From contig CP126197.1 of assembly GCA_030272155.1 (NCBI GenBank), forward strand, positions 3,154,001 to 3,218,000: a stretch of DNA of 64,000 nt, in the 5' to 3' direction. The position numbers and the translations under genes are program-made. Shown here one piece after another: positions 1-64,000 of this stretch. The DNA is from Tetradesmus obliquus. Lineage: Eukaryota > Chlorophyta > Chlorophyceae > Sphaeropleales > Scenedesmaceae. Each line of letters starts with the position of its first letter. The first letter of the stretch is position 1. The notes beneath the pieces were generated by a model. That model was not told the origin of the DNA and made no database searches. It saw nothing but the letters and a program-made list of their open reading frames with translations.

Positions 1-30
1 ACTGGTAGAGTTTTTGTCTCTGCCCAATGA

Positions 31-85
31 GCCTGTCATTGGCTCCCCAACGGGCGAGGTTACTCTTGTAACTTCCAAAATGTGA
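31..85. repeat. dispersed 55-bp repeat, copy 1
   Basis: This 55-bp segment occurs again at 43520-43574 with only two visible differences. It contains a small inverted motif, GTTAC-TCTT-GTAAC. The flanks of the two copies differ, so this looks like a dispersed element fragment rather than a large segmental duplication. The family is not recognised. Confidence 0.7.
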
Positions 86-1273
86 CTCATGGCGCAGCAC
101 AGGTGGCCGTAAAGCACTGGAACCGCAGCTGATCAACCAGCGACGGAACGCCGCATTACACCGGCGATTGGCCATCGCCAAAGCGCAGCAGGCAGAATAT
201 GCAAACCGCCTGTCTGTACGAAGTAGACAGCGGTGCACTGCGCAGCAGTCAACTGCGGCAACTGCAGTCAACAGCCACCTGTTGGTTGCTGATTATTCAA
301 CAGCGACCACGTGCCATCATGCCCAGCACAAAGAGTAACATGGTAAGTCAGCTGATGTCAGTCGCATGCTAGTTCCTGAGCTCGCAGTGCAGCACATCAA
401 TATGCCACTATGTGTCCGCGTACAGAAGACATAATGGTAAACGTCAACCCCGCCTACGCGCGTCAGCACTGTCTGTAGCCCGCTGCGCACCCAAAATTGT
501 GGTTGATACTGCTGTCGTATCCCCAACACATGGTGCAGCTGCGCTGCCAAACACAGTGTATTCCATATAACATTAGGTCTGTGGCATACATGAGTCAGCG
601 GCCAACAGCGCAACCACACAGTGGTCTATCAATATACCGTGTTTGTACGCTGTGTCACACAGTGACACAGCGTACAAACACGGTATATTGATAGATGAAG
701 GGTCTTGAACACCAGGCCAGCGGACCTGCAGGACCAGCAGGGAGCCGCCCAAATGAAATCCGCCATACAAATGCAAGCCCGAGCCTGCAGTCACCACAGT
801 TGTGGTAGCTACCCAGCAACTGCGCTGCTATCCCTTGAATAATTGTACACACCAGCACCAAGCATGACAGGTCAACATCATCCGCAGGTAAACAGGTCAA
901 CAAGGTCTAGCATTACAACAGTCATCGTGCACGTCAGCATCAGTGCTACACAAGGGTGTCCTGCAGGAGCCACACACCATGCTGCCACCCGAAACACACA
1001 GCCTAGAGACGACACGCGCCATCAATCACGCCAGCAGCGCAGGATCTAGGGTAAACACACATGAGCGAGTGTAAAGCGTTGCAACGCCACAAACAATCCA
1101 ATTCCTGCAAAATCTGGGATCACCAAGTGCTAGCAACACCAGCAGGACAAGCTGCATGTCAGCAGCTCTGCATGCTACGCACGACACCAACAAGCGCGCG
1201 AGAATAACCTGGTGCCAGCTGGCTGCAGCTGCTGTGTCCTGCGAAGGCCATGCTGCTGGCGCCACAGCCACTG
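86..1273. other. gene-free stretch upstream of the MYB 3' end
   Basis: No reading frame here shows a recognisable motif or a chain of phase-compatible exons on either strand. The only clear structure is the hairpin at 625-695. The right part is probably the 3' flank of the MYB gene, whose stop codon lies at 1274-1276 on the minus strand. Confidence 0.5.
625..695. repeat. perfect 34-bp inverted repeat with 3-nt loop
   Basis: The left arm 625-658 is the exact reverse complement of 662-695, with the loop ACA between them. Sixty-eight of 71 bases pair. Such a long perfect hairpin is unlikely by chance and, if transcribed, would form a single uninterrupted RNA stem. It could be a small foldback element, a precursor of small RNA, or a fresh palindromic duplication. 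No target-site duplication is evident. Confidence 0.85.
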
Positions 1274-4200
1274 TTACTGCTGTTGCTGTGCAGAAAGCTG
1301 CTGTTGCAGCAGCTTCAGCATGTCATTTGGTGCTGCTGCTGCAGGCCCCGCGGCTGCCAATGGCAGGCCCAGCTGCAAGCTGGGAGGCCCAGGCAGCAGC
1401 GCTGGACCAGCTGCTGCAAGCGACAGCAGACCTGGCAGCCCAGCAGCCAGTGCAGATGGCGCACTGTATGCACTCAAACTTGACAGACCTGACAGACCTG
1501 CTGAGGACACTGCTGCTGCTGCCGCCGCTGCTGCTGCCGCATCTGCAGGCAAGCCATTTGCAGCACCAGAGACAAGGCCAGCGAGCGCAGCAGGAGTCAG
1601 CTCAGCCGGCATGCTTGCTACAGCAGCCTGCCGGCTAGCAAGGCCACCCGTTGCTGCTGCCATCGCTGCAATAGAGCCCAGCTGAGACAGCTCAGCAGCA
1701 GCAGCTGCACTGCTTGCAGCTGGTGCTGCACCCAGCAGCTGGCCCAGGCCTGCTGCTGCTGCCATTGGGTCCTGCAAGGGCCCAGGCATGGTGCCGCCAC
1801 TCAGCAGCTGCCGCAGCAAGTCCCCGGCTGCTGCTGTGCCTGCTGCAGAGCTGGCAGGCGCGAATGCTGCAGCGCCGGTTGCGCTGAATGGCAGCGAGAG
1901 AGGCAGCGGCGGCGGTAGAGCTGCTGACGACACGGATGCGGCTGCAACAGCAGCTGCTGCTGCCGCATCTGCCAACTGCGCAGGTGCAGCATCAGATGCT
2001 GCAACTGCAGGGTCGATGTTGATAGGCTGGCCCCGTGGTGCAGTGTATGTGATGTAACGGTTGCCAAACGGCACATTCACTGTCTTGTTGGCGCTGCGGC
2101 GCTCGCTGCTGCCGGCAGCAGCCATTGCTGCAGGCTGGCTGCTGCCACTGCGGCCGTTTGGTGCACGCTGCTTGCCGGCTGCTCCTGTGTAAGGGCTGTG
2201 GCGCTGCCTGTCTTGTGAAGGGTGGTAGTCATCGTCAGACCCTTCCTGCAAGCACCAACAGACACACAATCAACTTCAGCATGACGGCTACCAACGGTGT
2301 GTGTCCTTGAGCATACTGTGATGCCAGACGCTGAGCATGCCACACTTCCAGCTGCGCAGTCAGCAGTTACGAAGCATTCAAAGAGCTGTGGCCACTGCAC
2401 CCTGCAAGCACCAGCAGCACCGCCATCCACACCTGATCGGCCTCGCCGCCCCTGCCTGGCTTGCGTGCTGGCCTTTTGCTGCCGTTGCCACCATTTTGGG
2501 TCCACTGATGCTGCAGCTGCTGCTGCGCTGACAAGTCCTGGCCCAGCTGCCCTAGCGCCATGAGTGCTTCCACCTCATCATCGTCAGCATCCGCATGATG
2601 CTGCCCTGGCTGCTGCTGCTGCACCTTGCCCGGCTGTTCTGCAGCATGCAACACTTCTTGCTTGACTACAGCCTGCCCATCAACATACACGGCTGCGTGC
2701 TGCTGCTGAAATTGCTGCTTGTCGTCCTCATCTGCTGCCTTCACGACGCCAGCTACAGCTGTCTCCACAGTAGCAGTTGCATCACTGCTGAACCTCTGGC
2801 TGAGGTGCCCTGCCAGTAGTGCATTGCTCTGCTGCAGCTGCTGCTGCTGCAGAGAGCCTTGCTCTGCCGCTGCTGAGCCAGCTGCTCCAGACTCTGGCTG
2901 CTGCTCCCCTTGCTGCTGCTGCTGCACGTCAGCAACTGCCCCATTTGTAGCAGCCCCAGAGCTACGCCATAGCCCTGCCAATGCAGCGTATGCATCACTG
3001 CCTGGCACGAAGTCAGCTGCTGCACTGACCTGCTGTTGCTGCCCAGCGGCTGCAAGTGAGCCTGCTGCTGAAGGCATAGCTGCACCAAACAGCGGCAGTA
3101 TGCCTGAGAGCTGCTGCTGTGCGCCACCCGCACCATCACCTGAACCGCGCGGCTCAGCTGCAGCAGCTGACGCTACTGCATCAACAGCAGCACCCAGCAT
3201 AGCGCCAGCTGTTGCGCCAGGCTGACTTGCAGCTGCTGCTGCAGCCGCCATGATGGCTGCAAGCTGCTGCTGCTGCCCTGCAGCAGGCGCTGCTGCCCCT
3301 GCTGCTGCTGCAGCTGCCAACAGCAGCTGCTGCGCGTCGCCAGGCACCGAGCCAGCTGGCCGCAGCTGCTGCTGCAGCAGCTGCCCCAACGGACCTGGCA
3401 GCATGGACTGCAGCACCTGCGCCAGACCCGGCTGCTGCGACAGCATCGCTGCTGCCGCTGCTGCTGCGCCCTGCGGGCCCTGCTGCAGGCCCTGCAGCAG
3501 CTGCAGGTATGGCAGCAGCCCCAGCAGCCCCCCCAGGACTGCTGCTGAGCCGCCCACAGCACCTGCTGCTGCTGCGCCAGCACCAGCCAGCTGCGCCTGC
3601 AGCGCAGCCATGGGGTTTATTGCTGCTGCCTGTGCTCCTGCAAGCTGACCAAGCACAGACAAGTCCGCAGGCAGGCCAAGCCGGCCAGCAGCCGCTGCAG
3701 CCGCCGCTGCTGCTGCCGCTGCTGCAGCAGCCTGCTGGTTGCTGCCGCCACCAGCAGCGCCAAACAGCCCTGCGCCAGGCGCCGCTGCGACTGCTGCTGC
3801 CGCCGCTGCTGCTGCTGGGTCGATAGCCCCGCCGCTGCTTGCGCCTGCTGCTGCCAATGCTGCTTGCAGGATGCCCTGCGGGTCCAACCTGCCTGTGCTG
3901 GCTGCTGCTGCAGCTGCTGCCGCCGCTGCCGCTGCGTTCTGGCCCCAGCTGCCAGGCGCAAGTGCTGGGTTTGCTGCTGCAGCCGCCGCTGCTGCTGCCG
4001 CCACTGCTGCTGTCGAGTCCTGGCCTCCTGCGAAGGGCCCTGGTGGCCAGGAGGAGCTGGGGCTGCACATGCCTAAGCCAGCTGCCTCCATCATTTGCTG
4101 CTGCAGGGCGTGAGCTGCGGAACAGCAGAAAGCGCAGCAAACAAGGGCACACCAAAAGGTAAGATGTCAGCAAACACACTGAATGGCTTTGCAAATTGGG

Positions 4201-5846
4201 CCATTGTATGTGCACAATGCACTGTAAGCATCTCTTTCGTGCACCGCTGATGCAAACGCCGGTCAACTCGAACAGTTGCAGTTGAGCAACTGTGAACATA
4301 CATGCACACACAGCACCAGAATAGCAACAGCGCGCAGCTGAGCAGCAGCTGCCAAGCCTTGGTCACGGGCAAAAGCTGCCACCACCCCAGCACAGCAGCT
4401 GGCCCTGCCCTGCTCACCGGCTTGGCCCTGCTGCTCCATCTTCATGCGCTTCACCACTGTGCCGTCCCTAGCCTCCACCTGGCGCTTCAGGTAGCCGTTC
4501 CTGCAAGCAGACAGAGCCATAGTAACAGAGCAGCTTCACCTAGGCACCGGCAGTCAGGCTGGCAGCTGCAGACGGAATGTCTTGAACTGTTGGCACCTCA
4601 ATGCTGTTCGCCAGTGCTGCGCAGCATGCACATGCTTGATCGTCTGCGCCTGGTGTTATTGGCAGCTGCTCAGCTGTGCCTTGAAACCCTAAAGCCGCAC
4701 TAGCACAAAGCGCTGCTGGATGAACTGCCGTCACATTCCAACAAACAACAGAGCTCCTGCTTACCGGCAGTTGGCATACCAATAGTTTTTGATTGCATTG
4801 TCGGTGCGCCCTGGCAGGTACTTCGCAATCTGTGCCCAGCGGTTGCCCAGCTGCGTGTGCTTCTCTATGATGATCCGCTTCTGCAGCGACATGAACAACA
4901 GGTTTGCAGTTGGCATACAGCCAGTGTGCGGCAGAGGTGACCAAGCATGGTTGAGTGCAAAACAGGTACATGATGACCATGCTTTGAACTTTCCGTTTAA
5001 AGTTCACGAGCTTGCGTGCCAGGCTGCCTGGGACCGACTGCTGAACAGCACAGCTCTGCCATGCTACACACAGCCCCACCTCTTCCTCTGTGAACGGCTC
5101 CTTCCGCACTCCTGGATTTAGCTGGTTGCACCACCTGCAGAGAAACGTCGGAAACGGTCAGAGTGTGTGGAAGCGCACAGTGCAGGCTGACTGCAAGAGC
5201 AGCTGCGCTCCTGCCTGCAAATCATGTCACCAAGTCATGTCCACCTACCTAAGACGACAGCTCTTGCCGTTGCGACCACCCAGCCCCTGCAATAAGACAG
5301 AGCAAGAGATCCAGGACAAAGTAAGCATAAGCCAGCACAAGCAGATGCTGCTTGCACCATGTCCGCCAGCAGCGCAGCAGCAACTGCGCAGCAGCAGCTG
5401 CTGCTCTTATAGTTAAGGCTGCAGGTGACACAGCAATTGCTGTTAGATTGCAGATGCTGCTTGGCTGCGTCTGTAAGTTTCACCTGCGCAATAAGCGTCC
5501 AATTTTGCGGCCCATACTTTTCCACCAGCTCCACTAGGCGAGCGTCCTCCTGTAGGAGACAACAGCAACCGGAACAGATACAGCAGTAGCTCGAAACCAA
5601 AGGAAAGCATACCTGTTGCCTTTTCCGGGCATGCCACACTAGGCTGCAAATCTGCAGACAACTGCTTGGCAACCACTGCCGGTGATGCCAGCATTGGCTG
5701 ACCGCTCAAAAGACCTATGGGTCCAACCTCAACAGACATTAGCTTACTTCTGGTGTCCAGGAGGAGCGCTTAGGCGCCTGCGCCTGCCCCAGGTGGCGCC
5801 CGTCCAGGCCTGCTGCGCCGGATGAACTGCTGCCCTCCTCGGCCAT
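1274..5846 (-). CDS. R2R3-MYB transcription factor with very long Ala/Gln tail
   Basis: Eight phase-compatible exons (5748-5846, 5484-5549, 5249-5286, 5080-5134, 4765-4880, 4418-4500, 2433-4114, 1274-2245) give 1036 residues. Residues 30-120 form two MYB repeats with the expected helix-turn-helix aromatics: W30, W50 and W69 in R2, then F82, W101 and W120 in R3. Motifs such as [17 protein letters not shown] and [11 protein letters not shown] are classic for plant and algal R2R3-MYBs that bind DNA in the nucleus. From about residue 155 onward the protein is mostly poly-Ala and poly-Gln with few conserved blocks, one being around [15 protein letters not shown] in the last exon. The start is the only ATG that places an acidic N-terminus directly before the R2 tryptophan. 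The target genes cannot be inferred. The MYB core is certain; the repeat-rich exons are less so, though they are open over 1.6 and 1.0 kb. Confidence 0.92.
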
Positions 5847-6557
5847 GGCCGCGGATGTATTTGGGCAGTAGACTTTAGTTGGTCGCAGACATCAGGTACT
5901 CAGCAATCCTGTGAAGCGTGCCAGCAACGGGCCTGCTGTTTACGGGTAGCTGTCACAACAACGGCAATGCTTGCGGAAGCTGTTTTCAACAAACAGATAT
6001 ACATAACGGTGGTGCTTCTGTCTGCCGCGTGCCTCAAGGCTGCCATCGACCTCAACCGCGACGGTTGCTGCCATAACCAACAGGTGACAGGTCATGGCTG
6101 AGAGTAACAAAACGCTCTATCCCACTTGCGCTTTTGAATGTTTGACGTGCTCGGAACGGGAGGTTTGCTGTGGTTCTGAAAGTAGCATGGCTCTGAAGAC
6201 AGCTCAGCTGCGGAGAACACGGGGCTGGAAGGCAGCCTGCGCAGGCACTCAGTGCCACGGTGCCAGCCACAGTCTGGGCCCAGGCTGGGGCCTTCATTAA
6301 GGCAGGCCCGGTGACCTGCATACGAAAATGACCGTCTGCCGAGGCGTTATTAGCATTGAACAAACCAGGACAATTACAAGGAGCGGCCATGCAACAGCTT
6401 TTGCCAGGTGCGTATCCGTCATACATGACATCCACACCTGAAGCGGAGCTGCTGTGTGTACAGCACACAAACACATCACCACCAGGTTATTCCTTATGTG
6501 TGCTGCAACCAATGCAGGAACACAGTGGCAAGTATCAATGAGCGGGTCAACAGCTTG
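5847..6557. other. intergenic gap between MYB start and MYND fragment
   Basis: This is the 5' flank of the MYB gene (minus strand) and the 3' flank of the MYND-finger fragment (minus strand). I see no further exons, tRNA or clear promoter element. Confidence 0.4.
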
Positions 6558-7555
6558 CTACAGCTGGGCTGCTGCTGTTGCTGCTGTTGCTGCTGTCGCC
6601 GGCTTGGCGTGCCCCCTGCACAGCGCCTTGTGCCATTTGTAGTGCTCCACCTGGCAGGCCTTGCAGCAGTACCTGAAGAAACAGCAGCGGCGGCAGCAGC
6701 AGCGCAGCAGTCATCAGGAGAGCGTTGTGTTGCAGTGCCACTGCATCAGTGATGCTTGCATCATGCATGGATCCGGGGCGGTGCTTAGATGATGCATGTC
6801 ATCGACAGCAATGTAAACGCCCTAACCCTCATCGCCATGCTGTTGCCATCGGCAATGTTTCAGAGCAGCCACTTCGTCAGCGTGTTTGATGCTGTTTTAA
6901 GTGACCCGACAGTACCAAGCTGCATCTTGCTTGGTAGCTCAGCTGCTGAAGGATGTCAGCTGGCAACCCGGCCACATCCAAGTAGCCTGAAATGTCGCCG
7001 ACACACTCCTTGCACCACTGCACCATATCAGACCGCAACTCAAACAGATCTGGCTCAGTGTCTGCTGCATCAGGGCACTCACAGCTGCTGGTTGATGGAG
7101 ACTGCTGACGCTCCCGTGCAGCTGCCTCCATTGCGCTTGCCGCCACAAACAAGCAGCGGCTCTCCAGCGCCAACCACTGAGCAGCAGCAGGTGATGGTGA
7201 GGCTGTTGCTGCTGGCTGCCCCCGGTTGTCTGTCACTGCATGCAAATCCCTGGCTGCACTGCTGGCACTGCCCGCGCTGCTGTTAGCGCTGCTGCTGGTG
7301 CATGCCTGCTGCTGTTGCTGCTCTTTGATTTCTTCCATCACTGTGTCGCAAACAACGCTGACATGCCAAGCCACCGCAATGACGGACTCAAGAGCTGCTG
7401 GCACGTCTGCAACACTCACGAAGCACCATGAGTACTTCAGGCAGCTCATTTGCAGCCCAAAGAGCTGATCCAGCAGCTGCGGCTCATTGCACGGCTGCCC
7501 TAAAGAGCGCCTGACTAGCTGCTGCAAGCATCTCATGCCTGTGCGAATGCTGCAG
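6558..7555 (-). pseudogene. MYND-type zinc-finger gene fragment (3' part)
   Basis: Two pieces support a gene on this strand. A short last exon (6558-6672) starts at a TTCTTCAG acceptor and encodes YCCKACQVEHYKWHKALC, the second half of a MYND zinc finger, then Ala/Thr repeats and a stop. Upstream, about 6877-7555 is open with normal coding-like composition and a plausible CCTGCAG acceptor. It encodes a helical, Ala/Ser/Gln-rich region with no known motif. I could not find the first zinc-ligand half of the MYND finger between them, nor a convincing 5' end beyond 7555. It may be a decayed copy of the neighbouring MYND gene, which lies in the opposite orientation, or a real gene whose small exons I missed. 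Confidence 0.4.
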
Positions 7556-8911
7556 GCCAGAGTTTTACCAAGTGCGGGAGATCTTGGATGATGTGACCGT
7601 GAGAATGGAGTGCGAGCAGGGGCAGGTGCAGCCGCGGCGCAGGTGGCCTGGGGATGCGTGTATGCGCGGCCTACCCCTATCATAGCAACGCAGCGGCCGG
7701 CAGCGTGAGCAGCATCTACACCGCAACAGCAGCAGCAGCAATGCATCCAGCTGGGTTGGCACCAGCAGCAGGCTCGGCTAGGGGGGCTACACACACCAGG
7801 TGCGGCAGCAGCTAGGGCGGCAGCACAGTTTGAGACAGTCAGGCAGCGTGCTTGCCAAACACGGCAGCAGCAGCAGACGTAAGGTTGCCATGGCTGCTTG
7901 CCTGATGAGGCAGATGTGGCAGCAGACAGGCATGGCAGTTGGCAATGAACGACCTGGTGTTGTGATGCACGTGGTGACAGGGGCTGCGAAGCTTGTGTGC
8001 AGCATGGTATGCTGCTGCTACTTTTGTGCGCTGACTATGATCTGGTGTTCAATGATTCAGCACACCATGCTGCTGGTGCATATGCAGCACCTTCCAATGC
8101 GGCTGCTGAATCTGTGGATGGATGACAAAAGAGGTCAAACAGTTGCAGAAATACTCTATCCGTGTGGCACAATGCTGGGCGTGGTTTAGTGTTTGTGCTT
8201 CACTTTGCAGGTTTGCTGGTGTCATTTGCTCGTTTGTGTGTGCTTGGCAGGTGCACTTGAACACAAAATCTTCACACAGCGGTCGCAAGACATAACCACA
8301 GGATCTGCAGCAGACAGTGCACTGTGGTGATACGGCAATGCCACAAGCAGATATGCTGTGCCACCAAGCGGCAGGAGCAGCAGCAGGAAGAGGAGGAGCT
8401 GTGCTTGTTTTGGGTCGTTGGGGAGCAGTTTGTCGGCGGCTGGTGGATGTTGCATTCTCTTGGAAACCAAGAGAATCCAAGCACTTTGTAGAAGTAACTG
8501 CTGTGTAAGGAGACTGTGCAGTGGTGCGGCTGGTCCATAACACCTCAGTTTCAGGGTTTGGAGCGTGCGTCATGATAGCTATCCACGTCAGACGCCCATG
8601 CTTGCATATTGGCCAAAGATAGTTGATTTTCGTCGTTTTGGCAACGCATTCTGGCGAACGCTCGTGATCGAGGCGACGGGGCACCTTGGACACGCAAGCT
8701 TGCACAGAGTCGCCCAGATCATCATCATCTGCCAGCGATAGTAAGCAGAGTGCTTGCCATCCACCAATCGATCAAACCAGGAGTTTCCATGGCTTAATTA
8801 GCAGCTGGGATCACGTCTCAAAGCGCAGCCGACGAACAGCAGCAGCGTCACCAGCCAGCACCACCAGCAGCAGGTACATCATAGTCCACTTTGCAGCACT
8901 GCCGTGTAAGA
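7556..8911. other. gap between the two MYND-family loci
   Basis: Open frames occur here on both strands (for example 8049-8705 minus) but show no motif and no consistent exon chain. The segment may hold the missing 5' exons of the minus-strand MYND fragment and the promoter or a first exon of the plus-strand MYND gene. Confidence 0.35.
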
Positions 8912-11715
8912 ATGCGGCTGGCTCAGCGACTGAAGCTAGCAGAGGATGCAGCAAGCAAGCTGAGCAGCCTGGCGGGCAGCGATCAAGTGCTGCAGCTGCT
9001 GCAGCGACCTCTGCCTGCTCAACCAACAGCAGGGCAGCAGGCAGTGCTCGCCAGCTGTAGCAATGCCCTGTACCAGTTGTTTAAGGCCCTGCCTGGTGAT
9101 CCCCAAAATGAATCAGGCAGGTCAGCGGCAGCTGAGCTGCTTAAAGGCGTGCTGCGGCACAGAGCATGCCAAGCTGCTGGTGCACTTGTTGCGCTGCTGC
9201 AGCAGCAGCAGCCGCAGCAGCTGGCGGCAGTGCTGTCCAGCTTTCAGAGCTCCGACGGCCTCAAGATCGGAACCATGGAGAGTGTGTGGTTTGGTGGCAT
9301 GCAAGTCCTGACGGAGATCTTCATCCTGCTGGAGAGCTGCACGGAAGTCAGCAGCAGCTGCACAGCCTCTGTCGTGAACTGCGCCGCCAACATGACTCAG
9401 CAGCTTCTGCAGTCAGGTGTGTGCGTTTGCTGCCAAGGGGCATGGACACAGCAGTCCTGATGTGCTGGGCTTTGCATGCATCACCAACAATGCTTAGAAC
9501 AGCAGCAATTTACATAGAGACGTGGCTCACGGGGCGGAGCATTGTTAATCCACTCGCTCAAGCAATGGCAAGAAAGTGAGGTCAGCTCCAAACATCACAT
9601 GCAGCAGGCCGCATGTGCAGATCTGCCATTGTAACGGGTACTACGTTTGATCTTTCATTTGACTTCATGAATGTCCTAATTCAGCTAGGCTGGCAAGCAG
9701 CGATCTAGTCACTCCTGCAACACAAATCAACTCTGTGCCTACTGCTGTTGCTGCTGCTGCTGCTGCTGGGTATGCAGGTGTGCTGGCCAGCTGGAGGGGG
9801 CTCGTGCAGCTGCTGCTGCAGCAGTGGCCGGGCCAGCTGTCTCGTGGGCGGGAAAATGGCTGCCTGGCATTTGGGCTGACAACCGGAACCATGCGCCTGC
9901 TGCTCAGCATCTGGGCGGAGGTGCTGCCCCATGCCCCCGCACAGATAGACACCATAGCACCTGCAGCAGTGCCGCTGCTGCAGCAGATGCAGTGCTGGCA
10001 GGAGTTCCTGTCGCCAGACTCAGCAGCAGCTGTAGCAGCAGCACGCGGCCACAGGGTGAACGAGGTGTGGATGAGGTACCACGAAGCGCACCAGGCGTGC
10101 GGACCGTTCCTGTTTCGGCTGACTGGTGTGCTGATGCAGCAGCAACGGCAGCAGGTGCAGCTAAGCGAAGGAGCCGCATGTAAGGCTGTTAGCTTGCTGC
10201 GCGAGCCTGTAGTGTCACAGCTGCTGCTGCAGCTGCTGGCAGTCTGCACCATGATTCTGCACCAGCAGCACAGCGAGCAGCAGCAGCATCCTCAGCAGAA
10301 CAGCAGGCAGCAGCTGCGTGCAGACCTGCTGCCTATCCCTGCCTTTCACCAGCAGGAGGGCATGCTGCAGCTGCTGCCGGGTGGCCAGACCTTCCTGGAT
10401 GCAGCGGCTTACTTGGTGGGAGATTCTTGCGGCGGAGATGCAGCCGACATCAGGCTGAAGTTCATGGCTCTGGCTTGCATGATGGTAGATGCACTGGAAG
10501 TCACACTATACCACTGCTGCACGCTGCAGCAGGGCAGCTTTGCAATGGAGAGCATTGCACCTCTGCTATCAGCAGCTGCAGTGCAGGTGGTGCTGGAGCT
10601 GCAGCTGCTGGCTGCCGCTGGTGCAGCGCAGCCCTCGGGCCGGCAGCGCACGCGGCGGACGCCGCACACACAGATCATGGAGCGAGGCGCGGACTGCCTG
10701 CAGCTGCTGCTGATGTGCGCGGCTGTGCAGCAGCGGCAGCTGCGAGCAGTCATGCAGGCTGGCGCCAGCTGCCTGCCGCCCGAGTTGCTGCAGCAGGCTG
10801 GGCTGCAGCTGCTGCAGGCGCTGGCGGCGCCGCTGCAGCAGCTGCAGCTGGCTGCAGCTGACAGCCCAGCCAGGGCAATGGCAGTGGAATCTGCTGCGCG
10901 CCACCAGCCGGGTTCGCTTGGCCAGCAGCTGATTGCCCTAAAAGCTGCTGCGCCTGGGCTGGAGCTGCAACGGTTGAGGACGCTGGTTGCATCTGGTGAG
11001 GAGCTGTAGCTGCTGAGGCGCGACTGGCTTCTGGCGCCATGTTGGTGCATAATGCCTGTGCGTGCTGCTTCCCTGCGTGCAGCTATAGCTGCCTCGCCCA
11101 CCGTTACGCGCAATGCGGAACCATGTCTTACTTGCGCCGGAGAGCCGCTTGCACGTCTGCAGGTTGAAGAGAATCTGTGCCTGTGCTCCCTGTTGTCATG
11201 CTGCCAGATGACTGCAGCACAGTGGCGGTTGTAACTGGCTCAAAGACGCTCACTGACGGCGATTGCCCACTTGCGTGTTTCTCTTCTGCCTTGTGCCGCA
11301 CTCTGGCAGGGCTGGAAGCGACACCAATGTTCAACCTGGCAGCAGCACACCCAGAGGCTTTCACAGCCTTCATCGACTGCTACATGCGCTCGCCAGTGCT
11401 GCTGGCAGCAGACATGATGGCAGCACTTGAGGTGCTGGCACATGCAGCAGCTGCAGTGTTGGGCTGCAATGGTAGGGCGCCTGCAGCGCTGGGAAGCACA
11501 GGTGCAGTGGCCGGCCTGGCATCTGCCGTCACCAGCTTTGCCAAGCGAGCAGCACAGCTAACCAACGCTGCAATCATATTGCAGCCTCAAGCAGGGTCTG
11601 ACACTACAGCAGCATACTTTCCAGCTGCCCTGATCGTGACAACAGACATAGCGCTGAGCAGCCTAACTTCCAACCTGCTGGCATCCAAGCATGGCATTGC
11701 AACCATCACGGCTGC

Positions 11716-11750
<35 letters not shown>

Positions 11751-12129
11751 AGGTGGCTGCAAGCACTGCTCTGCTGTCTGTGGTTGCTGCACGCAGTCTA
11801 GTGCAGCTGACAGATGCAATGCAGGCAGTAGGGCCCCAGCTGCTGCTCAGGTGCCTCAGAGCCGGCGCTGCCTTCAAGAGCGAGTGGGCACCAGAAAAGG
11901 GCGATGGAATAGTCCTTGTCAACACTTTTGCAATTGGCAGCCGCGCTATGCATGATGCACCATACCATTGGCATGGGTGGCAGGCATGCATGCTGCAGGC
12001 CATGCTGCAGGTGCTGCTGGCTTTCACAGAAGCTGATGCAGGGCGCCCACTGGAAGCAGTATCGGCAGGAGTGCCGGCGCCTGCTGCAGCAGCAGCTTTG
12101 GAACCTGCAGCCGCTGATGCAACCACCAC

Positions 12130-12175
<46 letters not shown>

Positions 12176-12601
12176 CCTGGCCACCCAAGCAGCGCCCAGC
12201 AGGTCAGCTGGGGCTACCTGCTGCAGCTGCAGCAGCGCAGCCCACGCTGGGCAGCAGCAGTGGCAGCCTTTGATGCCAAGTGGCCCGGCTGGGCTGACAT
12301 GGCACGCGATGGTGTTGTTGAAGATCCTGCAAGCAGCGATGCGGCCATGCAGCGCACCCAGCAGCAGTTCATCGACGCCCTGGAGCTGTGCAAGGCACTA
12401 GTGGCTGCTGCGCCACTGCCGCTGGTGTGCAACAACCCTGGGTGTGCGAGCATGGCTCGAGTGAGTGAGTATGCGGCTGCCAGGAAGCGCTGCACTGGCT
12501 GCAAGTGCAACTACTGCAGCGCGGAATGTCAGAAAGCTGACTGGAAGCGGCACAAGCATGCATGCAAGCGCATGTCTGCTGCTGGAGAGACATGTGTGTG
12601 A
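8912..12601 (+). CDS. MYND-type zinc-finger protein, 1004 aa
   Basis: Exons 8912-9416, 9778-10995 and 11310-12601 join in phase to give 1004 residues. The body is a long helical, Leu/Ala/Gln-rich stretch with Gln and Ser runs and no recognised domain. The C-terminus carries a full MYND finger: CNNPGC, then CTGC, then YCSAECQ, then HKHAC. MYND fingers bind zinc and usually mediate protein-protein contacts; large families of such Ala/Leu-rich proteins with a terminal MYND finger occur in green algae (established). The first ATG in the open frame is used. A possible TTTGCAG acceptor just upstream (ending 8896) means an earlier exon could exist. A related fragment lies at 6558-7555 on the other strand. 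The specific function is unknown. Confidence 0.78.
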
Positions 12602-13430
12602 GGCTGCCTCTTCTAGATTGTGGCGCATTGATTGTGGCGCATTGTGGTGTTGATAGGTTACTGTGCATCAGATGCTCTGCTGCGGGCAAATTGCATGACT
12701 TGGCATGCTGCTAGTAGGCAGGCACATTAGCAGGCTGTTGGTAGGTGCTAAATGGCAGGGCAGTGTATGCTGTGGCTCGATTGTTGATATGAAGGGGTGA
12801 GTGTTGCTTTTGCCAGTGCCAGTGCATTGTTGCAGTCGTCGTACCAGCGTTGACAAAGGTGCAAACTCTGAGAGGTGCGCACCGGTGCATGCACGACTCA
12901 GAGATGGTACTACCATAGTAGGTGTGGTCAGCTTTGACGGTCAAAGGTGTGGTCAGCTTTGACGGTCAAAGCAATTAGAAAAGGCTGTGCAGCTAGGACA
13001 GAAGGGTGGAAGGCAAAAGCCTATGTACATTACGTCAACCTCGTGTGCTGCTTGATTAGGGTATGGTGCGAGTAGTATCAGCGGCTACGAAGCACCTGCA
13101 TCTCAGCGTGACAGTGCAGCATGAACTTCAGTTGCAACCCCGCACTGGCAGTGCCACTTGGCAGTGCATGTCTTCAGTGTTGTCAGCAGCTTGCTGACTG
13201 AGTTGTTGTCCAGTCACAGGTAACTCACCCTCTGATGCTCCTGAGATCTGTGTCGATGCTGATTTTCTTGTCAATGCACAGTACAGCACAGCTACATGCA
13301 ACCACTCCAACTGTCACTGTTATCTCAACTGCCACCTGGCACTCGAGATCCTCACGTCCTAAACGCTTCACCGTGCAGTTGGGCCGAGCTCTTCTGCATT
13401 CAATTGGTTCAACGTAAAAAAATTGAAGTC
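12602..13430. other. intergenic, MYND gene to CPBP protease
   Basis: No coding signal is seen. It holds the 3' flank of the MYND gene, the 25-bp palindromic doublet at 12921-12970 and the presumed promoter of the CPBP gene. Confidence 0.45.
12921..12970. repeat. exact 25-bp tandem doublet with internal palindrome
   Basis: Units 12921-12945 and 12946-12970 are identical. Each contains CTTTGAC-G-GTCAAAG, so the doublet presents two dyads with TTGAC cores about 460 bp upstream of the CPBP start codon. It could be a dimeric transcription-factor site or a recent replication-slippage product. Confidence 0.7.
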
Positions 13431-14708
13431 ATGTCGCAGTTTGTAAATCATGCGTGGCAGCGGGTACAGGCGGCGTACAGCACAGTGCCACCCGCATTGG
13501 ACCCAACTGCATGGCTCTACATCGGCACGTTTGCAGCTCTAGCTGTGCCGATCGGCATGTTTACTGGCGTGCTAAACTTCAAGGTTGAGAAGCGCCCTTC
13601 AAAATGGCTGGAGGTAGGGCATTGCTGCTCTGCAAGAGCTACAGCCACTGGTGGTGGTGGGGAAGCAGAGTTTGCAGATGTTGAGCAGGCACTCTGACTC
13701 TCCTGCAGACTTCATTGTTTGTATGTAGCTGATTTGTTGTTCAATAGCATGGCTACATGCACACCAAGGCACGGTGCTGACTGCAGCAGCAGCAGCAGCA
13801 CAGCAGCACAGTACAGCAAGTGCTGCATGTGCAGCTGCTCCCTCCTGCCACTCGTCACAGCGTCCACTACCTGCATGGCTGGTTTTGCTGCAGGTATTGT
13901 TCGTTGTGTTCCTGTCACGGGGTCTGCTGGAGGAGCTGGTGTTCAGGGTGATGGCGCTGCCTCACCCAGCAGTGGACGGCCCCACTCCACCAGCAGAGTT
14001 TGCTGTCAAGTAAGTGCTGCTGTGCTGAGCGCAGGACTGTAAAACGCACCTATTTTGGAGGCACATGTGCATGGCAGCGCAAGCAGCAGATTCTGGTGGG
14101 ACCATGCAACAGTGGCAGCAATCCACACCCATCATGTGCCATGCAGTGCGTGGCACAGGCACGCACAGCCAGCCATGTGAGAAGCTTGGCATGTGCTGGC
14201 AGCTGCATCCGACCTTAGTGCAGACAGGTGTTGTTTCAATGGACCATGGACAGACATAGTGCCTGCATAGGGGGGGGGGCAACTGTTATGCAGTGCCGCA
14301 ACAATGATGTTGTGCATTGACATGGCGCAGCAGCAGTCAAAGTTTCGGTTTTCAGTAGCATTGGCTTGTATGCTCTTGTGTTGCAACATTCTGCACACTT
14401 GCAGCTGCTCGATTAAACCTTCACCCTGACCACATGCACCCGCCGCTGCGCTTTGCCTCCGCTCCTCGCCTCTGCGCAGGGCTGCCATCTCAACATTCGT
14501 GTTTGTCGCGGGTCACCTGCTCATCCCCGGGGAGCGGCAGCAGAAGACTTTCAGGGACCCCGGCTTCCTGGCCATGTGCGGCATCTTTGGCGCCATGTGC
14601 AGCGCGGTGTACTACCTGACTAGCAGCCTGCTGGTGATCTGGCTGGTGCACGGCGTGCCTGTGGCGGTGTGGCTGCTGCTGTTGGGAGGCGTGGACAAGG
14701 TGCAGTAG
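13431..14708 (+). CDS. CPBP-family (CAAX-protease-like) intramembrane protease
   Basis: Exons 13431-13613, 13894-14009 and 14480-14708 give 175 residues. The three family motifs are intact: EExxxR (E74, E75, R79), FxxxH (F108, H112) and a later His (H157) in a hydrophobic helix. These residues form the glutamate/histidine active site of Rce1-like and bacterial-immunity-type CPBP proteases, which cut substrates inside membranes. One hydrophobic helix precedes the catalytic segments and at least three accompany them. In plants, relatives are mostly plastid membrane proteins (known); no clear transit peptide is visible here, and the protein is at the short end of the family. The stop codon is followed by a decayed copy of the gene's own tail (14743-14830). 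Confidence 0.85.
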
Positions 14709-16396
14709 CTAGTAGCAGTACGAACAGAAACAGCTGCTGGTTGTGGGCATGTGTCTGCCCATGCTGTGCCTGTGGCTATGTGGTTGTGTGGCTGCTGCTG
14801 CCGGGCGGCGTGGAGCAGGTGCAGTAGCGAGCAAAGTTACGAGTGAAGAAGGGTGGCGGTTGTGTTACTACGCTCACTGCTGCAGTAGCGCTGGGGTGTG
14901 GGGTGGGGGGCAGGCTGAGAGCTTGATATGGATCAGTGCGCATGCACAGCAATCAGAATCTGGCGAAGGTGGAGGTGGCATACATGCCCAGCAGGAGGAT
15001 AGGGAGGCTGCGGCGTAGCACATGTGCTTTACGTGGGTTGCCCGTGTGTTGATGTTGACACCAGTAGAGATGCATTTTGTCTGTGCAGGAGAAACTTGAA
15101 GTGGGATGCATGGTGCATTTTGTCTCTGCCGAAGTGCAGATGGTATTTTGTCAGCAAACTCAATCGCAGGCTTCATGTGCCGTGGGTGGCAGCATTGCAG
15201 GAGAGTGCATGCCGCGCTGCCCACATACACAGACTGCTGCGAAGCATGTCGAGCTGACCATGTAGCATACATGCAATCAGCAACTGCTGAGAGGCCCAGC
15301 CCTGGCTGCTGCACAAGGATGCACTAGTTTTGGTGCATGTTCTGTATCTACTGTGCGTGCAGCATCTTGTGCAACATGTGGCTGCAGCAGAACTTGCCTG
15401 CAGGAGCTGTGGGCTGTGCCGCTGCTTTGCCTGCATGCAGGGCTGCATCGTGGTACAAGGGACGCAGAGTGTCCTTGTCTCTGCCAGCAGTCAGTTGCTT
15501 TTGTCAGGCTGGCCCAGCCGAGACAGCTTACATGCATCCTGCTGCAACAGCTGTGGAATCTGGCACTGCTGCTGTATTGGCATATAACCGTTATATGTGA
15601 CAGTGCATTATCATAGTGTGCACAGACTGTGTGCGATGGACTGTTGTAGGGTAGGTAGTTGCAGCTGGCTTGCCACAAGGCGTTGGCAAGCTTTGATGGA
15701 TTCTTGCCCGTTTCTAGTCTGCTGTGCTGTCACGCACGGTACCTGAAGTCCAAGATGTTTCCTACATGCTGGCTACATGCTGCCTCTGCGTGTGCTGCTA
15801 AGGCATATGGTACCATGCGAGGCATTGCTAGCGCCTCTACGCATGCCAGCGTGCGATGGCACCCCTTTGGAAGGCATGCATTGCAGGTTCGCCTGACTGT
15901 TGCGTGTGACTAGCCAGTAGGATTTCGTCCCCCCTGGTAACAAAAAAATGCATTGCATGTGATGCTGCCTGCTGATGTTACTGATCTGCTGGTCCTAGGT
16001 GATGGTTCATGTCTTGACTTGCCTTAAGCACCGCTGCACGTGCATACAGCCGTGACTATTGTCAACTATATACGAATTTGGATGCGCAGCAATCTCTGAA
16101 CGGGTGTCGCCGCTCTGACAGCACTTGTACTTGACGACATTGACCTGTACCGGAATTTCGGACGACGCATGACGTCGCCCCACTTGACGGAGCAGCAGCC
16201 CTACGAAACAAATAATTGGCATCTTTTTATGAAAGATCAACGATAACTTAAGCGGGTAACCTGCCCACTTGACTTTGTAACAACAACGTGCGGCACATGT
16301 GGCTGACGTGGGGAGAGCACCTCGAGGGTAAGCCACTTCACATGTGAACACCAGGCGACGGAAGCGCATTCTTTACCTATCCTCAACACACATGCC
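14709..16396. other. intergenic, CPBP protease to SnoaL-like gene
   Basis: Apart from the duplicated CPBP tail at its left end, I see no coding signal. The sequence is TG/GCA-rich with many short irregular repeats. The last few hundred bases are the presumed promoter of the SnoaL-like gene. Confidence 0.45.
14743..14830 (+). repeat. decayed duplicate of the CPBP gene 3' end
   Basis: This segment repeats the last ~60 coding bases, stop codon and start of the 3' flank of the CPBP gene. Shared landmarks are GTGCCTGTGGC, GTGTGGCTGCTGCTG, GGCGTGGA and AGGTGCAGTAGC, with several substitutions and small indels. It has no upstream exon and is non-functional as coding sequence. Confidence 0.8.
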
Positions 16397-18646
16397 ATGG
16401 CAGTTCCACAACGTGCAATCGGCTTCAAGACAACAGGGGCAGGAGCAAGGCGGGTGGGCCGGTTGTCTGGTGAGTGCTCAGCTCGCCTCTCGTAACGCCT
16501 ACCTCGCTTCACGACCACTCGAACTCACAGTGCAGCGCAATCTGGCACAACGCAGGCTCTCCAGTGGTGGGGTTCGTCAAGACAGTTGCACCACCTGCAG
16601 TGACCCAAGCGCCAGCACAGCGCTTGGAGGAGGCCGCACGCAGCTGGCTTGACAGCATCAATGCCAGGAAGCTGTCTCTCGCAGACGACTTAATTGCCGA
16701 GGACGCAGTGTACCATGTGAGGGGAGATGCTGAGGGTATCCTGCAGATGCTGCCTTCACTGGGCAACCTGCTGTGCACACACTGGCAGGCCTAGCTTGAG
16801 CTGGGCACATGCTGTACCACAGCTCCTCATTCCTTCGAACCTAGCAGTAATTGTTCGTCCTGCAAGCAGCTGAGATGTCAGAACCAGGGCAGTTACTCTG
16901 CACCAGGCTGGGGGTGCACAGCAGCATCTGCCACCTGCTGCTCTGCTGCTGCTGCCGCAGCAGCTTGCTGAATCTTTCATCCCTTGCTGAACTCACTTCC
17001 ATATAAACATCACATTACTTCAGTACAGCCATCACTTCATATACTTGTTGCTTCCATTATCCTGCAGGATGACGGCATGTGGCTGCTGCAGCCTGCCAGG
17101 GGCCGCACAGCCATCCGCAAGGTGTGGCGCGACTGGCTGCGCAGCGTGCCTGACTACCAGATCGAGCCAGTGCAGATGGCAGTGGAGGCGGCAACAAGCG
17201 ATGTGTTTGTGCTGTGGAGGGCCAGCGGCCAGGCCAAGCTGTCGGTGATTCCGCAGCGGCCCACCACCAACAAGCCCTTTGAGCACTACGGGGTGACAAG
17301 GTGTGCGTGAGGGTTGCAGACAGGATGGGGTTGGTGTTGGGTGGTTGATGGGAGCAGCAGCAGCAATGTGGTGAGTGAGCCCTGGCAGCAGCAGCATGCT
17401 AGCAGCATGCTGGCAGCAGATCCAGCAGCAGCAGCGCACACACATGCAACAGCAATGCAGGCACAGTGGCCACTGGCATGCTCCACCACCCCACGTTGCA
17501 GTTGACAGCAGCTCGCATGCTAACCCCCGGCCACGTCCTGCTGCTGCTGCTGCTTCCACCTGCAGGCTGCACTTTGACGCTGTCACCAACCAGATCACAG
17601 ACCAGTGGACCTGGCGTGGCGCATCCACAGATGAGGCCAAGTGGCTGCTTACCCGCAGCTACAAGCCCTTCGACTATGACACTTTCCTCAGCAGCAGCAG
17701 CAGCAGCGGTGCTGATGAGCAGCATGCGCTCTCGCCTGGCCAGCTGGCAGCAGCAGCAGCGCAGGCAGCCGCCGCCGCCGCCGCTGGCAGCAGCAGCGCC
17801 TTTGGCGGCGTCGCTGACGGCTCCACCGCGCAGCGTGCTCGTGCTAAGGGCTCAGCGCTGCTCTTCCGTGAGGTGTTTGGTGCAGTGCCGGGCTCTGATG
17901 TTGCGCAGCTGGATGCTGCGCTGTCTGCTGACTACCGCTGCCAGGAGGCCACTGGGGTTTGGCGCGGCATGAACCTCGCAAGCCGGGAGGCATGCATCAG
18001 CTACTGCCAGCAGCGGCAGAAGCAGCTCAGCGGATCACCCCACTGGCATAGTGAGGCGATGAGCAGCGATGGCAAGCTGCTGTTTGTGCACTTCCAGAAT
18101 GTGCTGACGGACAGGCAGAGCAAGACGCTGGCGGGGCTGAGCAGCGGTGTGCTGGTGCACGTGTTCGACGGCTGGCAGCGCATCAACAGGTGGGCGGCAG
18201 CGCCAGCAGCAGCAGCAGTGCGGAGGTTGTTGCATAGCAGCAGGAGCAAGGAAGTTATGAACTGGTGGTGCCACTGGTGGCAGTCGTTGTTTAGAGCCAC
18301 AGCGGCAGCAACGGCAGCAGCAGCAGCTATGCCACCAAGATACTTGCCTTGCATGCTGCCCTGCTTTGCAAATGATTATTGCTGCGTGGGTGTTGACCTC
18401 TTGCAGTATGGCTGCTGCCTGGCTGGCTATGTGGCCTGTGCAACGCTGCCTCCCTCAGCATCACTCAACTTGTACGCACTCTGCCACTGCCGCTGCCACC
18501 GCCGTCACCGCCGCAGGACGCTGATGTTCCGCGGCCCCATGAGCCTGAGCGAGCGCGCCGAGTTCTTCAACATGGACTGCAGGGCCTGCGGGCGCGACCA
18601 GGCGCAGACGCTGGGGGTCAGCGACTCCGTGCTGGGCGGGATGTGA
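16397..18646 (+). CDS. tandem SnoaL/NTF2-like domain protein, probably organelle-targeted
   Basis: Exons 16397-16469, 16601-16716, 17068-17300, 17566-18189 and 18517-18646 give 391 residues. The first ~25 residues are basic and Ser/Thr/Gly-rich without acids, as in plastid or mitochondrial transit peptides. Residues ~30-195 fit the SnoaL/NTF2-like cone fold: an N-terminal helix EEAARSWLDSIN, then LIAEDAVYHDDGMW, GRTAIRKVWRDWL and a closing strand with DQWTWRG. Residues ~235-380 read as a second, more divergent copy (ALSADYRCQEATGVWRG, then VHVFDGWQRINR). An Ala/Ser linker separates them. Members include enzymes, binding proteins and inactive scaffolds, so no reaction can be assigned. Choosing the CAT|GTGAGG donor of exon 2 and the CCTGCAG acceptor at 16600 is required by phase. 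Confidence 0.78.
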
Positions 18647-18694
18647 AGTGGGCACCTCCATCGCTGGCTGGTGTCATGCAGCACATGTCGGTGG

Positions 18695-19085
18695 TCCTTT
18701 TCAAGGTGCTTAGAAGTGTGCTAGGTTGGATGTGAAGGGGGTACCTGGCTGGCTGATGTGGCCGCAGGTACAGCCGTTGCTCGTGTGACGCAGGCGATGG
18801 AGTTTGGTTCTTTGGCGTGAGCCGCTCTGTGCTGGGCGGGATGTGAAAGGGGTATCTGCCAGCCTGGCATGGCAACAGTGTTGTGTATGCATGTGGCAAA
18901 CCATACACAGCTTGTTTGGTTGATCATTCCTGGAGTGCTGGCCAGTGTGCTGGTTGGCTGTGAAAAGGGCTACTTGGCCGCTCTGTCATCGCATGCTGCA
19001 GCACGCTGCGTTCGTTGGTTACATCATCATCATCTTTTGCAGTGCTGGGCGGTGTTCTGGCTGAAATGTGGAGGGGCGCCTATCA
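18695..19085 (+). repeat. four decayed copies of the SnoaL-like gene's stop-codon region
   Basis: The end of the gene (GTGCTGGGCGGGATGTGAA then GGGCACC, near 18630-18657) recurs with increasing damage near 18715-18751, 18820-18863, 18935-18982 and 19040-19082. Spacing is about 95-120 bp. The copy near 18820 is best preserved, keeping CTGTGCTGGGCGGGATGTGAAA. None has an upstream splice acceptor joined to a full exon. Confidence 0.7.
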
Positions 19086-19417
19086 TGTGTTCCTGTCGTG
19101 CGTTGCATCCTTTGTGCTTCGCTACTTCGTGTAACTCAGCACATGCTGTGGTGGCACGATCGGCTGGCTTGTGCTGCTGGTACTGGTGGATGTGCTATTG
19201 GTGCACATTCTTACGCTACAATGTCGAGTGCTGCATGCGGCAGATGTGTAGCTGGCTGCCTTTAAGCGGCGCTGGAAGTACGATGACCGCAATCATGCTT
19301 TTGCGCAATCGTGTTTTTGTTCAGCTGTTTACCCCACCCTTGCTGTGGACAGCTGGCAGATGCAACACTTGCAGCAAGGGCACGGTATGACACACTCGTT
19401 CGTCTGCGTTGTTACTG

Positions 19418-20210
19418 CCGCGTGTGGGCGGCTGCCAAACCTGCCAATGCAGACAGCTGCTCCTGCAAGCATGCACCTTACTTCCTCTTCTGGGCGCAGT
19501 TCATCGCATTGATGCATTGTTGCGGCTTCAAGTACAGCCTCTGTCTCTTGTTGGCGTGCAAAGCGTGGCTGCTCAACCTGCCGTATGCAGACAGCCACTC
19601 TTGCAGGATAGGTGAAGATTGTCGCTCGCAAGCTTGTGGCAACTGGTTGGCTCATGCTTCCTTGCTGCATGGATTGAGCGCATTCGAATGCATTGTAGGG
19701 TTCACCTGGGTTGTGAGGTGAAGGTGGCTGCTCAACCTGCCGTATGCAGACAGCCACTCTTGCAGAAATGGCGAAAGATTGTTGCGAGCTTGCAGGAAAG
19801 TGGCAGGTTCATGCTTATTCGTGCATGAATTGAGCGCATTCGAATGCGTAGGGTTCACCAGGGTGTGAGGTGAAGGTGGCTGCTCAACCTGCCGTATGCA
19901 GACAGCCACTCTTGCAGGAAAGGTGAAGATTGTTGCGAGCTTGCAGGAAAGTGGCAGGTTCATGCTTATTCTTGCATGGATTGAGCGCATTCGAATGCGT
20001 AGGGTTCACCAGGGTGTGAGGTGAAGGTGGCTGCTCAACCTGCCGTACGCAGACAGCCACTCTTGCAGGAAAGGTGAAGATTGTTGCGAGCTTGCAGGAA
20101 AGTGGCAGGGCCATGCTTATTCTTGCATGGATTGAGCGCATTCAAATGCGTAGGGTTCACCAGGGTGTGAGGTGAAGGTGGCTGCTCAACCTGCCGTACG
20201 CAGACAGCTA
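19418..20210. repeat. ~151-bp tandem repeat array, about five copies
   Basis: Units start at 19563, 19723, 19875, 20026 and 20177, the last truncated near 20210. Lengths are 160, 152, 151 and 151 bp. A more diverged relative begins near 19418. The three central units are nearly identical, marked by GGTGGCTGCTCAACCTGCCG and GATTGAGCGCATTC. Unit length and gradient of divergence resemble a young minisatellite. Short frames inside are artefacts of the repeat. Confidence 0.88.
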
Positions 20211-21924
20211 CCTTCGGCTCTGCTCTTTACGCCAGCGGTGTCAGGTCGACAAATTGTTGCGAGGCTACATAGCCGCAACACAATAAGTCAGGAAGAAGCA
20301 GGTAGCTGTGAACGGTTCAATGGATCTGGTCGGTTGCTGTGGACACAAGGTGTCAGCAAGTGTGTGGTAGGTAGGGCCAAGGGCTGACGTGGCCAGGCCT
20401 GGTTGTGCATCTCACCAACTGTGCGATGCTGACAGGCGGAAACACGGAGGGTGTCTGCTGAGCTTCATACTCTGGGTTTGTTGGTTGCATTTCTTGGGTG
20501 CTGTGGAGGTCGTGCATCTGCACGAGGGAAGTGCTGTAGGTGTGGGGTGCAAAGCTGCTAAATCGTGTGCGAGCAGCTCGTTGGCCACACATGTCTGCAG
20601 TGCTTGGTGATGTTTTCTGCTGTTTTCTGGTAGCATTTGAGCTGCATGTAGTTGTCATGCACTGTTCACAAGCAGTGCACCGTACGTCATGGGCCGCTCA
20701 TGCATCCATCTGCAATGTGTGCTGGTCCATTGCTTGCATCGCATCATGCAGGCAAATGGTGCAGTCACACATTGCCCTCTCGAGGCATGAGGGTGTAGGC
20801 TTGAGTGGGTGAGCGTTGTGCCAGGTGCAGAGTAGGCAGGAGAAAGGATTGCTGTTACGGGCAGCTTCAGCGCCCGCACAATTTTGGGATTGCAGGACTG
20901 CTGTGCTTCAAGCGGCACATTTGCGCTGACGCCGCACTTGATGGTGGTTGTGGTGGTTGGTGCATGGCACGCGCATGTGCAGGAGATGGATTTCTGGCCC
21001 TTGTAGCGCCTGTACACTACAATGGCGGTGGTGATGTGGCTGATTGATCAGCGTTCAGTGTTGCATGATTGACAGGAACGTACACGATCAGGCCTTTTGT
21101 ATGAGGGGATAGGTCTTGTGGGTGTGGGCGTCGTCGAGGGAGTTGGCAGGAGTGCACAGCAAGCAGGCGAGCTGCTTAGCAGCCTGCAGATGTGAGTGGG
21201 TGTTGTGTGTGGCTCAAAGTTGGATGCTGTTGTGGTTGCTGTTCTGTGCTTACCCTGTTCACCAGCAGCATCCTATGAGATGCTGTTTTGTCCAGTAAGC
21301 CGTTCAATGGCTCGACAGGCAGTCTTATGCTTTTGATACAGCAGCCGGTTGCCAGCGCAGCCGTCTTGGTAACTTGATATGTTGACAACGAGTGTACACT
21401 CATGCCAGCAGTGTACTGCATGTCATAACATCTTTGAGTGAAGTAGCGCGTCTGCAAAGAGCAGCACCGAGGACCTCCTGCCAACAAACTGACCAGACAA
21501 CAGCTGGTTCCACAATGCAACTCAACTTCGTGATGGCGCCATATGATGCATCATCACATGATGCTCATCAGTGTATGATACGCTGTGCTGTGGTGAGCTG
21601 GCCCACGCTGTGATACACAACACACCGGCTTCAGTCCAGCCCAGCCAATCTCAGCGTTCAGCGCTGCTGATGACATGCATGACAGCTGCAGCGACCAGCG
21701 TTCAGACATGGGCAACAAGAAAACCAACAGCAGCTGCAATGCCATACCTAAGGCCAATGAATCTTCACAAAGCTTCCAACAAAGGTACAGGAGCCAGCAA
21801 AGGTGGCTGCATGAGTGTGCAGCAGCCTGCAGGTCATCAACGACCCCTCAAGGTTGAACACTAGCCAGAAAAGCCCTTCAAAGCTGCTGCTGCTGCTGCT
21901 GCCACTGCTAGCTAGCTGCCCTGC

Positions 21925-22110
21925 AGCGCCACCGCTGCTCACACACCACTGCTGCCTGCTTTGGTGGGAGAGCCGCTTTCGCCTGGCTGTGCTGCTTCTG
22001 TTACTACTACTACTGCTGCTGCCGCTGCCGCTGCCAGCCCTGTCAGGCTCAGCAGCTCCAGCCAGCCAGTAGTCGTGCATAACAGCATCAGCTGGTGCAC
22101 CTGCAGGTGC
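21925..22110 (-). repeat. decayed duplicate of the last exon end of the HAD hydrolase gene
   Basis: Downstream of the HAD gene's stop, this segment repeats its final exon end and 3' flank. TGGTGGGAGAGCCGCTTTC, the CAGCAGCTCCAGC block and GCTGCTCACAC-CGCTGCTGCC are shared with 22206-22325. Substitutions and a longer CTG/ACT tract have destroyed the frame. Confidence 0.75.
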
Positions 22111-22217
22111 TGCTGCCATGCATGACAGCTGTAACAACAGCTGTACCAGCACCTCCGCCGCTGACCGATTGCTCAGAGCGGCCCTGCTGCTCCTCTCAGG
22201 CCGCAGCGAGCTGCTGC

Positions 22218-23113
22218 TCACACGCCGCTGCTGCCCGCCTTGGTGGGAGAGCCGCTTTCAACTGCCTTGGCTGCTGCTGCCCCCGGTCCTGCCAGCCCCA
22301 GCAGCTCCAGCAAGCCAGCAAAGTCCTGCACCACTGCATCAGGCGCTGGCAGGTACTCCGGCCACACCTCGCAGGGGTTGCGCTGCACGTACACACCACG
22401 AAGGCCAGCCTGGGGGGGCGGACAGGCAGCAGCAGCAGCAGCAGGCCGCCGGCAGAAGCAATACATGTTGGGTCAATGGCAGCTGACAATGCTGGCTGAT
22501 ACTTGCGGTAGTATCACGTGGGCAGCGGCAACCACGAGACATGCAGCGCACTCAACAGCATCTATACCTGTCATGACAAGACACTTGCAGGTGACTATTG
22601 CATGTTGTGAATGAACTCGACATGTTCAGGTCAGTATTGCAAAATCACAAATCACTGGTCTTCATCTGGCATTATGAGTACGGCAAGCCACACCTGCATT
22701 GCTCCCGCGATGTCCCAGGGGTGACTGGCCACCATGCACACCCTGTCAGCCGACACGCCCAGCTGCTTCACCGCAAACTGGTAGCTGGAAAGGAAGGGCT
22801 TCCAGGACTGGCAGGGTGATGAGGTGGCGGCATATACAGTGGCAGCGACAGCAGCACCCAAACGCTTACAGATTGTGATGTTATAACAGCAGGCGAGGCC
22901 CAGTGCATGCAGCTGGTGCCTCACATACTGCTGCTCAATGCTTTGGTGGGGTTGCTGATGCAACACAGACACCATGCAACCACTGTCCTGGCTCTGATTG
23001 AGGCCTGCAGTGCAGGCACAAGTGTGCCTGCAAGCAGCCATTCCCAGCACTGGCTGCTGCTGCCGTCACGGCACCTCCCAGGCATAGGCCGCCATTGCTG
23101 CTGCGATGGTACC

Positions 23114-23158
<45 letters not shown>

Positions 23159-24275
23159 TCATTGCCGGCTCACCTCAGGCATGCTGATGTCCAGCATGGG
23201 CCCCTTCACCAGCTGCATCACCTTGTTGCCGGTCAGCACCGCCTTGGCAATGCCCTCGGCAGAGCCATTGGTCAGCACAGACACCTGCAGTGCAGCATCA
23301 CAGTAGCTGATGTCAGCATTGAGAAAGGACAATCTACTGTGTCTGACACCGTGCCGTGCTGTTCTGGAGCAGAGCCATGCGGCAGCACAGACACCTGCAG
23401 CACAGCATCACAGCAGCCAGGTTCAATGCTGAACTGAACACCATGCCGCGCTGTGCTGGAGCAGAGTAAATTTATCAGCACAGACGCCTGCAGCGCAGCA
23501 ACAACCAGCACATTGTAGCAGCCATAGCGCATCACCGTATGCTGATCTCTGCTGCAGCAGGGCCCGCCAAGCACCATACATGCATGCATCATGCATGCGG
23601 CTGCCGTTGAGCATCACATGTCGGCCCACCTGAATGTTTGCATTTGCCGGGTGCCGCAGCGCCTCAGGGATGTCAGCATTGCATGGCAGCATGCCGTTAC
23701 ATGCTGCAGCAGAACTTGACACTATGCATGCATGCGGTGTTTCACCTTGATGTTTGCGTTGTTCAGGTGCCGCAGCGCCTCAGGGATGTCGGGGTACAGC
23801 GGCGCTGCTGCCCAGGCCGCCATCACCTTCTGCATGGCGTCAACGCCTGTCAGCCTGCGCAGGGGAGGCGGGCATGAATGCATTTTGTGTATACAGTGAG
23901 CGAGGTGCATCAGCAGGCTTCATCATGTGACAACCGGTCGATGAATGCCACCACATCAGCAATGCAAGTCCAGCAATTCAACGTGCATTGCAGTGCAAAG
24001 GCCACAGATGACAAACAGCGGCCGCTCAATGGGCTATAGCATGCTGCCAAATCCCAGTGCAGCGCACAAAGCAGCAATGTGTTGCTCCCTCTCCTTGGAC
24101 AGTTCTCGCACCTGCTCCACTCCTCTTTGCCGGCTTCTCGCAGCATGACCTCCAGGTGGTGTGCCCCCACCTCCTTGAAGGGCCGGAACAGGCCGGCAGC
24201 CTGCGCTGCGAACGCATCTCGCAGCACGTTGGCAAACCACAGCTGCAGGGCAGAAGGTTGAGGGGTGGAAATAAT

Positions 24276-24329
<54 letters not shown>

Positions 24330-24792
24330 CAGCAGCAGGGCGGCGACAACTTGTTCAGCAGGATGTGCGGAGGCAGCGCCGCGTCAGCAGGACAGGTGCA
24401 GTCATGTTACATTGTACTTGGATGATCTGAGTTTTACAGGGGTAGGTGTAGCGTGTGCACAGCTGCATCATAGGCATGCTTTGCCGGCTGGCGGTGAAGC
24501 AATTGCGCACAGCAGAGCCAAATGCAAGAGCTTTGCAGGAACAGCGTTCACATACTCAGTCTTGGTGCCAGACATCTGCTATCGCTTATTTGACCTTAGC
24601 ATGCGTGACACGGGAATTGTTGTGCTGGCCCACCTCCACTAAGCTCTCATTTAGTCCCAATTCCTTGAATGCAGGCGCAGCTGCTGTAGCAGCAAAGAGT
24701 GTGCCATTCACGTCGAGCAGCACTGCTTTTGGCTTCAGCTCCGGCTTATCCAGACTTTGCTTGTAGCCAGTGAGCTTTTTGATGACGTTCAT
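22218..24792 (-). CDS. haloacid-dehalogenase-like (HAD, type II L-DEX-like) hydrolase
   Basis: Six exons (24634-24792, 24112-24242, 23746-23854, 23174-23284, 22694-22807, 22218-22409) give 271 residues. All HAD motifs are present: the nucleophile D27 in LLDVNGTLF, T138 in LTNG, K173 in SWKP and D202 in VASHPWDIAGA. The motif I shape (D-V-N-G-T-L) and VASHPWD resemble (S)-2-haloacid dehalogenase-type HADs rather than phosphatases with DxD. The helical cap lies in exons 2-3 (LWFANVLRDAFA, then PDIPEALRHL). Plant and algal relatives are uncharacterised, so the substrate is unknown. The start is the first in-frame ATG, shortly before motif I, and no targeting peptide is obvious. It diverges from the mutase gene with 442 bp between start codons. 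Introns carry broken copies of exons 3 and 4. Confidence 0.88.
23285..23700 (-). repeat. intronic copies of HAD exon 3 tail and exon 4 head
   Basis: In the intron between exons 3 and 4, the start of exon 4 (CTGCAG|GTGTCTGTGCTG...GGCTCTGC on the minus strand) recurs near 23370-23405 and, more weakly, near 23475-23500. The end of exon 3 (ATCCCTGAGGCGCTGCGGCACC...AACATCAAGGTG) recurs near 23630-23685 with substitutions. Each copy retains a splice-site-like edge but no complete exon. Confidence 0.75.
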
Positions 24793-25234
24793 GGCGCTCT
24801 AAAGCCTGGCTGTAAACTCAGCTAATGCTTGCAAAGCTGCTGCAGGCTGGATCTCTGCGCTGCTTACGTCAGCTACCGCAACGTTTACACGAATGCACTG
24901 ACGTTCACAGAGAAGTGCTTCTAAATTGGTTCGATGTTGAATCGTCGTGACTGTTCAGCCAGGTCAACTTGGTGAGTAATCAAGAATGTAGCTGTTTTGT
25001 GCACGTGGCTTGGAAGCTGCAACACCAAGCTGATTTCTGGCTTTTACTGTGCTTAGTCGGTGTAGCTAATTTGATCGTATTGAAGCGCTAGCGTAGGATG
25101 ATGTTACGTGACCGGAAGGGTTTCGAATTTCAGTGCATGTGGGCCTTGATGAAAAAGACAGCTGCCAATTGCATCAGTTAAACCGAATAAGCTTAAATGG
25201 CCGCGAGATCGGTCTCGTGTTCCATGCTGTAGCC
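24793..25234. promoter_or_regulatory. shared divergent promoter region, HAD hydrolase / mutase
   Basis: The 442 bp between the two start codons must contain the 5' leaders and promoters of both genes. It is more AT-rich than the exons. I see no TATA box or other element at a convincing position, so this is assigned from gene orientation only. Confidence 0.45.
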
Positions 25235-27468
25235 ATGCTCCTCAGCAGCAGTTCCAGCACCTGTCTGCAGCTGGCCCGCGTGCTGCCCTGCGCGCTGCAG
25301 CTGCTGCGTCACTCGTCAACGGTTGCAGAAAACGTTAAGCAGTGGCAGGCCAAGGCGACAAAGGAGCTAAAGGGAAAGGACCCTCTGCAAACCCTGGCAT
25401 ATGAAACAGCAGATGTAAGCAGCAGAACAGCTACATTGCAGCAGCTGCTCAGCAACTGCAGCTGAAACGTACTCGCTGCATCTCTGCAGGGCATACCTGT
25501 CAAGCCGGTGTACACAGCTCAGGACATGGAAGGTCTGGAGCATGTGACACAAGAGGTCGGTTGCTTGTTGCTTGGCCCGACCCATGGGCTCACATGACAG
25601 TTACGCAACCACGCCAAACACAACACAAGCAGCAGTAACCATGCTACCGCAACATGCGAACACAGCTGCAGTAACAGCAGCACCATCTGCAGTTTTCAGA
25701 GAATGCGTTGCTCCCTGCTGATGTGGCAAGCACTGCCACATCAGCGCTGCTGTTGCACACCTGCTGCAAGGATACTGCCACTCGCTGCGCCAGCAACAAG
25801 CAGCAGCTACCCCACCCACTTTGCCTCATGCTTGCTTCCTTACTGCTGAGCTGTTGCTGCATCTTGTACGTGTGCTGTTTTGGTGCTATTCGCCTGCAGC
25901 TGCCTGGCGTGTACCCGTACTCCCGGGGCCCCTATGCCACCATGTACACTGCCCGGCCCTGGACCATCAGGCAGTATGCAGGATTCTCCACAGCAGAGGA
26001 GTCCAACGCGTTCTACAAGGTACAACAAAGCAGCGCAGCAGGGACGCCTGCAGGACATGCAGGAAGAGTAGGAGCAGCAGTTTACTAGCTGCTGAAGCAA
26101 CTGCAGTGCTTCTTGTAATCTAGAACTCTAGGGTGTGCAGGCATCCCTGTGCGCTTGTACCTCCAACGCAGCGGCAGCAGCAGCAGCAGCAGCAGCAGGG
26201 GCAGTCATTGCTGGGTGGCTGTGCTGCTACTGTACAGGTGCACACTGCTTCCTACACAACGCCATGCCTCCACCGCCTGCCGCCTGCCATTCACCCCACC
26301 GCCAACCGCAGAAGAACCTGGCTGCGGGAGGCATGGGCTTGAGTGTGGCATTTGACCTGCCCACCCACAGGGGCTATGACAGTGACCACCCGCGAGTCAT
26401 GGGTGCGTGGCTTCTTGGGATTTCAATGTGTTTCCATTCAAGTTGTTAGGTGGTGGCGCAGCTGTTGGGCTGTTTGCTATGACAGCAACCACCCAGGAGT
26501 ATGGGTGCGTGGCGCAGCTGTGGGGCTGCTTGCAGGAACATGCACCTGATAAGCGCGAGTTGGTTGGCAGCTGCTCTTCCCTGCAAGCAGCTTACACACA
26601 GCACATGGTAGGAGGGGTGGAGGCGCATGAGGTATCCTCAACACCACACACGTCCCCTTCCTTTACTTATGCGGGTGTCAAGTGAACACACCACGCATAG
26701 CCCATTCATTCATTCACACACAGCATCTCCCAGCAACAACCAGGCCGCAAGAGAGCTGCAACAGCCAGGCCGCGCTCTCCCACGCTCACTCCCTTGCTGA
26801 TGCGTCCAAAGGTGTGCATGCCATGGCTCCAAGCGACGTGGGCATGGCTGGCGTGACACCAGCCACGTCCCCATCATCACCCCCTCGGCCATGTCATTGC
26901 CCATACTCCTGAAGCTGATCAGTGATGCTTGAGTATGAAATCAATGCCCATATGCTGATGGCGCCAAAACTGTGCTTGCCATAGCTTCAGGCGAGCAGTC
27001 TGCAAGCATCAGGCCCGTACTCTCACTCTCTTGATCACCCTTAACGCCACAATATGCTGATGCCGCAAAAGGTGTGCATGCCATGGCTCCAGGCGATGTG
27101 GGCATGGCTGGCGTGGCCATCGATTCAGTTGAAGACATGAAGGTGCTGTTTGATGGCATCCCGCTGGACAGGATGAGCGTGAGCATGACCATGAACGGCG
27201 CGGTGCTGCCCATCATGGCCATGTTTGTGGTGGCGGCACAGGAGCAGGGCGTGGCGGCGGAGGCACTGACAGGCACCATCCAGAACGACATCCTCAAGGT
27301 GGGGAGTTTTGAGGGAGCCTCCCTGGCTAACTGAGTTAGGCAACTTCACACTCGTTTGATCAGCTCAATGAGAGGATGACGGTGACTACGTGCTCAGAAC
27401 AGCCAGAGCTCATGGTGCGCAAGACCGTGTGAGACGCTAGCTCATGCTCGAAAGGATGCTGTGCTTTG

Positions 27469-27516
<48 letters not shown>

Positions 27517-27562
27517 AGGGTTTCATCTGTTTGGTGTGGTGTTTATGCTCGCAATGTTGATG

Positions 27563-27615
<53 letters not shown>

Positions 27616-27793
27616 GCTTGCTGCCTCAGGAGTTCATGGTGCGCAACACATACATCTACCCGCCGCGGCCCTCCATGCGCGCTGTGGGTGACGTCATGGC
27701 CTACACCGCAGCACACATGCCCAAGTTCCACCCCATCAGCATCAGCGGATACCACATGCAGGTGGGGCTGGCAGCAGCAGCAGCACCACCAGC

Positions 27794-27824
<31 letters not shown>

Positions 27825-30800
27825 TCGGCAGTGAAGCAGTACCTTAGACCTGCTGGTCAGCAGGCAGAAGAGCGGCTGTCGCAGGACATCACCTACCAGA
27901 GCAGCCAAGTGCTGCAGCATACAGTGTTAGATTACCTCACCTTGTTCAGGCTCCTTGAACCCCCAGCCTAGTGTGCGCCGAAGCATCTCCTTGCTGCAAT
28001 AATCATTGCTGCTGCTTGCCACAACACAACGCCTGCAGGAAGCTGGGGCCACGCCTGCCATCGAGCTGGCGTTTACCATTGCTGATGGCCTAGAATACAT
28101 ACGCTGCGCCAAGGTGTGCAAAGAAGGCCAGTTGAAAGTTTGGCTGTTGTTGGAACCATTCATGGCACTGCCGCAGCTACAGCATGCTTCATTGCCGCGC
28201 CAGCTGCTGGTTACTGCAGGTCTGTGTTCATGCCTGCTCTGCTGTGTCACAACCAACCTTCAAGGCTTGATGGCTGCCTACCTGCCACAATGGCCCAGCA
28301 CACATACTTTGCAGCCGCCGGCTTTGTTTACTGGCTCGCATGCCTGTTCTCAACCCTTCCTGCCTTGCATTGGCCATCACTATGACTCCCCTGCACTCAA
28401 CTGCTCAAGCTCAGCTGCACCTGCTGCTGCTCCTGCTGCTGTGTGTTGACTTTCCTGCAGGCTGCAGGCCTGGAGGTGGACCAGGTGGCGCCCCGGCTGT
28501 CATTCTTCTTTGCCGTCGGTTTGAATTTCTATGAGGAGGTCGCAAAGCTGCGTGCAGCGCGGCGGCTGTGGGCGCGCATGGTCAAGGAAAAGTTCAACCC
28601 CAAGAAGGAGTCAAGCCTGGTGCTGCGGTATGTGCTTGTTGCGGCATGCTTGCAGCATCCTTGTACATGGCTGTACAATCGTATTGCATGGCTTGCTTCA
28701 TGCGTACATTCCTGATATGTACAAGCTGACACAGCAACAGGATCATACATACCTTTCACGCAACAACATCATCCGCACACTGCTGGCCCTGTTGGTTACC
28801 AATGCTCTGCTGCACCGTTTTGACTCTTGCTTGCAGGACACACACTGCCAGACTAGCGGCTACTCACTCACAGCGCAGGAGCCGCACAATAATATCTTCT
28901 GCGCAATTGAGGCACCATTCCCTGTGCTGACCATATATCCTGTGCCAATCTTTACTCAAACATCTCTCCTGCAGGACACACTGCCAGACCAGTGGCTACT
29001 CGCTGACAGCACAGGAGCCGCACAACAACATCATAAGCACACTGCTCGCCCTCTTCATCACCTCTGCTCCGCTGCACCGCTTTGACTCACACTTGCAGGA
29101 CACACTGCCAGACCAGCGGCTACTCGCTGACAGCCCAGGAGCCGCACAACAACATCATCCGCACCACAATCGAGGCGCTGGCGGCTGCGCTGGGCGGCAC
29201 GCAGTCACTGCACACCAACAGCTTTGATGAGGCGCTGGCCCTGCCAACAGACTTCTCTGCTCGCCTGGCGCGCAACACGCAGCTCATCCTGCAGGTAGGT
29301 TGGGGCGTAATGCTGTTGATGGCTAGTAATTTGTAGCATGTTAGGGCAGCAGCGGTTGTCCCTTTTGCAAGGACAGCTGGCGTGCTTGTCTTTGTGCACT
29401 AAGGCTTTGAAAATGGTACAAGGGGAGGCTGGCACAGCAGCCATGGCTAGGCGCTGGGCTGCACACCAACAGCTTTGATGAGGCGCTGGCGCTGCCCACA
29501 GACTTTTCGGCACGCCTTGCACGCAACACACAGCTCATCCTGCAGGTAGGTATGAGGAGGTACCTATGAGGGCGTGATTTATACATGCATGCCAGCAGTG
29601 GATGTGGCTGTTGCAAGGGCAGTTGGCGCGCTGCTGCTTCGTGCACCATTAACTTGAAGGTACAAGGGGCGTGTAGAACAACATGATGGCTGGTGCTGGT
29701 CGAAATGCAGTCACCGCACTGGTGCTTCTGGGTTTGGCTTGCAGGAGGAGACAGGCATCACGCGTGTCGCTGACCCCTGGGGCGGCAGCTTCTTCATGGA
29801 AATTCCTAACGTAGTGTGCAGCTCCCTGTCACCACACCAACAAAAGTGAAACTGCTGCACCACGGCTTGCAGGAGGAGACTGGCATCACACGTGTCGCAC
29901 CCCTGGGGCGGCAGCTGCCCTGTCGCCACACACGCACACACTCATGTCGCCACACTGCTGCTTGCAGGAGGAGACAGGCATCACGCGCGTTGCTGACCCC
30001 TGGGGTGGCAGCTTCTTTAAGGAGAGCCTCACCGCATTGTGCAGCTTCCCTACCAGCACATCACAGCAGCATGCCACACCTGAATCTGCTGCACCATGCC
30101 TTGCAGGAAGAGACTGGCATCACGCGTGTTGCTGACCCCTGGGGTGGCAGCTTCTTCATGGAGAGCCTCACCGCATTGTGCAGCTGGCCTGCCACCAAAA
30201 GAAATGTGCCACAGCTGAAACTACTGCACCATGCCTTGCAGGAGGAGAGGGGCATCACGCGTGTGGCTGACTCCTGGGGCGGCAGCTGCCCTGTCGCCAC
30301 ACACGCACACACTCATGTCGCCACACTGCTGCTTGCAGGAGGAGACAGGCATCACGCGTGTTGCCGACCCCCGGGGTGGCAGCTTCTTCATGGAAAGCCT
30401 CACCGCACTGTGCAGCTGCCCTGTGACAATGCCACAGCAGCATGCCACACCTGTGTCTGCTGCATGCCTTGCAGGAGGAGACAGGCATCACGCGTGTTGC
30501 CGACCCCTGGGGTGGCAGCTTCTTCATGGAGAGCCTTACAGCCAGCCTGGAGGCTGCCGCTGAGAGCTTGTTGAACGAGGTTGAGGGGCTGGGCGGCATG
30601 ACGGAGGCGCTGCTGGCAGGTGGGGTGTTATTTTCTGTTATTTGTGGTGTAAAAACATTGAAAAAGCCAGCCTGGAGGCTGCGGCTGAGAGCCTGCTGAA
30701 TGGGGTGGAGGCGCTGGGCGGCATGACGGAGGCGCTACTGGCAGGTGGGCTGTTATTTGTGTTGTTATTTGTGGAGTAACACTTGTTGAAAAGCCAGCCT

Positions 30801-32871
30801 GGAGGCTGCGGCTGAGAGCCTGCTGAATGGGGTGGAGGCGCTGGGTGGCATGACGGAGGCGCTGCTGGCAGGTGCGGCGGTGTGTCTGTCTCCATTGATG
30901 GTGTGATACAGCATTTGATGTTTGACATCTGGTTGCGGCAGCCTTGGCGGCGAGCAGTGTGTATGACTCGCAGAGGCATGCCCGCATATGAGGCAGCCGC
31001 AGGATCCTCGCCAGGCTGCTGGCTGCAGCTGCTGCGGTCGCTGCAAAGTGCCTTATTGTTCAGCACACTATGAAGCAAGCAGTGTCGGGCAACAGCCTGT
31101 TGTTGTTGCTGAGCATGCCTTTGGCCAACAACTGTTGATGAAGCACTTTCCTACTTGCTCCCCTGTTGCCGCAGGCCTGCCCAAGCGCAAGATAGAGGAG
31201 TGTGCAGCGCGGCAGCAGGCGCGTGTGGACAGCGGCGCACAGGTCATTGTGGGAGTGAACAAGTTCATCAGCCAGGCGACAGGTGCGCAGCAAATGTCAG
31301 CCGCTGCACTGTTTGTACTGCGTGTTGTGCTGGCGACTACACAGTGTGTGCTGCGGGCAACACCTGCTTTTGTACCAATTACACAAGCCAGATGTACATT
31401 GCTGCAAACACATATCAAGGCAACTTGAGAAAGGCACCACTTGTTGTCTTGTAGGTGCAGCAAGGTGTGGCCGCTTGCTGGCTCTCTGCATATATATCTC
31501 TGTATATCGCCTTGCTGCATCAGAATGAATTGTTACATTAGGGAAACGGGGCTCGCCAACCCAAACCCGAGCCCCCCTCAACACCACCACATATATATAC
31601 AGTTGCGTCGCCTTGGCATCAGAACTGATCAGTTACATCGCTGGAAACCCACAAACGACAGCAAAACCACACCACAAACCACAACCCCAACAGCAGCCAA
31701 CGAAGAGGGGTGGGCGGGCGGGTAATTCGACTGACTGGCTGCTGCCTCAAGGGCAGCAGCCAAGAAGAGGTCGACCACGGCGACGCACAAGGGCTAAGTA
31801 TTAGTATAAGTAGTAGTAATGCAAGCACTCACTGAACCCTTCAAGAGCTGCACCCACCCTCCACCCTGGTGAGCCACGGCTCCTGCCATAAACGCCTTAA
31901 AAGGCTAATATATATGTAGGGATCTGAGCACCGCCTTCAGTTGGGGGTCAGATGATTTGGCTGTGTGAGATAGTCTTCCCAAGGGCAGAGTCCTGATGCA
32001 GCCATGCTGTCATCCGCCCTCCTTCACCTGCGCTCCTCAAGTATGTGTTGCTGGGAAAAGTAACATTTTCACCCACACCCTGCCTCCATCTCGCTGCAGA
32101 CGCAGAAGCCGTGCCTGTGCGCCAGATAGACAACAGTGCGGTGCTAACTGCGCAGCTGGCGCGCCTTGCGCAGGTCAAAGCCAGCAGGGACGGCGCAGCA
32201 GTGGCGGCGGCGCTGCAGGCCATTGAGGCAGCAGCACGCAGCAGTGAGCGGCAGCCCAATCTAATGGAGCTGGCTGTGCAGGTGGGTGTGCATCTTCAGC
32301 AGCCAATGACGCGGCAACAACCTGGCAGGGCCGATGGTGTTATTGCTATGGCTTGATAGGAAATTTGGTGATGCCTGGCGCATATGCTGCGTGAATACTG
32401 CTCTGTGTTGGTGCGCAAGGCCATGATTTTTGCTGGAGTAGGAGTGTTGGGATGGCGAATGTACTGCTGCCATCAGCTCATACATGCGAGGACAACATCA
32501 TCGTGAGCATTTGCTGTGTGGTTGAGGCACAACACCGCAGACTTTATGCGTAGCATCGGCCCATGCTAGAAATGTGCGCTGTGCCTGTGGTTGCAGGCGG
32601 CGCGTGTGCGCTGCACAGTCGGCGAGATCAGCGATGCACTGGAGCGGGCCTGGGGCAGGCACGCAGCCTCGACAGCAGTAGCGCCAGGCTGCTACGTCGC
32701 AACGCGCAACGCAGGAGCTGCAGGTGTGAGCCAGCCTGCGCACCCTGCCTGCGCGGCAGTCAGGCTTAGTAGCAGCAGAGCTGAGGCTTTGCTGCGGCTG
32801 TTGGTATGCGTCTTGCAGTGGCCAGACACAGTGCTGTGTTGGTGGGTGGGTGTGAACATGCTGTGCATGGT

Positions 32872-32920
<49 letters not shown>

Positions 32921-34835
32921 CTGCCGGGCTGGATGCTGACGTGGAGGTGGCCGAGGTGGAGTCTGCGGTGGCGCGCTTTGAGGCGATCACTGGGCGGCGG
33001 CCGCGCATCCTCATCGCCAAGATGGGCCAGGACGGCCACGACAGGTGCGCGACAAATGCAATTGTATTTGAATACTTTGCTGTTGTACAGCTCTTCAAAG
33101 ACGTCTGGCGTATGCACGCTAGCTGCGGCAGCCATGCCGTGATATCCTCATCGCCAACATAGGCCAGGACAGCCATGGCACGTGCGCCGTAGTCTTGCTC
33201 GGTGCATATCCTTGCATGCAGGGGCGCGCGCGTGCTGGCGAGCGGGCTGGCTGACCTGGGCTGTGCTTGAACAGTTTCACATCCCTTGAATTACCCTGCA
33301 TGTGTGTATAGCTGCGCGCAGGGGTGCGGGCGTGCTGGCCAGTGGCCTGGCCGACCTGAGCTGTGTCTTGTTGTCTTCCTGCCCCTTGCCACTCAACATA
33401 CTTGTATATACACCTACCTGCAGGGGTGCGCGCGTGCTTGCCAGTGGTCTGGCTGACCTGGGCTTTGAACATGCTGCCGATCACATGCCCGACAGCGCTA
33501 CCCTAACACCTCACCTGCTCTCCCACTGCGATTCTTGACAAAAACCGGCAGGGGTGCGCGCGTCCTGGCCAGTGGCCTGGCCGACCTGGGCTTTGACGTG
33601 GACATCAGCCCGCTGTTCCAGACGCCCGCTGAGGTCACGCTGCAGGCCATGGACGCAGACGTGCACATTGTGGGCATCAGCAGCCAGGCGGCAGGGCACA
33701 GGTGGGTTGCTTCATGCTCAAAAGGGGGTGTCTTCTTAGGAGCCTCTTGTTGGCTCCTGGTTGGGTTTCCTGCTCCTTGTTGAGTGGAGCATGCTGTGTT
33801 GTGCACATCGTGGGCATCAGCAGCCAGGCGTCAGGCCACAGGTGGGTTGCTTCATGCTCAAAAGGGGGTGTCTTCTTAGGAGCCTCTTGTTGGCTCCTGG
33901 TTGGGTTTCCTGCTCCTTGTTGAGTGGAGCATGCTGTGTTGTGCACATCGTGGGCATCAGCAGCCAGGCGGCAGGCCACAGGTGAGAGACACAGACAGTC
34001 AGTGCATTGAGCTGAGCGAGCTTTCAGAAGAGCTGCTGCCAACACATGTCGGACATGCTGGAAGGGCATCAGTGGTTATGCTGGTTGTGGGCAGGCAGCA
34101 CAATCGGGACGGCCCAGCCATGCTCGGTTTGAATAGCTGGTTTGAATAGCTGGTGTGTGTTTGGGATGTGCATCTGACTTGACTGTGTGCTGCTGCTGCA
34201 GGTCGCTGGTGCCGGCGCTGCTGCAGGCGCTGCGTGAGGCTGGCATGCAGCACGTGCTGGTGGTGGTGGGAGGCATCATACCGCCCCAGGTGAGCGAGGA
34301 GCTGTGTGTTTTGTTGCGTCTTGTCTGATGTTGTGGCAGCTTTGCAGCGGTAGACTCTACCGCTCATCGGATTAGCATGTTGCTTGCAGCATTACAGGGG
34401 CAGCTGTACACGGATGTGACTGCAGCTGCTGGTGCAGCAAGACAGAAGTGAGATGCAGCACAGCGGCAACATAGCACAGCGTCTGGTGTTGTCGCAAGCT
34501 AGAAGCGCGATGGTTTAACTTGAACAGGAGCGGCATGCAGCTGTTGTGTGTGACGATGTCACGCAGCTACATCTGCTACCAGCACTGGCGCAAGCATGCT
34601 ACTGCATGCTGTCCTGCCGCTGCTGCCGATGTTGCTTGCATTGCTGCTTTTGCCGTCATCCCGCCTCATTGCCCGCTTGCAGGACCATGCTGAGCTGTAC
34701 GAAATGGGTGTGGCAGCCATCTATGGCCCTGGCACACGCATCCCAGCAGCAGCGCTAGACATGATCCAGCTGCTGGTGGGGCCTGAGGCCCTGGCAGGCG
34801 ACAAAGCAGCAGCAGGAGGAGCCAGCGCAGCTTGA
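25235..34835 (+). CDS. MUT (MCM): methylmalonyl-CoA mutase, adenosylcobalamin-dependent, mitochondrial
   Basis: Seventeen phase-compatible exons give 769 residues, close to the usual ~750: 25235-25414, 25490-25555, 25900-26019, 26312-26402, 27093-27298, 27630-27761, 28039-28113, 28461-28627, 29099-29294, 30475-30619, 31175-31282, 32100-32281, 32597-32723, 32921-33044, 33552-33701, 34202-34289, 34683-34835. The enzyme converts (R)-methylmalonyl-CoA to succinyl-CoA in propionate, odd-chain lipid and branched amino-acid breakdown. The N-terminus (~30 residues, Ser/Leu/Arg) looks like a mitochondrial presequence. The TIM barrel carries [35 protein letters not shown] and [12 protein letters not shown]. 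The C-terminal B12 domain has DGHDRG (D636, H638 cobalt ligand, G641), then [10 protein letters not shown] and [10 protein letters not shown]. No key residue is missing. The ATG at 25197 is followed by an in-frame stop, so 25235 is used. Introns hold many partial copies of exon edges, listed separately. Confidence 0.96.
26455..27000 (+). repeat. fragments of mutase exon 4 end and exon 5 start in intron 4
   Basis: Near 26465-26512 the end of exon 4 with its donor recurs (GCTATGACAGCAACCACCC...ATGGGTGCGTGG). Near 26812-26862 the intron end and head of exon 5 recur (GTGTGCATGCCATGGCTCC-AGCGACGTGGGCATGGCTGG), with the acceptor AG shifted. A third, weaker fragment of the same junction lies near 26965-27005. 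All lie in intron 4, outer edge to outer edge. Confidence 0.75.
27471..27615 (+). repeat. two (CTG)n tracts in mutase intron 5
   Basis: Two (CTG)~15 tracts (about 27467-27516 and 27566-27615) occupy most of intron 5. The second ends 14 bases before the exon 6 acceptor, so it takes the place of the polypyrimidine tract. A small copy of the exon 6 head lies just upstream near 27402-27424. Confidence 0.85.
28835..29040 (+). repeat. two extra heads of mutase exon 9
   Basis: The acceptor plus first ~70 bases of exon 9 (TTGCAG|GACACACTGCCAGACC...) occur three times, starting at 28836, about 28975 and 29099. Only the last continues through the whole exon. The first copy has a 2-base insertion (GACACACACTGCC) that would shift frame. 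The second diverges after AACAACATCAT. Confidence 0.9.
29450..29550 (+). repeat. extra tail of mutase exon 9
   Basis: The last ~85 bases of exon 9 and its donor (CTGCACACCAACAGCTTTGA ... CTCATCCTGCAG|GTAGGT) recur here, 250 bp downstream of the genuine exon end at 29294. The copy is nearly identical and still in frame, but no acceptor precedes it at a proper place. Confidence 0.9.
29745..30474 (+). repeat. six tandem extra heads of mutase exon 10
   Basis: The acceptor and first ~50-75 bases of exon 10 are repeated six times before the genuine exon. Exon-like starts lie at 29745, 29873, 29968, 30107, 30242 and 30339, with the true one at 30475. Intervals are 128, 95, 139, 135, 97 and 136 bp, so two unit lengths (~96 and ~136) are interleaved. 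Every copy keeps TTGCAG and GGCATCACGCGTGT (the second with CACACGTGT). Most continue through GCAGCTTCTTCATGGA before turning into intron sequence. Confidence 0.95.
30655..30885 (+). repeat. two tandem extra tails of mutase exon 10
   Basis: The last ~90 bases of exon 10 with the donor (GCCAGCCTGGAGGCTGC ... CTACTGGCAG|GTGGGC) recur at about 30666-30755 and 30791-30875, after the genuine exon end at 30619. Both are open in the exon's frame and both end in a good GT donor. Confidence 0.95.
31480..31990. mobile_element. insertion of unlike composition in mutase intron 11, possible LINE 3' end
   Basis: This ~500-bp stretch is AC- and AT-rich, with none of the CAG/CTG texture of its surroundings. 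A plus-strand frame ends in a strongly basic tail ([13 protein letters not shown]) at 31804. It is followed by AGTATTAGTATAAGTAGTAGTAA and an AT-rich end with TTAAAAGGCTAATATATATG. A basic ORF end and a short AT-rich 3' region fit a 5'-truncated non-LTR retrotransposon. I found no reverse-transcriptase motif and no target-site duplication. Confidence 0.35.
32876..32920 (+). repeat. (CTG)~14 tract merging into the exon 14 acceptor of the mutase gene
   Basis: The triplet run ends CTGCTGCCAG, whose AG is the splice acceptor required by phase for exon 14. The run therefore serves as, or replaces, the polypyrimidine tract. Confidence 0.85.
33121..33190 (+). repeat. extra tail of mutase exon 14
   Basis: The end of exon 14 and its donor (CGCATCCTCATCGCCAAGAT...GACAGGTGCGC) recur with substitutions (ATCCTCATCGCCAACATAGG...CATGGCACGTGCGCC). 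The B12-binding DGHD codons are altered in this copy. Confidence 0.8.
33218..33480 (+). repeat. three extra heads of mutase exon 15
   Basis: The acceptor and first ~45-60 bases of exon 15 (GCAG|GGGTGCGCGCGTCCTGGCC...GACCTGGGC) occur at about 33222, 33320 and 33423 before the genuine exon at 33552. Each copy is about 100 bp from the next and carries a different intron filler. Confidence 0.92.
33785..33983 (+). repeat. two extra tails of mutase exon 15
   Basis: The last ~45 bases of exon 15 and its donor (GTGCACATTGTGGGCATCAG ... GGCCACAG|GTGGGT) recur at about 33799-33841 and 33939-33981. The ~140-bp unit between them, with CAAAAGGGGGTGTCTTCTTAG, is almost perfectly duplicated. Confidence 0.93.
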
Positions 34836-36445
34836 TGTGCTGCTGTACAACAGTGCTAATGGCGCGTGCGGCGGCCTTCAGCAGTAACTGGGTCAGCTGC
34901 TGCTGCCGGGAGGCGCTTGCGCAAGATGCGGATCCTCCAGCAGCTGGTGTAAACAGGCACGTGTGAGCAGCAGGAGTTGGCAGAGGCGTCGAGGGCTACA
35001 CAGCTACACAGCTACACAGTGGCAGTGTCTGCAGCTTACTGCAGTGTGTAGACAGCCAGCAGGTGCAGCTCTGTACCAAGCAAACTGAATAGCTCGAAGG
35101 CTGCTGACACAGCACTAAGGCAGGCTGCTGTCGCTGCGTAGGGCCATGCGCTATACAAACAGCGCAGCAGGGCACAGTAGCGGCTACCGGGAGCTGATGT
35201 GACGGCAGCTGCCTGTAGGTTGCCACCTGCTGCATAAGCGCTGGTTTTAGCAGAAGCAGGCACATTGAATGGGCACGGCATGGCTTTGAGCAGCCTTTGA
35301 CATACGGGTGTTATACCGATGTGCGTTGTACGACAGCAAGCATGCCAGTGCAGCTCAGGGTGGAAAACAGAGTTGCATCCTGGTGGAGGCCTGACAAGCC
35401 CTGTCACTATGTTAAATTGACGGGGCAGCCGCGTCCGTGACGAGGCTTGGCAGGGTGTGTGACAATGCGCACTTTCTGCCGTTTGCAGAGTGGTACCTTT
35501 TTGTCAGCTGATCACAATATGATGTCTGTTGCACAGAACAGCTGCATCTGATTGTTATTCGACCGTTGTGGAATGGGATCGACGCAAATCATGCATTGCT
35601 CTTGGCGGCATTGATTTTGCGTGCCGTATTGTACAGTATTATGAGTCATGCAGTTATGGTCTGCACATCATGGCTGCACTGCAGTGAAGGGCTTGCATCA
35701 GCAAGCTGTGCTGCCACATGTACAGCCGTTGTACGGTGCGGCACCGGTTTAGTATCGCATTTGAGCGAGTGTTTATCGTTGAAAAGTGTGTTGCAGCACG
35801 CTGCACCTGCACAATGTGGCTCCTGTGTCCTGCAACCCCTAATCTCTGGGCCTCGTGCTTTCAGTGCTGGCAGTGGCAGTGCATTCACCTCAGGCTGCCG
35901 GACACTGGTGACTGGCCCTCTGTGTACTGGCGGTCCTGCATCTGGGCCTGCACTGCACGATTACAACTGAATGCATACATGTTGTGGTCTCTGCGAACTA
36001 TGATGCGCTGAGGTGCTTCACAAGCTCTGCTGGTACTAGATGATATGTGTTCCCGCCAGTACTGGCCTGCAAGGGCCTGGGGTAACCTCTTTCCTGAGTG
36101 CTGCAGAGAGGTACCTATAAACGATGTGCGGAAACGTTCTTGGCCGCTTTGCGCCGGAGTTATCGTGAATGCGCTGCGGCTGTCGCAGTGATTCGGACAG
36201 ACGGACCTTGTTGTGCAGGTAACGTCAGCTGACACACCCCCTGTGCATTACGTCTACGTAGCAGCAGTTGCTGCGTATGTGTGCAAGTCAGAGTTCGACA
36301 ATTGTCTGTTTGAACGGAGTAAGAGCAGCAAAGAAGCCCTGCTGGCAATCGTTTGTTCGGCGAGCTAGTCCTCCTAGGAGCAGAAGGCCCCCCAACAACA
36401 GCATAGCAGCCTATCACGTACACAACTGCACAACAACGAGCCAGA
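34836..36445. other. 1.6-kb intergenic region
   Basis: No exon chain, known motif or RNA gene is visible. It contains the 3' flank of the mutase gene, a triple CTACACAG repeat near 34995-35018 and the promoter of the coiled-coil gene. Confidence 0.45.
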
Positions 36446-37553
36446 ATGTCTCAAACAGCCTCTCCAGCGCAAGGCGTCCTCTCTGCTGAAGCTGCGCTTG
36501 CAGCGATCAGGGCCCAGAGACTGCAGGTGCGCTTCTTATTACTTGATTTGGCTGGTTTGGCTTTCAAAGACAGCGATCGGGCTGCGCGGATGCAATTGTG
36601 GCAACCACAGACCAGCCTGGGCCGGGAGGGCTCCACACCGCTGTCGTCCTGTTCAGCGTATCGCAGGAGCTTTATGATGTTGTCGTCCCTCTTGAACCTA
36701 TGACGAGCTGGGCGCTGACCCTTGGACTTGACGCTTTTCTTCCACAGGCTCAGGAGCGTGAAGCCCTTCGTCTGGCAGGCAAGGCCAAGCTCGAGCAGTA
36801 TCGCAAGCTGAAGGCGTCTGTTATGAATGACATCGAAAACAAGCTCTCCACATTCACTGCTGCCACCTCGGAGGCTAGCCCGGATGGTACAGGCAGCAGC
36901 AGTGACGCTGACCCCATGGTTGAAATGCTGCTGGAGCAGGTGAGCCAACATGCCAACAGAAGCAGCAACAGCTTCTCACGCTTCGTAAATTTGCTGCTGG
37001 TTTGCTGCAGCTGTGCTCCTTCACTGTGCATTGCAGTATGCGCTGCTGCCTGCTGTCATGTCTGCGGCTGTCAGAGTTGGGTGATGCTGGCCTCAGCTTG
37101 CTATGACCTCACCACTGATCAAAACTGCTTGCACCCCTGCGCTGCTGTTCTGTGCAGGTGTCTGCGCTCATGAGTGATCGGCAGCGGCTGGCGGCACAAT
37201 GCAGCACCCTTCAGCGCGAGAATGAGCAGCTCACAGAGCTTGTCGGCTACCTCTCGCTTGAGCAGCAGCAGCTGCTCGAGCAGCAGCAGGACCAGCAGAA
37301 CCAGCAGGACCAGCAGCAGCCGGGCAAGCAGCAGCAGCACCAGCAGCGGCAGCAGCTGAGCTCAGTCAGTGATGAGCCAGAGCTAGAGGGCAGCTGGTAC
37401 TCTGAGCAGGGCATGGCAGATGAGGCTGCAGCAGCAGCTGCTGACCTGGCGGGCCATGTTGCTGCAGCAGCGCCCATGCACACCAGCAGCGTGAGCAGCA
37501 TGGATGCTGCCTTCACAAGTGAGGATGACATCAGCATTGAGGCCTTCCACTGA
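36446..37553 (+). CDS. Gln-rich coiled-coil protein, unknown function
   Basis: Exons 36446-36526, 36748-36939 and 37158-37553 join in phase 0 to give 222 residues. Residues ~27-55 and ~90-130 have strong heptad character (AQEREALRLAGKAKLEQYRK; RLAAQCSTLQRENEQLTELV), followed by a Gln run and an acidic Ser-rich tail ending DDISIEAFH. No transmembrane segment or catalytic motif is seen. It may dimerise and act as an adaptor, but I do not recognise a family. The exon model rests on open frames, matching phases and good splice sites. Confidence 0.65.
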
Positions 37554-39866
37554 TGGACAGGCAACAGCTGCACTGAACGGCAACGGCTGTTGGGAGATGC
37601 CAGTCTGTGTGCATCGATGATGTGGCATGTGCATGTGCTGCTTCCCGTTGCAGTCAGTTGCAGTTGCAATTGGTTTCCAGGTAGTTGTATCTGGCATGCG
37701 GCAGACAGCCTTCCAGGTTGAGTTGCTTGCTGATGCTGGCCTCTGCATTCTTTTCATGGTTTCGTCTGTCACTGGTAGGCTTCTGCACAACCACTGCAGC
37801 AACGCAGGTGTGTTGGTTGTTCGTGCTGCATAGAATCAAACCTGCTTGGAACTGCCGTCAGTGCTTTGCGTAGCAGCTGTGCACGGTTGCAGAACATGCA
37901 ACTCGCTACTCTCTGACCGCCAGACATGCACCGCACGCATGCACGCTTGCAGCAGCAGCGCAAGTCACTTGCCTTTCACTCCTGCCCTGCGTAAGGGCAG
38001 CAAGTGGGCAGGGGGTGTTTTGCCTGCATCCTCGCATCAGCAGTGCATGTGCGTGCTTGGGTGGGCGTGTGTGTGCTGAGATTCGGCTGCACACCGCGAT
38101 TCCCAGGGAGATCAGGCTATTACCGATTGCCATCTCACAATCAGCGCGATGCTGATTTGGATTTGCATCATGATCTATGAAACATGTGTTGTTCTTTATA
38201 CTGGCGAGCTCCGCTGCTGTGCTGTGTCAGGCATCTGCTTGATTGATTCGTTCGAACGTTGCATCCTGGTGGCTGCTGCTGCAGTTGCCCTTCTGCTGTC
38301 ACCGGTCAGTCGGCGGCTGCAACGCAGGCATGTCGTGCGAAGAGTTCATATGCACACTCGATCTTGGCACGCTGCGTCAGCAGGGCGTCAGACTATCTCT
38401 TTGCTGCAGAAGCTTGACCTGATCCGGTTGATGCTTGGGTTCCACATGCGGTGTGCAGCATGTGCTCACCCATCGCGCGTGTCACCTGCATGTTGTTGCC
38501 AGCTGTAGAGGTTCCTGCGCAGTAGGTTTTGGCGCATGCATCAATCGCGGAAGCATTGCTGTGTCTATGCAACATGAGGCAGCTTCTTGGCTGCGTGTGG
38601 CAAGTGCAGCTTGCTTAGATGATGGGTTTTGTCCACTGTAGAACTGTTAGAGGGGCTGCGTGCATGTGTTTGGTCCTAACAGGTCAGCTTGGGGCAATAC
38701 ATGCCCCAGCATTCATAGAGACACCCACAGTTCAGCTAGCTTTTGATTTGTGACATGCATGTATAGGGCGTCAGGCAGTTGGAAAGTAGCATTGCTGCAG
38801 CTGCAACAGCAGGGCCGTGTGCCGGTGACGCAGCCTGATAGCGCTGCTGATACTGGTGTGCACTGTACCATGGTAGTGGTTTTTCCTTTGCATACACAGC
38901 CGCTAGGTTTCAGAATCAGGTCAGGAATGCATCGTTGCAGTTGCTGACATCATGCTTTTGTCGTTGTATCATACGTTGCGTACCTGCCGTTGCGAGATAG
39001 AGTGGCGGCAGCAGCGTAGTTTGTGCCGGTGGGAGGTTGTGCGCGCTTTCTGCATGCTGACGGCTCTTTTGCAGGCAGAGACATTGCAATGGCATTTTCC
39101 TGCAGGGTTCAAGTGTCAGGCATGTGGGCGGCAGCTGTACCCAAATGCCTATCAATTCACGTGATTTGATGTTGAAATGTTTTGCTATTTAATCGGTGAG
39201 CTGGAGTGCTGATATGATGCATGGCGTTTGCACCAGGCTATCAGCTGGACTGCTGCTGTTTTCCCCTCTGTACATGCTGCGTTGGCCGAGTTTGTTATTG
39301 TGGACCAAAGTAACACACGGGCTGTCTATCATTTCTCCGCACGTTTTGCTGGCTGCTCCATCTGAACGTGCTTCCTGCAACTCTCAGAATCTGTACCTTT
39401 GTTTGAGTGAGCAAAATGTTGCATGCGTCTATTGCGGAATGTATTGTCTTCCCTGCAATTCTTTCATTGCGTGAAGGATTCCTTGATGCAAGCAGTACAG
39501 ACAGCAGCAGCAGCAGCATGCTGGTGCTGCACTGTGAGCGGGCAGGCGCAGTTCAACAAGCACGCATTCATCACAGCATTGCATTCGCGCGCTGTCGGTG
39601 AGGCGGGCAATCGCTCAGTGCCAGGAGACGTCACCCAAAACCTTACTAAGAAGCGAAGAAGTGTGACCATTCGGAACCACAGCAGAAGTCCGCACTGAAC
39701 ATCGCCCTTGTGAGAGTGTGTGAGAGAATCTTCCCTTGAACTTGCTGTCTCGCACTTTAAAGAGAGCGGGATGGGCTAGGCAGACTGAACGAACGGCAAA
39801 ACAGCTGTCCGAGCTTCTGCTCGAGCGTGTTGACACAAGGGCCTGTTCTAATCGCAAATCCGCAAC
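37554..39866. other. 2.3-kb intergenic region
   Basis: Scanning both strands shows only short frames without motifs and no consistent splicing. It includes the 3' flank of the coiled-coil gene and the promoter of the NlpC/P60 gene. Nothing else is supported. Confidence 0.45.
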
Positions 39867-41137
39867 ATGAACGCGATTTGTATGCTGTGCTTGATAGGTG
39901 TCTGCAGCAGCGTCCTTCAGGTTCATGGCAGAGATGTGTCTGCTGGGGATTTGCTTATCCCCTTCAGCACAGCAAACACCGCCCTGAACACAGACCCCAG
40001 AACCAGAGCGGCTATGCCTGCCGGATGCAGAGGTATGAATCTTCAGCAATGGGTGCTAGCGCTGGCATGAGCAGCAAGCGCCTGAGGACCGTCCTGTCTT
40101 TCCATCCAGCATAGCAGCAGCACTGGTGTCTGTGATAGTGTGCTGCTGCTGCTGCTGCTGCTGCTGCTTGCAGGACTTCATCTTCTGTGCACCCCAGACT
40201 CATCTCCCACCTACCAAATGTTCTGGACTGTATGTTTTGAACTGTAACTGGTTTGAACTCCAACCAATTGTAACCCTCATTGCTGCATGTGTGTGCCGTG
40301 CAGCCTCTGCCAGTGCCGATTTTGCGTTCCGCAACAGCCTGCAGCAGTACCCAACAGGCGGGGCAGACTCCAGATGGGGGCCGCGCCTCAACTGGTACCC
40401 TCAAGTATCAGCAGCACAGGTGAGCTCAGCAGATGCTGTCTGCGCACGGCAGGCGGTGCCATGCTGTCTTTTCATCGAGTGTAACCGGCACACCCCTCAC
40501 ACGTGCAACACGTCGAGTGACGGTGATGGCGCTTGAATTTGCGGCCGGTCACATGCTAGCGTCAGCCGTCAATTTGCAAGCCTTGGTGCAGCAGCTGGCC
40601 CTACTCGCCTTCCATGGCAGTGTACGCAACAGCCTGCTGCCGCTGCTGCTGTTGTAAATGACAGTTTTAGGCATAGCAAATGCACACTTGTAAACAAGCA
40701 AGTGGTTGTCAGCGACCCAGGCAGCACAGCTGCTGGCATCGCCTGCTACCCTCTGCAGGTGCCCAACAGCTGCAACCCCACTGCTTGGGCCTGGGCCAGG
40801 ATGCAGGCTGCCATCCTGCAGACCATCTCCTATGACCTGAACTACTGCCACCACCACGCACCCTTTTGGTCAACTCCGTCACAGTACCGCGTGCGGCTGA
40901 GTGCTTGCTTCAAGCGGCAACTTACAGCTTTGACAACATCGAGCGCCATGCACTAGTACTATTGCCTTGGAGTTGGCTGCAGCTAGGGTGCTTCTGTTCA
41001 GGCCATGCATTTGCTGACAGAAGAACATGCCCTGACAGCCGAAGGAGACAGGGAAGAACACCCGACAACTACTGTCGTGCTTTGCAGTACGAACTGTTGC
41101 TTCTGCATGCGCTCATTATGAAGACTGTCTCACAGGA

Positions 41138-41185
<48 letters not shown>

Positions 41186-42126
41186 AGGTGTGGTGTGACC
41201 GCTCAGAGCCTGACACAGACCAGGAGAAGTGCTCCTGCAGCAAGGCAGGCAGCAACAAGGCCAACGCATGGAGGGGTGCGTGCGCTGCTGATGCAGCAGT
41301 TGGCTGGCACAGCATGCATCATCACCATCATCATGTTACCATTTAACACACGGCATGCATGTTGCTTGCTGGGCATGGGGACTGCAGGAGAAGGCGGGGA
41401 GCGTGTTGATGAGATAGCCTTCCATTTGCTGGCTACAGCACTTGAAGCATTGCATTGCTTGTCAGGACAATCACTGAAAACTACATTGCTGTGGCATCTC
41501 CAGGCGTAGTCAAATTGCACATTGGCGGACGTTGCTGACAAGCAGGTGTGGCAGATGAGGTGTTCTCTGTGTGCTGCTTGCATGCCCTGTGCTCCAAACA
41601 CGCTGTCGTCAGTAGCTGCTCGCTGCAGCAGTATATGACAGCATGACAGCAGTGAGCCCCTGTGAAAGTACAAGTCTGTATGGCTCTCTGACTCCGAAGA
41701 ACCAAGGTACATGCACACAACTGCACGCCTTTAATCACAACTGTCTCTGTGCTGCCGCAAACGCCTGCTGACTGCTGCAGGAGTGGACTGCAGCAGCTAC
41801 ACCACATACCTGTACAACTACGCGTTTGGCTACTACCCCACCAGCGCAATAGGTGAGAGGCATGCAGTGCTGGTGCCAGCAGCAGCAGCAGCAGCAGCAA
41901 CCACCCCGTCACCATCTGAGCATTGATGCGCTGCTGTTGTGCGCTGGCCTTGCTTCTCTGATCGCCCTAGCAGCTAGGTCAAAACAGCAGTAGCCGTCAC
42001 ATATCTCAGCCCTGTTGGAGATGTTGCCAGCCCCTGCACGCCAGCCAGCCAATGCACCGGCTGCATGCAGTGCAGGTCAAGCCTCGGCATGTCACATTGG
42101 TTCCTCATCATAACTCGGCCGACCTC

Positions 42127-42161
<35 letters not shown>

Positions 42162-42741
42162 GCAGGCAGCCAGGCCTGCGCCGCCACTGCCCCTGGCCGC
42201 CTGCTTGGCAGCATCAGCTCCCCCAGCAACCTGTCGCTGCTGGCCCCGGGGGACCTGCTGTTCATCACCCCTAGCAGGAAGGGCAGGGCCCCGCCACTGA
42301 GGGTGAGAGCTGCGTATGCGCATGCAACTTGCACAGCCTGTGGAATGTGGAATGTCATACGCTGGCATTGGTTGGTGCAGTGTGGGCCTGGCGCAGGCAC
42401 AGAGTTGGTGTCATGTGTGGCGTGTGCGCATGCGGTGCTGCATGCTGTGCCAGGGTACGGCACACACTACCATTCTGTGAGCCTCCTGGCTCCTGCCCTT
42501 CTGAATTGATGCACTGAATTGATGCACTGCTGTTTGAAATATGCTCTTGCTTTTCGTCATGTTCACAGCTGTCAACGACATTTGAGAACACTTGGTTGTT
42601 GCCTGGCATATGTGCCTGAGATCAGCACTCACCGCACCACACCAGCCATGTGGAAGCTGGGCTGTGCTCAACAACACCCGCCCTTGGTGAGCGCAGCGCC
42701 ACAGCGCTGAGCCAAGCTGCTTTGATGACTCGTGCCTGAGA

Positions 42742-42795
<54 letters not shown>

Positions 42796-43153
42796 GCAGG
42801 TGAGCCATGTGATAATGTGGACCGGTTGGACTGTCGACTTCTCAAAAGGCAGCACCTCCCCTCTGGCAAATGCCACGCTTGTGGCCAACCTATCAGCCTC
42901 ACAGCGGGCCAGCACAGTGGCATGCATTGATGCAGCCGCAGCAGCCGGCCAGCCTGTGTATGTTATAACAGACAGCCACCATGCCGGCCCTGCGCTGCGG
43001 CCGTTCTGTGGGTGGTACCAGAGTTCGTTCAGCCATGCGCGGCGTGTTGTAAATCCGGATGCGGGGCTGTATCCCGACAAGAATGACTTGCAGGTGGCGT
43101 ATTATGACCGCACCAAGGGCGACTGCATGAGTTGGTGGGCGCTGCAGGGCTGA
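39867..43153 (+). CDS. secreted NlpC/P60-type cysteine hydrolase
   Basis: Seven exons (39867-40032, 40304-40419, 40759-40890, 41188-41275, 41781-41852, 42166-42302, 42800-43153) give 354 residues. An N-terminal signal peptide (ICMLCLIGVCSSVLQVHG) suggests secretion. The C-terminal half matches the NlpC/P60 papain-like fold: catalytic C171 in GVDCSSYTTYLYNYAFG, then LAPGDLLFI, then H240 in VSHVIMWTG, with a polar third residue plausible around H297/H298. Bacterial members cut peptidoglycan cross-peptides. A secreted algal enzyme could act on bacterial walls, the cell's own matrix or as an amidase (inference). The ~115-residue region before the domain is Cys-containing and unrecognised. Exon 3 uses the CGC|GTGCGG donor, the only phase-0 option that keeps the next exon open. 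Triplet tracts precede three acceptors. Confidence 0.85.
41141..41187 (+). repeat. (CTG)~15 tract ending in the NlpC/P60 exon 4 acceptor
   Basis: A pure CTG run reads directly into GCTGCAG, the exon 4 acceptor. Similar tracts precede exon 6 (42129-42165) and exon 7 (42743-42799) of the same gene. Confidence 0.88.
42743..42799 (+). repeat. (CTG)~17 tract before the NlpC/P60 exon 7 acceptor
   Basis: The run of CTG triplets ends GCTGTGCAG, the acceptor for the last exon. It is among the longest triplet tracts in the window. Confidence 0.88.
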
Positions 43154-43519
43154 ATTCCCGCACTGGCACACGGATATGCCGCACTTGGCAACTAGGATAT
43201 GTCTGTAATTGATCGGGTTTGTGGGTAGCACTATGAGGGCTCCGTGACATGTTTTACTTCACGACATGCTAGCGTGCGCTGCAGGTGTGACTCATCATGG
43301 GCATTCGCCTTTGTTAAACGTTCCCCATGCATGTGCACCGCTCATTGAAGGCATAGTGTACACTTTGCCGGCTGGTGCTTGGTAGGGTTGATGCACAGAT
43401 TATCTGTTTCCTGTGCTAGAACAGCTTGGCAGGTTCTGGGCTGTGCCAGCCAGCAATGCAGCGTGTGGTACACACCATGACACACTTGTACATGATTCCA
43501 TGCCTGTACATGATCCCAT

Positions 43520-43574
43520 GCCTGTCATTGGCTCCCCAACGGACGAGGTTACTCTTGTAACTTCCAAAACGTGA
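43520..43574. repeat. dispersed 55-bp repeat, copy 2
   Basis: It matches 31-85 with two differences (G/A and T/C). It sits at the left edge of a stretch of unlike composition, so it could be an end of a mobile element. Confidence 0.7.
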
Positions 43575-44066
43575 TGGACAACTGCGTTAATGTCGGATGC
43601 CAGCGCCATCTGTTATATGTCGGATGCACATGTCGGATGCAAGCGCCATCTGTGATATGCAGATCTCCAGGTTTGGGTTTGGCTTGCAGCAACTTGCTTG
43701 AAGTCACTCACGGCGTGGTGCTGCAGATTGCCAGTTGCCAGTGTCTTCTCAGATACTGTGGCTGCATACCTGCGTTCCCGATGGCGTTCACAGGCGCAGA
43801 AAGCGACTGTCGTTCAACTAGTGTATGAATGAAGTTCATCTTTGTTCTGGGACAGCAAGGCATCTCCCTTCGAGCCTGCTGCTTCAGCTGCTTGATTATG
43901 ATGTTGTTGGTCCCGCAATTGGCATCGCAATCTGTCAGCAAAAGCCACAGAAAATGGGAATTCTTGGATGCGGCAGCTCTAGAGATGTGTGGTGCAGCCT
44001 GAATGGTCGCCATCAAGGCAACATCAGTGTTTGGGGTGCAGTAGTGACGTGTCGGTGACATGGGCA

Positions 44067-44112
44067 TGCGCATTACAGTAATGCGCAGCGCCGGCATCAT
44101 GCGCCGGCATCA
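44067..44112. repeat. 10-bp inverted repeat followed by a 13-bp direct doublet
   Basis: TGCGCATTAC (44067-44076) and GTAATGCGCA (44078-44087) are exact inverted repeats around one base. They are followed by a direct doublet of GCGCCGGCATCAT. The purpose is unknown. Confidence 0.6.
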
Positions 44113-45268
44113 TGATGTACATTACTGAGCCGGCCATACCCAGTAGTGATGGGCATGTCCGACTCTTGGTCCCTGAACAATCTGTGCTCAGGCGGACTTG
44201 CCAGCTAACCCTTGGGGAGTGGAGGACAGGCGATTTGACTCAGTGTTGCTCATGGCTGCAGCTGTTGCTGTAATGAAGATGTATGTCACAGGCGCGTCGC
44301 AGTATTTGCTTGAAATGATTTTGTGCAAAATTTCTTGTAAGAGGAGCATCATTGAGGTTTGGTGCCTGGATGAGGTCGCCGGTAGCTGCTACACTCAGTG
44401 CGCCAGTGACTGGCGCATGGCTTGCTGCACCTTGATCAGCGGTAAGCAGCCAGAGCAAACGCAAGGGAATCAGAGCATACCAGGCCCCATCATACAAAGA
44501 TTATACGATTTATCCTTAAAACACCGGCATAATCGCGAGATCTAAACACAGCGAGCGGCCAGCCCCCAGCACGGAGTTGACCGGTGCCCCGGCCGTTGAC
44601 CTGTAGCGATGCCCAGCGGCGTGAACTATTATCAGTTTTAAACAAATAACTTGCAAGGTTGTGAAGAGAAGTTTGCGCAGAAGCATACACACCAACATAG
44701 GTGATTCGGCGATAAGAGGGTGTTTGGGTCCTCTTTCACCGAAAGCCTCAAACACCTGCGCGATGTGTGTGATCGTTCTCGGGCTTTCCCGGGTTGCTCA
44801 TGTCGTTGTCAGGTGTTACTAAGCCGCTAAGGTCCACCTTAGATTCGCAGAGTCTGAGTCACCCACCCCCACCGGCCCGGCTCGACAACCTCTTTGCCTA
44901 ACTTTGAAGCTCTTTCAACTAAAGTGTCAGACACTTCCAGAGCTACGGACGCGCTTCCATCTCCTGCCTCGTGCCGGAAGAACTTTAATCAGTTCGCGGC
45001 CTTCTGATGCTGTTGTGGTGAGGCTTCACCTTGATTGTGCTGAGTTTGACGCTCAACATTGCGAATTTGTGACCGGCTGCGGCTTGGAGGTCCGTATAGC
45101 AAATGCAAGAGCAGCAGCACCGCTTCAGCAGACACAGCTCATCAACTACAGGCCTGACGCCAGAGTACCCTTGGTGACGCACAGTATGCTTGACGATGAT
45201 TACGAACGAAACACTCTGCTGCTGCTGTGCTTGCTGCAGGCCACTTGGGCCGCTTACAGCTGCAGCAA

Positions 45269-46294
45269 ATGGCGTTCCCACATGCAGGCGTGGTGGCGTT
45301 TGCAGTGATCCCATTCCTGGGCACCATAGCCCTGTTTGCTTCAGGCATCTTCATGTACAGGTGGGCCAGCTGCTCTGTGCAATGTGCACTTACCTGACAT
45401 CGTAGAATAGTCAAGCATGAGCGCTTGTGCCAGGCTATCATGTGTGCTCAGCCAGCAGGCCACTTTCCTGCAAGCCTGCAGGCCACTGTGCAGTGCGGCA
45501 ACCCACATCCCCTGCGCTCACTTTCACACTGCCTTGCTTTCATTGCTTGCAGGAGGATTATGGAGCACCGCAAAAAAGCCAGCTTGGCGCGTGTAACAGG
45601 CCTGGACCCACCACTTGGTAACACCAACCCAGCGCTACGCTGGCACCCGCTGCTGCTAGCATCTGCAAGCAGCAGCGCCAAGCACAGCATCGCAAGCTCT
45701 GTCAGCGCCAATTCAAATTCGAACCCAGATGACATGTTAGTCATCCGGCGGTCAGCCACAACGCTCACTAACATCAGCGCAACCCGCGGCGGCGCTGGCA
45801 GCAGCAGAGATGATGGCAGCCCGCGTGTTTCTGAGGCAGGCAGCAGCTGCCTAGGCCACCGCAGCAGTGAGGAAGATAGCGTGGCTCGTGCTCGCTACTT
45901 TTCCGGCAGCGTCGGGGAGTGCAGCAGCGGCAGAAGCAGCGGAGAGGCGGGCCAGCAGCGGCTGCCGCACTTCCAGCAGCTGCAGCAGCCTGCAAAAGCG
46001 ATGCTGGCACATCATGTGTCGGCTCCTGGCGCTGGATGCAGCAGCAGCGCTGCTGCAGCAGCAGCTGCAGCTGGCGTGCGGGACGTCAGCAGCAGCAGGG
46101 ATCAGAGTCATGCACACATCAGCATTGCCGTGCATGCACACTCTGCAGCAGCAGCAGCTGCAGCAGCTGCAGCAGAGCCTGATGTCGATACAGCGCAATG
46201 CGGGCAGCAGCAGCGACAGGCCAGCACAGCAGCCGAGGTAGAAGGCAGCATCTGGCTCCCAGCGCTGTGGCGGTCGGCTGCAGTCGGGCACCAG

Positions 46295-46326
<32 letters not shown>

Positions 46327-46369
46327 ACAGCATCCGTTGCAGCCACCTCCTGTTGTTACCGTTGTGTAG
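45269..46369 (+). CDS. single-pass membrane protein with Ser/Ala/Gln-rich cytosolic tail
   Basis: Exons 45269-45360 and 45553-46369 give 302 residues. Residues ~5-30 form one hydrophobic helix (GVVAFAVIPFLGTIALFASG) followed at once by a basic cluster (RRIMEHRKK). By the positive-inside rule this places the long C-terminal part in the cytosol or stroma. The tail contains a short, possibly conserved block (VTGLDPPLGNTNPALRWHP), then Ser-rich, Ala and Gln runs ending PPPVVTVV. No family is recognised. The ATG chosen is the first in this frame. An in-frame extension through a CTGCAG acceptor at 45231-45236 is possible, so an upstream exon may exist. Confidence 0.58.
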
Positions 46370-49300
46370 CAGCACTGCAGCTGCAGCACTCGATCTTTGT
46401 AATGAGAGGTGCTGGCACTGCCTGCACCAGAAGATGTGGTTTGAACTGCAGCCGTTGGTTGCTGTGTCGGCTCGGCTAATTCTTGAGGACAATCGGCCGC
46501 TTATTTGCACACATAAATGTGCTTTGCCGCTTGCATGTTTTTGCCATGCACCTAAGCCCTGCGTGCGTCTCTGTGTTGCTTTGCCGGCATGCAGCACCGC
46601 TCGTCGGCTCCGGCTAGCTCAGGCGCTACTGCCTCAGCCGTGCAGAGCTGCAGCAGATGGGTGCAGTACCATGTGCTGCTGCTGTTATTGGCCAGAGCTG
46701 CCTGCATGCAAGCAGGCTTTGGGTGACTTGCCTGCGGCCAGCAGCTCTGTGGGGCAGTTTTTGCACGGGGAGTGAGTAAAAAGTGCTTGCAAAGTGCAAG
46801 TGAATGGAAATGTCGGCGCCATGGTTGGTTCTTAGATACATCCTAGGTGCATGGCTGGAGATATTATACATGTGGGCTGCTGCCATTCCGCAACAGCCTA
46901 GTGTTGCAAGTTGAGAGGGTGCTGAGCCCGCTTGCAGGCATCAACTAAAGGACGGAGGTTTCAGCTGTTGCATGCATGCATGCCCCTCAACAGACCCTGT
47001 GGTCGTTGCTGTTAAGATCGCGACCCTCCAGGGTGCTGTTGCTGGCGTGTTACAAACCGCGCTGACCGTTGTTATATTACGCAGCAGCATAACAAGTGCT
47101 GCTGCTGGGGTTTTGGGATATGGGGTGCTATGAAATGGCTGGAACTACAGGCAAACAATGCCAGCATAATACACACGCTGTCATGCGTGCGGCTGTGGAG
47201 GTGCTGGTGGTGTGGCTCGGGCCAGAACCTGCTGTGTGGGGCTTGCAGTTGAGGGGTTGTAGCTTGGGTGAAAAGAAGCACGCTTGCAGTAGAGGCAGGC
47301 TGTGGCTGCCATGCATACTTGGCTCCTGCTGCTGATTATGCGCTGTGCCGGTGCAGTGCGGATGCCCTGGGGCGGCTGCGGAGCATGGCGCATGCAGCAG
47401 AAGGGGTCGTTGCTGCTGCTGTTGTTCAGTTGTGAAGCAGCTGCTATGGTCAGTTGTGACGTGGCGCGTGTTGGATGTGGGATGGCGCGGTTGCGTGCTC
47501 AGTTGCTTTTCGGCAAGTGTGTTCGACAGCAGCATGGCGCTTGATCAAGGGAACGGTGCTCTGCATATCTGCTGGCTGCAGCGCAACCGCCACTCCATTG
47601 CGCTGAACACATGGCAGCAGCAGCAGCAGCAGTGTGCCTCGCGCCTGCTGCGTGGGCCTTTCCCTGCGGTGGCAGTGCTCATTGAATGTTGGCAGTGCGA
47701 GGGCATGCCGAGTAGTATGCGGAGCTGGTGGACATTTGGTGGGTTTCAACTACTGCCGGCTGCGTATTGCAGCTCATTTTTGTGATGCGGTGCATCCAGC
47801 ATGTGGGGCAGCCGCATACCTCGCTACCGCACGCGATGCACGTTGGTCTGCCAGGCACAGCGCCGTGCTAGTACGTGTGCGGTTAGTGACGTGTTGGGCT
47901 GTGGGTGCTGCTTCCTCTTTTGTGCTCAAGTTCCGGCTGCGCCAATCTTATGGCTGCCACGAAGAACATTAGTATCCTTATGATCAGAACGGGGCTGTTC
48001 CATGACGTGTGTGCTATCTAATGCCGTAATGTGTAGCTTTCTATGATGATTGTGCGGTGCTGCCTGCAGTTCTGTGCAGCCCTGGGCTGTTTTTTGAAGC
48101 AACTACAAATCGCCTGTTGTCAGGCTTGCCAGCTGTGGGTTGCTTTGTTTTGTGTGTCTGGTCTGTTGCCGTGTTTTTCTTTTGTCGCTGTCAGTATTGA
48201 ATTCGTGCCAGAGTGTTGCCCTGCTGCCTTGGCAGCAGTATATGTGTGGAGCTGTACCATAGAGTTTGGAGATCTGGGGAGTTTTTGGAGGGCATATATG
48301 ACTATTAGAAAGCATTTCAGCGACTGCATGCAATTGTAGAACAGCTGTTGCCAACAGCATCATGGATTTTGCGGCTGTCTTGAATGGACGTGGGTCACAC
48401 AAAACTAGTGAATGGCGCAACAGGCACCCTCCTGGGGGCCCTGCAAGCGCAGCAGCACGTGCTGTTGTGCACAGCAGCGCAGCGCTACCAGCACTGCAGC
48501 AGCAGTGGCGTGTTGGCTGCCAGCCGGAGCTGCTACTGATAGTTTCAAAACTAGAATTGTGTGGGCATATCGGGCTCCACACACAGTTAATATTTACTAT
48601 TGCATATATATCCGTCCTTTTACATGCTGGCCACATTGATTGTGAGCTTAATTGCTTGCTGCAAGGTACTGTAATGAATATTCCTTGGCGGATGTGTTGG
48701 GTGATGGAGGGTGATGGTGACTGTTACCAGTGCAACCACAGCCTGAAGGCCGGTAGCACTGCGCCAAATACTGGCAAGTGCCAAATGAATAAGCTCGTTG
48801 CACACACCTCCTTCGGGTGTCACGGGATCCTGGAATATTATGGGTTTCGTCATTCTACACACCATTTGAGTCTTCCACGAAAGACAGACCGCCCTGTGCA
48901 ACCACATAGGGCGCATCCTGTACAACCCCTCACATGCACAGATATGTCTGTGCACCCTGTACAGGGCGACTTAGCCAGATAAGGTTTTGTCTAAAACCTT
49001 GGCAAGCTCCAGACCAGGGATATGCCGGACCCCATATTTCACCATGAAAACGCGCCGCTGCAGCTACACAGCAACACACAGCCACACCACGCTTGGCTTA
49101 CATGACAGTATGTAATGTACAACTGCAGACCCCCTCAGCCCTAGCCTAGGTTCAGTTACCAAAGTAGGGCCAGGCCCACCCACAAAGGAGCCAGCCAAGG
49201 CTCATGGGCTTCAACCAGAGGTATGTTGAGCCGCGCGCCTTCTTCGCATCAACTTTGGGGCAGCTGCCCGCCGCCCACACCCAGCTCCTGTCTCCTCTGT

Positions 49301-49581
49301 TTTGTACTGCAGGGGACACAAGGCAATGCCTCCACCAGCAAGACACGTCTAACACCCCTCCTGTCTCCTTGTCCCTGTGAGTGACAGCCCGAGCTGAGCT
49401 GCTTGCAGCTTCCTATTTTACCAGGTGTCTGTGGTGGCATGTACCGCATGAACACACCGTGTAACCCCTCTGTCCGTCCTTGTCCCTCCTTCTTGCAAAA
49501 GGGCCTTGATCAGCTTGCAGGAGCAGCGCCTGCAAGCTCCTCATTGCGCTGCGCTGCCCAATGGCCCCTGATGCAACGCCT
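46370..49581. other. 3.2-kb intergenic region
   Basis: This is the second largest gene-free region. I see no motif-bearing frame and no exon chain on either strand. It has a small perfect stem AAGGTTTT-GTCT-AAAACCTT near 48982-49001. It contains the 3' flanks of two convergent genes (the membrane protein and UBFD1-like). Confidence 0.45.
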
Positions 49582-49634
49582 TCAGATGAGTGCGCGTAGC
49601 CCAATGAGGCGGATCTTTATGCCGCTCACGTACT

Positions 49635-49666
<32 letters not shown>

Positions 49667-50357
49667 CAGGCCAGCGCAGCGGCAGGCAATGCAGACCGCC
49701 AGTCGGCAAGAGATGCGTGAGGCACGCCAGCAAATCAACTCATCACCGACTGCTAAACACTGTCTGATGCGCCCCGCCCCGCTGGCACACATGGCTTGCT
49801 TGAAGGTGCACAGTTATGCTTTTACCATGCTTAGCATCACCCTATTTACATGGCCTGCGCACCTGGCTGGGGAATGAGCAGCCTGCCATACACAGCATCC
49901 ACACTCCGCGCACCAGCTTCCTGACGTGCCAATTACATGCCTGCTTTCAGCACATGCGTGTGCAATGAACCCGGGCAGTGTGGCAACCATCGCCTGCGCA
50001 CCTGACTGGGGAAGAGTCCATCCAAGGTCAGAAAACTATCCATATCACATGCTCGTGTCATGATGGGACATGCCCCGCCCGTTCCCTCTGCCAGAGATCT
50101 GCCGAACACAGCATTGTTTGTTATAACCCTAGCAGGATAGATCTTTTTGACACCCACTTCGTCCGACTACTCTCATCTGCTTTACATGCTAAAAACTCTG
50201 CAAACTCCATGTTAACAGCCGCCGCACCTGGCTGGGGAAGAAGTAGAGCCAGTAGCGGCTGCTGCTGCCCGCCCCCAGCCCCAGTGACACCACGCTGTAG
50301 CCCGGGTGCTCCGCGATGGGCCACGACTCGATCTTGGCTATGCTGCCGTACGGCACT

Positions 50358-50409
<52 letters not shown>

Positions 50410-52444
50410 GACCACAAGCAAGATGCAGCAGGATAGCGTGGCGGCAGGAGGTGCACCAGTAGGCCGACAGGGTGGCGTGAAACTGCCTGTGTTGCAGCAA
50501 GTTGACGAACCATGGATGCATCGGCACATGCGTGGAGGCAGCTAGCTTTATATCGGACATGGTGCATGACCCGTAGTGTATGACGCAAGGACCACCAACA
50601 AGAAGTGGCTGCGGCCATGGCGGCATGTGCAGAGCACTGTAGGGCATTAATGAGGCAGCATTGCTTGCAGGTGAACGGTTGTGTATTTACCATGCCTAAA
50701 ACTGTCATATTGCAGCAGCCACATGTGCAGGCTGCAGCAGCTGCCAATGCTACAGCGTGTGTGGTGCTGAGTCTGGGGCTGGGGCAAACCTTGGAAGCAG
50801 AGGACCTCTGCCATCAACTTACGTTTCTGCGTGGTTGTGGTGCTTGCGATCCACAGCTGCTGGCTCTCTGGCTTGAATGTTAACCGCACCTGCAGCAGCA
50901 GCAGCAGGAGGAGGAGGAGGAGCAGCAGGAGCAGGAGCACAGCGAAGCTGAGATACCTAGTGCTGCTTAACCTCATGCTCCGCTTCTGCTCACCCCTGCA
51001 GCAGCGAATCCCAAATTACAGGCAGCATGAACAGCCTCCGCCTTCGGACACAGCAACAATTCTGGCACGTCACACACATGCGGCTGACAAGCTTGTGCAT
51101 GCCCTACACCAATAACGTCCCTGATGTGACACGAGTATGACACCACATATCCCAGGTTGATATGCTCACAAAACCCGGGCGCCTGCTGCAGCCCACCTTG
51201 CTGCCCTGGCTGTTGTAGAGGCCGTTGAAGTTGAGCAGCGAGTCGGGCAGCGGCACCTGCCGCTCAGCAATGCCCGGCATGGCCTCCTCAGGCACGCCCT
51301 TGGCGATCACCTGCGGGGTGCAAGACATAGCACATAACAAATAGGTAACAAAAACATAACAAAACCGCTGGTCAATGCAGATGTACGGCACGCCCTTGGC
51401 GATGACCTGCAGGGCACACAAGCGCAAGACATGACAAGTAACAAACGTGTAACACAACAGCTGGTGGATGCAAGATGCCCGGCATCGCCTCCTCCGGCAC
51501 GCCCTTGGCGATCACCTGCGGGGTGCACATGCAAAACAAACATATTGATAGCCTGCTTGCATACAACTGACTGTAATCTCTAAGTCAATAACACATAGCA
51601 AACACAACACAACAGTTTATCGACACCGCTGGTGAATGCAAGATGCCCAGCATGGCCTCCTTGGCGATCACCTGTAGGGCACACACATGTAAAAACATGA
51701 CAAATAACATAACATATAACAAACATGTAACAACATCGTTGGTAAAAGCAACATGCAAGCAGCCTGCTAGAACTTGCCTTGAAGAGGCAGCACACAATTT
51801 TCTCTCAGCAAACACGCAGCGAATGTACTTTCTGATCCACATGTGGCAGACACCAGCCAAGCAATGAGGCGTGGCTTGCGAGCCTGCTGCGCATGTTCGC
51901 GTAACGTCTGATCGAACTATACCGCCCATTACTTGACAGCCTAGTAGGCAGACTCAATGCACCAAGTACGTGGGCATTATTACTCAAAACAGTCGCGCCC
52001 ACCTTTGCGTGCTGCGGCTGCTTGGTGATGTCTTCATCTTGCTTCGGCGCGTCCCACGCCATGCCGCCTGCGCCGCCGCTGCTGCTGGCTGCGCTGGCCT
52101 TGGCTGCCGCAATGTCTGCTTCGCTGCGGGAGCGGCATTTGAACAAAAGAGATGTCAGAGAAGAGACTCAGGCGACATCATACACAGTAAAATTGCTGAG
52201 CACAGAAACGTGGCGCATGCGCATGCCCGGTTGAGTGGAAGGTATTGCAGGGTATGGCAAAGTGCCAACAGGCCATACATCAGCTGGCCTCTGCAGCTGG
52301 CATCAAGCACCATGCACGTGGGGCACAGCAGTGTGGACATCGCTGACAGGCGCTTGCTAGCCGACAGTGCCACCAGCACAACGCCTGCAGCTGCTGCTAC
52401 TCGTCCCGCTGCTGCCGGTGTTGCGACCAATCCCTCTTCTTGCA

Positions 52445-52487
<43 letters not shown>

Positions 52488-53674
52488 TTGCTGCTGCTGT
52501 CTCACCTGGAGCCGATGAGCAGCACCTTGGCTCCATTCTTGATGCCCACCTGCAGGAAAGCAGCAGTAGGTACGTGCCATTTGAAAGAGAGGAGAGTTAC
52601 ATGTGTGGGTCCTGGTACAACTTGACCAGGGTGTTATCCTGCTGAGGATGTGAGCCACAGTGCCATATTGCCATACGTTACGGCCCCGCCATCACCTTTT
52701 GCAGCGTGGCGGCGTCGTCCTTGAGCAGTCCCTTGTACATCAGCTTCTGCTTGGAGGGGGGTATGGCCAGCGCCTTCTCCACCTCTGCGCTTGCAGCAGG
52801 CAGCACGCACAGCGCAGCACAGCTTTGTTTGTTGCTTTCATAGCCTGATTTGTCGTTTGCCCATCACTTTGCTGGCCAGCAAGCGACAGGCTTACAAGGA
52901 AAATGCAATCCCTTTGTCAACAGCACAGCACAGCACAGCACAGCACAGCACAGCACAGCACAGCACAGCACAGCACAGCACAGCACAGCACGCTGCAGGG
53001 AACGAAGCACAGACAGCACCGGGCAGAACAGCAGATACCAACATGACCATCCAGTCATAGTTGCTGCCAAGAGATGCGGTAATAGAAGAGGCGGTGCGGT
53101 GTTCTGTGTGCCATGTGCCAGCAGTTTTCTAAGCACATTTGCCATCCAGCCTATTGAACACATTGCTACCCCACTGCGATGATGCGCTAGGCGAGTCCAC
53201 AACAATGCAGCTGCAGGCCAGCCAGCGCACCTGCTTTCAAGTCAGCTACTGTGCTGGAGGCGGGCCGCTTGAGCTCTGCGCTGCTCTTGCCATACTGCAC
53301 CTGTGGTGACCACGTGTAAAAGACACAAGAGTTTGATTGTGCTTTGCTTAGTAGGAGTCAGGAAGAACCAGCAACATGCACGGCTCACAGAATTCAGCAC
53401 AAACACCAAGGTTGCATGGAGGAGTGGCTTCTTGACACCAGACGACGCTGCTGGGCAGGAGATTTGATCAAGGCTGTAGGGTACACTGTTAAATGCTATA
53501 ATACGCGGCATCTACCTTGAAGGTGACTTGTGGTGTGTCCTGCTGCTCTGGAGCTGTGCCAGTATCCTTCTGCTCTGCTGCTTCTGCTTGTGGTGCTGAT
53601 TTCGACGACTCCTGCACCACAGCAGCTGTCTCTGCTGCCTTTGAATCCACCTCAGGAGCTGCTACGTCCGCCAT
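49582..53674 (-). CDS. UBFD1: UBFD1-like ubiquitin-domain protein
   Basis: Nine exons (53516-53674, 53231-53300, 52696-52784, 52506-52549, 52003-52123, 51197-51310, 50823-50889, 50228-50355, 49582-49632) give 280 residues, slightly shorter than animal UBFD1 (~309). After an acidic Ala/Glu/Gln-rich N-terminus, residues ~50-130 are a ubiquitin-like fold (VTFKVQYGKSSAELK, then PPSKQKLMYKGLLKDDATL, then NGAKVLLIGS). The C-terminal half has the UBFD1-specific VRLTFKPESQQLWIA, IESWPIAEHPGYSVVSLGLG and YWLYFFPSQYV. In animals the protein binds polyubiquitin and influences NF-kB; in algae its role is unknown. The last exon adds only 16 residues and replaces the usual ending. It follows Trm10 on the same strand with 339 bp between. 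Introns carry exon-edge copies. Confidence 0.92.
49634..49664 (-). repeat. (CTG)~10 tract at the UBFD1-like exon 9 acceptor
   Basis: On the minus strand the CTG run ends in CTGCAG, the acceptor of the last exon. Equivalent tracts precede exon 8 (50358-50406) and, more briefly, exon 7 (50892-50908). Confidence 0.85.
49852..50016 (-). repeat. two extra tails of UBFD1-like exon 8
   Basis: On the minus strand, the exon 8 end and donor (TTCCCCAGCCAG|GTGCG) recur at about 49991-50016 and 49852-49878. Both lie downstream of the genuine donor at 50227 and are followed by the same GCAGGC. Confidence 0.75.
51384..51680 (-). repeat. three extra heads of UBFD1-like exon 6
   Basis: On the minus strand, the acceptor and first 20-45 bases of exon 6 (GCAG|GTGATCGCCAAGGGCGTGCC...) recur at about 51384-51412, 51474-51521 and 51642-51674. 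All lie upstream of the genuine start at 51310. The intervening intron filler, rich in AACATA-type sequence, is repeated as well. Confidence 0.88.
52921..52991. repeat. pentanucleotide microsatellite (CAGCA)~14
   Basis: A perfect run of 5-bp units fills part of intron 2 of the UBFD1-like gene. It is the only pentamer array in a window dominated by triplet repeats. Confidence 0.95.
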
Positions 53675-54013
53675 CTGGTCCCTACTAGATCGCCGTGTGC
53701 TGTGCAAGCAGCTGGGAGTGATGAGGTTGAGTGACTCGGCCTCGCGGAGTGTTTGCAGACGCTTGTTGTCAGCACCCTTCAGCATATTCGCAGCTTACAG
53801 CACGACGTTTTCACCTCGGCTGCTGGCGAGACAGCTGGACCGTCATCGAGCGCAAACCCTGCTGACATGGCATGCCCAGATTCAAATCAAAGAGGCAGCC
53901 AGGCTGAGCCTGGTGGAGTTCTGAGAGTGAAGCTGAGCAGAGGTGCACACCGAATTCTACTGGATCATTTTGCTGATATGTATGTTGGTGCACACTCAAT
54001 TACCAACGCGGTG
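53675..54013. promoter_or_regulatory. short gap between Trm10 stop and UBFD1-like start
   Basis: These 339 bp must hold the Trm10 3' end and the promoter and leader of the UBFD1-like gene, both on the minus strand. No distinct element is visible. Confidence 0.4.
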
Positions 54014-54529
54014 TTACAACCGGCTGGCAGCAACCACTGCCTGTGTCTGCTGCTTCCTGTCTGCTGACCCTCGCCGCTTCCGTGCTGGCAGCGCCTGTTG
54101 CAGCGCATGCACCCAGTCCCCAGTCCTGTTGAATTCCACCAGCGCCACCACCACATCTGACACAGTCAGCACTGGGCGCGTGCTGGCTCCTGCAAACCCT
54201 AAACCCAGCTGCCCCGCATACTCTGCCACTGGCAGCCGCACCGTCTGCACCCCATGCCGCACCCCAAACCCTGCTGTTAAGCCCTTACACACGCTGCGGT
54301 CAACTATCCCGCCAATTACATAAACCTTGTTAGGTTTCAGCTCCTGCAAGGGCTCATCGGCGTCTGGAGATAACACCACAAGCTGCTCAGGTGGCAGCAG
54401 CTGCAGCACATGCTCTGTGTGCTTGTTGATGGGCCAGCTGTTGGCCCCCATGTGCTGCGCAGAAGTTGCCAGGTGGCCTGTAAAGGAGGTCACAGTGAGC
54501 GCCACTGGCTGGGAAGATCTGCACAGTCA

Positions 54530-54566
<37 letters not shown>

Positions 54567-54628
54567 TGCCAGGTGGCCAGTAAAAGAGGTCACAGTGCGC
54601 GCCACTGGTTTTAAGAACCTGCAAAGTT

Positions 54629-54676
<48 letters not shown>

Positions 54677-55041
54677 CAGCTGGTGACTGGCAGTTTGGGT
54701 TTATGACACAAACACACACTTGAGGGTGCCTTCCAATCTAAACAATCCAGGAGCCGTATGTAGTCGTCCTATACACATGCACACATACGCTCACCTCCTG
54801 TTGAGTGACACGCTCAGCTCAATCTGCTTGGCCAAGCTGCGGACCTCACGGCTGCTGTCAGCAGCAGCACGCTGCCACGCAGTCCTGGCATGCCGGGAGT
54901 GCTTGCTGCTGCTGCTGCTGCTGCTGCTGCTGTCACTGCTGTTGCTGGTGCTGCTATCTGCTGAGGTGCTGCTGACTCTGCTGGGCAGGTCTGACTGAGA
55001 ATGTGAAATGCCAAAGTCAGCTGCAGCTGCAGCTGCTGCTG

Positions 55042-55075
<34 letters not shown>

Positions 55076-56122
55076 CTGCACCTGCTGCTGCTCACTAGAC
55101 TGCAGCAGCTGCCGGCTGCCACTGGCACTACTGCTCTCGCTGCTGCTGTTGCTGTTGCTGCTGCTGCTGCTGCCGTCCTCGTGCACACAATACGAGCAGT
55201 CTATGACAACCTTCAGCCCGTGTTGCAGCGCATGTTGCAAATCAGCCTGCTGCTGCTTTGCTGCAGCAATGCGCAGCGTGGTTGCCTCTGCCTCATAGGC
55301 TGCCCTGGCAGCTTCTGGCAGCTCAGCGAGCTGAGCTTCCTCAGTGGCCCTGTGCAGCAAAAGGGCACACATAGTGTTCATACAATGTCCTGCATACAAT
55401 ATCCTGCATACAATGCCCTGCAAACAATGTCATACAATGTCCTGCAGCTGTAAGACATGTGCCGGCCAGCCGCGCTTTGTCAGTGGCCTTGTGCAGTACT
55501 GCACTAGTGCAGGGGAGGGGCACACGTACATGTCGTGTTGTACTTCAGTGCATGTTTTGGAGTGATTACAAGGCACCAGGCAGACGGGTCCGCTGTGGAG
55601 GGTTGCATCACATCCATAACTGCAGCACTGCGCTTTGGTGTGACGATCTGCAGCAGGCTGTTAACAACAAGATGTGAGACTTCGAGGCATTGAAGTGTGT
55701 CTCAATCGTGACAGCCAGACCTTGCGCTGCCCATGCATATGCAAGCTGCTGTGATGCCTTTGGTAGCTGCTCCTAACACATAGCTGCCACGAAAATGCAC
55801 TGCACGGCACCTGTCCAGCCACTTACTTGAGCTGCTGCAGCCGCTGCCTTCGATTTGACCTGTCCCGCTCGTGCCTCATTCTGTTGTACAAGATGCGCCG
55901 CGCGTCCCAAAAGGAAGGCGGCAGCTGCTGGTATGCTGCTGCAGGCTGCAGGATAGTGGTATCTGAAAGCTGCGCCTCACTGCTGCTGCTGGTGGTGTCA
56001 ATGTTGGTGTTGGAGTTGCCTGCTGTGCTGCAGTGGGGGACAGCTGCTAGCCGTGCAGGTCTGCACGTGGCGCCATGTGCAACAGCTGCTGGGCCAGCGT
56101 TACAGTGGCGCCTCAGACTCAT
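54014..56122 (-). CDS. TRM10: tRNA (guanine-N1)-methyltransferase, Trm10 family, with large low-complexity insert
   Basis: Exons 55827-56122, 54795-55349 and 54014-54518 give 451 residues. Trm10 enzymes methylate N1 of purine 9 in tRNA using S-adenosylmethionine (SPOUT fold). Visible hallmarks are a basic Arg-rich stretch near residue 90, VVIDCS at 146-151, EVRSLAKQIELSVSLNRR at 267-284, LVVLSPDAD at 330-338, KVYVIGGIVDR at 348-358 and TGDWVHALQQALPARK near the C-terminus. About 105 residues of Ser, Ala and Gln runs sit between VVIDCS and EVRSLAK. In known Trm10 proteins this is a short connection, so the insert interrupts the N-terminal part of the catalytic fold. Nuclear or cytosolic action is likely; no clear organelle peptide is seen. 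It diverges from ALG8 with 490 bp between start codons. Confidence 0.93.
54534..54690 (-). repeat. extra head of Trm10 exon 3 between two triplet tracts
   Basis: On the minus strand, 54565-54623 repeats the first ~60 bases of exon 3 (CCAGTGGCGC-CACTGTGACCTC...GGCCACCTGGCAACT) with its own TTTGCAG acceptor. It is bounded by CTG tracts at 54534-54564 and 54629-54675. It reads in a shifted frame, so using it would break the protein. Confidence 0.88.
55380..55505 (-). repeat. short tandem repeats and decayed exon 2 head in Trm10 intron 1
   Basis: A ~14-bp motif (TCCTGCATACAA-like) repeats about five times at 55384-55455. Just beyond, 55470-55500 on the minus strand resembles the exon 2 head (GCACAAGGCCACTGACAAAGC versus GCACAGGGCCACTGAGGAAGC), with its acceptor AG lost. 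Confidence 0.65.
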
Positions 56123-56215
56123 CTGGCTTCGCTCTTGCAGCGCTGCTAAAGCTCAGCTTTTAGTCTGATCAGAATGCTGCAGGCTGGTGTCATCAGCACA
56201 CCCGCTGTTGCTGAG

Positions 56216-56246
<31 letters not shown>

Positions 56247-56612
56247 TTGCAGCAGCCAGGCTGGCATGCTGAGCAGAGCTCAGGTGTTCTGTGCAGCTTG
56301 CGTCACTTGAATTTGTTACAGGCGACAAAACAAGCCAGGTGGAATGCCTGCAGACCACCAGCACGCTTGAAACTTCAAACCATGTTTCAGGGTGTCATGA
56401 CAGCTGCTGTAGCCAGGGTTCTTGACGTGAGTTTGTTGCGCTCGCCACACGACGAGCATCGAACTGCACCAACAGGAGCTGTTTTAGTTATATGTCTGGG
56501 ATGCAGCTGGGCTTGCTTCCGAGCACTGTCTGCCCTGCGCGCAAACGGGCATCAGCACTGATACCATCTATGTTGCGATTGTGACCAACCCTATATATAA
56601 CAATCATACAGG
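56123..56612. promoter_or_regulatory. divergent promoter region, Trm10 / ALG8
   Basis: These 490 bp separate two start codons that point apart. A CTG tract lies near 56220-56250. TATATATAA at 56592-56600 is only 13 bases before the ALG8 ATG, too close to be an ordinary TATA box. Assignment is by position only. Confidence 0.4.
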
Positions 56613-57693
56613 ATGGATATGTGTTTTGACTGGCGGCATCGCCTGGCTCTGGCGGTGGTTTGTCTACAGCTGATGCTGGCCCACCCCAACACATATCGTT
56701 CAACAGACTTTGAGGTGCACCGGAATTGGCTAGCCATTACGTACCAATTGCCCATCAGCAAGTGGTGAGCAGCAGATCTTCGAAATGAGGCCAGCAGGCG
56801 CGTGCCAGCTGTACACCACAGCAGGCAGCAGGAGACGCAGGCAGTACAGCAGCAGCAACTGCTTGCAACCAACCACTTGGCTGTTAGTCCTGCAGCCTTT
56901 TGTTACACATTGTGCGCTGTTCAGCACATGGCGACTCTTTGACTTGCTCGCAAGCCCTGCTTCTTGCTGTGAATCATGCTGCCTCCTGTGAATTGTGCTG
57001 CAGGTATTATGAGGCCACTTCAGAGTGGACCCTTGACTATCCGCCGCTCTTTGCATGGTTTGAATGGGCCATGGCGCAAGCAGCACACTTTGTCGACCCC
57101 AAAATGCTCTCCGTCAGCAACTTGGAATATGACAGCCCTGCAACAGTGCTGTGCCAGCGGCTATCTGTTTCAGTCACTGGCTTGGTGCTGGTGGCAGCAA
57201 TGCTGCATGCCACGCAGCGCAGCAGGGATAGTCCTGCAGGGCTTACGGCGTTCTTCCTGGCGGTTTGCAACGCGGGACTGATCATGGTGGACAACATCCA
57301 CTTCCAGTACAATGGGGTGCTGCTGGGTGCGTAGGGGGCCGCTGCTGCAGCAGCACAGCAATGCTGCTTATGTGCAGAAGCAGCGGCAGTAGATGGTGCA
57401 AATGTTAGCCCAAGGCACCTTCAGATATCACAAGAGAGGGGTGACACTGTATTGTGGCAGCTACGGCAAAAGCAGCAGCAGCAGTGCTGCTGGTGGCATA
57501 GACGGTACAGTCATTGTCATTTGGAAGACGCTCCACAGTGTCAGTGTCCAATTGCTGGTCCTGCTTACACGTGCGCTACTGTCTCGCTGATATGACTGCA
57601 GGGCTGCTACTGTGGCCCATTCTGATGCTTGAGGAGCTGCGCTACTTGCTGGCGGGCGGCCTGTTTGCGCTGCTGCTCCTGCTGCTGTTTGAA

Positions 57694-57728
<35 letters not shown>

Positions 57729-57830
57729 ATGCCTGCAGGGCTGCTACTGTGGTCCATCTTGATGCTCGAAGAGCAGCGCTACTTGCTGGCGGGCGGCCTG
57801 TTTGCGCTGCTGCTCCTGCTGCTGTTTGAA

Positions 57831-57861
<31 letters not shown>

Positions 57862-59973
57862 AGCTGCTATGCCTGCAGGGCTGCTACTGTGGTCCATCTT
57901 GATGCTCGAGGAGCAGCGCTACTTGCTGGCGGGCGCCCTGTTTGCGCTGCTGCTGCTGATTCAAATGCTGTTGCTGCTGCTGCTGCTGCTGCTGTTATGC
58001 CTGCAGGGCTGCTGCTGTGGTCCATCTTGATGCTCGAGGAGCAGCGCTACGTGCTGGCAGGCGCCCTGTTTGCGCTGCTGCTGAACATGAAGCACCTATT
58101 TGCGTACCTGGGGCCAGCCTACTTTGTGTTCCTGCTGAGGCACTACGTGCTGGACGGCAGCAGCAGCAGCAGCAATGGCAGCAGCAGCAGCAGTGGCAGC
58201 AGCAGCAGCGGCAGCAGCAGCAGCAGCGGCGGCTGGGCTGGCATGCTGCGGCGGCTGGTGCTGCTGGGTGGTGTGGTGGTGGCGATCTGCGGGGTGTCCT
58301 TTGGGCCGTTCGTTGCAATGGGGCAGATGGGCCAGGTGAGACGCGAGATGCACAACAGTTGCTTCACGATGACGAGGCGTTTACAAGTTACAAGTATTAC
58401 GCATCAGAAGCAGGCGAGCCTGCTTGAGCCTATGCTCTTCCGGATGATGAGGCTGCTTTGTTTTGAAGGAACTCAAAATGAGGCTGTCCTGACCAGCATG
58501 CTGCAGCTAGCAGGCCGACACATTAGCAACAGCTCACATTAGCTGTTAATGATACCAGCTTTGTCAGCAGGTGGTGTATTGGCTCTCTCCTGTCAAGCCC
58601 GTCTGAGCTTGCACTTGCTGCAGCTACTCGCATTCATCACTGTAGGGTGGTGGCCAGGAAAGGTGCATGCGCCACATGTACCTGCTCCAGCAACACGCGG
58701 TGCATTGTCCGTGAAGTTGTCCGCTGAGGCACGATGTGGCCAGCCTGCAATGCATGCAGTGACAGCAGCAGCAGCACAGCAGGCGCTGAGTGCGTGTACC
58801 TCTGGCCAGATGACACATTACTCGTCCCAGATCCATATGTCAACAGTACTGCTGCGCTTGCTGTCTCTGCAGGTGCTGTCTCGCCTCTTCCCCTTTGCGC
58901 GTGGCCTGTGCCACGCCTACTGGGCTCCAAATGCCTGGGCCCTGTACAGCTTTGCAGACAAGCTGGCAGCAGCAGCAACAGCAGCAGCAGGCCTGCGGCA
59001 GCCGTCCGCAATGCCAGCCGCAAACATGGCAGGCGGCGTTGTGGGAGTCAGCAGCTATGTAGTGCTTCCAAACATCGGCGCTGGCATGTGTGCTGCACTG
59101 ACGCTGCTGGCAATCCTGCCATGCTTAGTAGCTCTCTGGAAAGCACCAAAGGCACAGGCAGGGCCCATGTTTGCGGCAGCAGCTGCATACGCAAACTTGT
59201 GTGGATTCATGCTTGGGTACCATGTGCATGAGAAGGCGGCACTCACTGTGCTGCTGCCGATGGTGCTGCCGGCAGTGCGGGATGCAGGCTGGGGACGGCA
59301 GTTTGTGCTACTGAGCACAGCAGCACATGTGGGCATCTTTCCGCTGCTGTTTGGGGTTCAGGAAGTGCCTGTGCGGTGGCTGCTGGCTGTGTTATATTAT
59401 GTGGGCTGCATTTGGGGCCTGTCTAGCATCCATGGTGGCAGTGCTGCACAGCAGCAGCAGCCGCCGCAGCAGCAGCAAGATTTGGCAGCCTCGGATAATG
59501 CAGGTCTAGGCAATGGACAATCAGGAACGCCTAGCAAGCAGCAGCAGCAGCAGCAGGGCAGCAGCCGTGGAGGCAGTGGCTTGCAGACGCCCGCAGGCGT
59601 ACGCACCAGGCGGCAGGCAGCAGCAACAACAGAGCAGCCAACGCCCAGCTCTGAGCCACAGCTCAAAAGCGGCAAGAAACTTCCAGCAGCAGCAGCAGCA
59701 GCAGGGGTGTCTCAGCAGCAGCTGGGCGCTGGGATACCCCACATGAAGGATTGCTGCAGCTGGCTGCCTGTGGTGTACCGCCTGTATCTTGCAGGGTTTG
59801 TGGTTTTGGAGCTGTACTGTACCCTAGGGCACAGGTTTTTGCTGGGTGAGCGGTTGCCGTTTGTGCCACTGATGCTGACGTCAGTGTATTGTGCGGTAGG
59901 GGTGACGTGGGTGTGGGCCTGGATGGCGCTGTGGTTTGTGCAGCGATGCACAAGCAGTAGCTCAGCAGCATGA
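56613..59973 (+). CDS. ALG8: ALG8, dolichyl-P-Glc alpha-1,3-glucosyltransferase
   Basis: Exons 56613-56764, 57004-57326, 58007-58335 and 58873-59973 give 634 residues (the family is usually ~500-530). ALG8 is a multi-pass ER membrane GT-C enzyme that adds the second glucose to the lipid-linked N-glycan precursor. The family signature [17 protein letters not shown] follows the first helix and includes the catalytic-loop acid. [47 protein letters not shown] and HVHEKAAL confirm ALG8 over ALG6. The extra length comes from a Ser/Gly-rich loop (~208-235) and a ~100-residue Gln/Ser/Ala-rich insert (~456-559) between transmembrane helices near the C-terminus. Three partial copies of exon 3's head precede the real exon; only the acceptor at 58006 leads to the complete exon. 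Confidence 0.95.
57602..58006 (+). repeat. three tandem extra heads of ALG8 exon 3
   Basis: Exon-like starts after CTGCAG at 57602, 57739 and 57879 precede the real one at 58007 (intervals 137, 140, 128 bp). Each copy carries the first ~80 bases (GGCTGCTACTGTGG...CTGTTTGCGCTGCTGCT) and then falls into a CTG tract instead of AACATGAAGCAC. The copies remain open in the same frame, so they would encode a similar hydrophobic helix. Confidence 0.95.
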
Positions 59974-60382
59974 TTCACTGAATCGTTGTTTGGCAAACTT
60001 GCCAAGCAGTGCTGGGGAGTCAGTGGTGGCTCTCTCGTGTGGCCCAGTTCGCTGTTTCGCCTTGCAGAGTTTGCATTCAAGTACTTTGTCCTCACACCTA
60101 CACATGGTGCTCCAAGGAGCTGTTGGTGTCACCTGCCCCTGGCACCTGCGGCAGGTGCTAGTGACACTGGACCGCAAAAACACGGCCGAGGGCCTAGAAG
60201 GTGGCCAGCCACCGACATACGACGTAACGAGACATTTTTCGCCACGTTGATGTGCTGCAATTGAGAAACCACGCAGCGCATGAATCTCGCAGCCCGAGTT
60301 CTGCTGGTCTTCAAAGTTCCGACATCTGCCGAAGCTCCGTTGTGCCCTTTCACAGCACCGCTTGACGCCGTAACAGAGTAAA
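59974..60382. promoter_or_regulatory. ALG8 3' flank and promoter of the decarboxylase-like gene
   Basis: The right part (about 60110-60380) resembles 63228-63528 upstream of the second decarboxylase-like gene. Shared blocks are CTGTTGGTGTCACCTGCCC, GGTGCTAGTGAC/GGTGCTGGTGAC and GAGTTCTGCTG...TTCAA-GTTCCG. The promoter was therefore duplicated with the gene. Confidence 0.6.
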
Positions 60383-60772
60383 ATGCCGAAAAATACGTCA
60401 CAGCGTGCTGCAATCTCGCTGTTCGTGGCTGTCGTCCTGCTGCTGCAGACGGTGCATGCCTGGCCCTTCAACCCTCCTTTCACGTTCCCGGCAAACGGCA
60501 CGGTCAAGCACATGCTAGTGATACAAGCTAAACCGCTGGCAAGGGCCCCAACACGGCCTCCACTGTACAGAGGCCGCGCAAATTGGACTTTTGTGGGTGG
60601 ACCTGGCACCCTCATGGTAGCCAGCTACAGCAAAGCACCTGATCCTATCGGGCCTTACAATGAACTGGTGTACATCCCTGGACAGTACGCGCCTTGTGCA
60701 AAGTCATCAATTACATACGACAGTGTCACGCGCATCTGGGTGGACAACAGGCCGTCGTTGGAGGTGCGACCC

Positions 60773-60828
<56 letters not shown>

Positions 60829-62090
60829 TGCTGCTACAATGCTGCTGCTGGGTTCAGCGCAACTCTGACGTAGCTTGCCTGGCAAGTGCTTGGCCGCGTG
60901 ATGAGCTTACCGCGTGTTGGTTACTTTTGCAGGTGGGGCGTTACATTGGCGGCATGCCAAAGGTAAGGTGGCGGTTTAGTTGAAGCTGAGACACCCAGAT
61001 GCTTTGTGGGGGGGGGGGGGGGAGTAAGCGACAAGCGAGGTATGGCTGGGATGCGCTTGAGGGGGGGTAAGCGGTAAGCAAATCTGTCACTGCCAGTCAG
61101 CACACTGAACAGTCAGTGACAGCCCAGCACAGGGAGGGGGGTGAAGCGGCAAGCGACTTTCAGAAGCGACTGCTGTTGCTTCGCTAACCCCCGGTAAGCG
61201 GTTGTCACCCCTCCACAGAGCAACTGGGTGTCTCAGCTTCAACAAAACCGCCCCTGAGGCCTGCATGCTGCTGCAATGATTGGCGGCTGCCTCACAGGCC
61301 GCAGCGGCGGCCAGCCATTGCTGCTGCGATGGCTGCAACCAGTTGCACTTACAGCAAACCTCGTATACGTGCCGCGTGCACACGTGTTGTGTGCCAGCCA
61401 TGCTGTGCTCACACAGCATCGTCCAGTCTTCTGGGGTCCTCTGCATCTCTCTATGCCAGGCTGCCAGCCTGCAAACAACAATGTTCTGCCTTCACACCGC
61501 ACCGCACCTCAAAGTCTGTTTGCACAGCAGCCCTGCTGTACTCATTGAGTGCTTGCTATTTTGCTGCAAGTTGGCAACTCCCTGTCCCCTCAAGAACCAC
61601 TGTCACTCAGTCGAACCTTTCGTTGCTAACACTGCAGTACATGGCAAGCTTTAGATGGCAGCTGGACCCAGTTACAGGAGCCCCTGTCAACGTCACCGTG
61701 CGCGCCACCAACCGCACAATCCTGCGCATTGTGGGCCTCAAGCCATCCAGCAGCGCCGCAAGCGCAGCAACTGCAGCAGGTGCAAACGGCGAGGCAGAGA
61801 CGGCCGCCAGTGTCCAGTATGTGTTTTCACGCTCTAATGTGCAGTGGCCGATCTATCCCCCAAACGCACAGAAGCCAGAAAAGGATGTCCCGCTGGTTAG
61901 CAGCCAGCAGTTTGACACCGGTGATAAGAAGATTGCGCTGCTGAAGGCTGACAGCATTTTCTTGGATGCGCTGACATTCACCGGCAATGCAAGCATGCCT
62001 GCTGTGTACGATTCGGGCAGGTCAATCATCAGCGCACCCAATGGCACCATCGGCACCGTCAACCAACATAAAAATCTGACGTGCCCCTGA
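60383..62090 (+). CDS. secreted acetoacetate-decarboxylase-like protein, copy 1
   Basis: Exons 60383-60763, 60933-60962 and 61638-62090 give 287 residues. A signal peptide (ISLFVAVVLLLQTVHA) is followed by WPFNPP and a mature domain with IGPYNELVYIPGQY, TRIWVD, VGRYIGGMPK and MASFRWQ. These match the acetoacetate-decarboxylase-like superfamily, in which a G-x-P-K loop and a lysine shape the active site (family knowledge). Relatives in fungi and algae have unknown substrates. Several N-x-S/T sites (NGT, NWT, NVT, NRT, NAS) fit secretion or a vacuolar location. Exon 2 is only 30 bp. Intron 2 contains a TIR-bounded element directly after the donor. A paralogue follows at 63529. Confidence 0.78.
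60777..60830 (+). repeat. (CAG)~17 tract just after the exon 1 donor of the decarboxylase-like gene
   Basis: The triplet run starts about 13 bases after the GT donor. The paralogue has a shorter (CAG)~8 run at the equivalent place (63908-63931), so the tract predates the gene duplication and has changed length since. Confidence 0.85.
60970..61252. mobile_element. MITE-like element with ~29-bp terminal inverted repeats in an intron
   Basis: The left end 60970-60998 and right end 61224-61252 are inverted repeats over ~29 bp with one or two differences (GGCGGTTT.GTTGAAGCTGAGACACCCAG). The 283-bp body has a G14 run, repeated TAAGCGGTAAGC motifs and an inner inverted repeat (CTGTCACTG at 61084, CAGTGACAG at 61114). 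It has no coding capacity, as expected for a non-autonomous DNA transposon. The left end begins 7 bases after the exon 2 donor. No clear target-site duplication is seen. Confidence 0.8.
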
Positions 62091-63528
62091 TCACACAGCA
62101 GCAGCAGCAGCAGCAAGTGATGCAGCAGCCGGTGCCAGCGCGGCGCTGCACCAACCTGCGCAAAAGAAAGGTAGACATCGTGCTGGGGTATGTGCCGGGG
62201 TTTTGGTGCACTGCAGCCGAATGACGGGGTCAGAAGGCGATGGTGGGAATGGGTTGGGGGATGGGGTGGAGTGAGAGGGTTTGGACGCAAAGGGGTTTGC
62301 AGGGTGAGAGGCATGTTGCGACATTGGTGAGGGGAGCTGCAGTGTGCATTGAGTCAGCGTGACGAAGTGTGCACTGAGTCAGCGTGACGTAGTGTGCATT
62401 GAGTCAGCGTGACGCAGCGTGAGGGTTGATTTCATGCATTTCATCAGGGGTTTCATTGTGTATTGTCAAAGCACGGTCCTTACGCACAGAATTGGTTACA
62501 ATTCAGCTTCGCGGCATGCTAGTATGTCAGCTTGAATTGACGGTGTGCACGTGTATGCTAGCTTTCTCAGTGTGTCAGCAGATGTCTGCATTGGGATATC
62601 AAGCAAGCATGCTAGCATCCTCCGTGGAGATGTGTTAGATCCAAATGTGACAGTTGATGCTTACAACCACTGTATCGTTTGAATGATGGGCGATCAGCAC
62701 ATTCGCAATGCTACAATGTGGGCATCTCTGAGCTGCGCGCAGCCCTCATCAGATGCTGCCGGGCATCATCATTGTGGCAGCTACCGTAGCTGCCTTGCAT
62801 GTGTGCAAGCACAATGAGCACTCTTTGCCAAAAGGGCAGGATTGCACTTGGCTAGCAATGGACTGAGCTTGGAGCCTGTTGTTGGCTCCTGATTGGGGTT
62901 CCCGCTCCTCTGCCAGCCTGGCACTCCATTTGAAAAGGTATGTGACGCATGTGACGCAGCGTTACGCATTGAGTTGGTCATGGATATGTCGATCCAACAG
63001 AGATGGGCGCGGTGAATTGAAAAACAAGCTTACATAAAAGTTGATGGGTTGGCTAAACACCACATTCACAAGGTTCAAAAGATGTTGTGTGATGGAAATG
63101 CCATTGTGATGCTAAGCAGCATGACCCGACCTGCCGCAGATCAGCTGGCCGCCTTTTTTGTGTCTCATACCGCTTTTAAATCGTGGTAATTTATCATTCT
63201 GTGATCTTGGAAAAACTTCATGGCGTCAAGCGGCGCTGTTGGTGTCACCTGCCCGGGGGTTACTGCGGTGCTGGTGACCCGGTGATAACACTGCCGGAAG
63301 CCTAGACCACAGCCAGACACTAGAATGAGACAGATAAATATGCTTGTCGTACATTGTACTGTATTGCGGTTGGCAAACCTCGCAAACACACGAATTACGC
63401 AGCCTGAGTTCTGCTGCTATTCAAGGTTCCGGAACCGATACCTTGCGCAGCCGAGTGTCGCTCTTGCACGAATAAGCTGAAAGCCGATTCAAACTAGTAT
63501 AACTTTTCATAGGTCACAGCGTTCTGTG
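62091..63528. other. 1.4-kb spacer between tandem decarboxylase-like genes
   Basis: It contains a (CAG)6 run just after the stop, the 25-bp triplet repeat at 62341-62415 and a short segment (about 62872-62910) similar to mutase intron filler near 33740. The right end is promoter sequence related to that of the first copy. No gene is supported. Confidence 0.5.
62341..62415. repeat. 25-bp tandem repeat, three copies
   Basis: Units at 62341, 62366 and 62391 read AGTGTGCA-TGAGTCAGCGTG-style sequence with one or two differences. Each contains TGAGTCA, the classic bZIP/AP-1-type core, so a regulatory role is conceivable but unproven. Confidence 0.85.
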
Positions 63529-63894
63529 ATGCTGCTGTTCGCAGCTTTCCTTTTACTGCTGCAGACGGTGCATGCTTGGCCCCTCAACCCTCCTGCAAAG
63601 CTGCCGGGAACGCTCGGCGTTACACGCATGCTGGTGCTGACTACGAAAGCACTTGCCGTGGCCCCGACACCTCCTGGTCTGTACCGCGGTCGCCCGCCTT
63701 GGGCCTTTGCTGGCAAAAGAGGCCAACTCCTGATTGCCAGTTACAATGGTACCACTGGTGCTGCACAATCCCCTATTGGACCCTACAATGAGCTGGTGTA
63801 CATTCCTGGGAAATATGCACCTTGCAAAAACGCACCCGAAGCCACCTACAATAGCATTGCGCGCATCTGGGTGGACAGCAGGCCATCGATGGAG
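63529..63894 (+). CDS. secreted acetoacetate-decarboxylase-like protein, copy 2 (partial, exon 1 only)
   Basis: This first exon encodes 122 residues closely related to copy 1: a signal peptide (FAAFLLLLQTVHA), WPLNPP, LYRGR, IGPYNELVYIPGKYAPC and RIWVDSRPSME. It ends at a GTGCGT donor at the same position. Compared with copy 1, the first ATG codon is lost (the matching codons begin ITFHRSQR), so translation probably starts at the internal Met before LLFAAF. That still leaves a complete signal peptide. Exons 2 and 3 lie beyond the window, so whether the gene is intact cannot be judged. Confidence 0.72.
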
Positions 63895-64000
63895 GTGCGT
63901 GCCACCCCAGCAGCAGCAGCAGCAGCAGCAGTGACTAGCAGCCAGGTGCCGCCGCCGATCAGCTTTCACATCCGAGGCTGCACCTACACACGTTCAGCAA

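Follow-up and report, generated by a model that had tools for sequence, protein, structure and literature searches.

Gao and Lynch 2009 reportedly found within-gene duplication to be frequent in eukaryotes; to our knowledge, that work did not describe a unit of ~125 bp, an excess at exon edges or intact spare splice sites. Another precedent is a published case in which the 3' end of an intron and the head of an exon were duplicated in tandem, the acceptor and polypyrimidine tract being inherited by the copy. The unit duplicated at exon heads in Tetradesmus obliquus likewise appears to be an intron 3' end plus exon head, but that one event created a new intron that is spliced, along with an additional exon, whereas the copies here are numerous, up to six per edge, and apparently intronic. 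Tandem genomic duplication of AGGT exonic segments also bears on splice-site choice; there the unit is exonic and the new intron lies between the copies, whereas the unit in this genome appears to cross a junction already present and to lengthen an old intron (PMC3443670). Introners are reported to be genome-wide intron-associated repeats that form dispersed families (PMC9860276), whereas here each copy matches the edge of its own exon, and only 5 pairs in the masked window are distant. In that window, and in the mutase family searched across the genome, the copies are local and do not form the dispersed family that marks a mobile element. A search of open-access literature yielded no description of the pattern as a genome-wide architecture. 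It appears to be a known class of event, junction-spanning tandem duplication, in a new form at genome scale.

Self-BLAST of the window (the whole stretch of 64,000 nucleotides; microsatellite-masked, at least 50 bits) returns 40 direct pairs less than 1.5 kb apart and 1 inverted pair, and this self-alignment, called for in the preliminary description, recovers local direct repeats with the exon-edge anatomy claimed there. Across 294 kb, comprising the window and 23 of 24 fetched ten-kb stretches, 207 of the local pairs within 700 bp are direct and 1 is inverted, while no pair of either orientation appears in a Markov control of the 23 stretches. The repeats are real and extend beyond the window. 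Filtering reduces 90 clusters, counted outside the satellite-like L018 and the selected loci, to 84 arrays with a median unit of 126 bp, which bears out the earlier claim of frequent ~90-150-bp tandem duplication; L018, units above 300 bp and arrays at most 60 bp from a locus end are left out, and the threshold is 45 bits, below which the SnoaL-like and CPBP-like pairs described further on fall. The selected loci, L027-L030, were picked because Pfam saw copies in them and are biased to conserved proteins; they are absent from the 43-, 42- and 84-array counts, and enter the 65-copy and 47-array counts (7 copies, 4 arrays) and the count of differences between copies. TRF places 4 arrays at periods of 50-99 bp and 23 at 100-169 bp, and 17 of its 28 arrays with periods of 60-250 have 2.3-2.7 copies rather than 2.0, indicating that the first duplication step is rarely seen fresh. 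BLAST identity between copies ranges from 67 to 100%, and in the youngest arrays (L016 and L020) exon and intron are both identical between copies. The distribution is patchy, with no BLAST array in 6 of the 24 stretches. By extrapolation from this uneven 0.3% sample, the genome would hold roughly 30,000 arrays.

Gene structure was anchored on PDB and Pfam matches. The mutase, Alg6_Alg8 and UBFD1 matches lie above the cut-off, while the CPBP/Rce1-like and SnoaL matches lie below Pfam cut-offs. Pfam scans gave no support for Trm10 or HAD, both names being those of the preliminary description. Models from a self-trained HMM gene finder followed the mutase but read several copies as exons and were poor elsewhere; they were rejected, and only the coding and splice scores were used. 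The features are as follows.

26476..26513, plus strand: copy of mutase exon 4 tail and donor (real edge 26373-26411)
26795..26994, plus strand: two head copies of mutase exon 5, at 26795-26855 and 26950-26994 (real edge 27055-27115)
28820..29040, plus strand: mutase exon 9 head in two copies, the first with a 2-base frameshift insertion (real edge 29094-29176)
29459..29545, plus strand: copy of mutase exon 9 tail and donor (real 29208-29295)
29735..30407, plus strand: mutase exon 10 head in six copies, with exon starts at 29745, 29873, 29968, 30107, 30242 and 30339
30475..30620, plus strand: real exon 10 of the mutase, whose match to human MUT (residues 402-452) runs across both repeat arrays
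30666..30877, plus strand: two copies of mutase exon 10 tail and donor
33144..33187, plus strand: copy of mutase exon 14 tail, with differences at all codon positions (real 33007-33050)
33217-33265, 33318-33365 and 33416-33468, plus strand: mutase exon 15 head in three copies (real edge 33544-33596)
33801-33844 and 33941-33984, plus strand: mutase exon 15 tail in two copies, with a 184-bp match at 98% (real edge 33661-33704)
57592..57945, plus strand: head of an ALG8 exon in three upstream copies, at 57592, 57729 and 57869 (real edge 57996-58073)
51387..51685, minus strand: head of a UBFD1-like exon in three copies, upstream of the real edge at 51270-51322
54466-54508 and 54566-54608, minus strand: two copies of an acceptor-like segment in the putative 'Trm10' gene, coding flank slightly below threshold
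23627..23674, minus strand: copy of a HAD-like exon tail and donor (real edge 23743-23790)
21934..21980, minus strand: copy of the HAD-like last-exon end, past the stop (real edge 22213-22259)
18614..18668, plus strand: SnoaL-like last-exon end with stop (copy 18814-18868; Pfam below cut-off)
14660..14712, plus strand: CPBP/Rce1-like exon end, stop or donor (copy 14779-14831; Pfam below cut-off)

At mutase exon 10, six head copies, all with a TTGCAG acceptor, lie upstream and two tail copies downstream. By homology, the real mutase edges are those continuous with the exon body, and the real exon lies within the innermost acceptor-donor pair. Mutase heads do recur upstream (exons 5, 9, 10 and 15) and tails downstream (exons 4, 9, 10, 14 and 15), as had been claimed, and alignment likewise upholds the head copies of the ALG8 and UBFD1-like genes. 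An automatic flank test assigned the eight mutase clusters as five 'one', one 'both' and two 'none', while alignment finds exon edges in all eight, so the automatic test undercounts edges. The mutase, the one family searched genome-wide, has 15 matches, all at one locus. Edge copies had also been proposed for the HAD and Trm10 genes; the HAD-like tail copy is present, and the Trm10 segment is acceptor-like. Repetition of last-exon ends beyond the stop holds for the HAD-like gene and for the SnoaL-like gene, whose pair at 18614/18814 reaches 41 bits, with a local score of 43 where none of 200 shuffles exceeds 28. The CPBP-like end, a pair of 42.8 bits at 14675/14794, is either a stop or a donor, the gene finder calling a donor at the same place.

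The arrangement of head upstream and tail downstream is found in 23 of 24 Pfam-anchored pairs, in nine genes on eight contigs, these pairs being what was retained after 25 of 49 listed pairs were dropped by hand. The preliminary description had seen no copy in the opposite arrangement, and there is none among the 13 two-copy arrays testable in this way, a count that leaves out 19 further arrays without a coding outer flank (15 multi-copy, 4 with a short spacer); the remaining Pfam-anchored pair is possibly opposite. Its reading of this absence as a trace of selection does not hold, because a tandem duplication across one junction can only place the head upstream and the tail downstream. Duplication of whole exons followed by decay from either end was discarded as a source, since it predicts opposite arrangements, of which these pairs and testable arrays show none beyond the one possible case.

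Exon edges are over-represented in the sample. Exactly one coding flank is present in 51 of the 84 arrays, against 32% at random, and against a genic null the count is 48 of 70 versus 46% (p = 1.3e-4; 2e-7 to 2.4e-4 across four score thresholds). It is possible that no edge phenomenon exists beyond ascertainment, with random duplications falling in intron-dense genes and junction copies staying recognisable longer. Indeed, random 125-bp units placed in the mutase gene, its introns collapsed by hand, hit one junction in 0.49 of placements, and in simulation junction copies stay visible 1.32-1.37 times longer. However, the excess over the genic null persists, and edges are found in 10 of 13 fresh arrays (p = 0.025; 0.015 to 0.061 across thresholds), so we regard ascertainment as a doubtful explanation. 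Correcting for 1.35-fold longer visibility brings the genic p to 0.007, leaving only a modest residue of edge excess. The proposed edge preference is thus seen over both nulls, but is partly expected from gene density and from the slower visible decay of exon-derived sequence.

Near-identical spare splice sites, as claimed earlier, are present: of 65 copies, 59 retain their splice dinucleotides, and arrays in which no splice site could be scored are omitted here and from the codon-position analyses. Among dinucleotide-intact copies the acceptor score is 4.92, versus 6.35 for real sites, and the donor score 5.63 versus 6.08, a comparison that favours real sites because the real-edge site is the best-scoring pick. 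Since the copies mostly keep intact sites that come close to the real ones in strength, strength alone hardly explains site choice. In 44 of 47 arrays, splicing to a copy as the exon border would shift the reading frame or introduce a stop. Edge copies are probably explained by frequent tandem duplication, growth by exchange and use of the innermost splice pair. Segments of ~80-170 bp (typically 125 bp) would be duplicated in tandem at a high rate, and arrays would afterwards enlarge via exchange between copies. A duplication across one exon border would leave a full exon and, within the intron or the 3' UTR, a spare edge made up of a splice site and an exon piece. Around the exon, the innermost pair would be the real acceptor and donor, the pair that exon definition would pick, and spare edges would be tolerated for that reason; most would later decay. 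If genome-wide, such arrays would constitute a natural experiment on splice-site choice, with near-identical tandem sites of which position sets the working one, and would put exon definition to the test in a compact genome. They would also preserve a fossil record of a tandem-duplication process of narrow size and make visible an early stage in the growth and gain of introns.

The copies do not all diverge alike. Over 43 arrays, K3/K12 is 3.06 (bootstrap CI 2.20-4.40), where 2 is the value allowed for freely drifting copies; the mutase exon 10 tail comparison, one base out of register for the middle copy, and the exon 15 head comparison, with its codons out of frame, are left out of this codon-position evidence. 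The intron flank is still alignable in 26 of 42 arrays and unrecognisable in 16 (cut at the 98th percentile of unrelated flanks). In the former, K3/K12 is 2.06, about what would be expected for a constrained real edge and a freely drifting copy. In the latter, K3 is 0.225 and K12 0.044, a ratio of 5.2, and purely neutral drift of all copies was rejected for this subset; judged by codon position, these copies look as if they were coding-constrained. Counting against the proposed mechanism are this third-position bias in 16 of 42 arrays despite unrecognisable introns, the overall ratio above 2, the patchy distribution and the TRF copy numbers, mostly 2.3-2.7 rather than 2.0.

One scenario for such constraint is that many copies are or recently were translated, as extra tandem exons or alternative exons, with protein and splice sites under purifying selection; extra tandem exons would then come with new introns born of junction-spanning duplications, as in potato RdRp. 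The third-position excess fits this, including all 8 of 8 differences in the mutase exon 9 tail copy and 56 of 107 differences between copies (non-independent, two selected loci included), as do the intact dinucleotides and the reading of several mutase copies as in-frame exons by the gene finder. However, some mutase copies are out of frame (+2 in an exon 9 head, -2 in copy 2 of exon 10), inclusion would put repeated peptides into a conserved enzyme domain, and the strongly codon-biased copy at L020 7866-8301 apparently lies beyond the stop of its open frame, making translation improbable. That copy would fit frequent birth of copies between diverged alleles, by unequal exchange or homologue template switching in a highly polymorphic species. 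Copies would then begin with silent differences and dissimilar introns, in keeping with K3 far above K12 beside unrecognisable introns and intact splice sites, and with purely intronic copies being rarer than expected. Yet this would require very high silent diversity (an estimated 10% or more), and L016 and L020 are identical in exon and intron, indicating that intrachromosomal birth also occurs; we give allelic birth an equally slim chance. A broader proposal, which we consider unlikely, is that exon edges are pools of interchangeable coding copies, with ~125-bp duplication spawning spares and a large subset kept under coding and splice-site constraint through use in some transcripts or through exchange, between copies, of edges from diverged alleles. 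An assembly artefact of collapsed or stuttered long reads might be suspected from the near-identity of the young arrays, but is hardly credible given identities of 67-100% with codon-structured differences, and the pattern recurs on many contigs of the 17-contig assembly.

Exon edges had been described as repeated within the window, and self-comparison together with alignment bears this out in the mutase, ALG8, UBFD1-like and HAD-like genes. Comparing the microsatellite-masked window with itself (at least 50 bits) gives 40 direct local pairs, 1 inverted and 5 distant. Across this set of genes, aligned copies of the acceptor and exon head lie upstream of exons and copies of the exon tail and donor lie downstream, while copies of the last exon's end follow the stop codon in two genes, the HAD-like and the SnoaL-like, and probably in the CPBP gene too. 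Human mutase aligns unbroken to 30469-30621, from the final copy of the head through the first copy of the tail, and thus the real exon has six spare heads on its upstream side and two spare tails on its downstream side. The inner splice-site pair is the real pair in this gene, and the Pfam mutase profile gives partial matches on spare edges.

Partial matches of the Pfam mutase profile on spare edges
Profile positions 352-378: two partial matches upstream of the exon covering 353-404
Profile positions 286-315: partial match upstream of the exon covering 288-359
Profile positions 327-355: partial match downstream of the exon covering 288-359

By alignment, 9/9 mutase edge arrays cross a junction (eight BLAST clusters, the two edges of exon 10 being separate), in a gene chosen for its pattern and collapsed by hand, where the chance of a junction hit per array is 0.42-0.60.

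The genome (104.66 Mb, 17 contigs), judged eukaryotic by its spliced genes, was sampled over 10 kb at each of twenty fixed positions and four random ones; a self-trained model supplied part of the gene structures. The window plus 23 of the 24 stretches (294 kb, about 0.3% of the genome) hold 207 direct pairs within 700 bp versus 1 inverted, and no pair of either orientation appears when the 23 stretches are replaced by a Markov-1 control. The remaining stretch, L018, contains long satellite-like arrays (1-3958 and 4086-6013, offsets of about 274 and 351 bp, 87-96% identical), which were left out of the counts. Six of 24 stretches have no array. The unit offset of 84 filtered arrays has a median of 126 (IQR 109-148), and TRF periods in the window and all 24 stretches include 23 at 100-169 bp and 4 at 50-99 bp. 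Sample-wide, 17/28 TRF arrays of period 60-250 carry 2.3-2.7 copies, as though the exon part seeds later exchanges. A different, satellite-like array occupies 19565-20208 of the window (unit 151 bp, 4.2 copies, 92% alike), neither flank being coding.

Exon-by-exon Pfam searches with six families listed 320 hits, from which 49 overlapping pairs were drawn, only the best candidates being scored; 25 were removed by hand (copy versus copy, composite hits, adjacent real exons, near-equal ranges). The 24 kept comprise 12 heads upstream, 11 tails downstream and one possibly opposite pair, in a synthetase on another contig, and none of 13 testable two-copy arrays in the sample has the opposite arrangement. 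The claim that opposite copies are absent holds in those arrays and is qualified by the one possibly opposite pair. Its reading as a trace of selection falls away, since the opposite arrangement is out of reach for any tandem duplication that crosses a single junction: the geometry backs tandem duplication, not selection on arrangement.

Whether arrays favour exon edges is a separate matter. Exactly one flank is coding in 51 of the 84 arrays, none in 30 and both in 3, where locus-matched random placement predicts 0.32, 0.61 and 0.07. With the last class removed, 51/81 one-flank arrays compare with 0.34 expected (p = 1.5e-7); near coding sequence only, 48/70 compare with 0.46 (p = 1.3e-4); among fresh arrays the count is 10/13 (p = 0.025, or 0.061 at a stricter threshold). 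In simulated decay, junction copies outlast intronic ones in visibility by a factor of 1.32-1.37, and some of the excess is accordingly due to ascertainment. The proposed preference persists as a modest residue (genic null corrected for 1.35-fold visibility, p = 0.007).

The copies retain AG in 31/32 cases and GT in 28/33, and their splice-site scores are near those of real sites; taking the copy as exon border would give a stop or frameshift in 44/47 arrays. Exon definition may be what makes junction-spanning duplications tolerable.

With an unconstrained, drifting copy and a real edge under constraint, the expected rate of difference per third position is no more than about double the rate per first or second position. 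Over 43 arrays the differences are 140/786 and 92/1579, a ratio of 3.06 (CI 2.20-4.40). Among 42 arrays with a usable flank, the ratio is 2.06 where intron flanks are alignable (26) and 5.16 where they are not (16). In the mutase, all 8 differences between the exon 9 tail and its copy, over 29 codons, are third-position and silent; the tail copy of exon 14 differs at codon positions 1, 2 and 3. It is possible that copies are or were used as exons, but frameshifts in mutase copies argue against present translation. The third-position excess could also reflect copies born between diverged alleles, or some truly repeated exons among the arrays.

Searches of the open-access literature found no description of a genome-wide architecture built of spare exon edges, as the preliminary description had supposed. 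In published work, a tandem duplication crossing a junction created a new intron in a potato gene (PMC4974935), and AGGT-type tandem duplication figures as an accepted route of intron gain (PMC3443670).

The window is also rich in CTG/CAG runs, several apparently within reading frames, where they would spell out tracts of Ala, Gln or Ser, and about 4.6 kb of its 64 kb was masked as short repeats. A perfect ACAGC pentamer (14.4 copies) lies at 52920-52991. A 55-bp stretch recurs on the same strand 43 kb away (31-85 and 43520-43574, 96% identity), and 60393-60800 resembles 63509-63931, 3.1 kb apart (about 400 bp, 70% identity), perhaps as neighbouring related genes.
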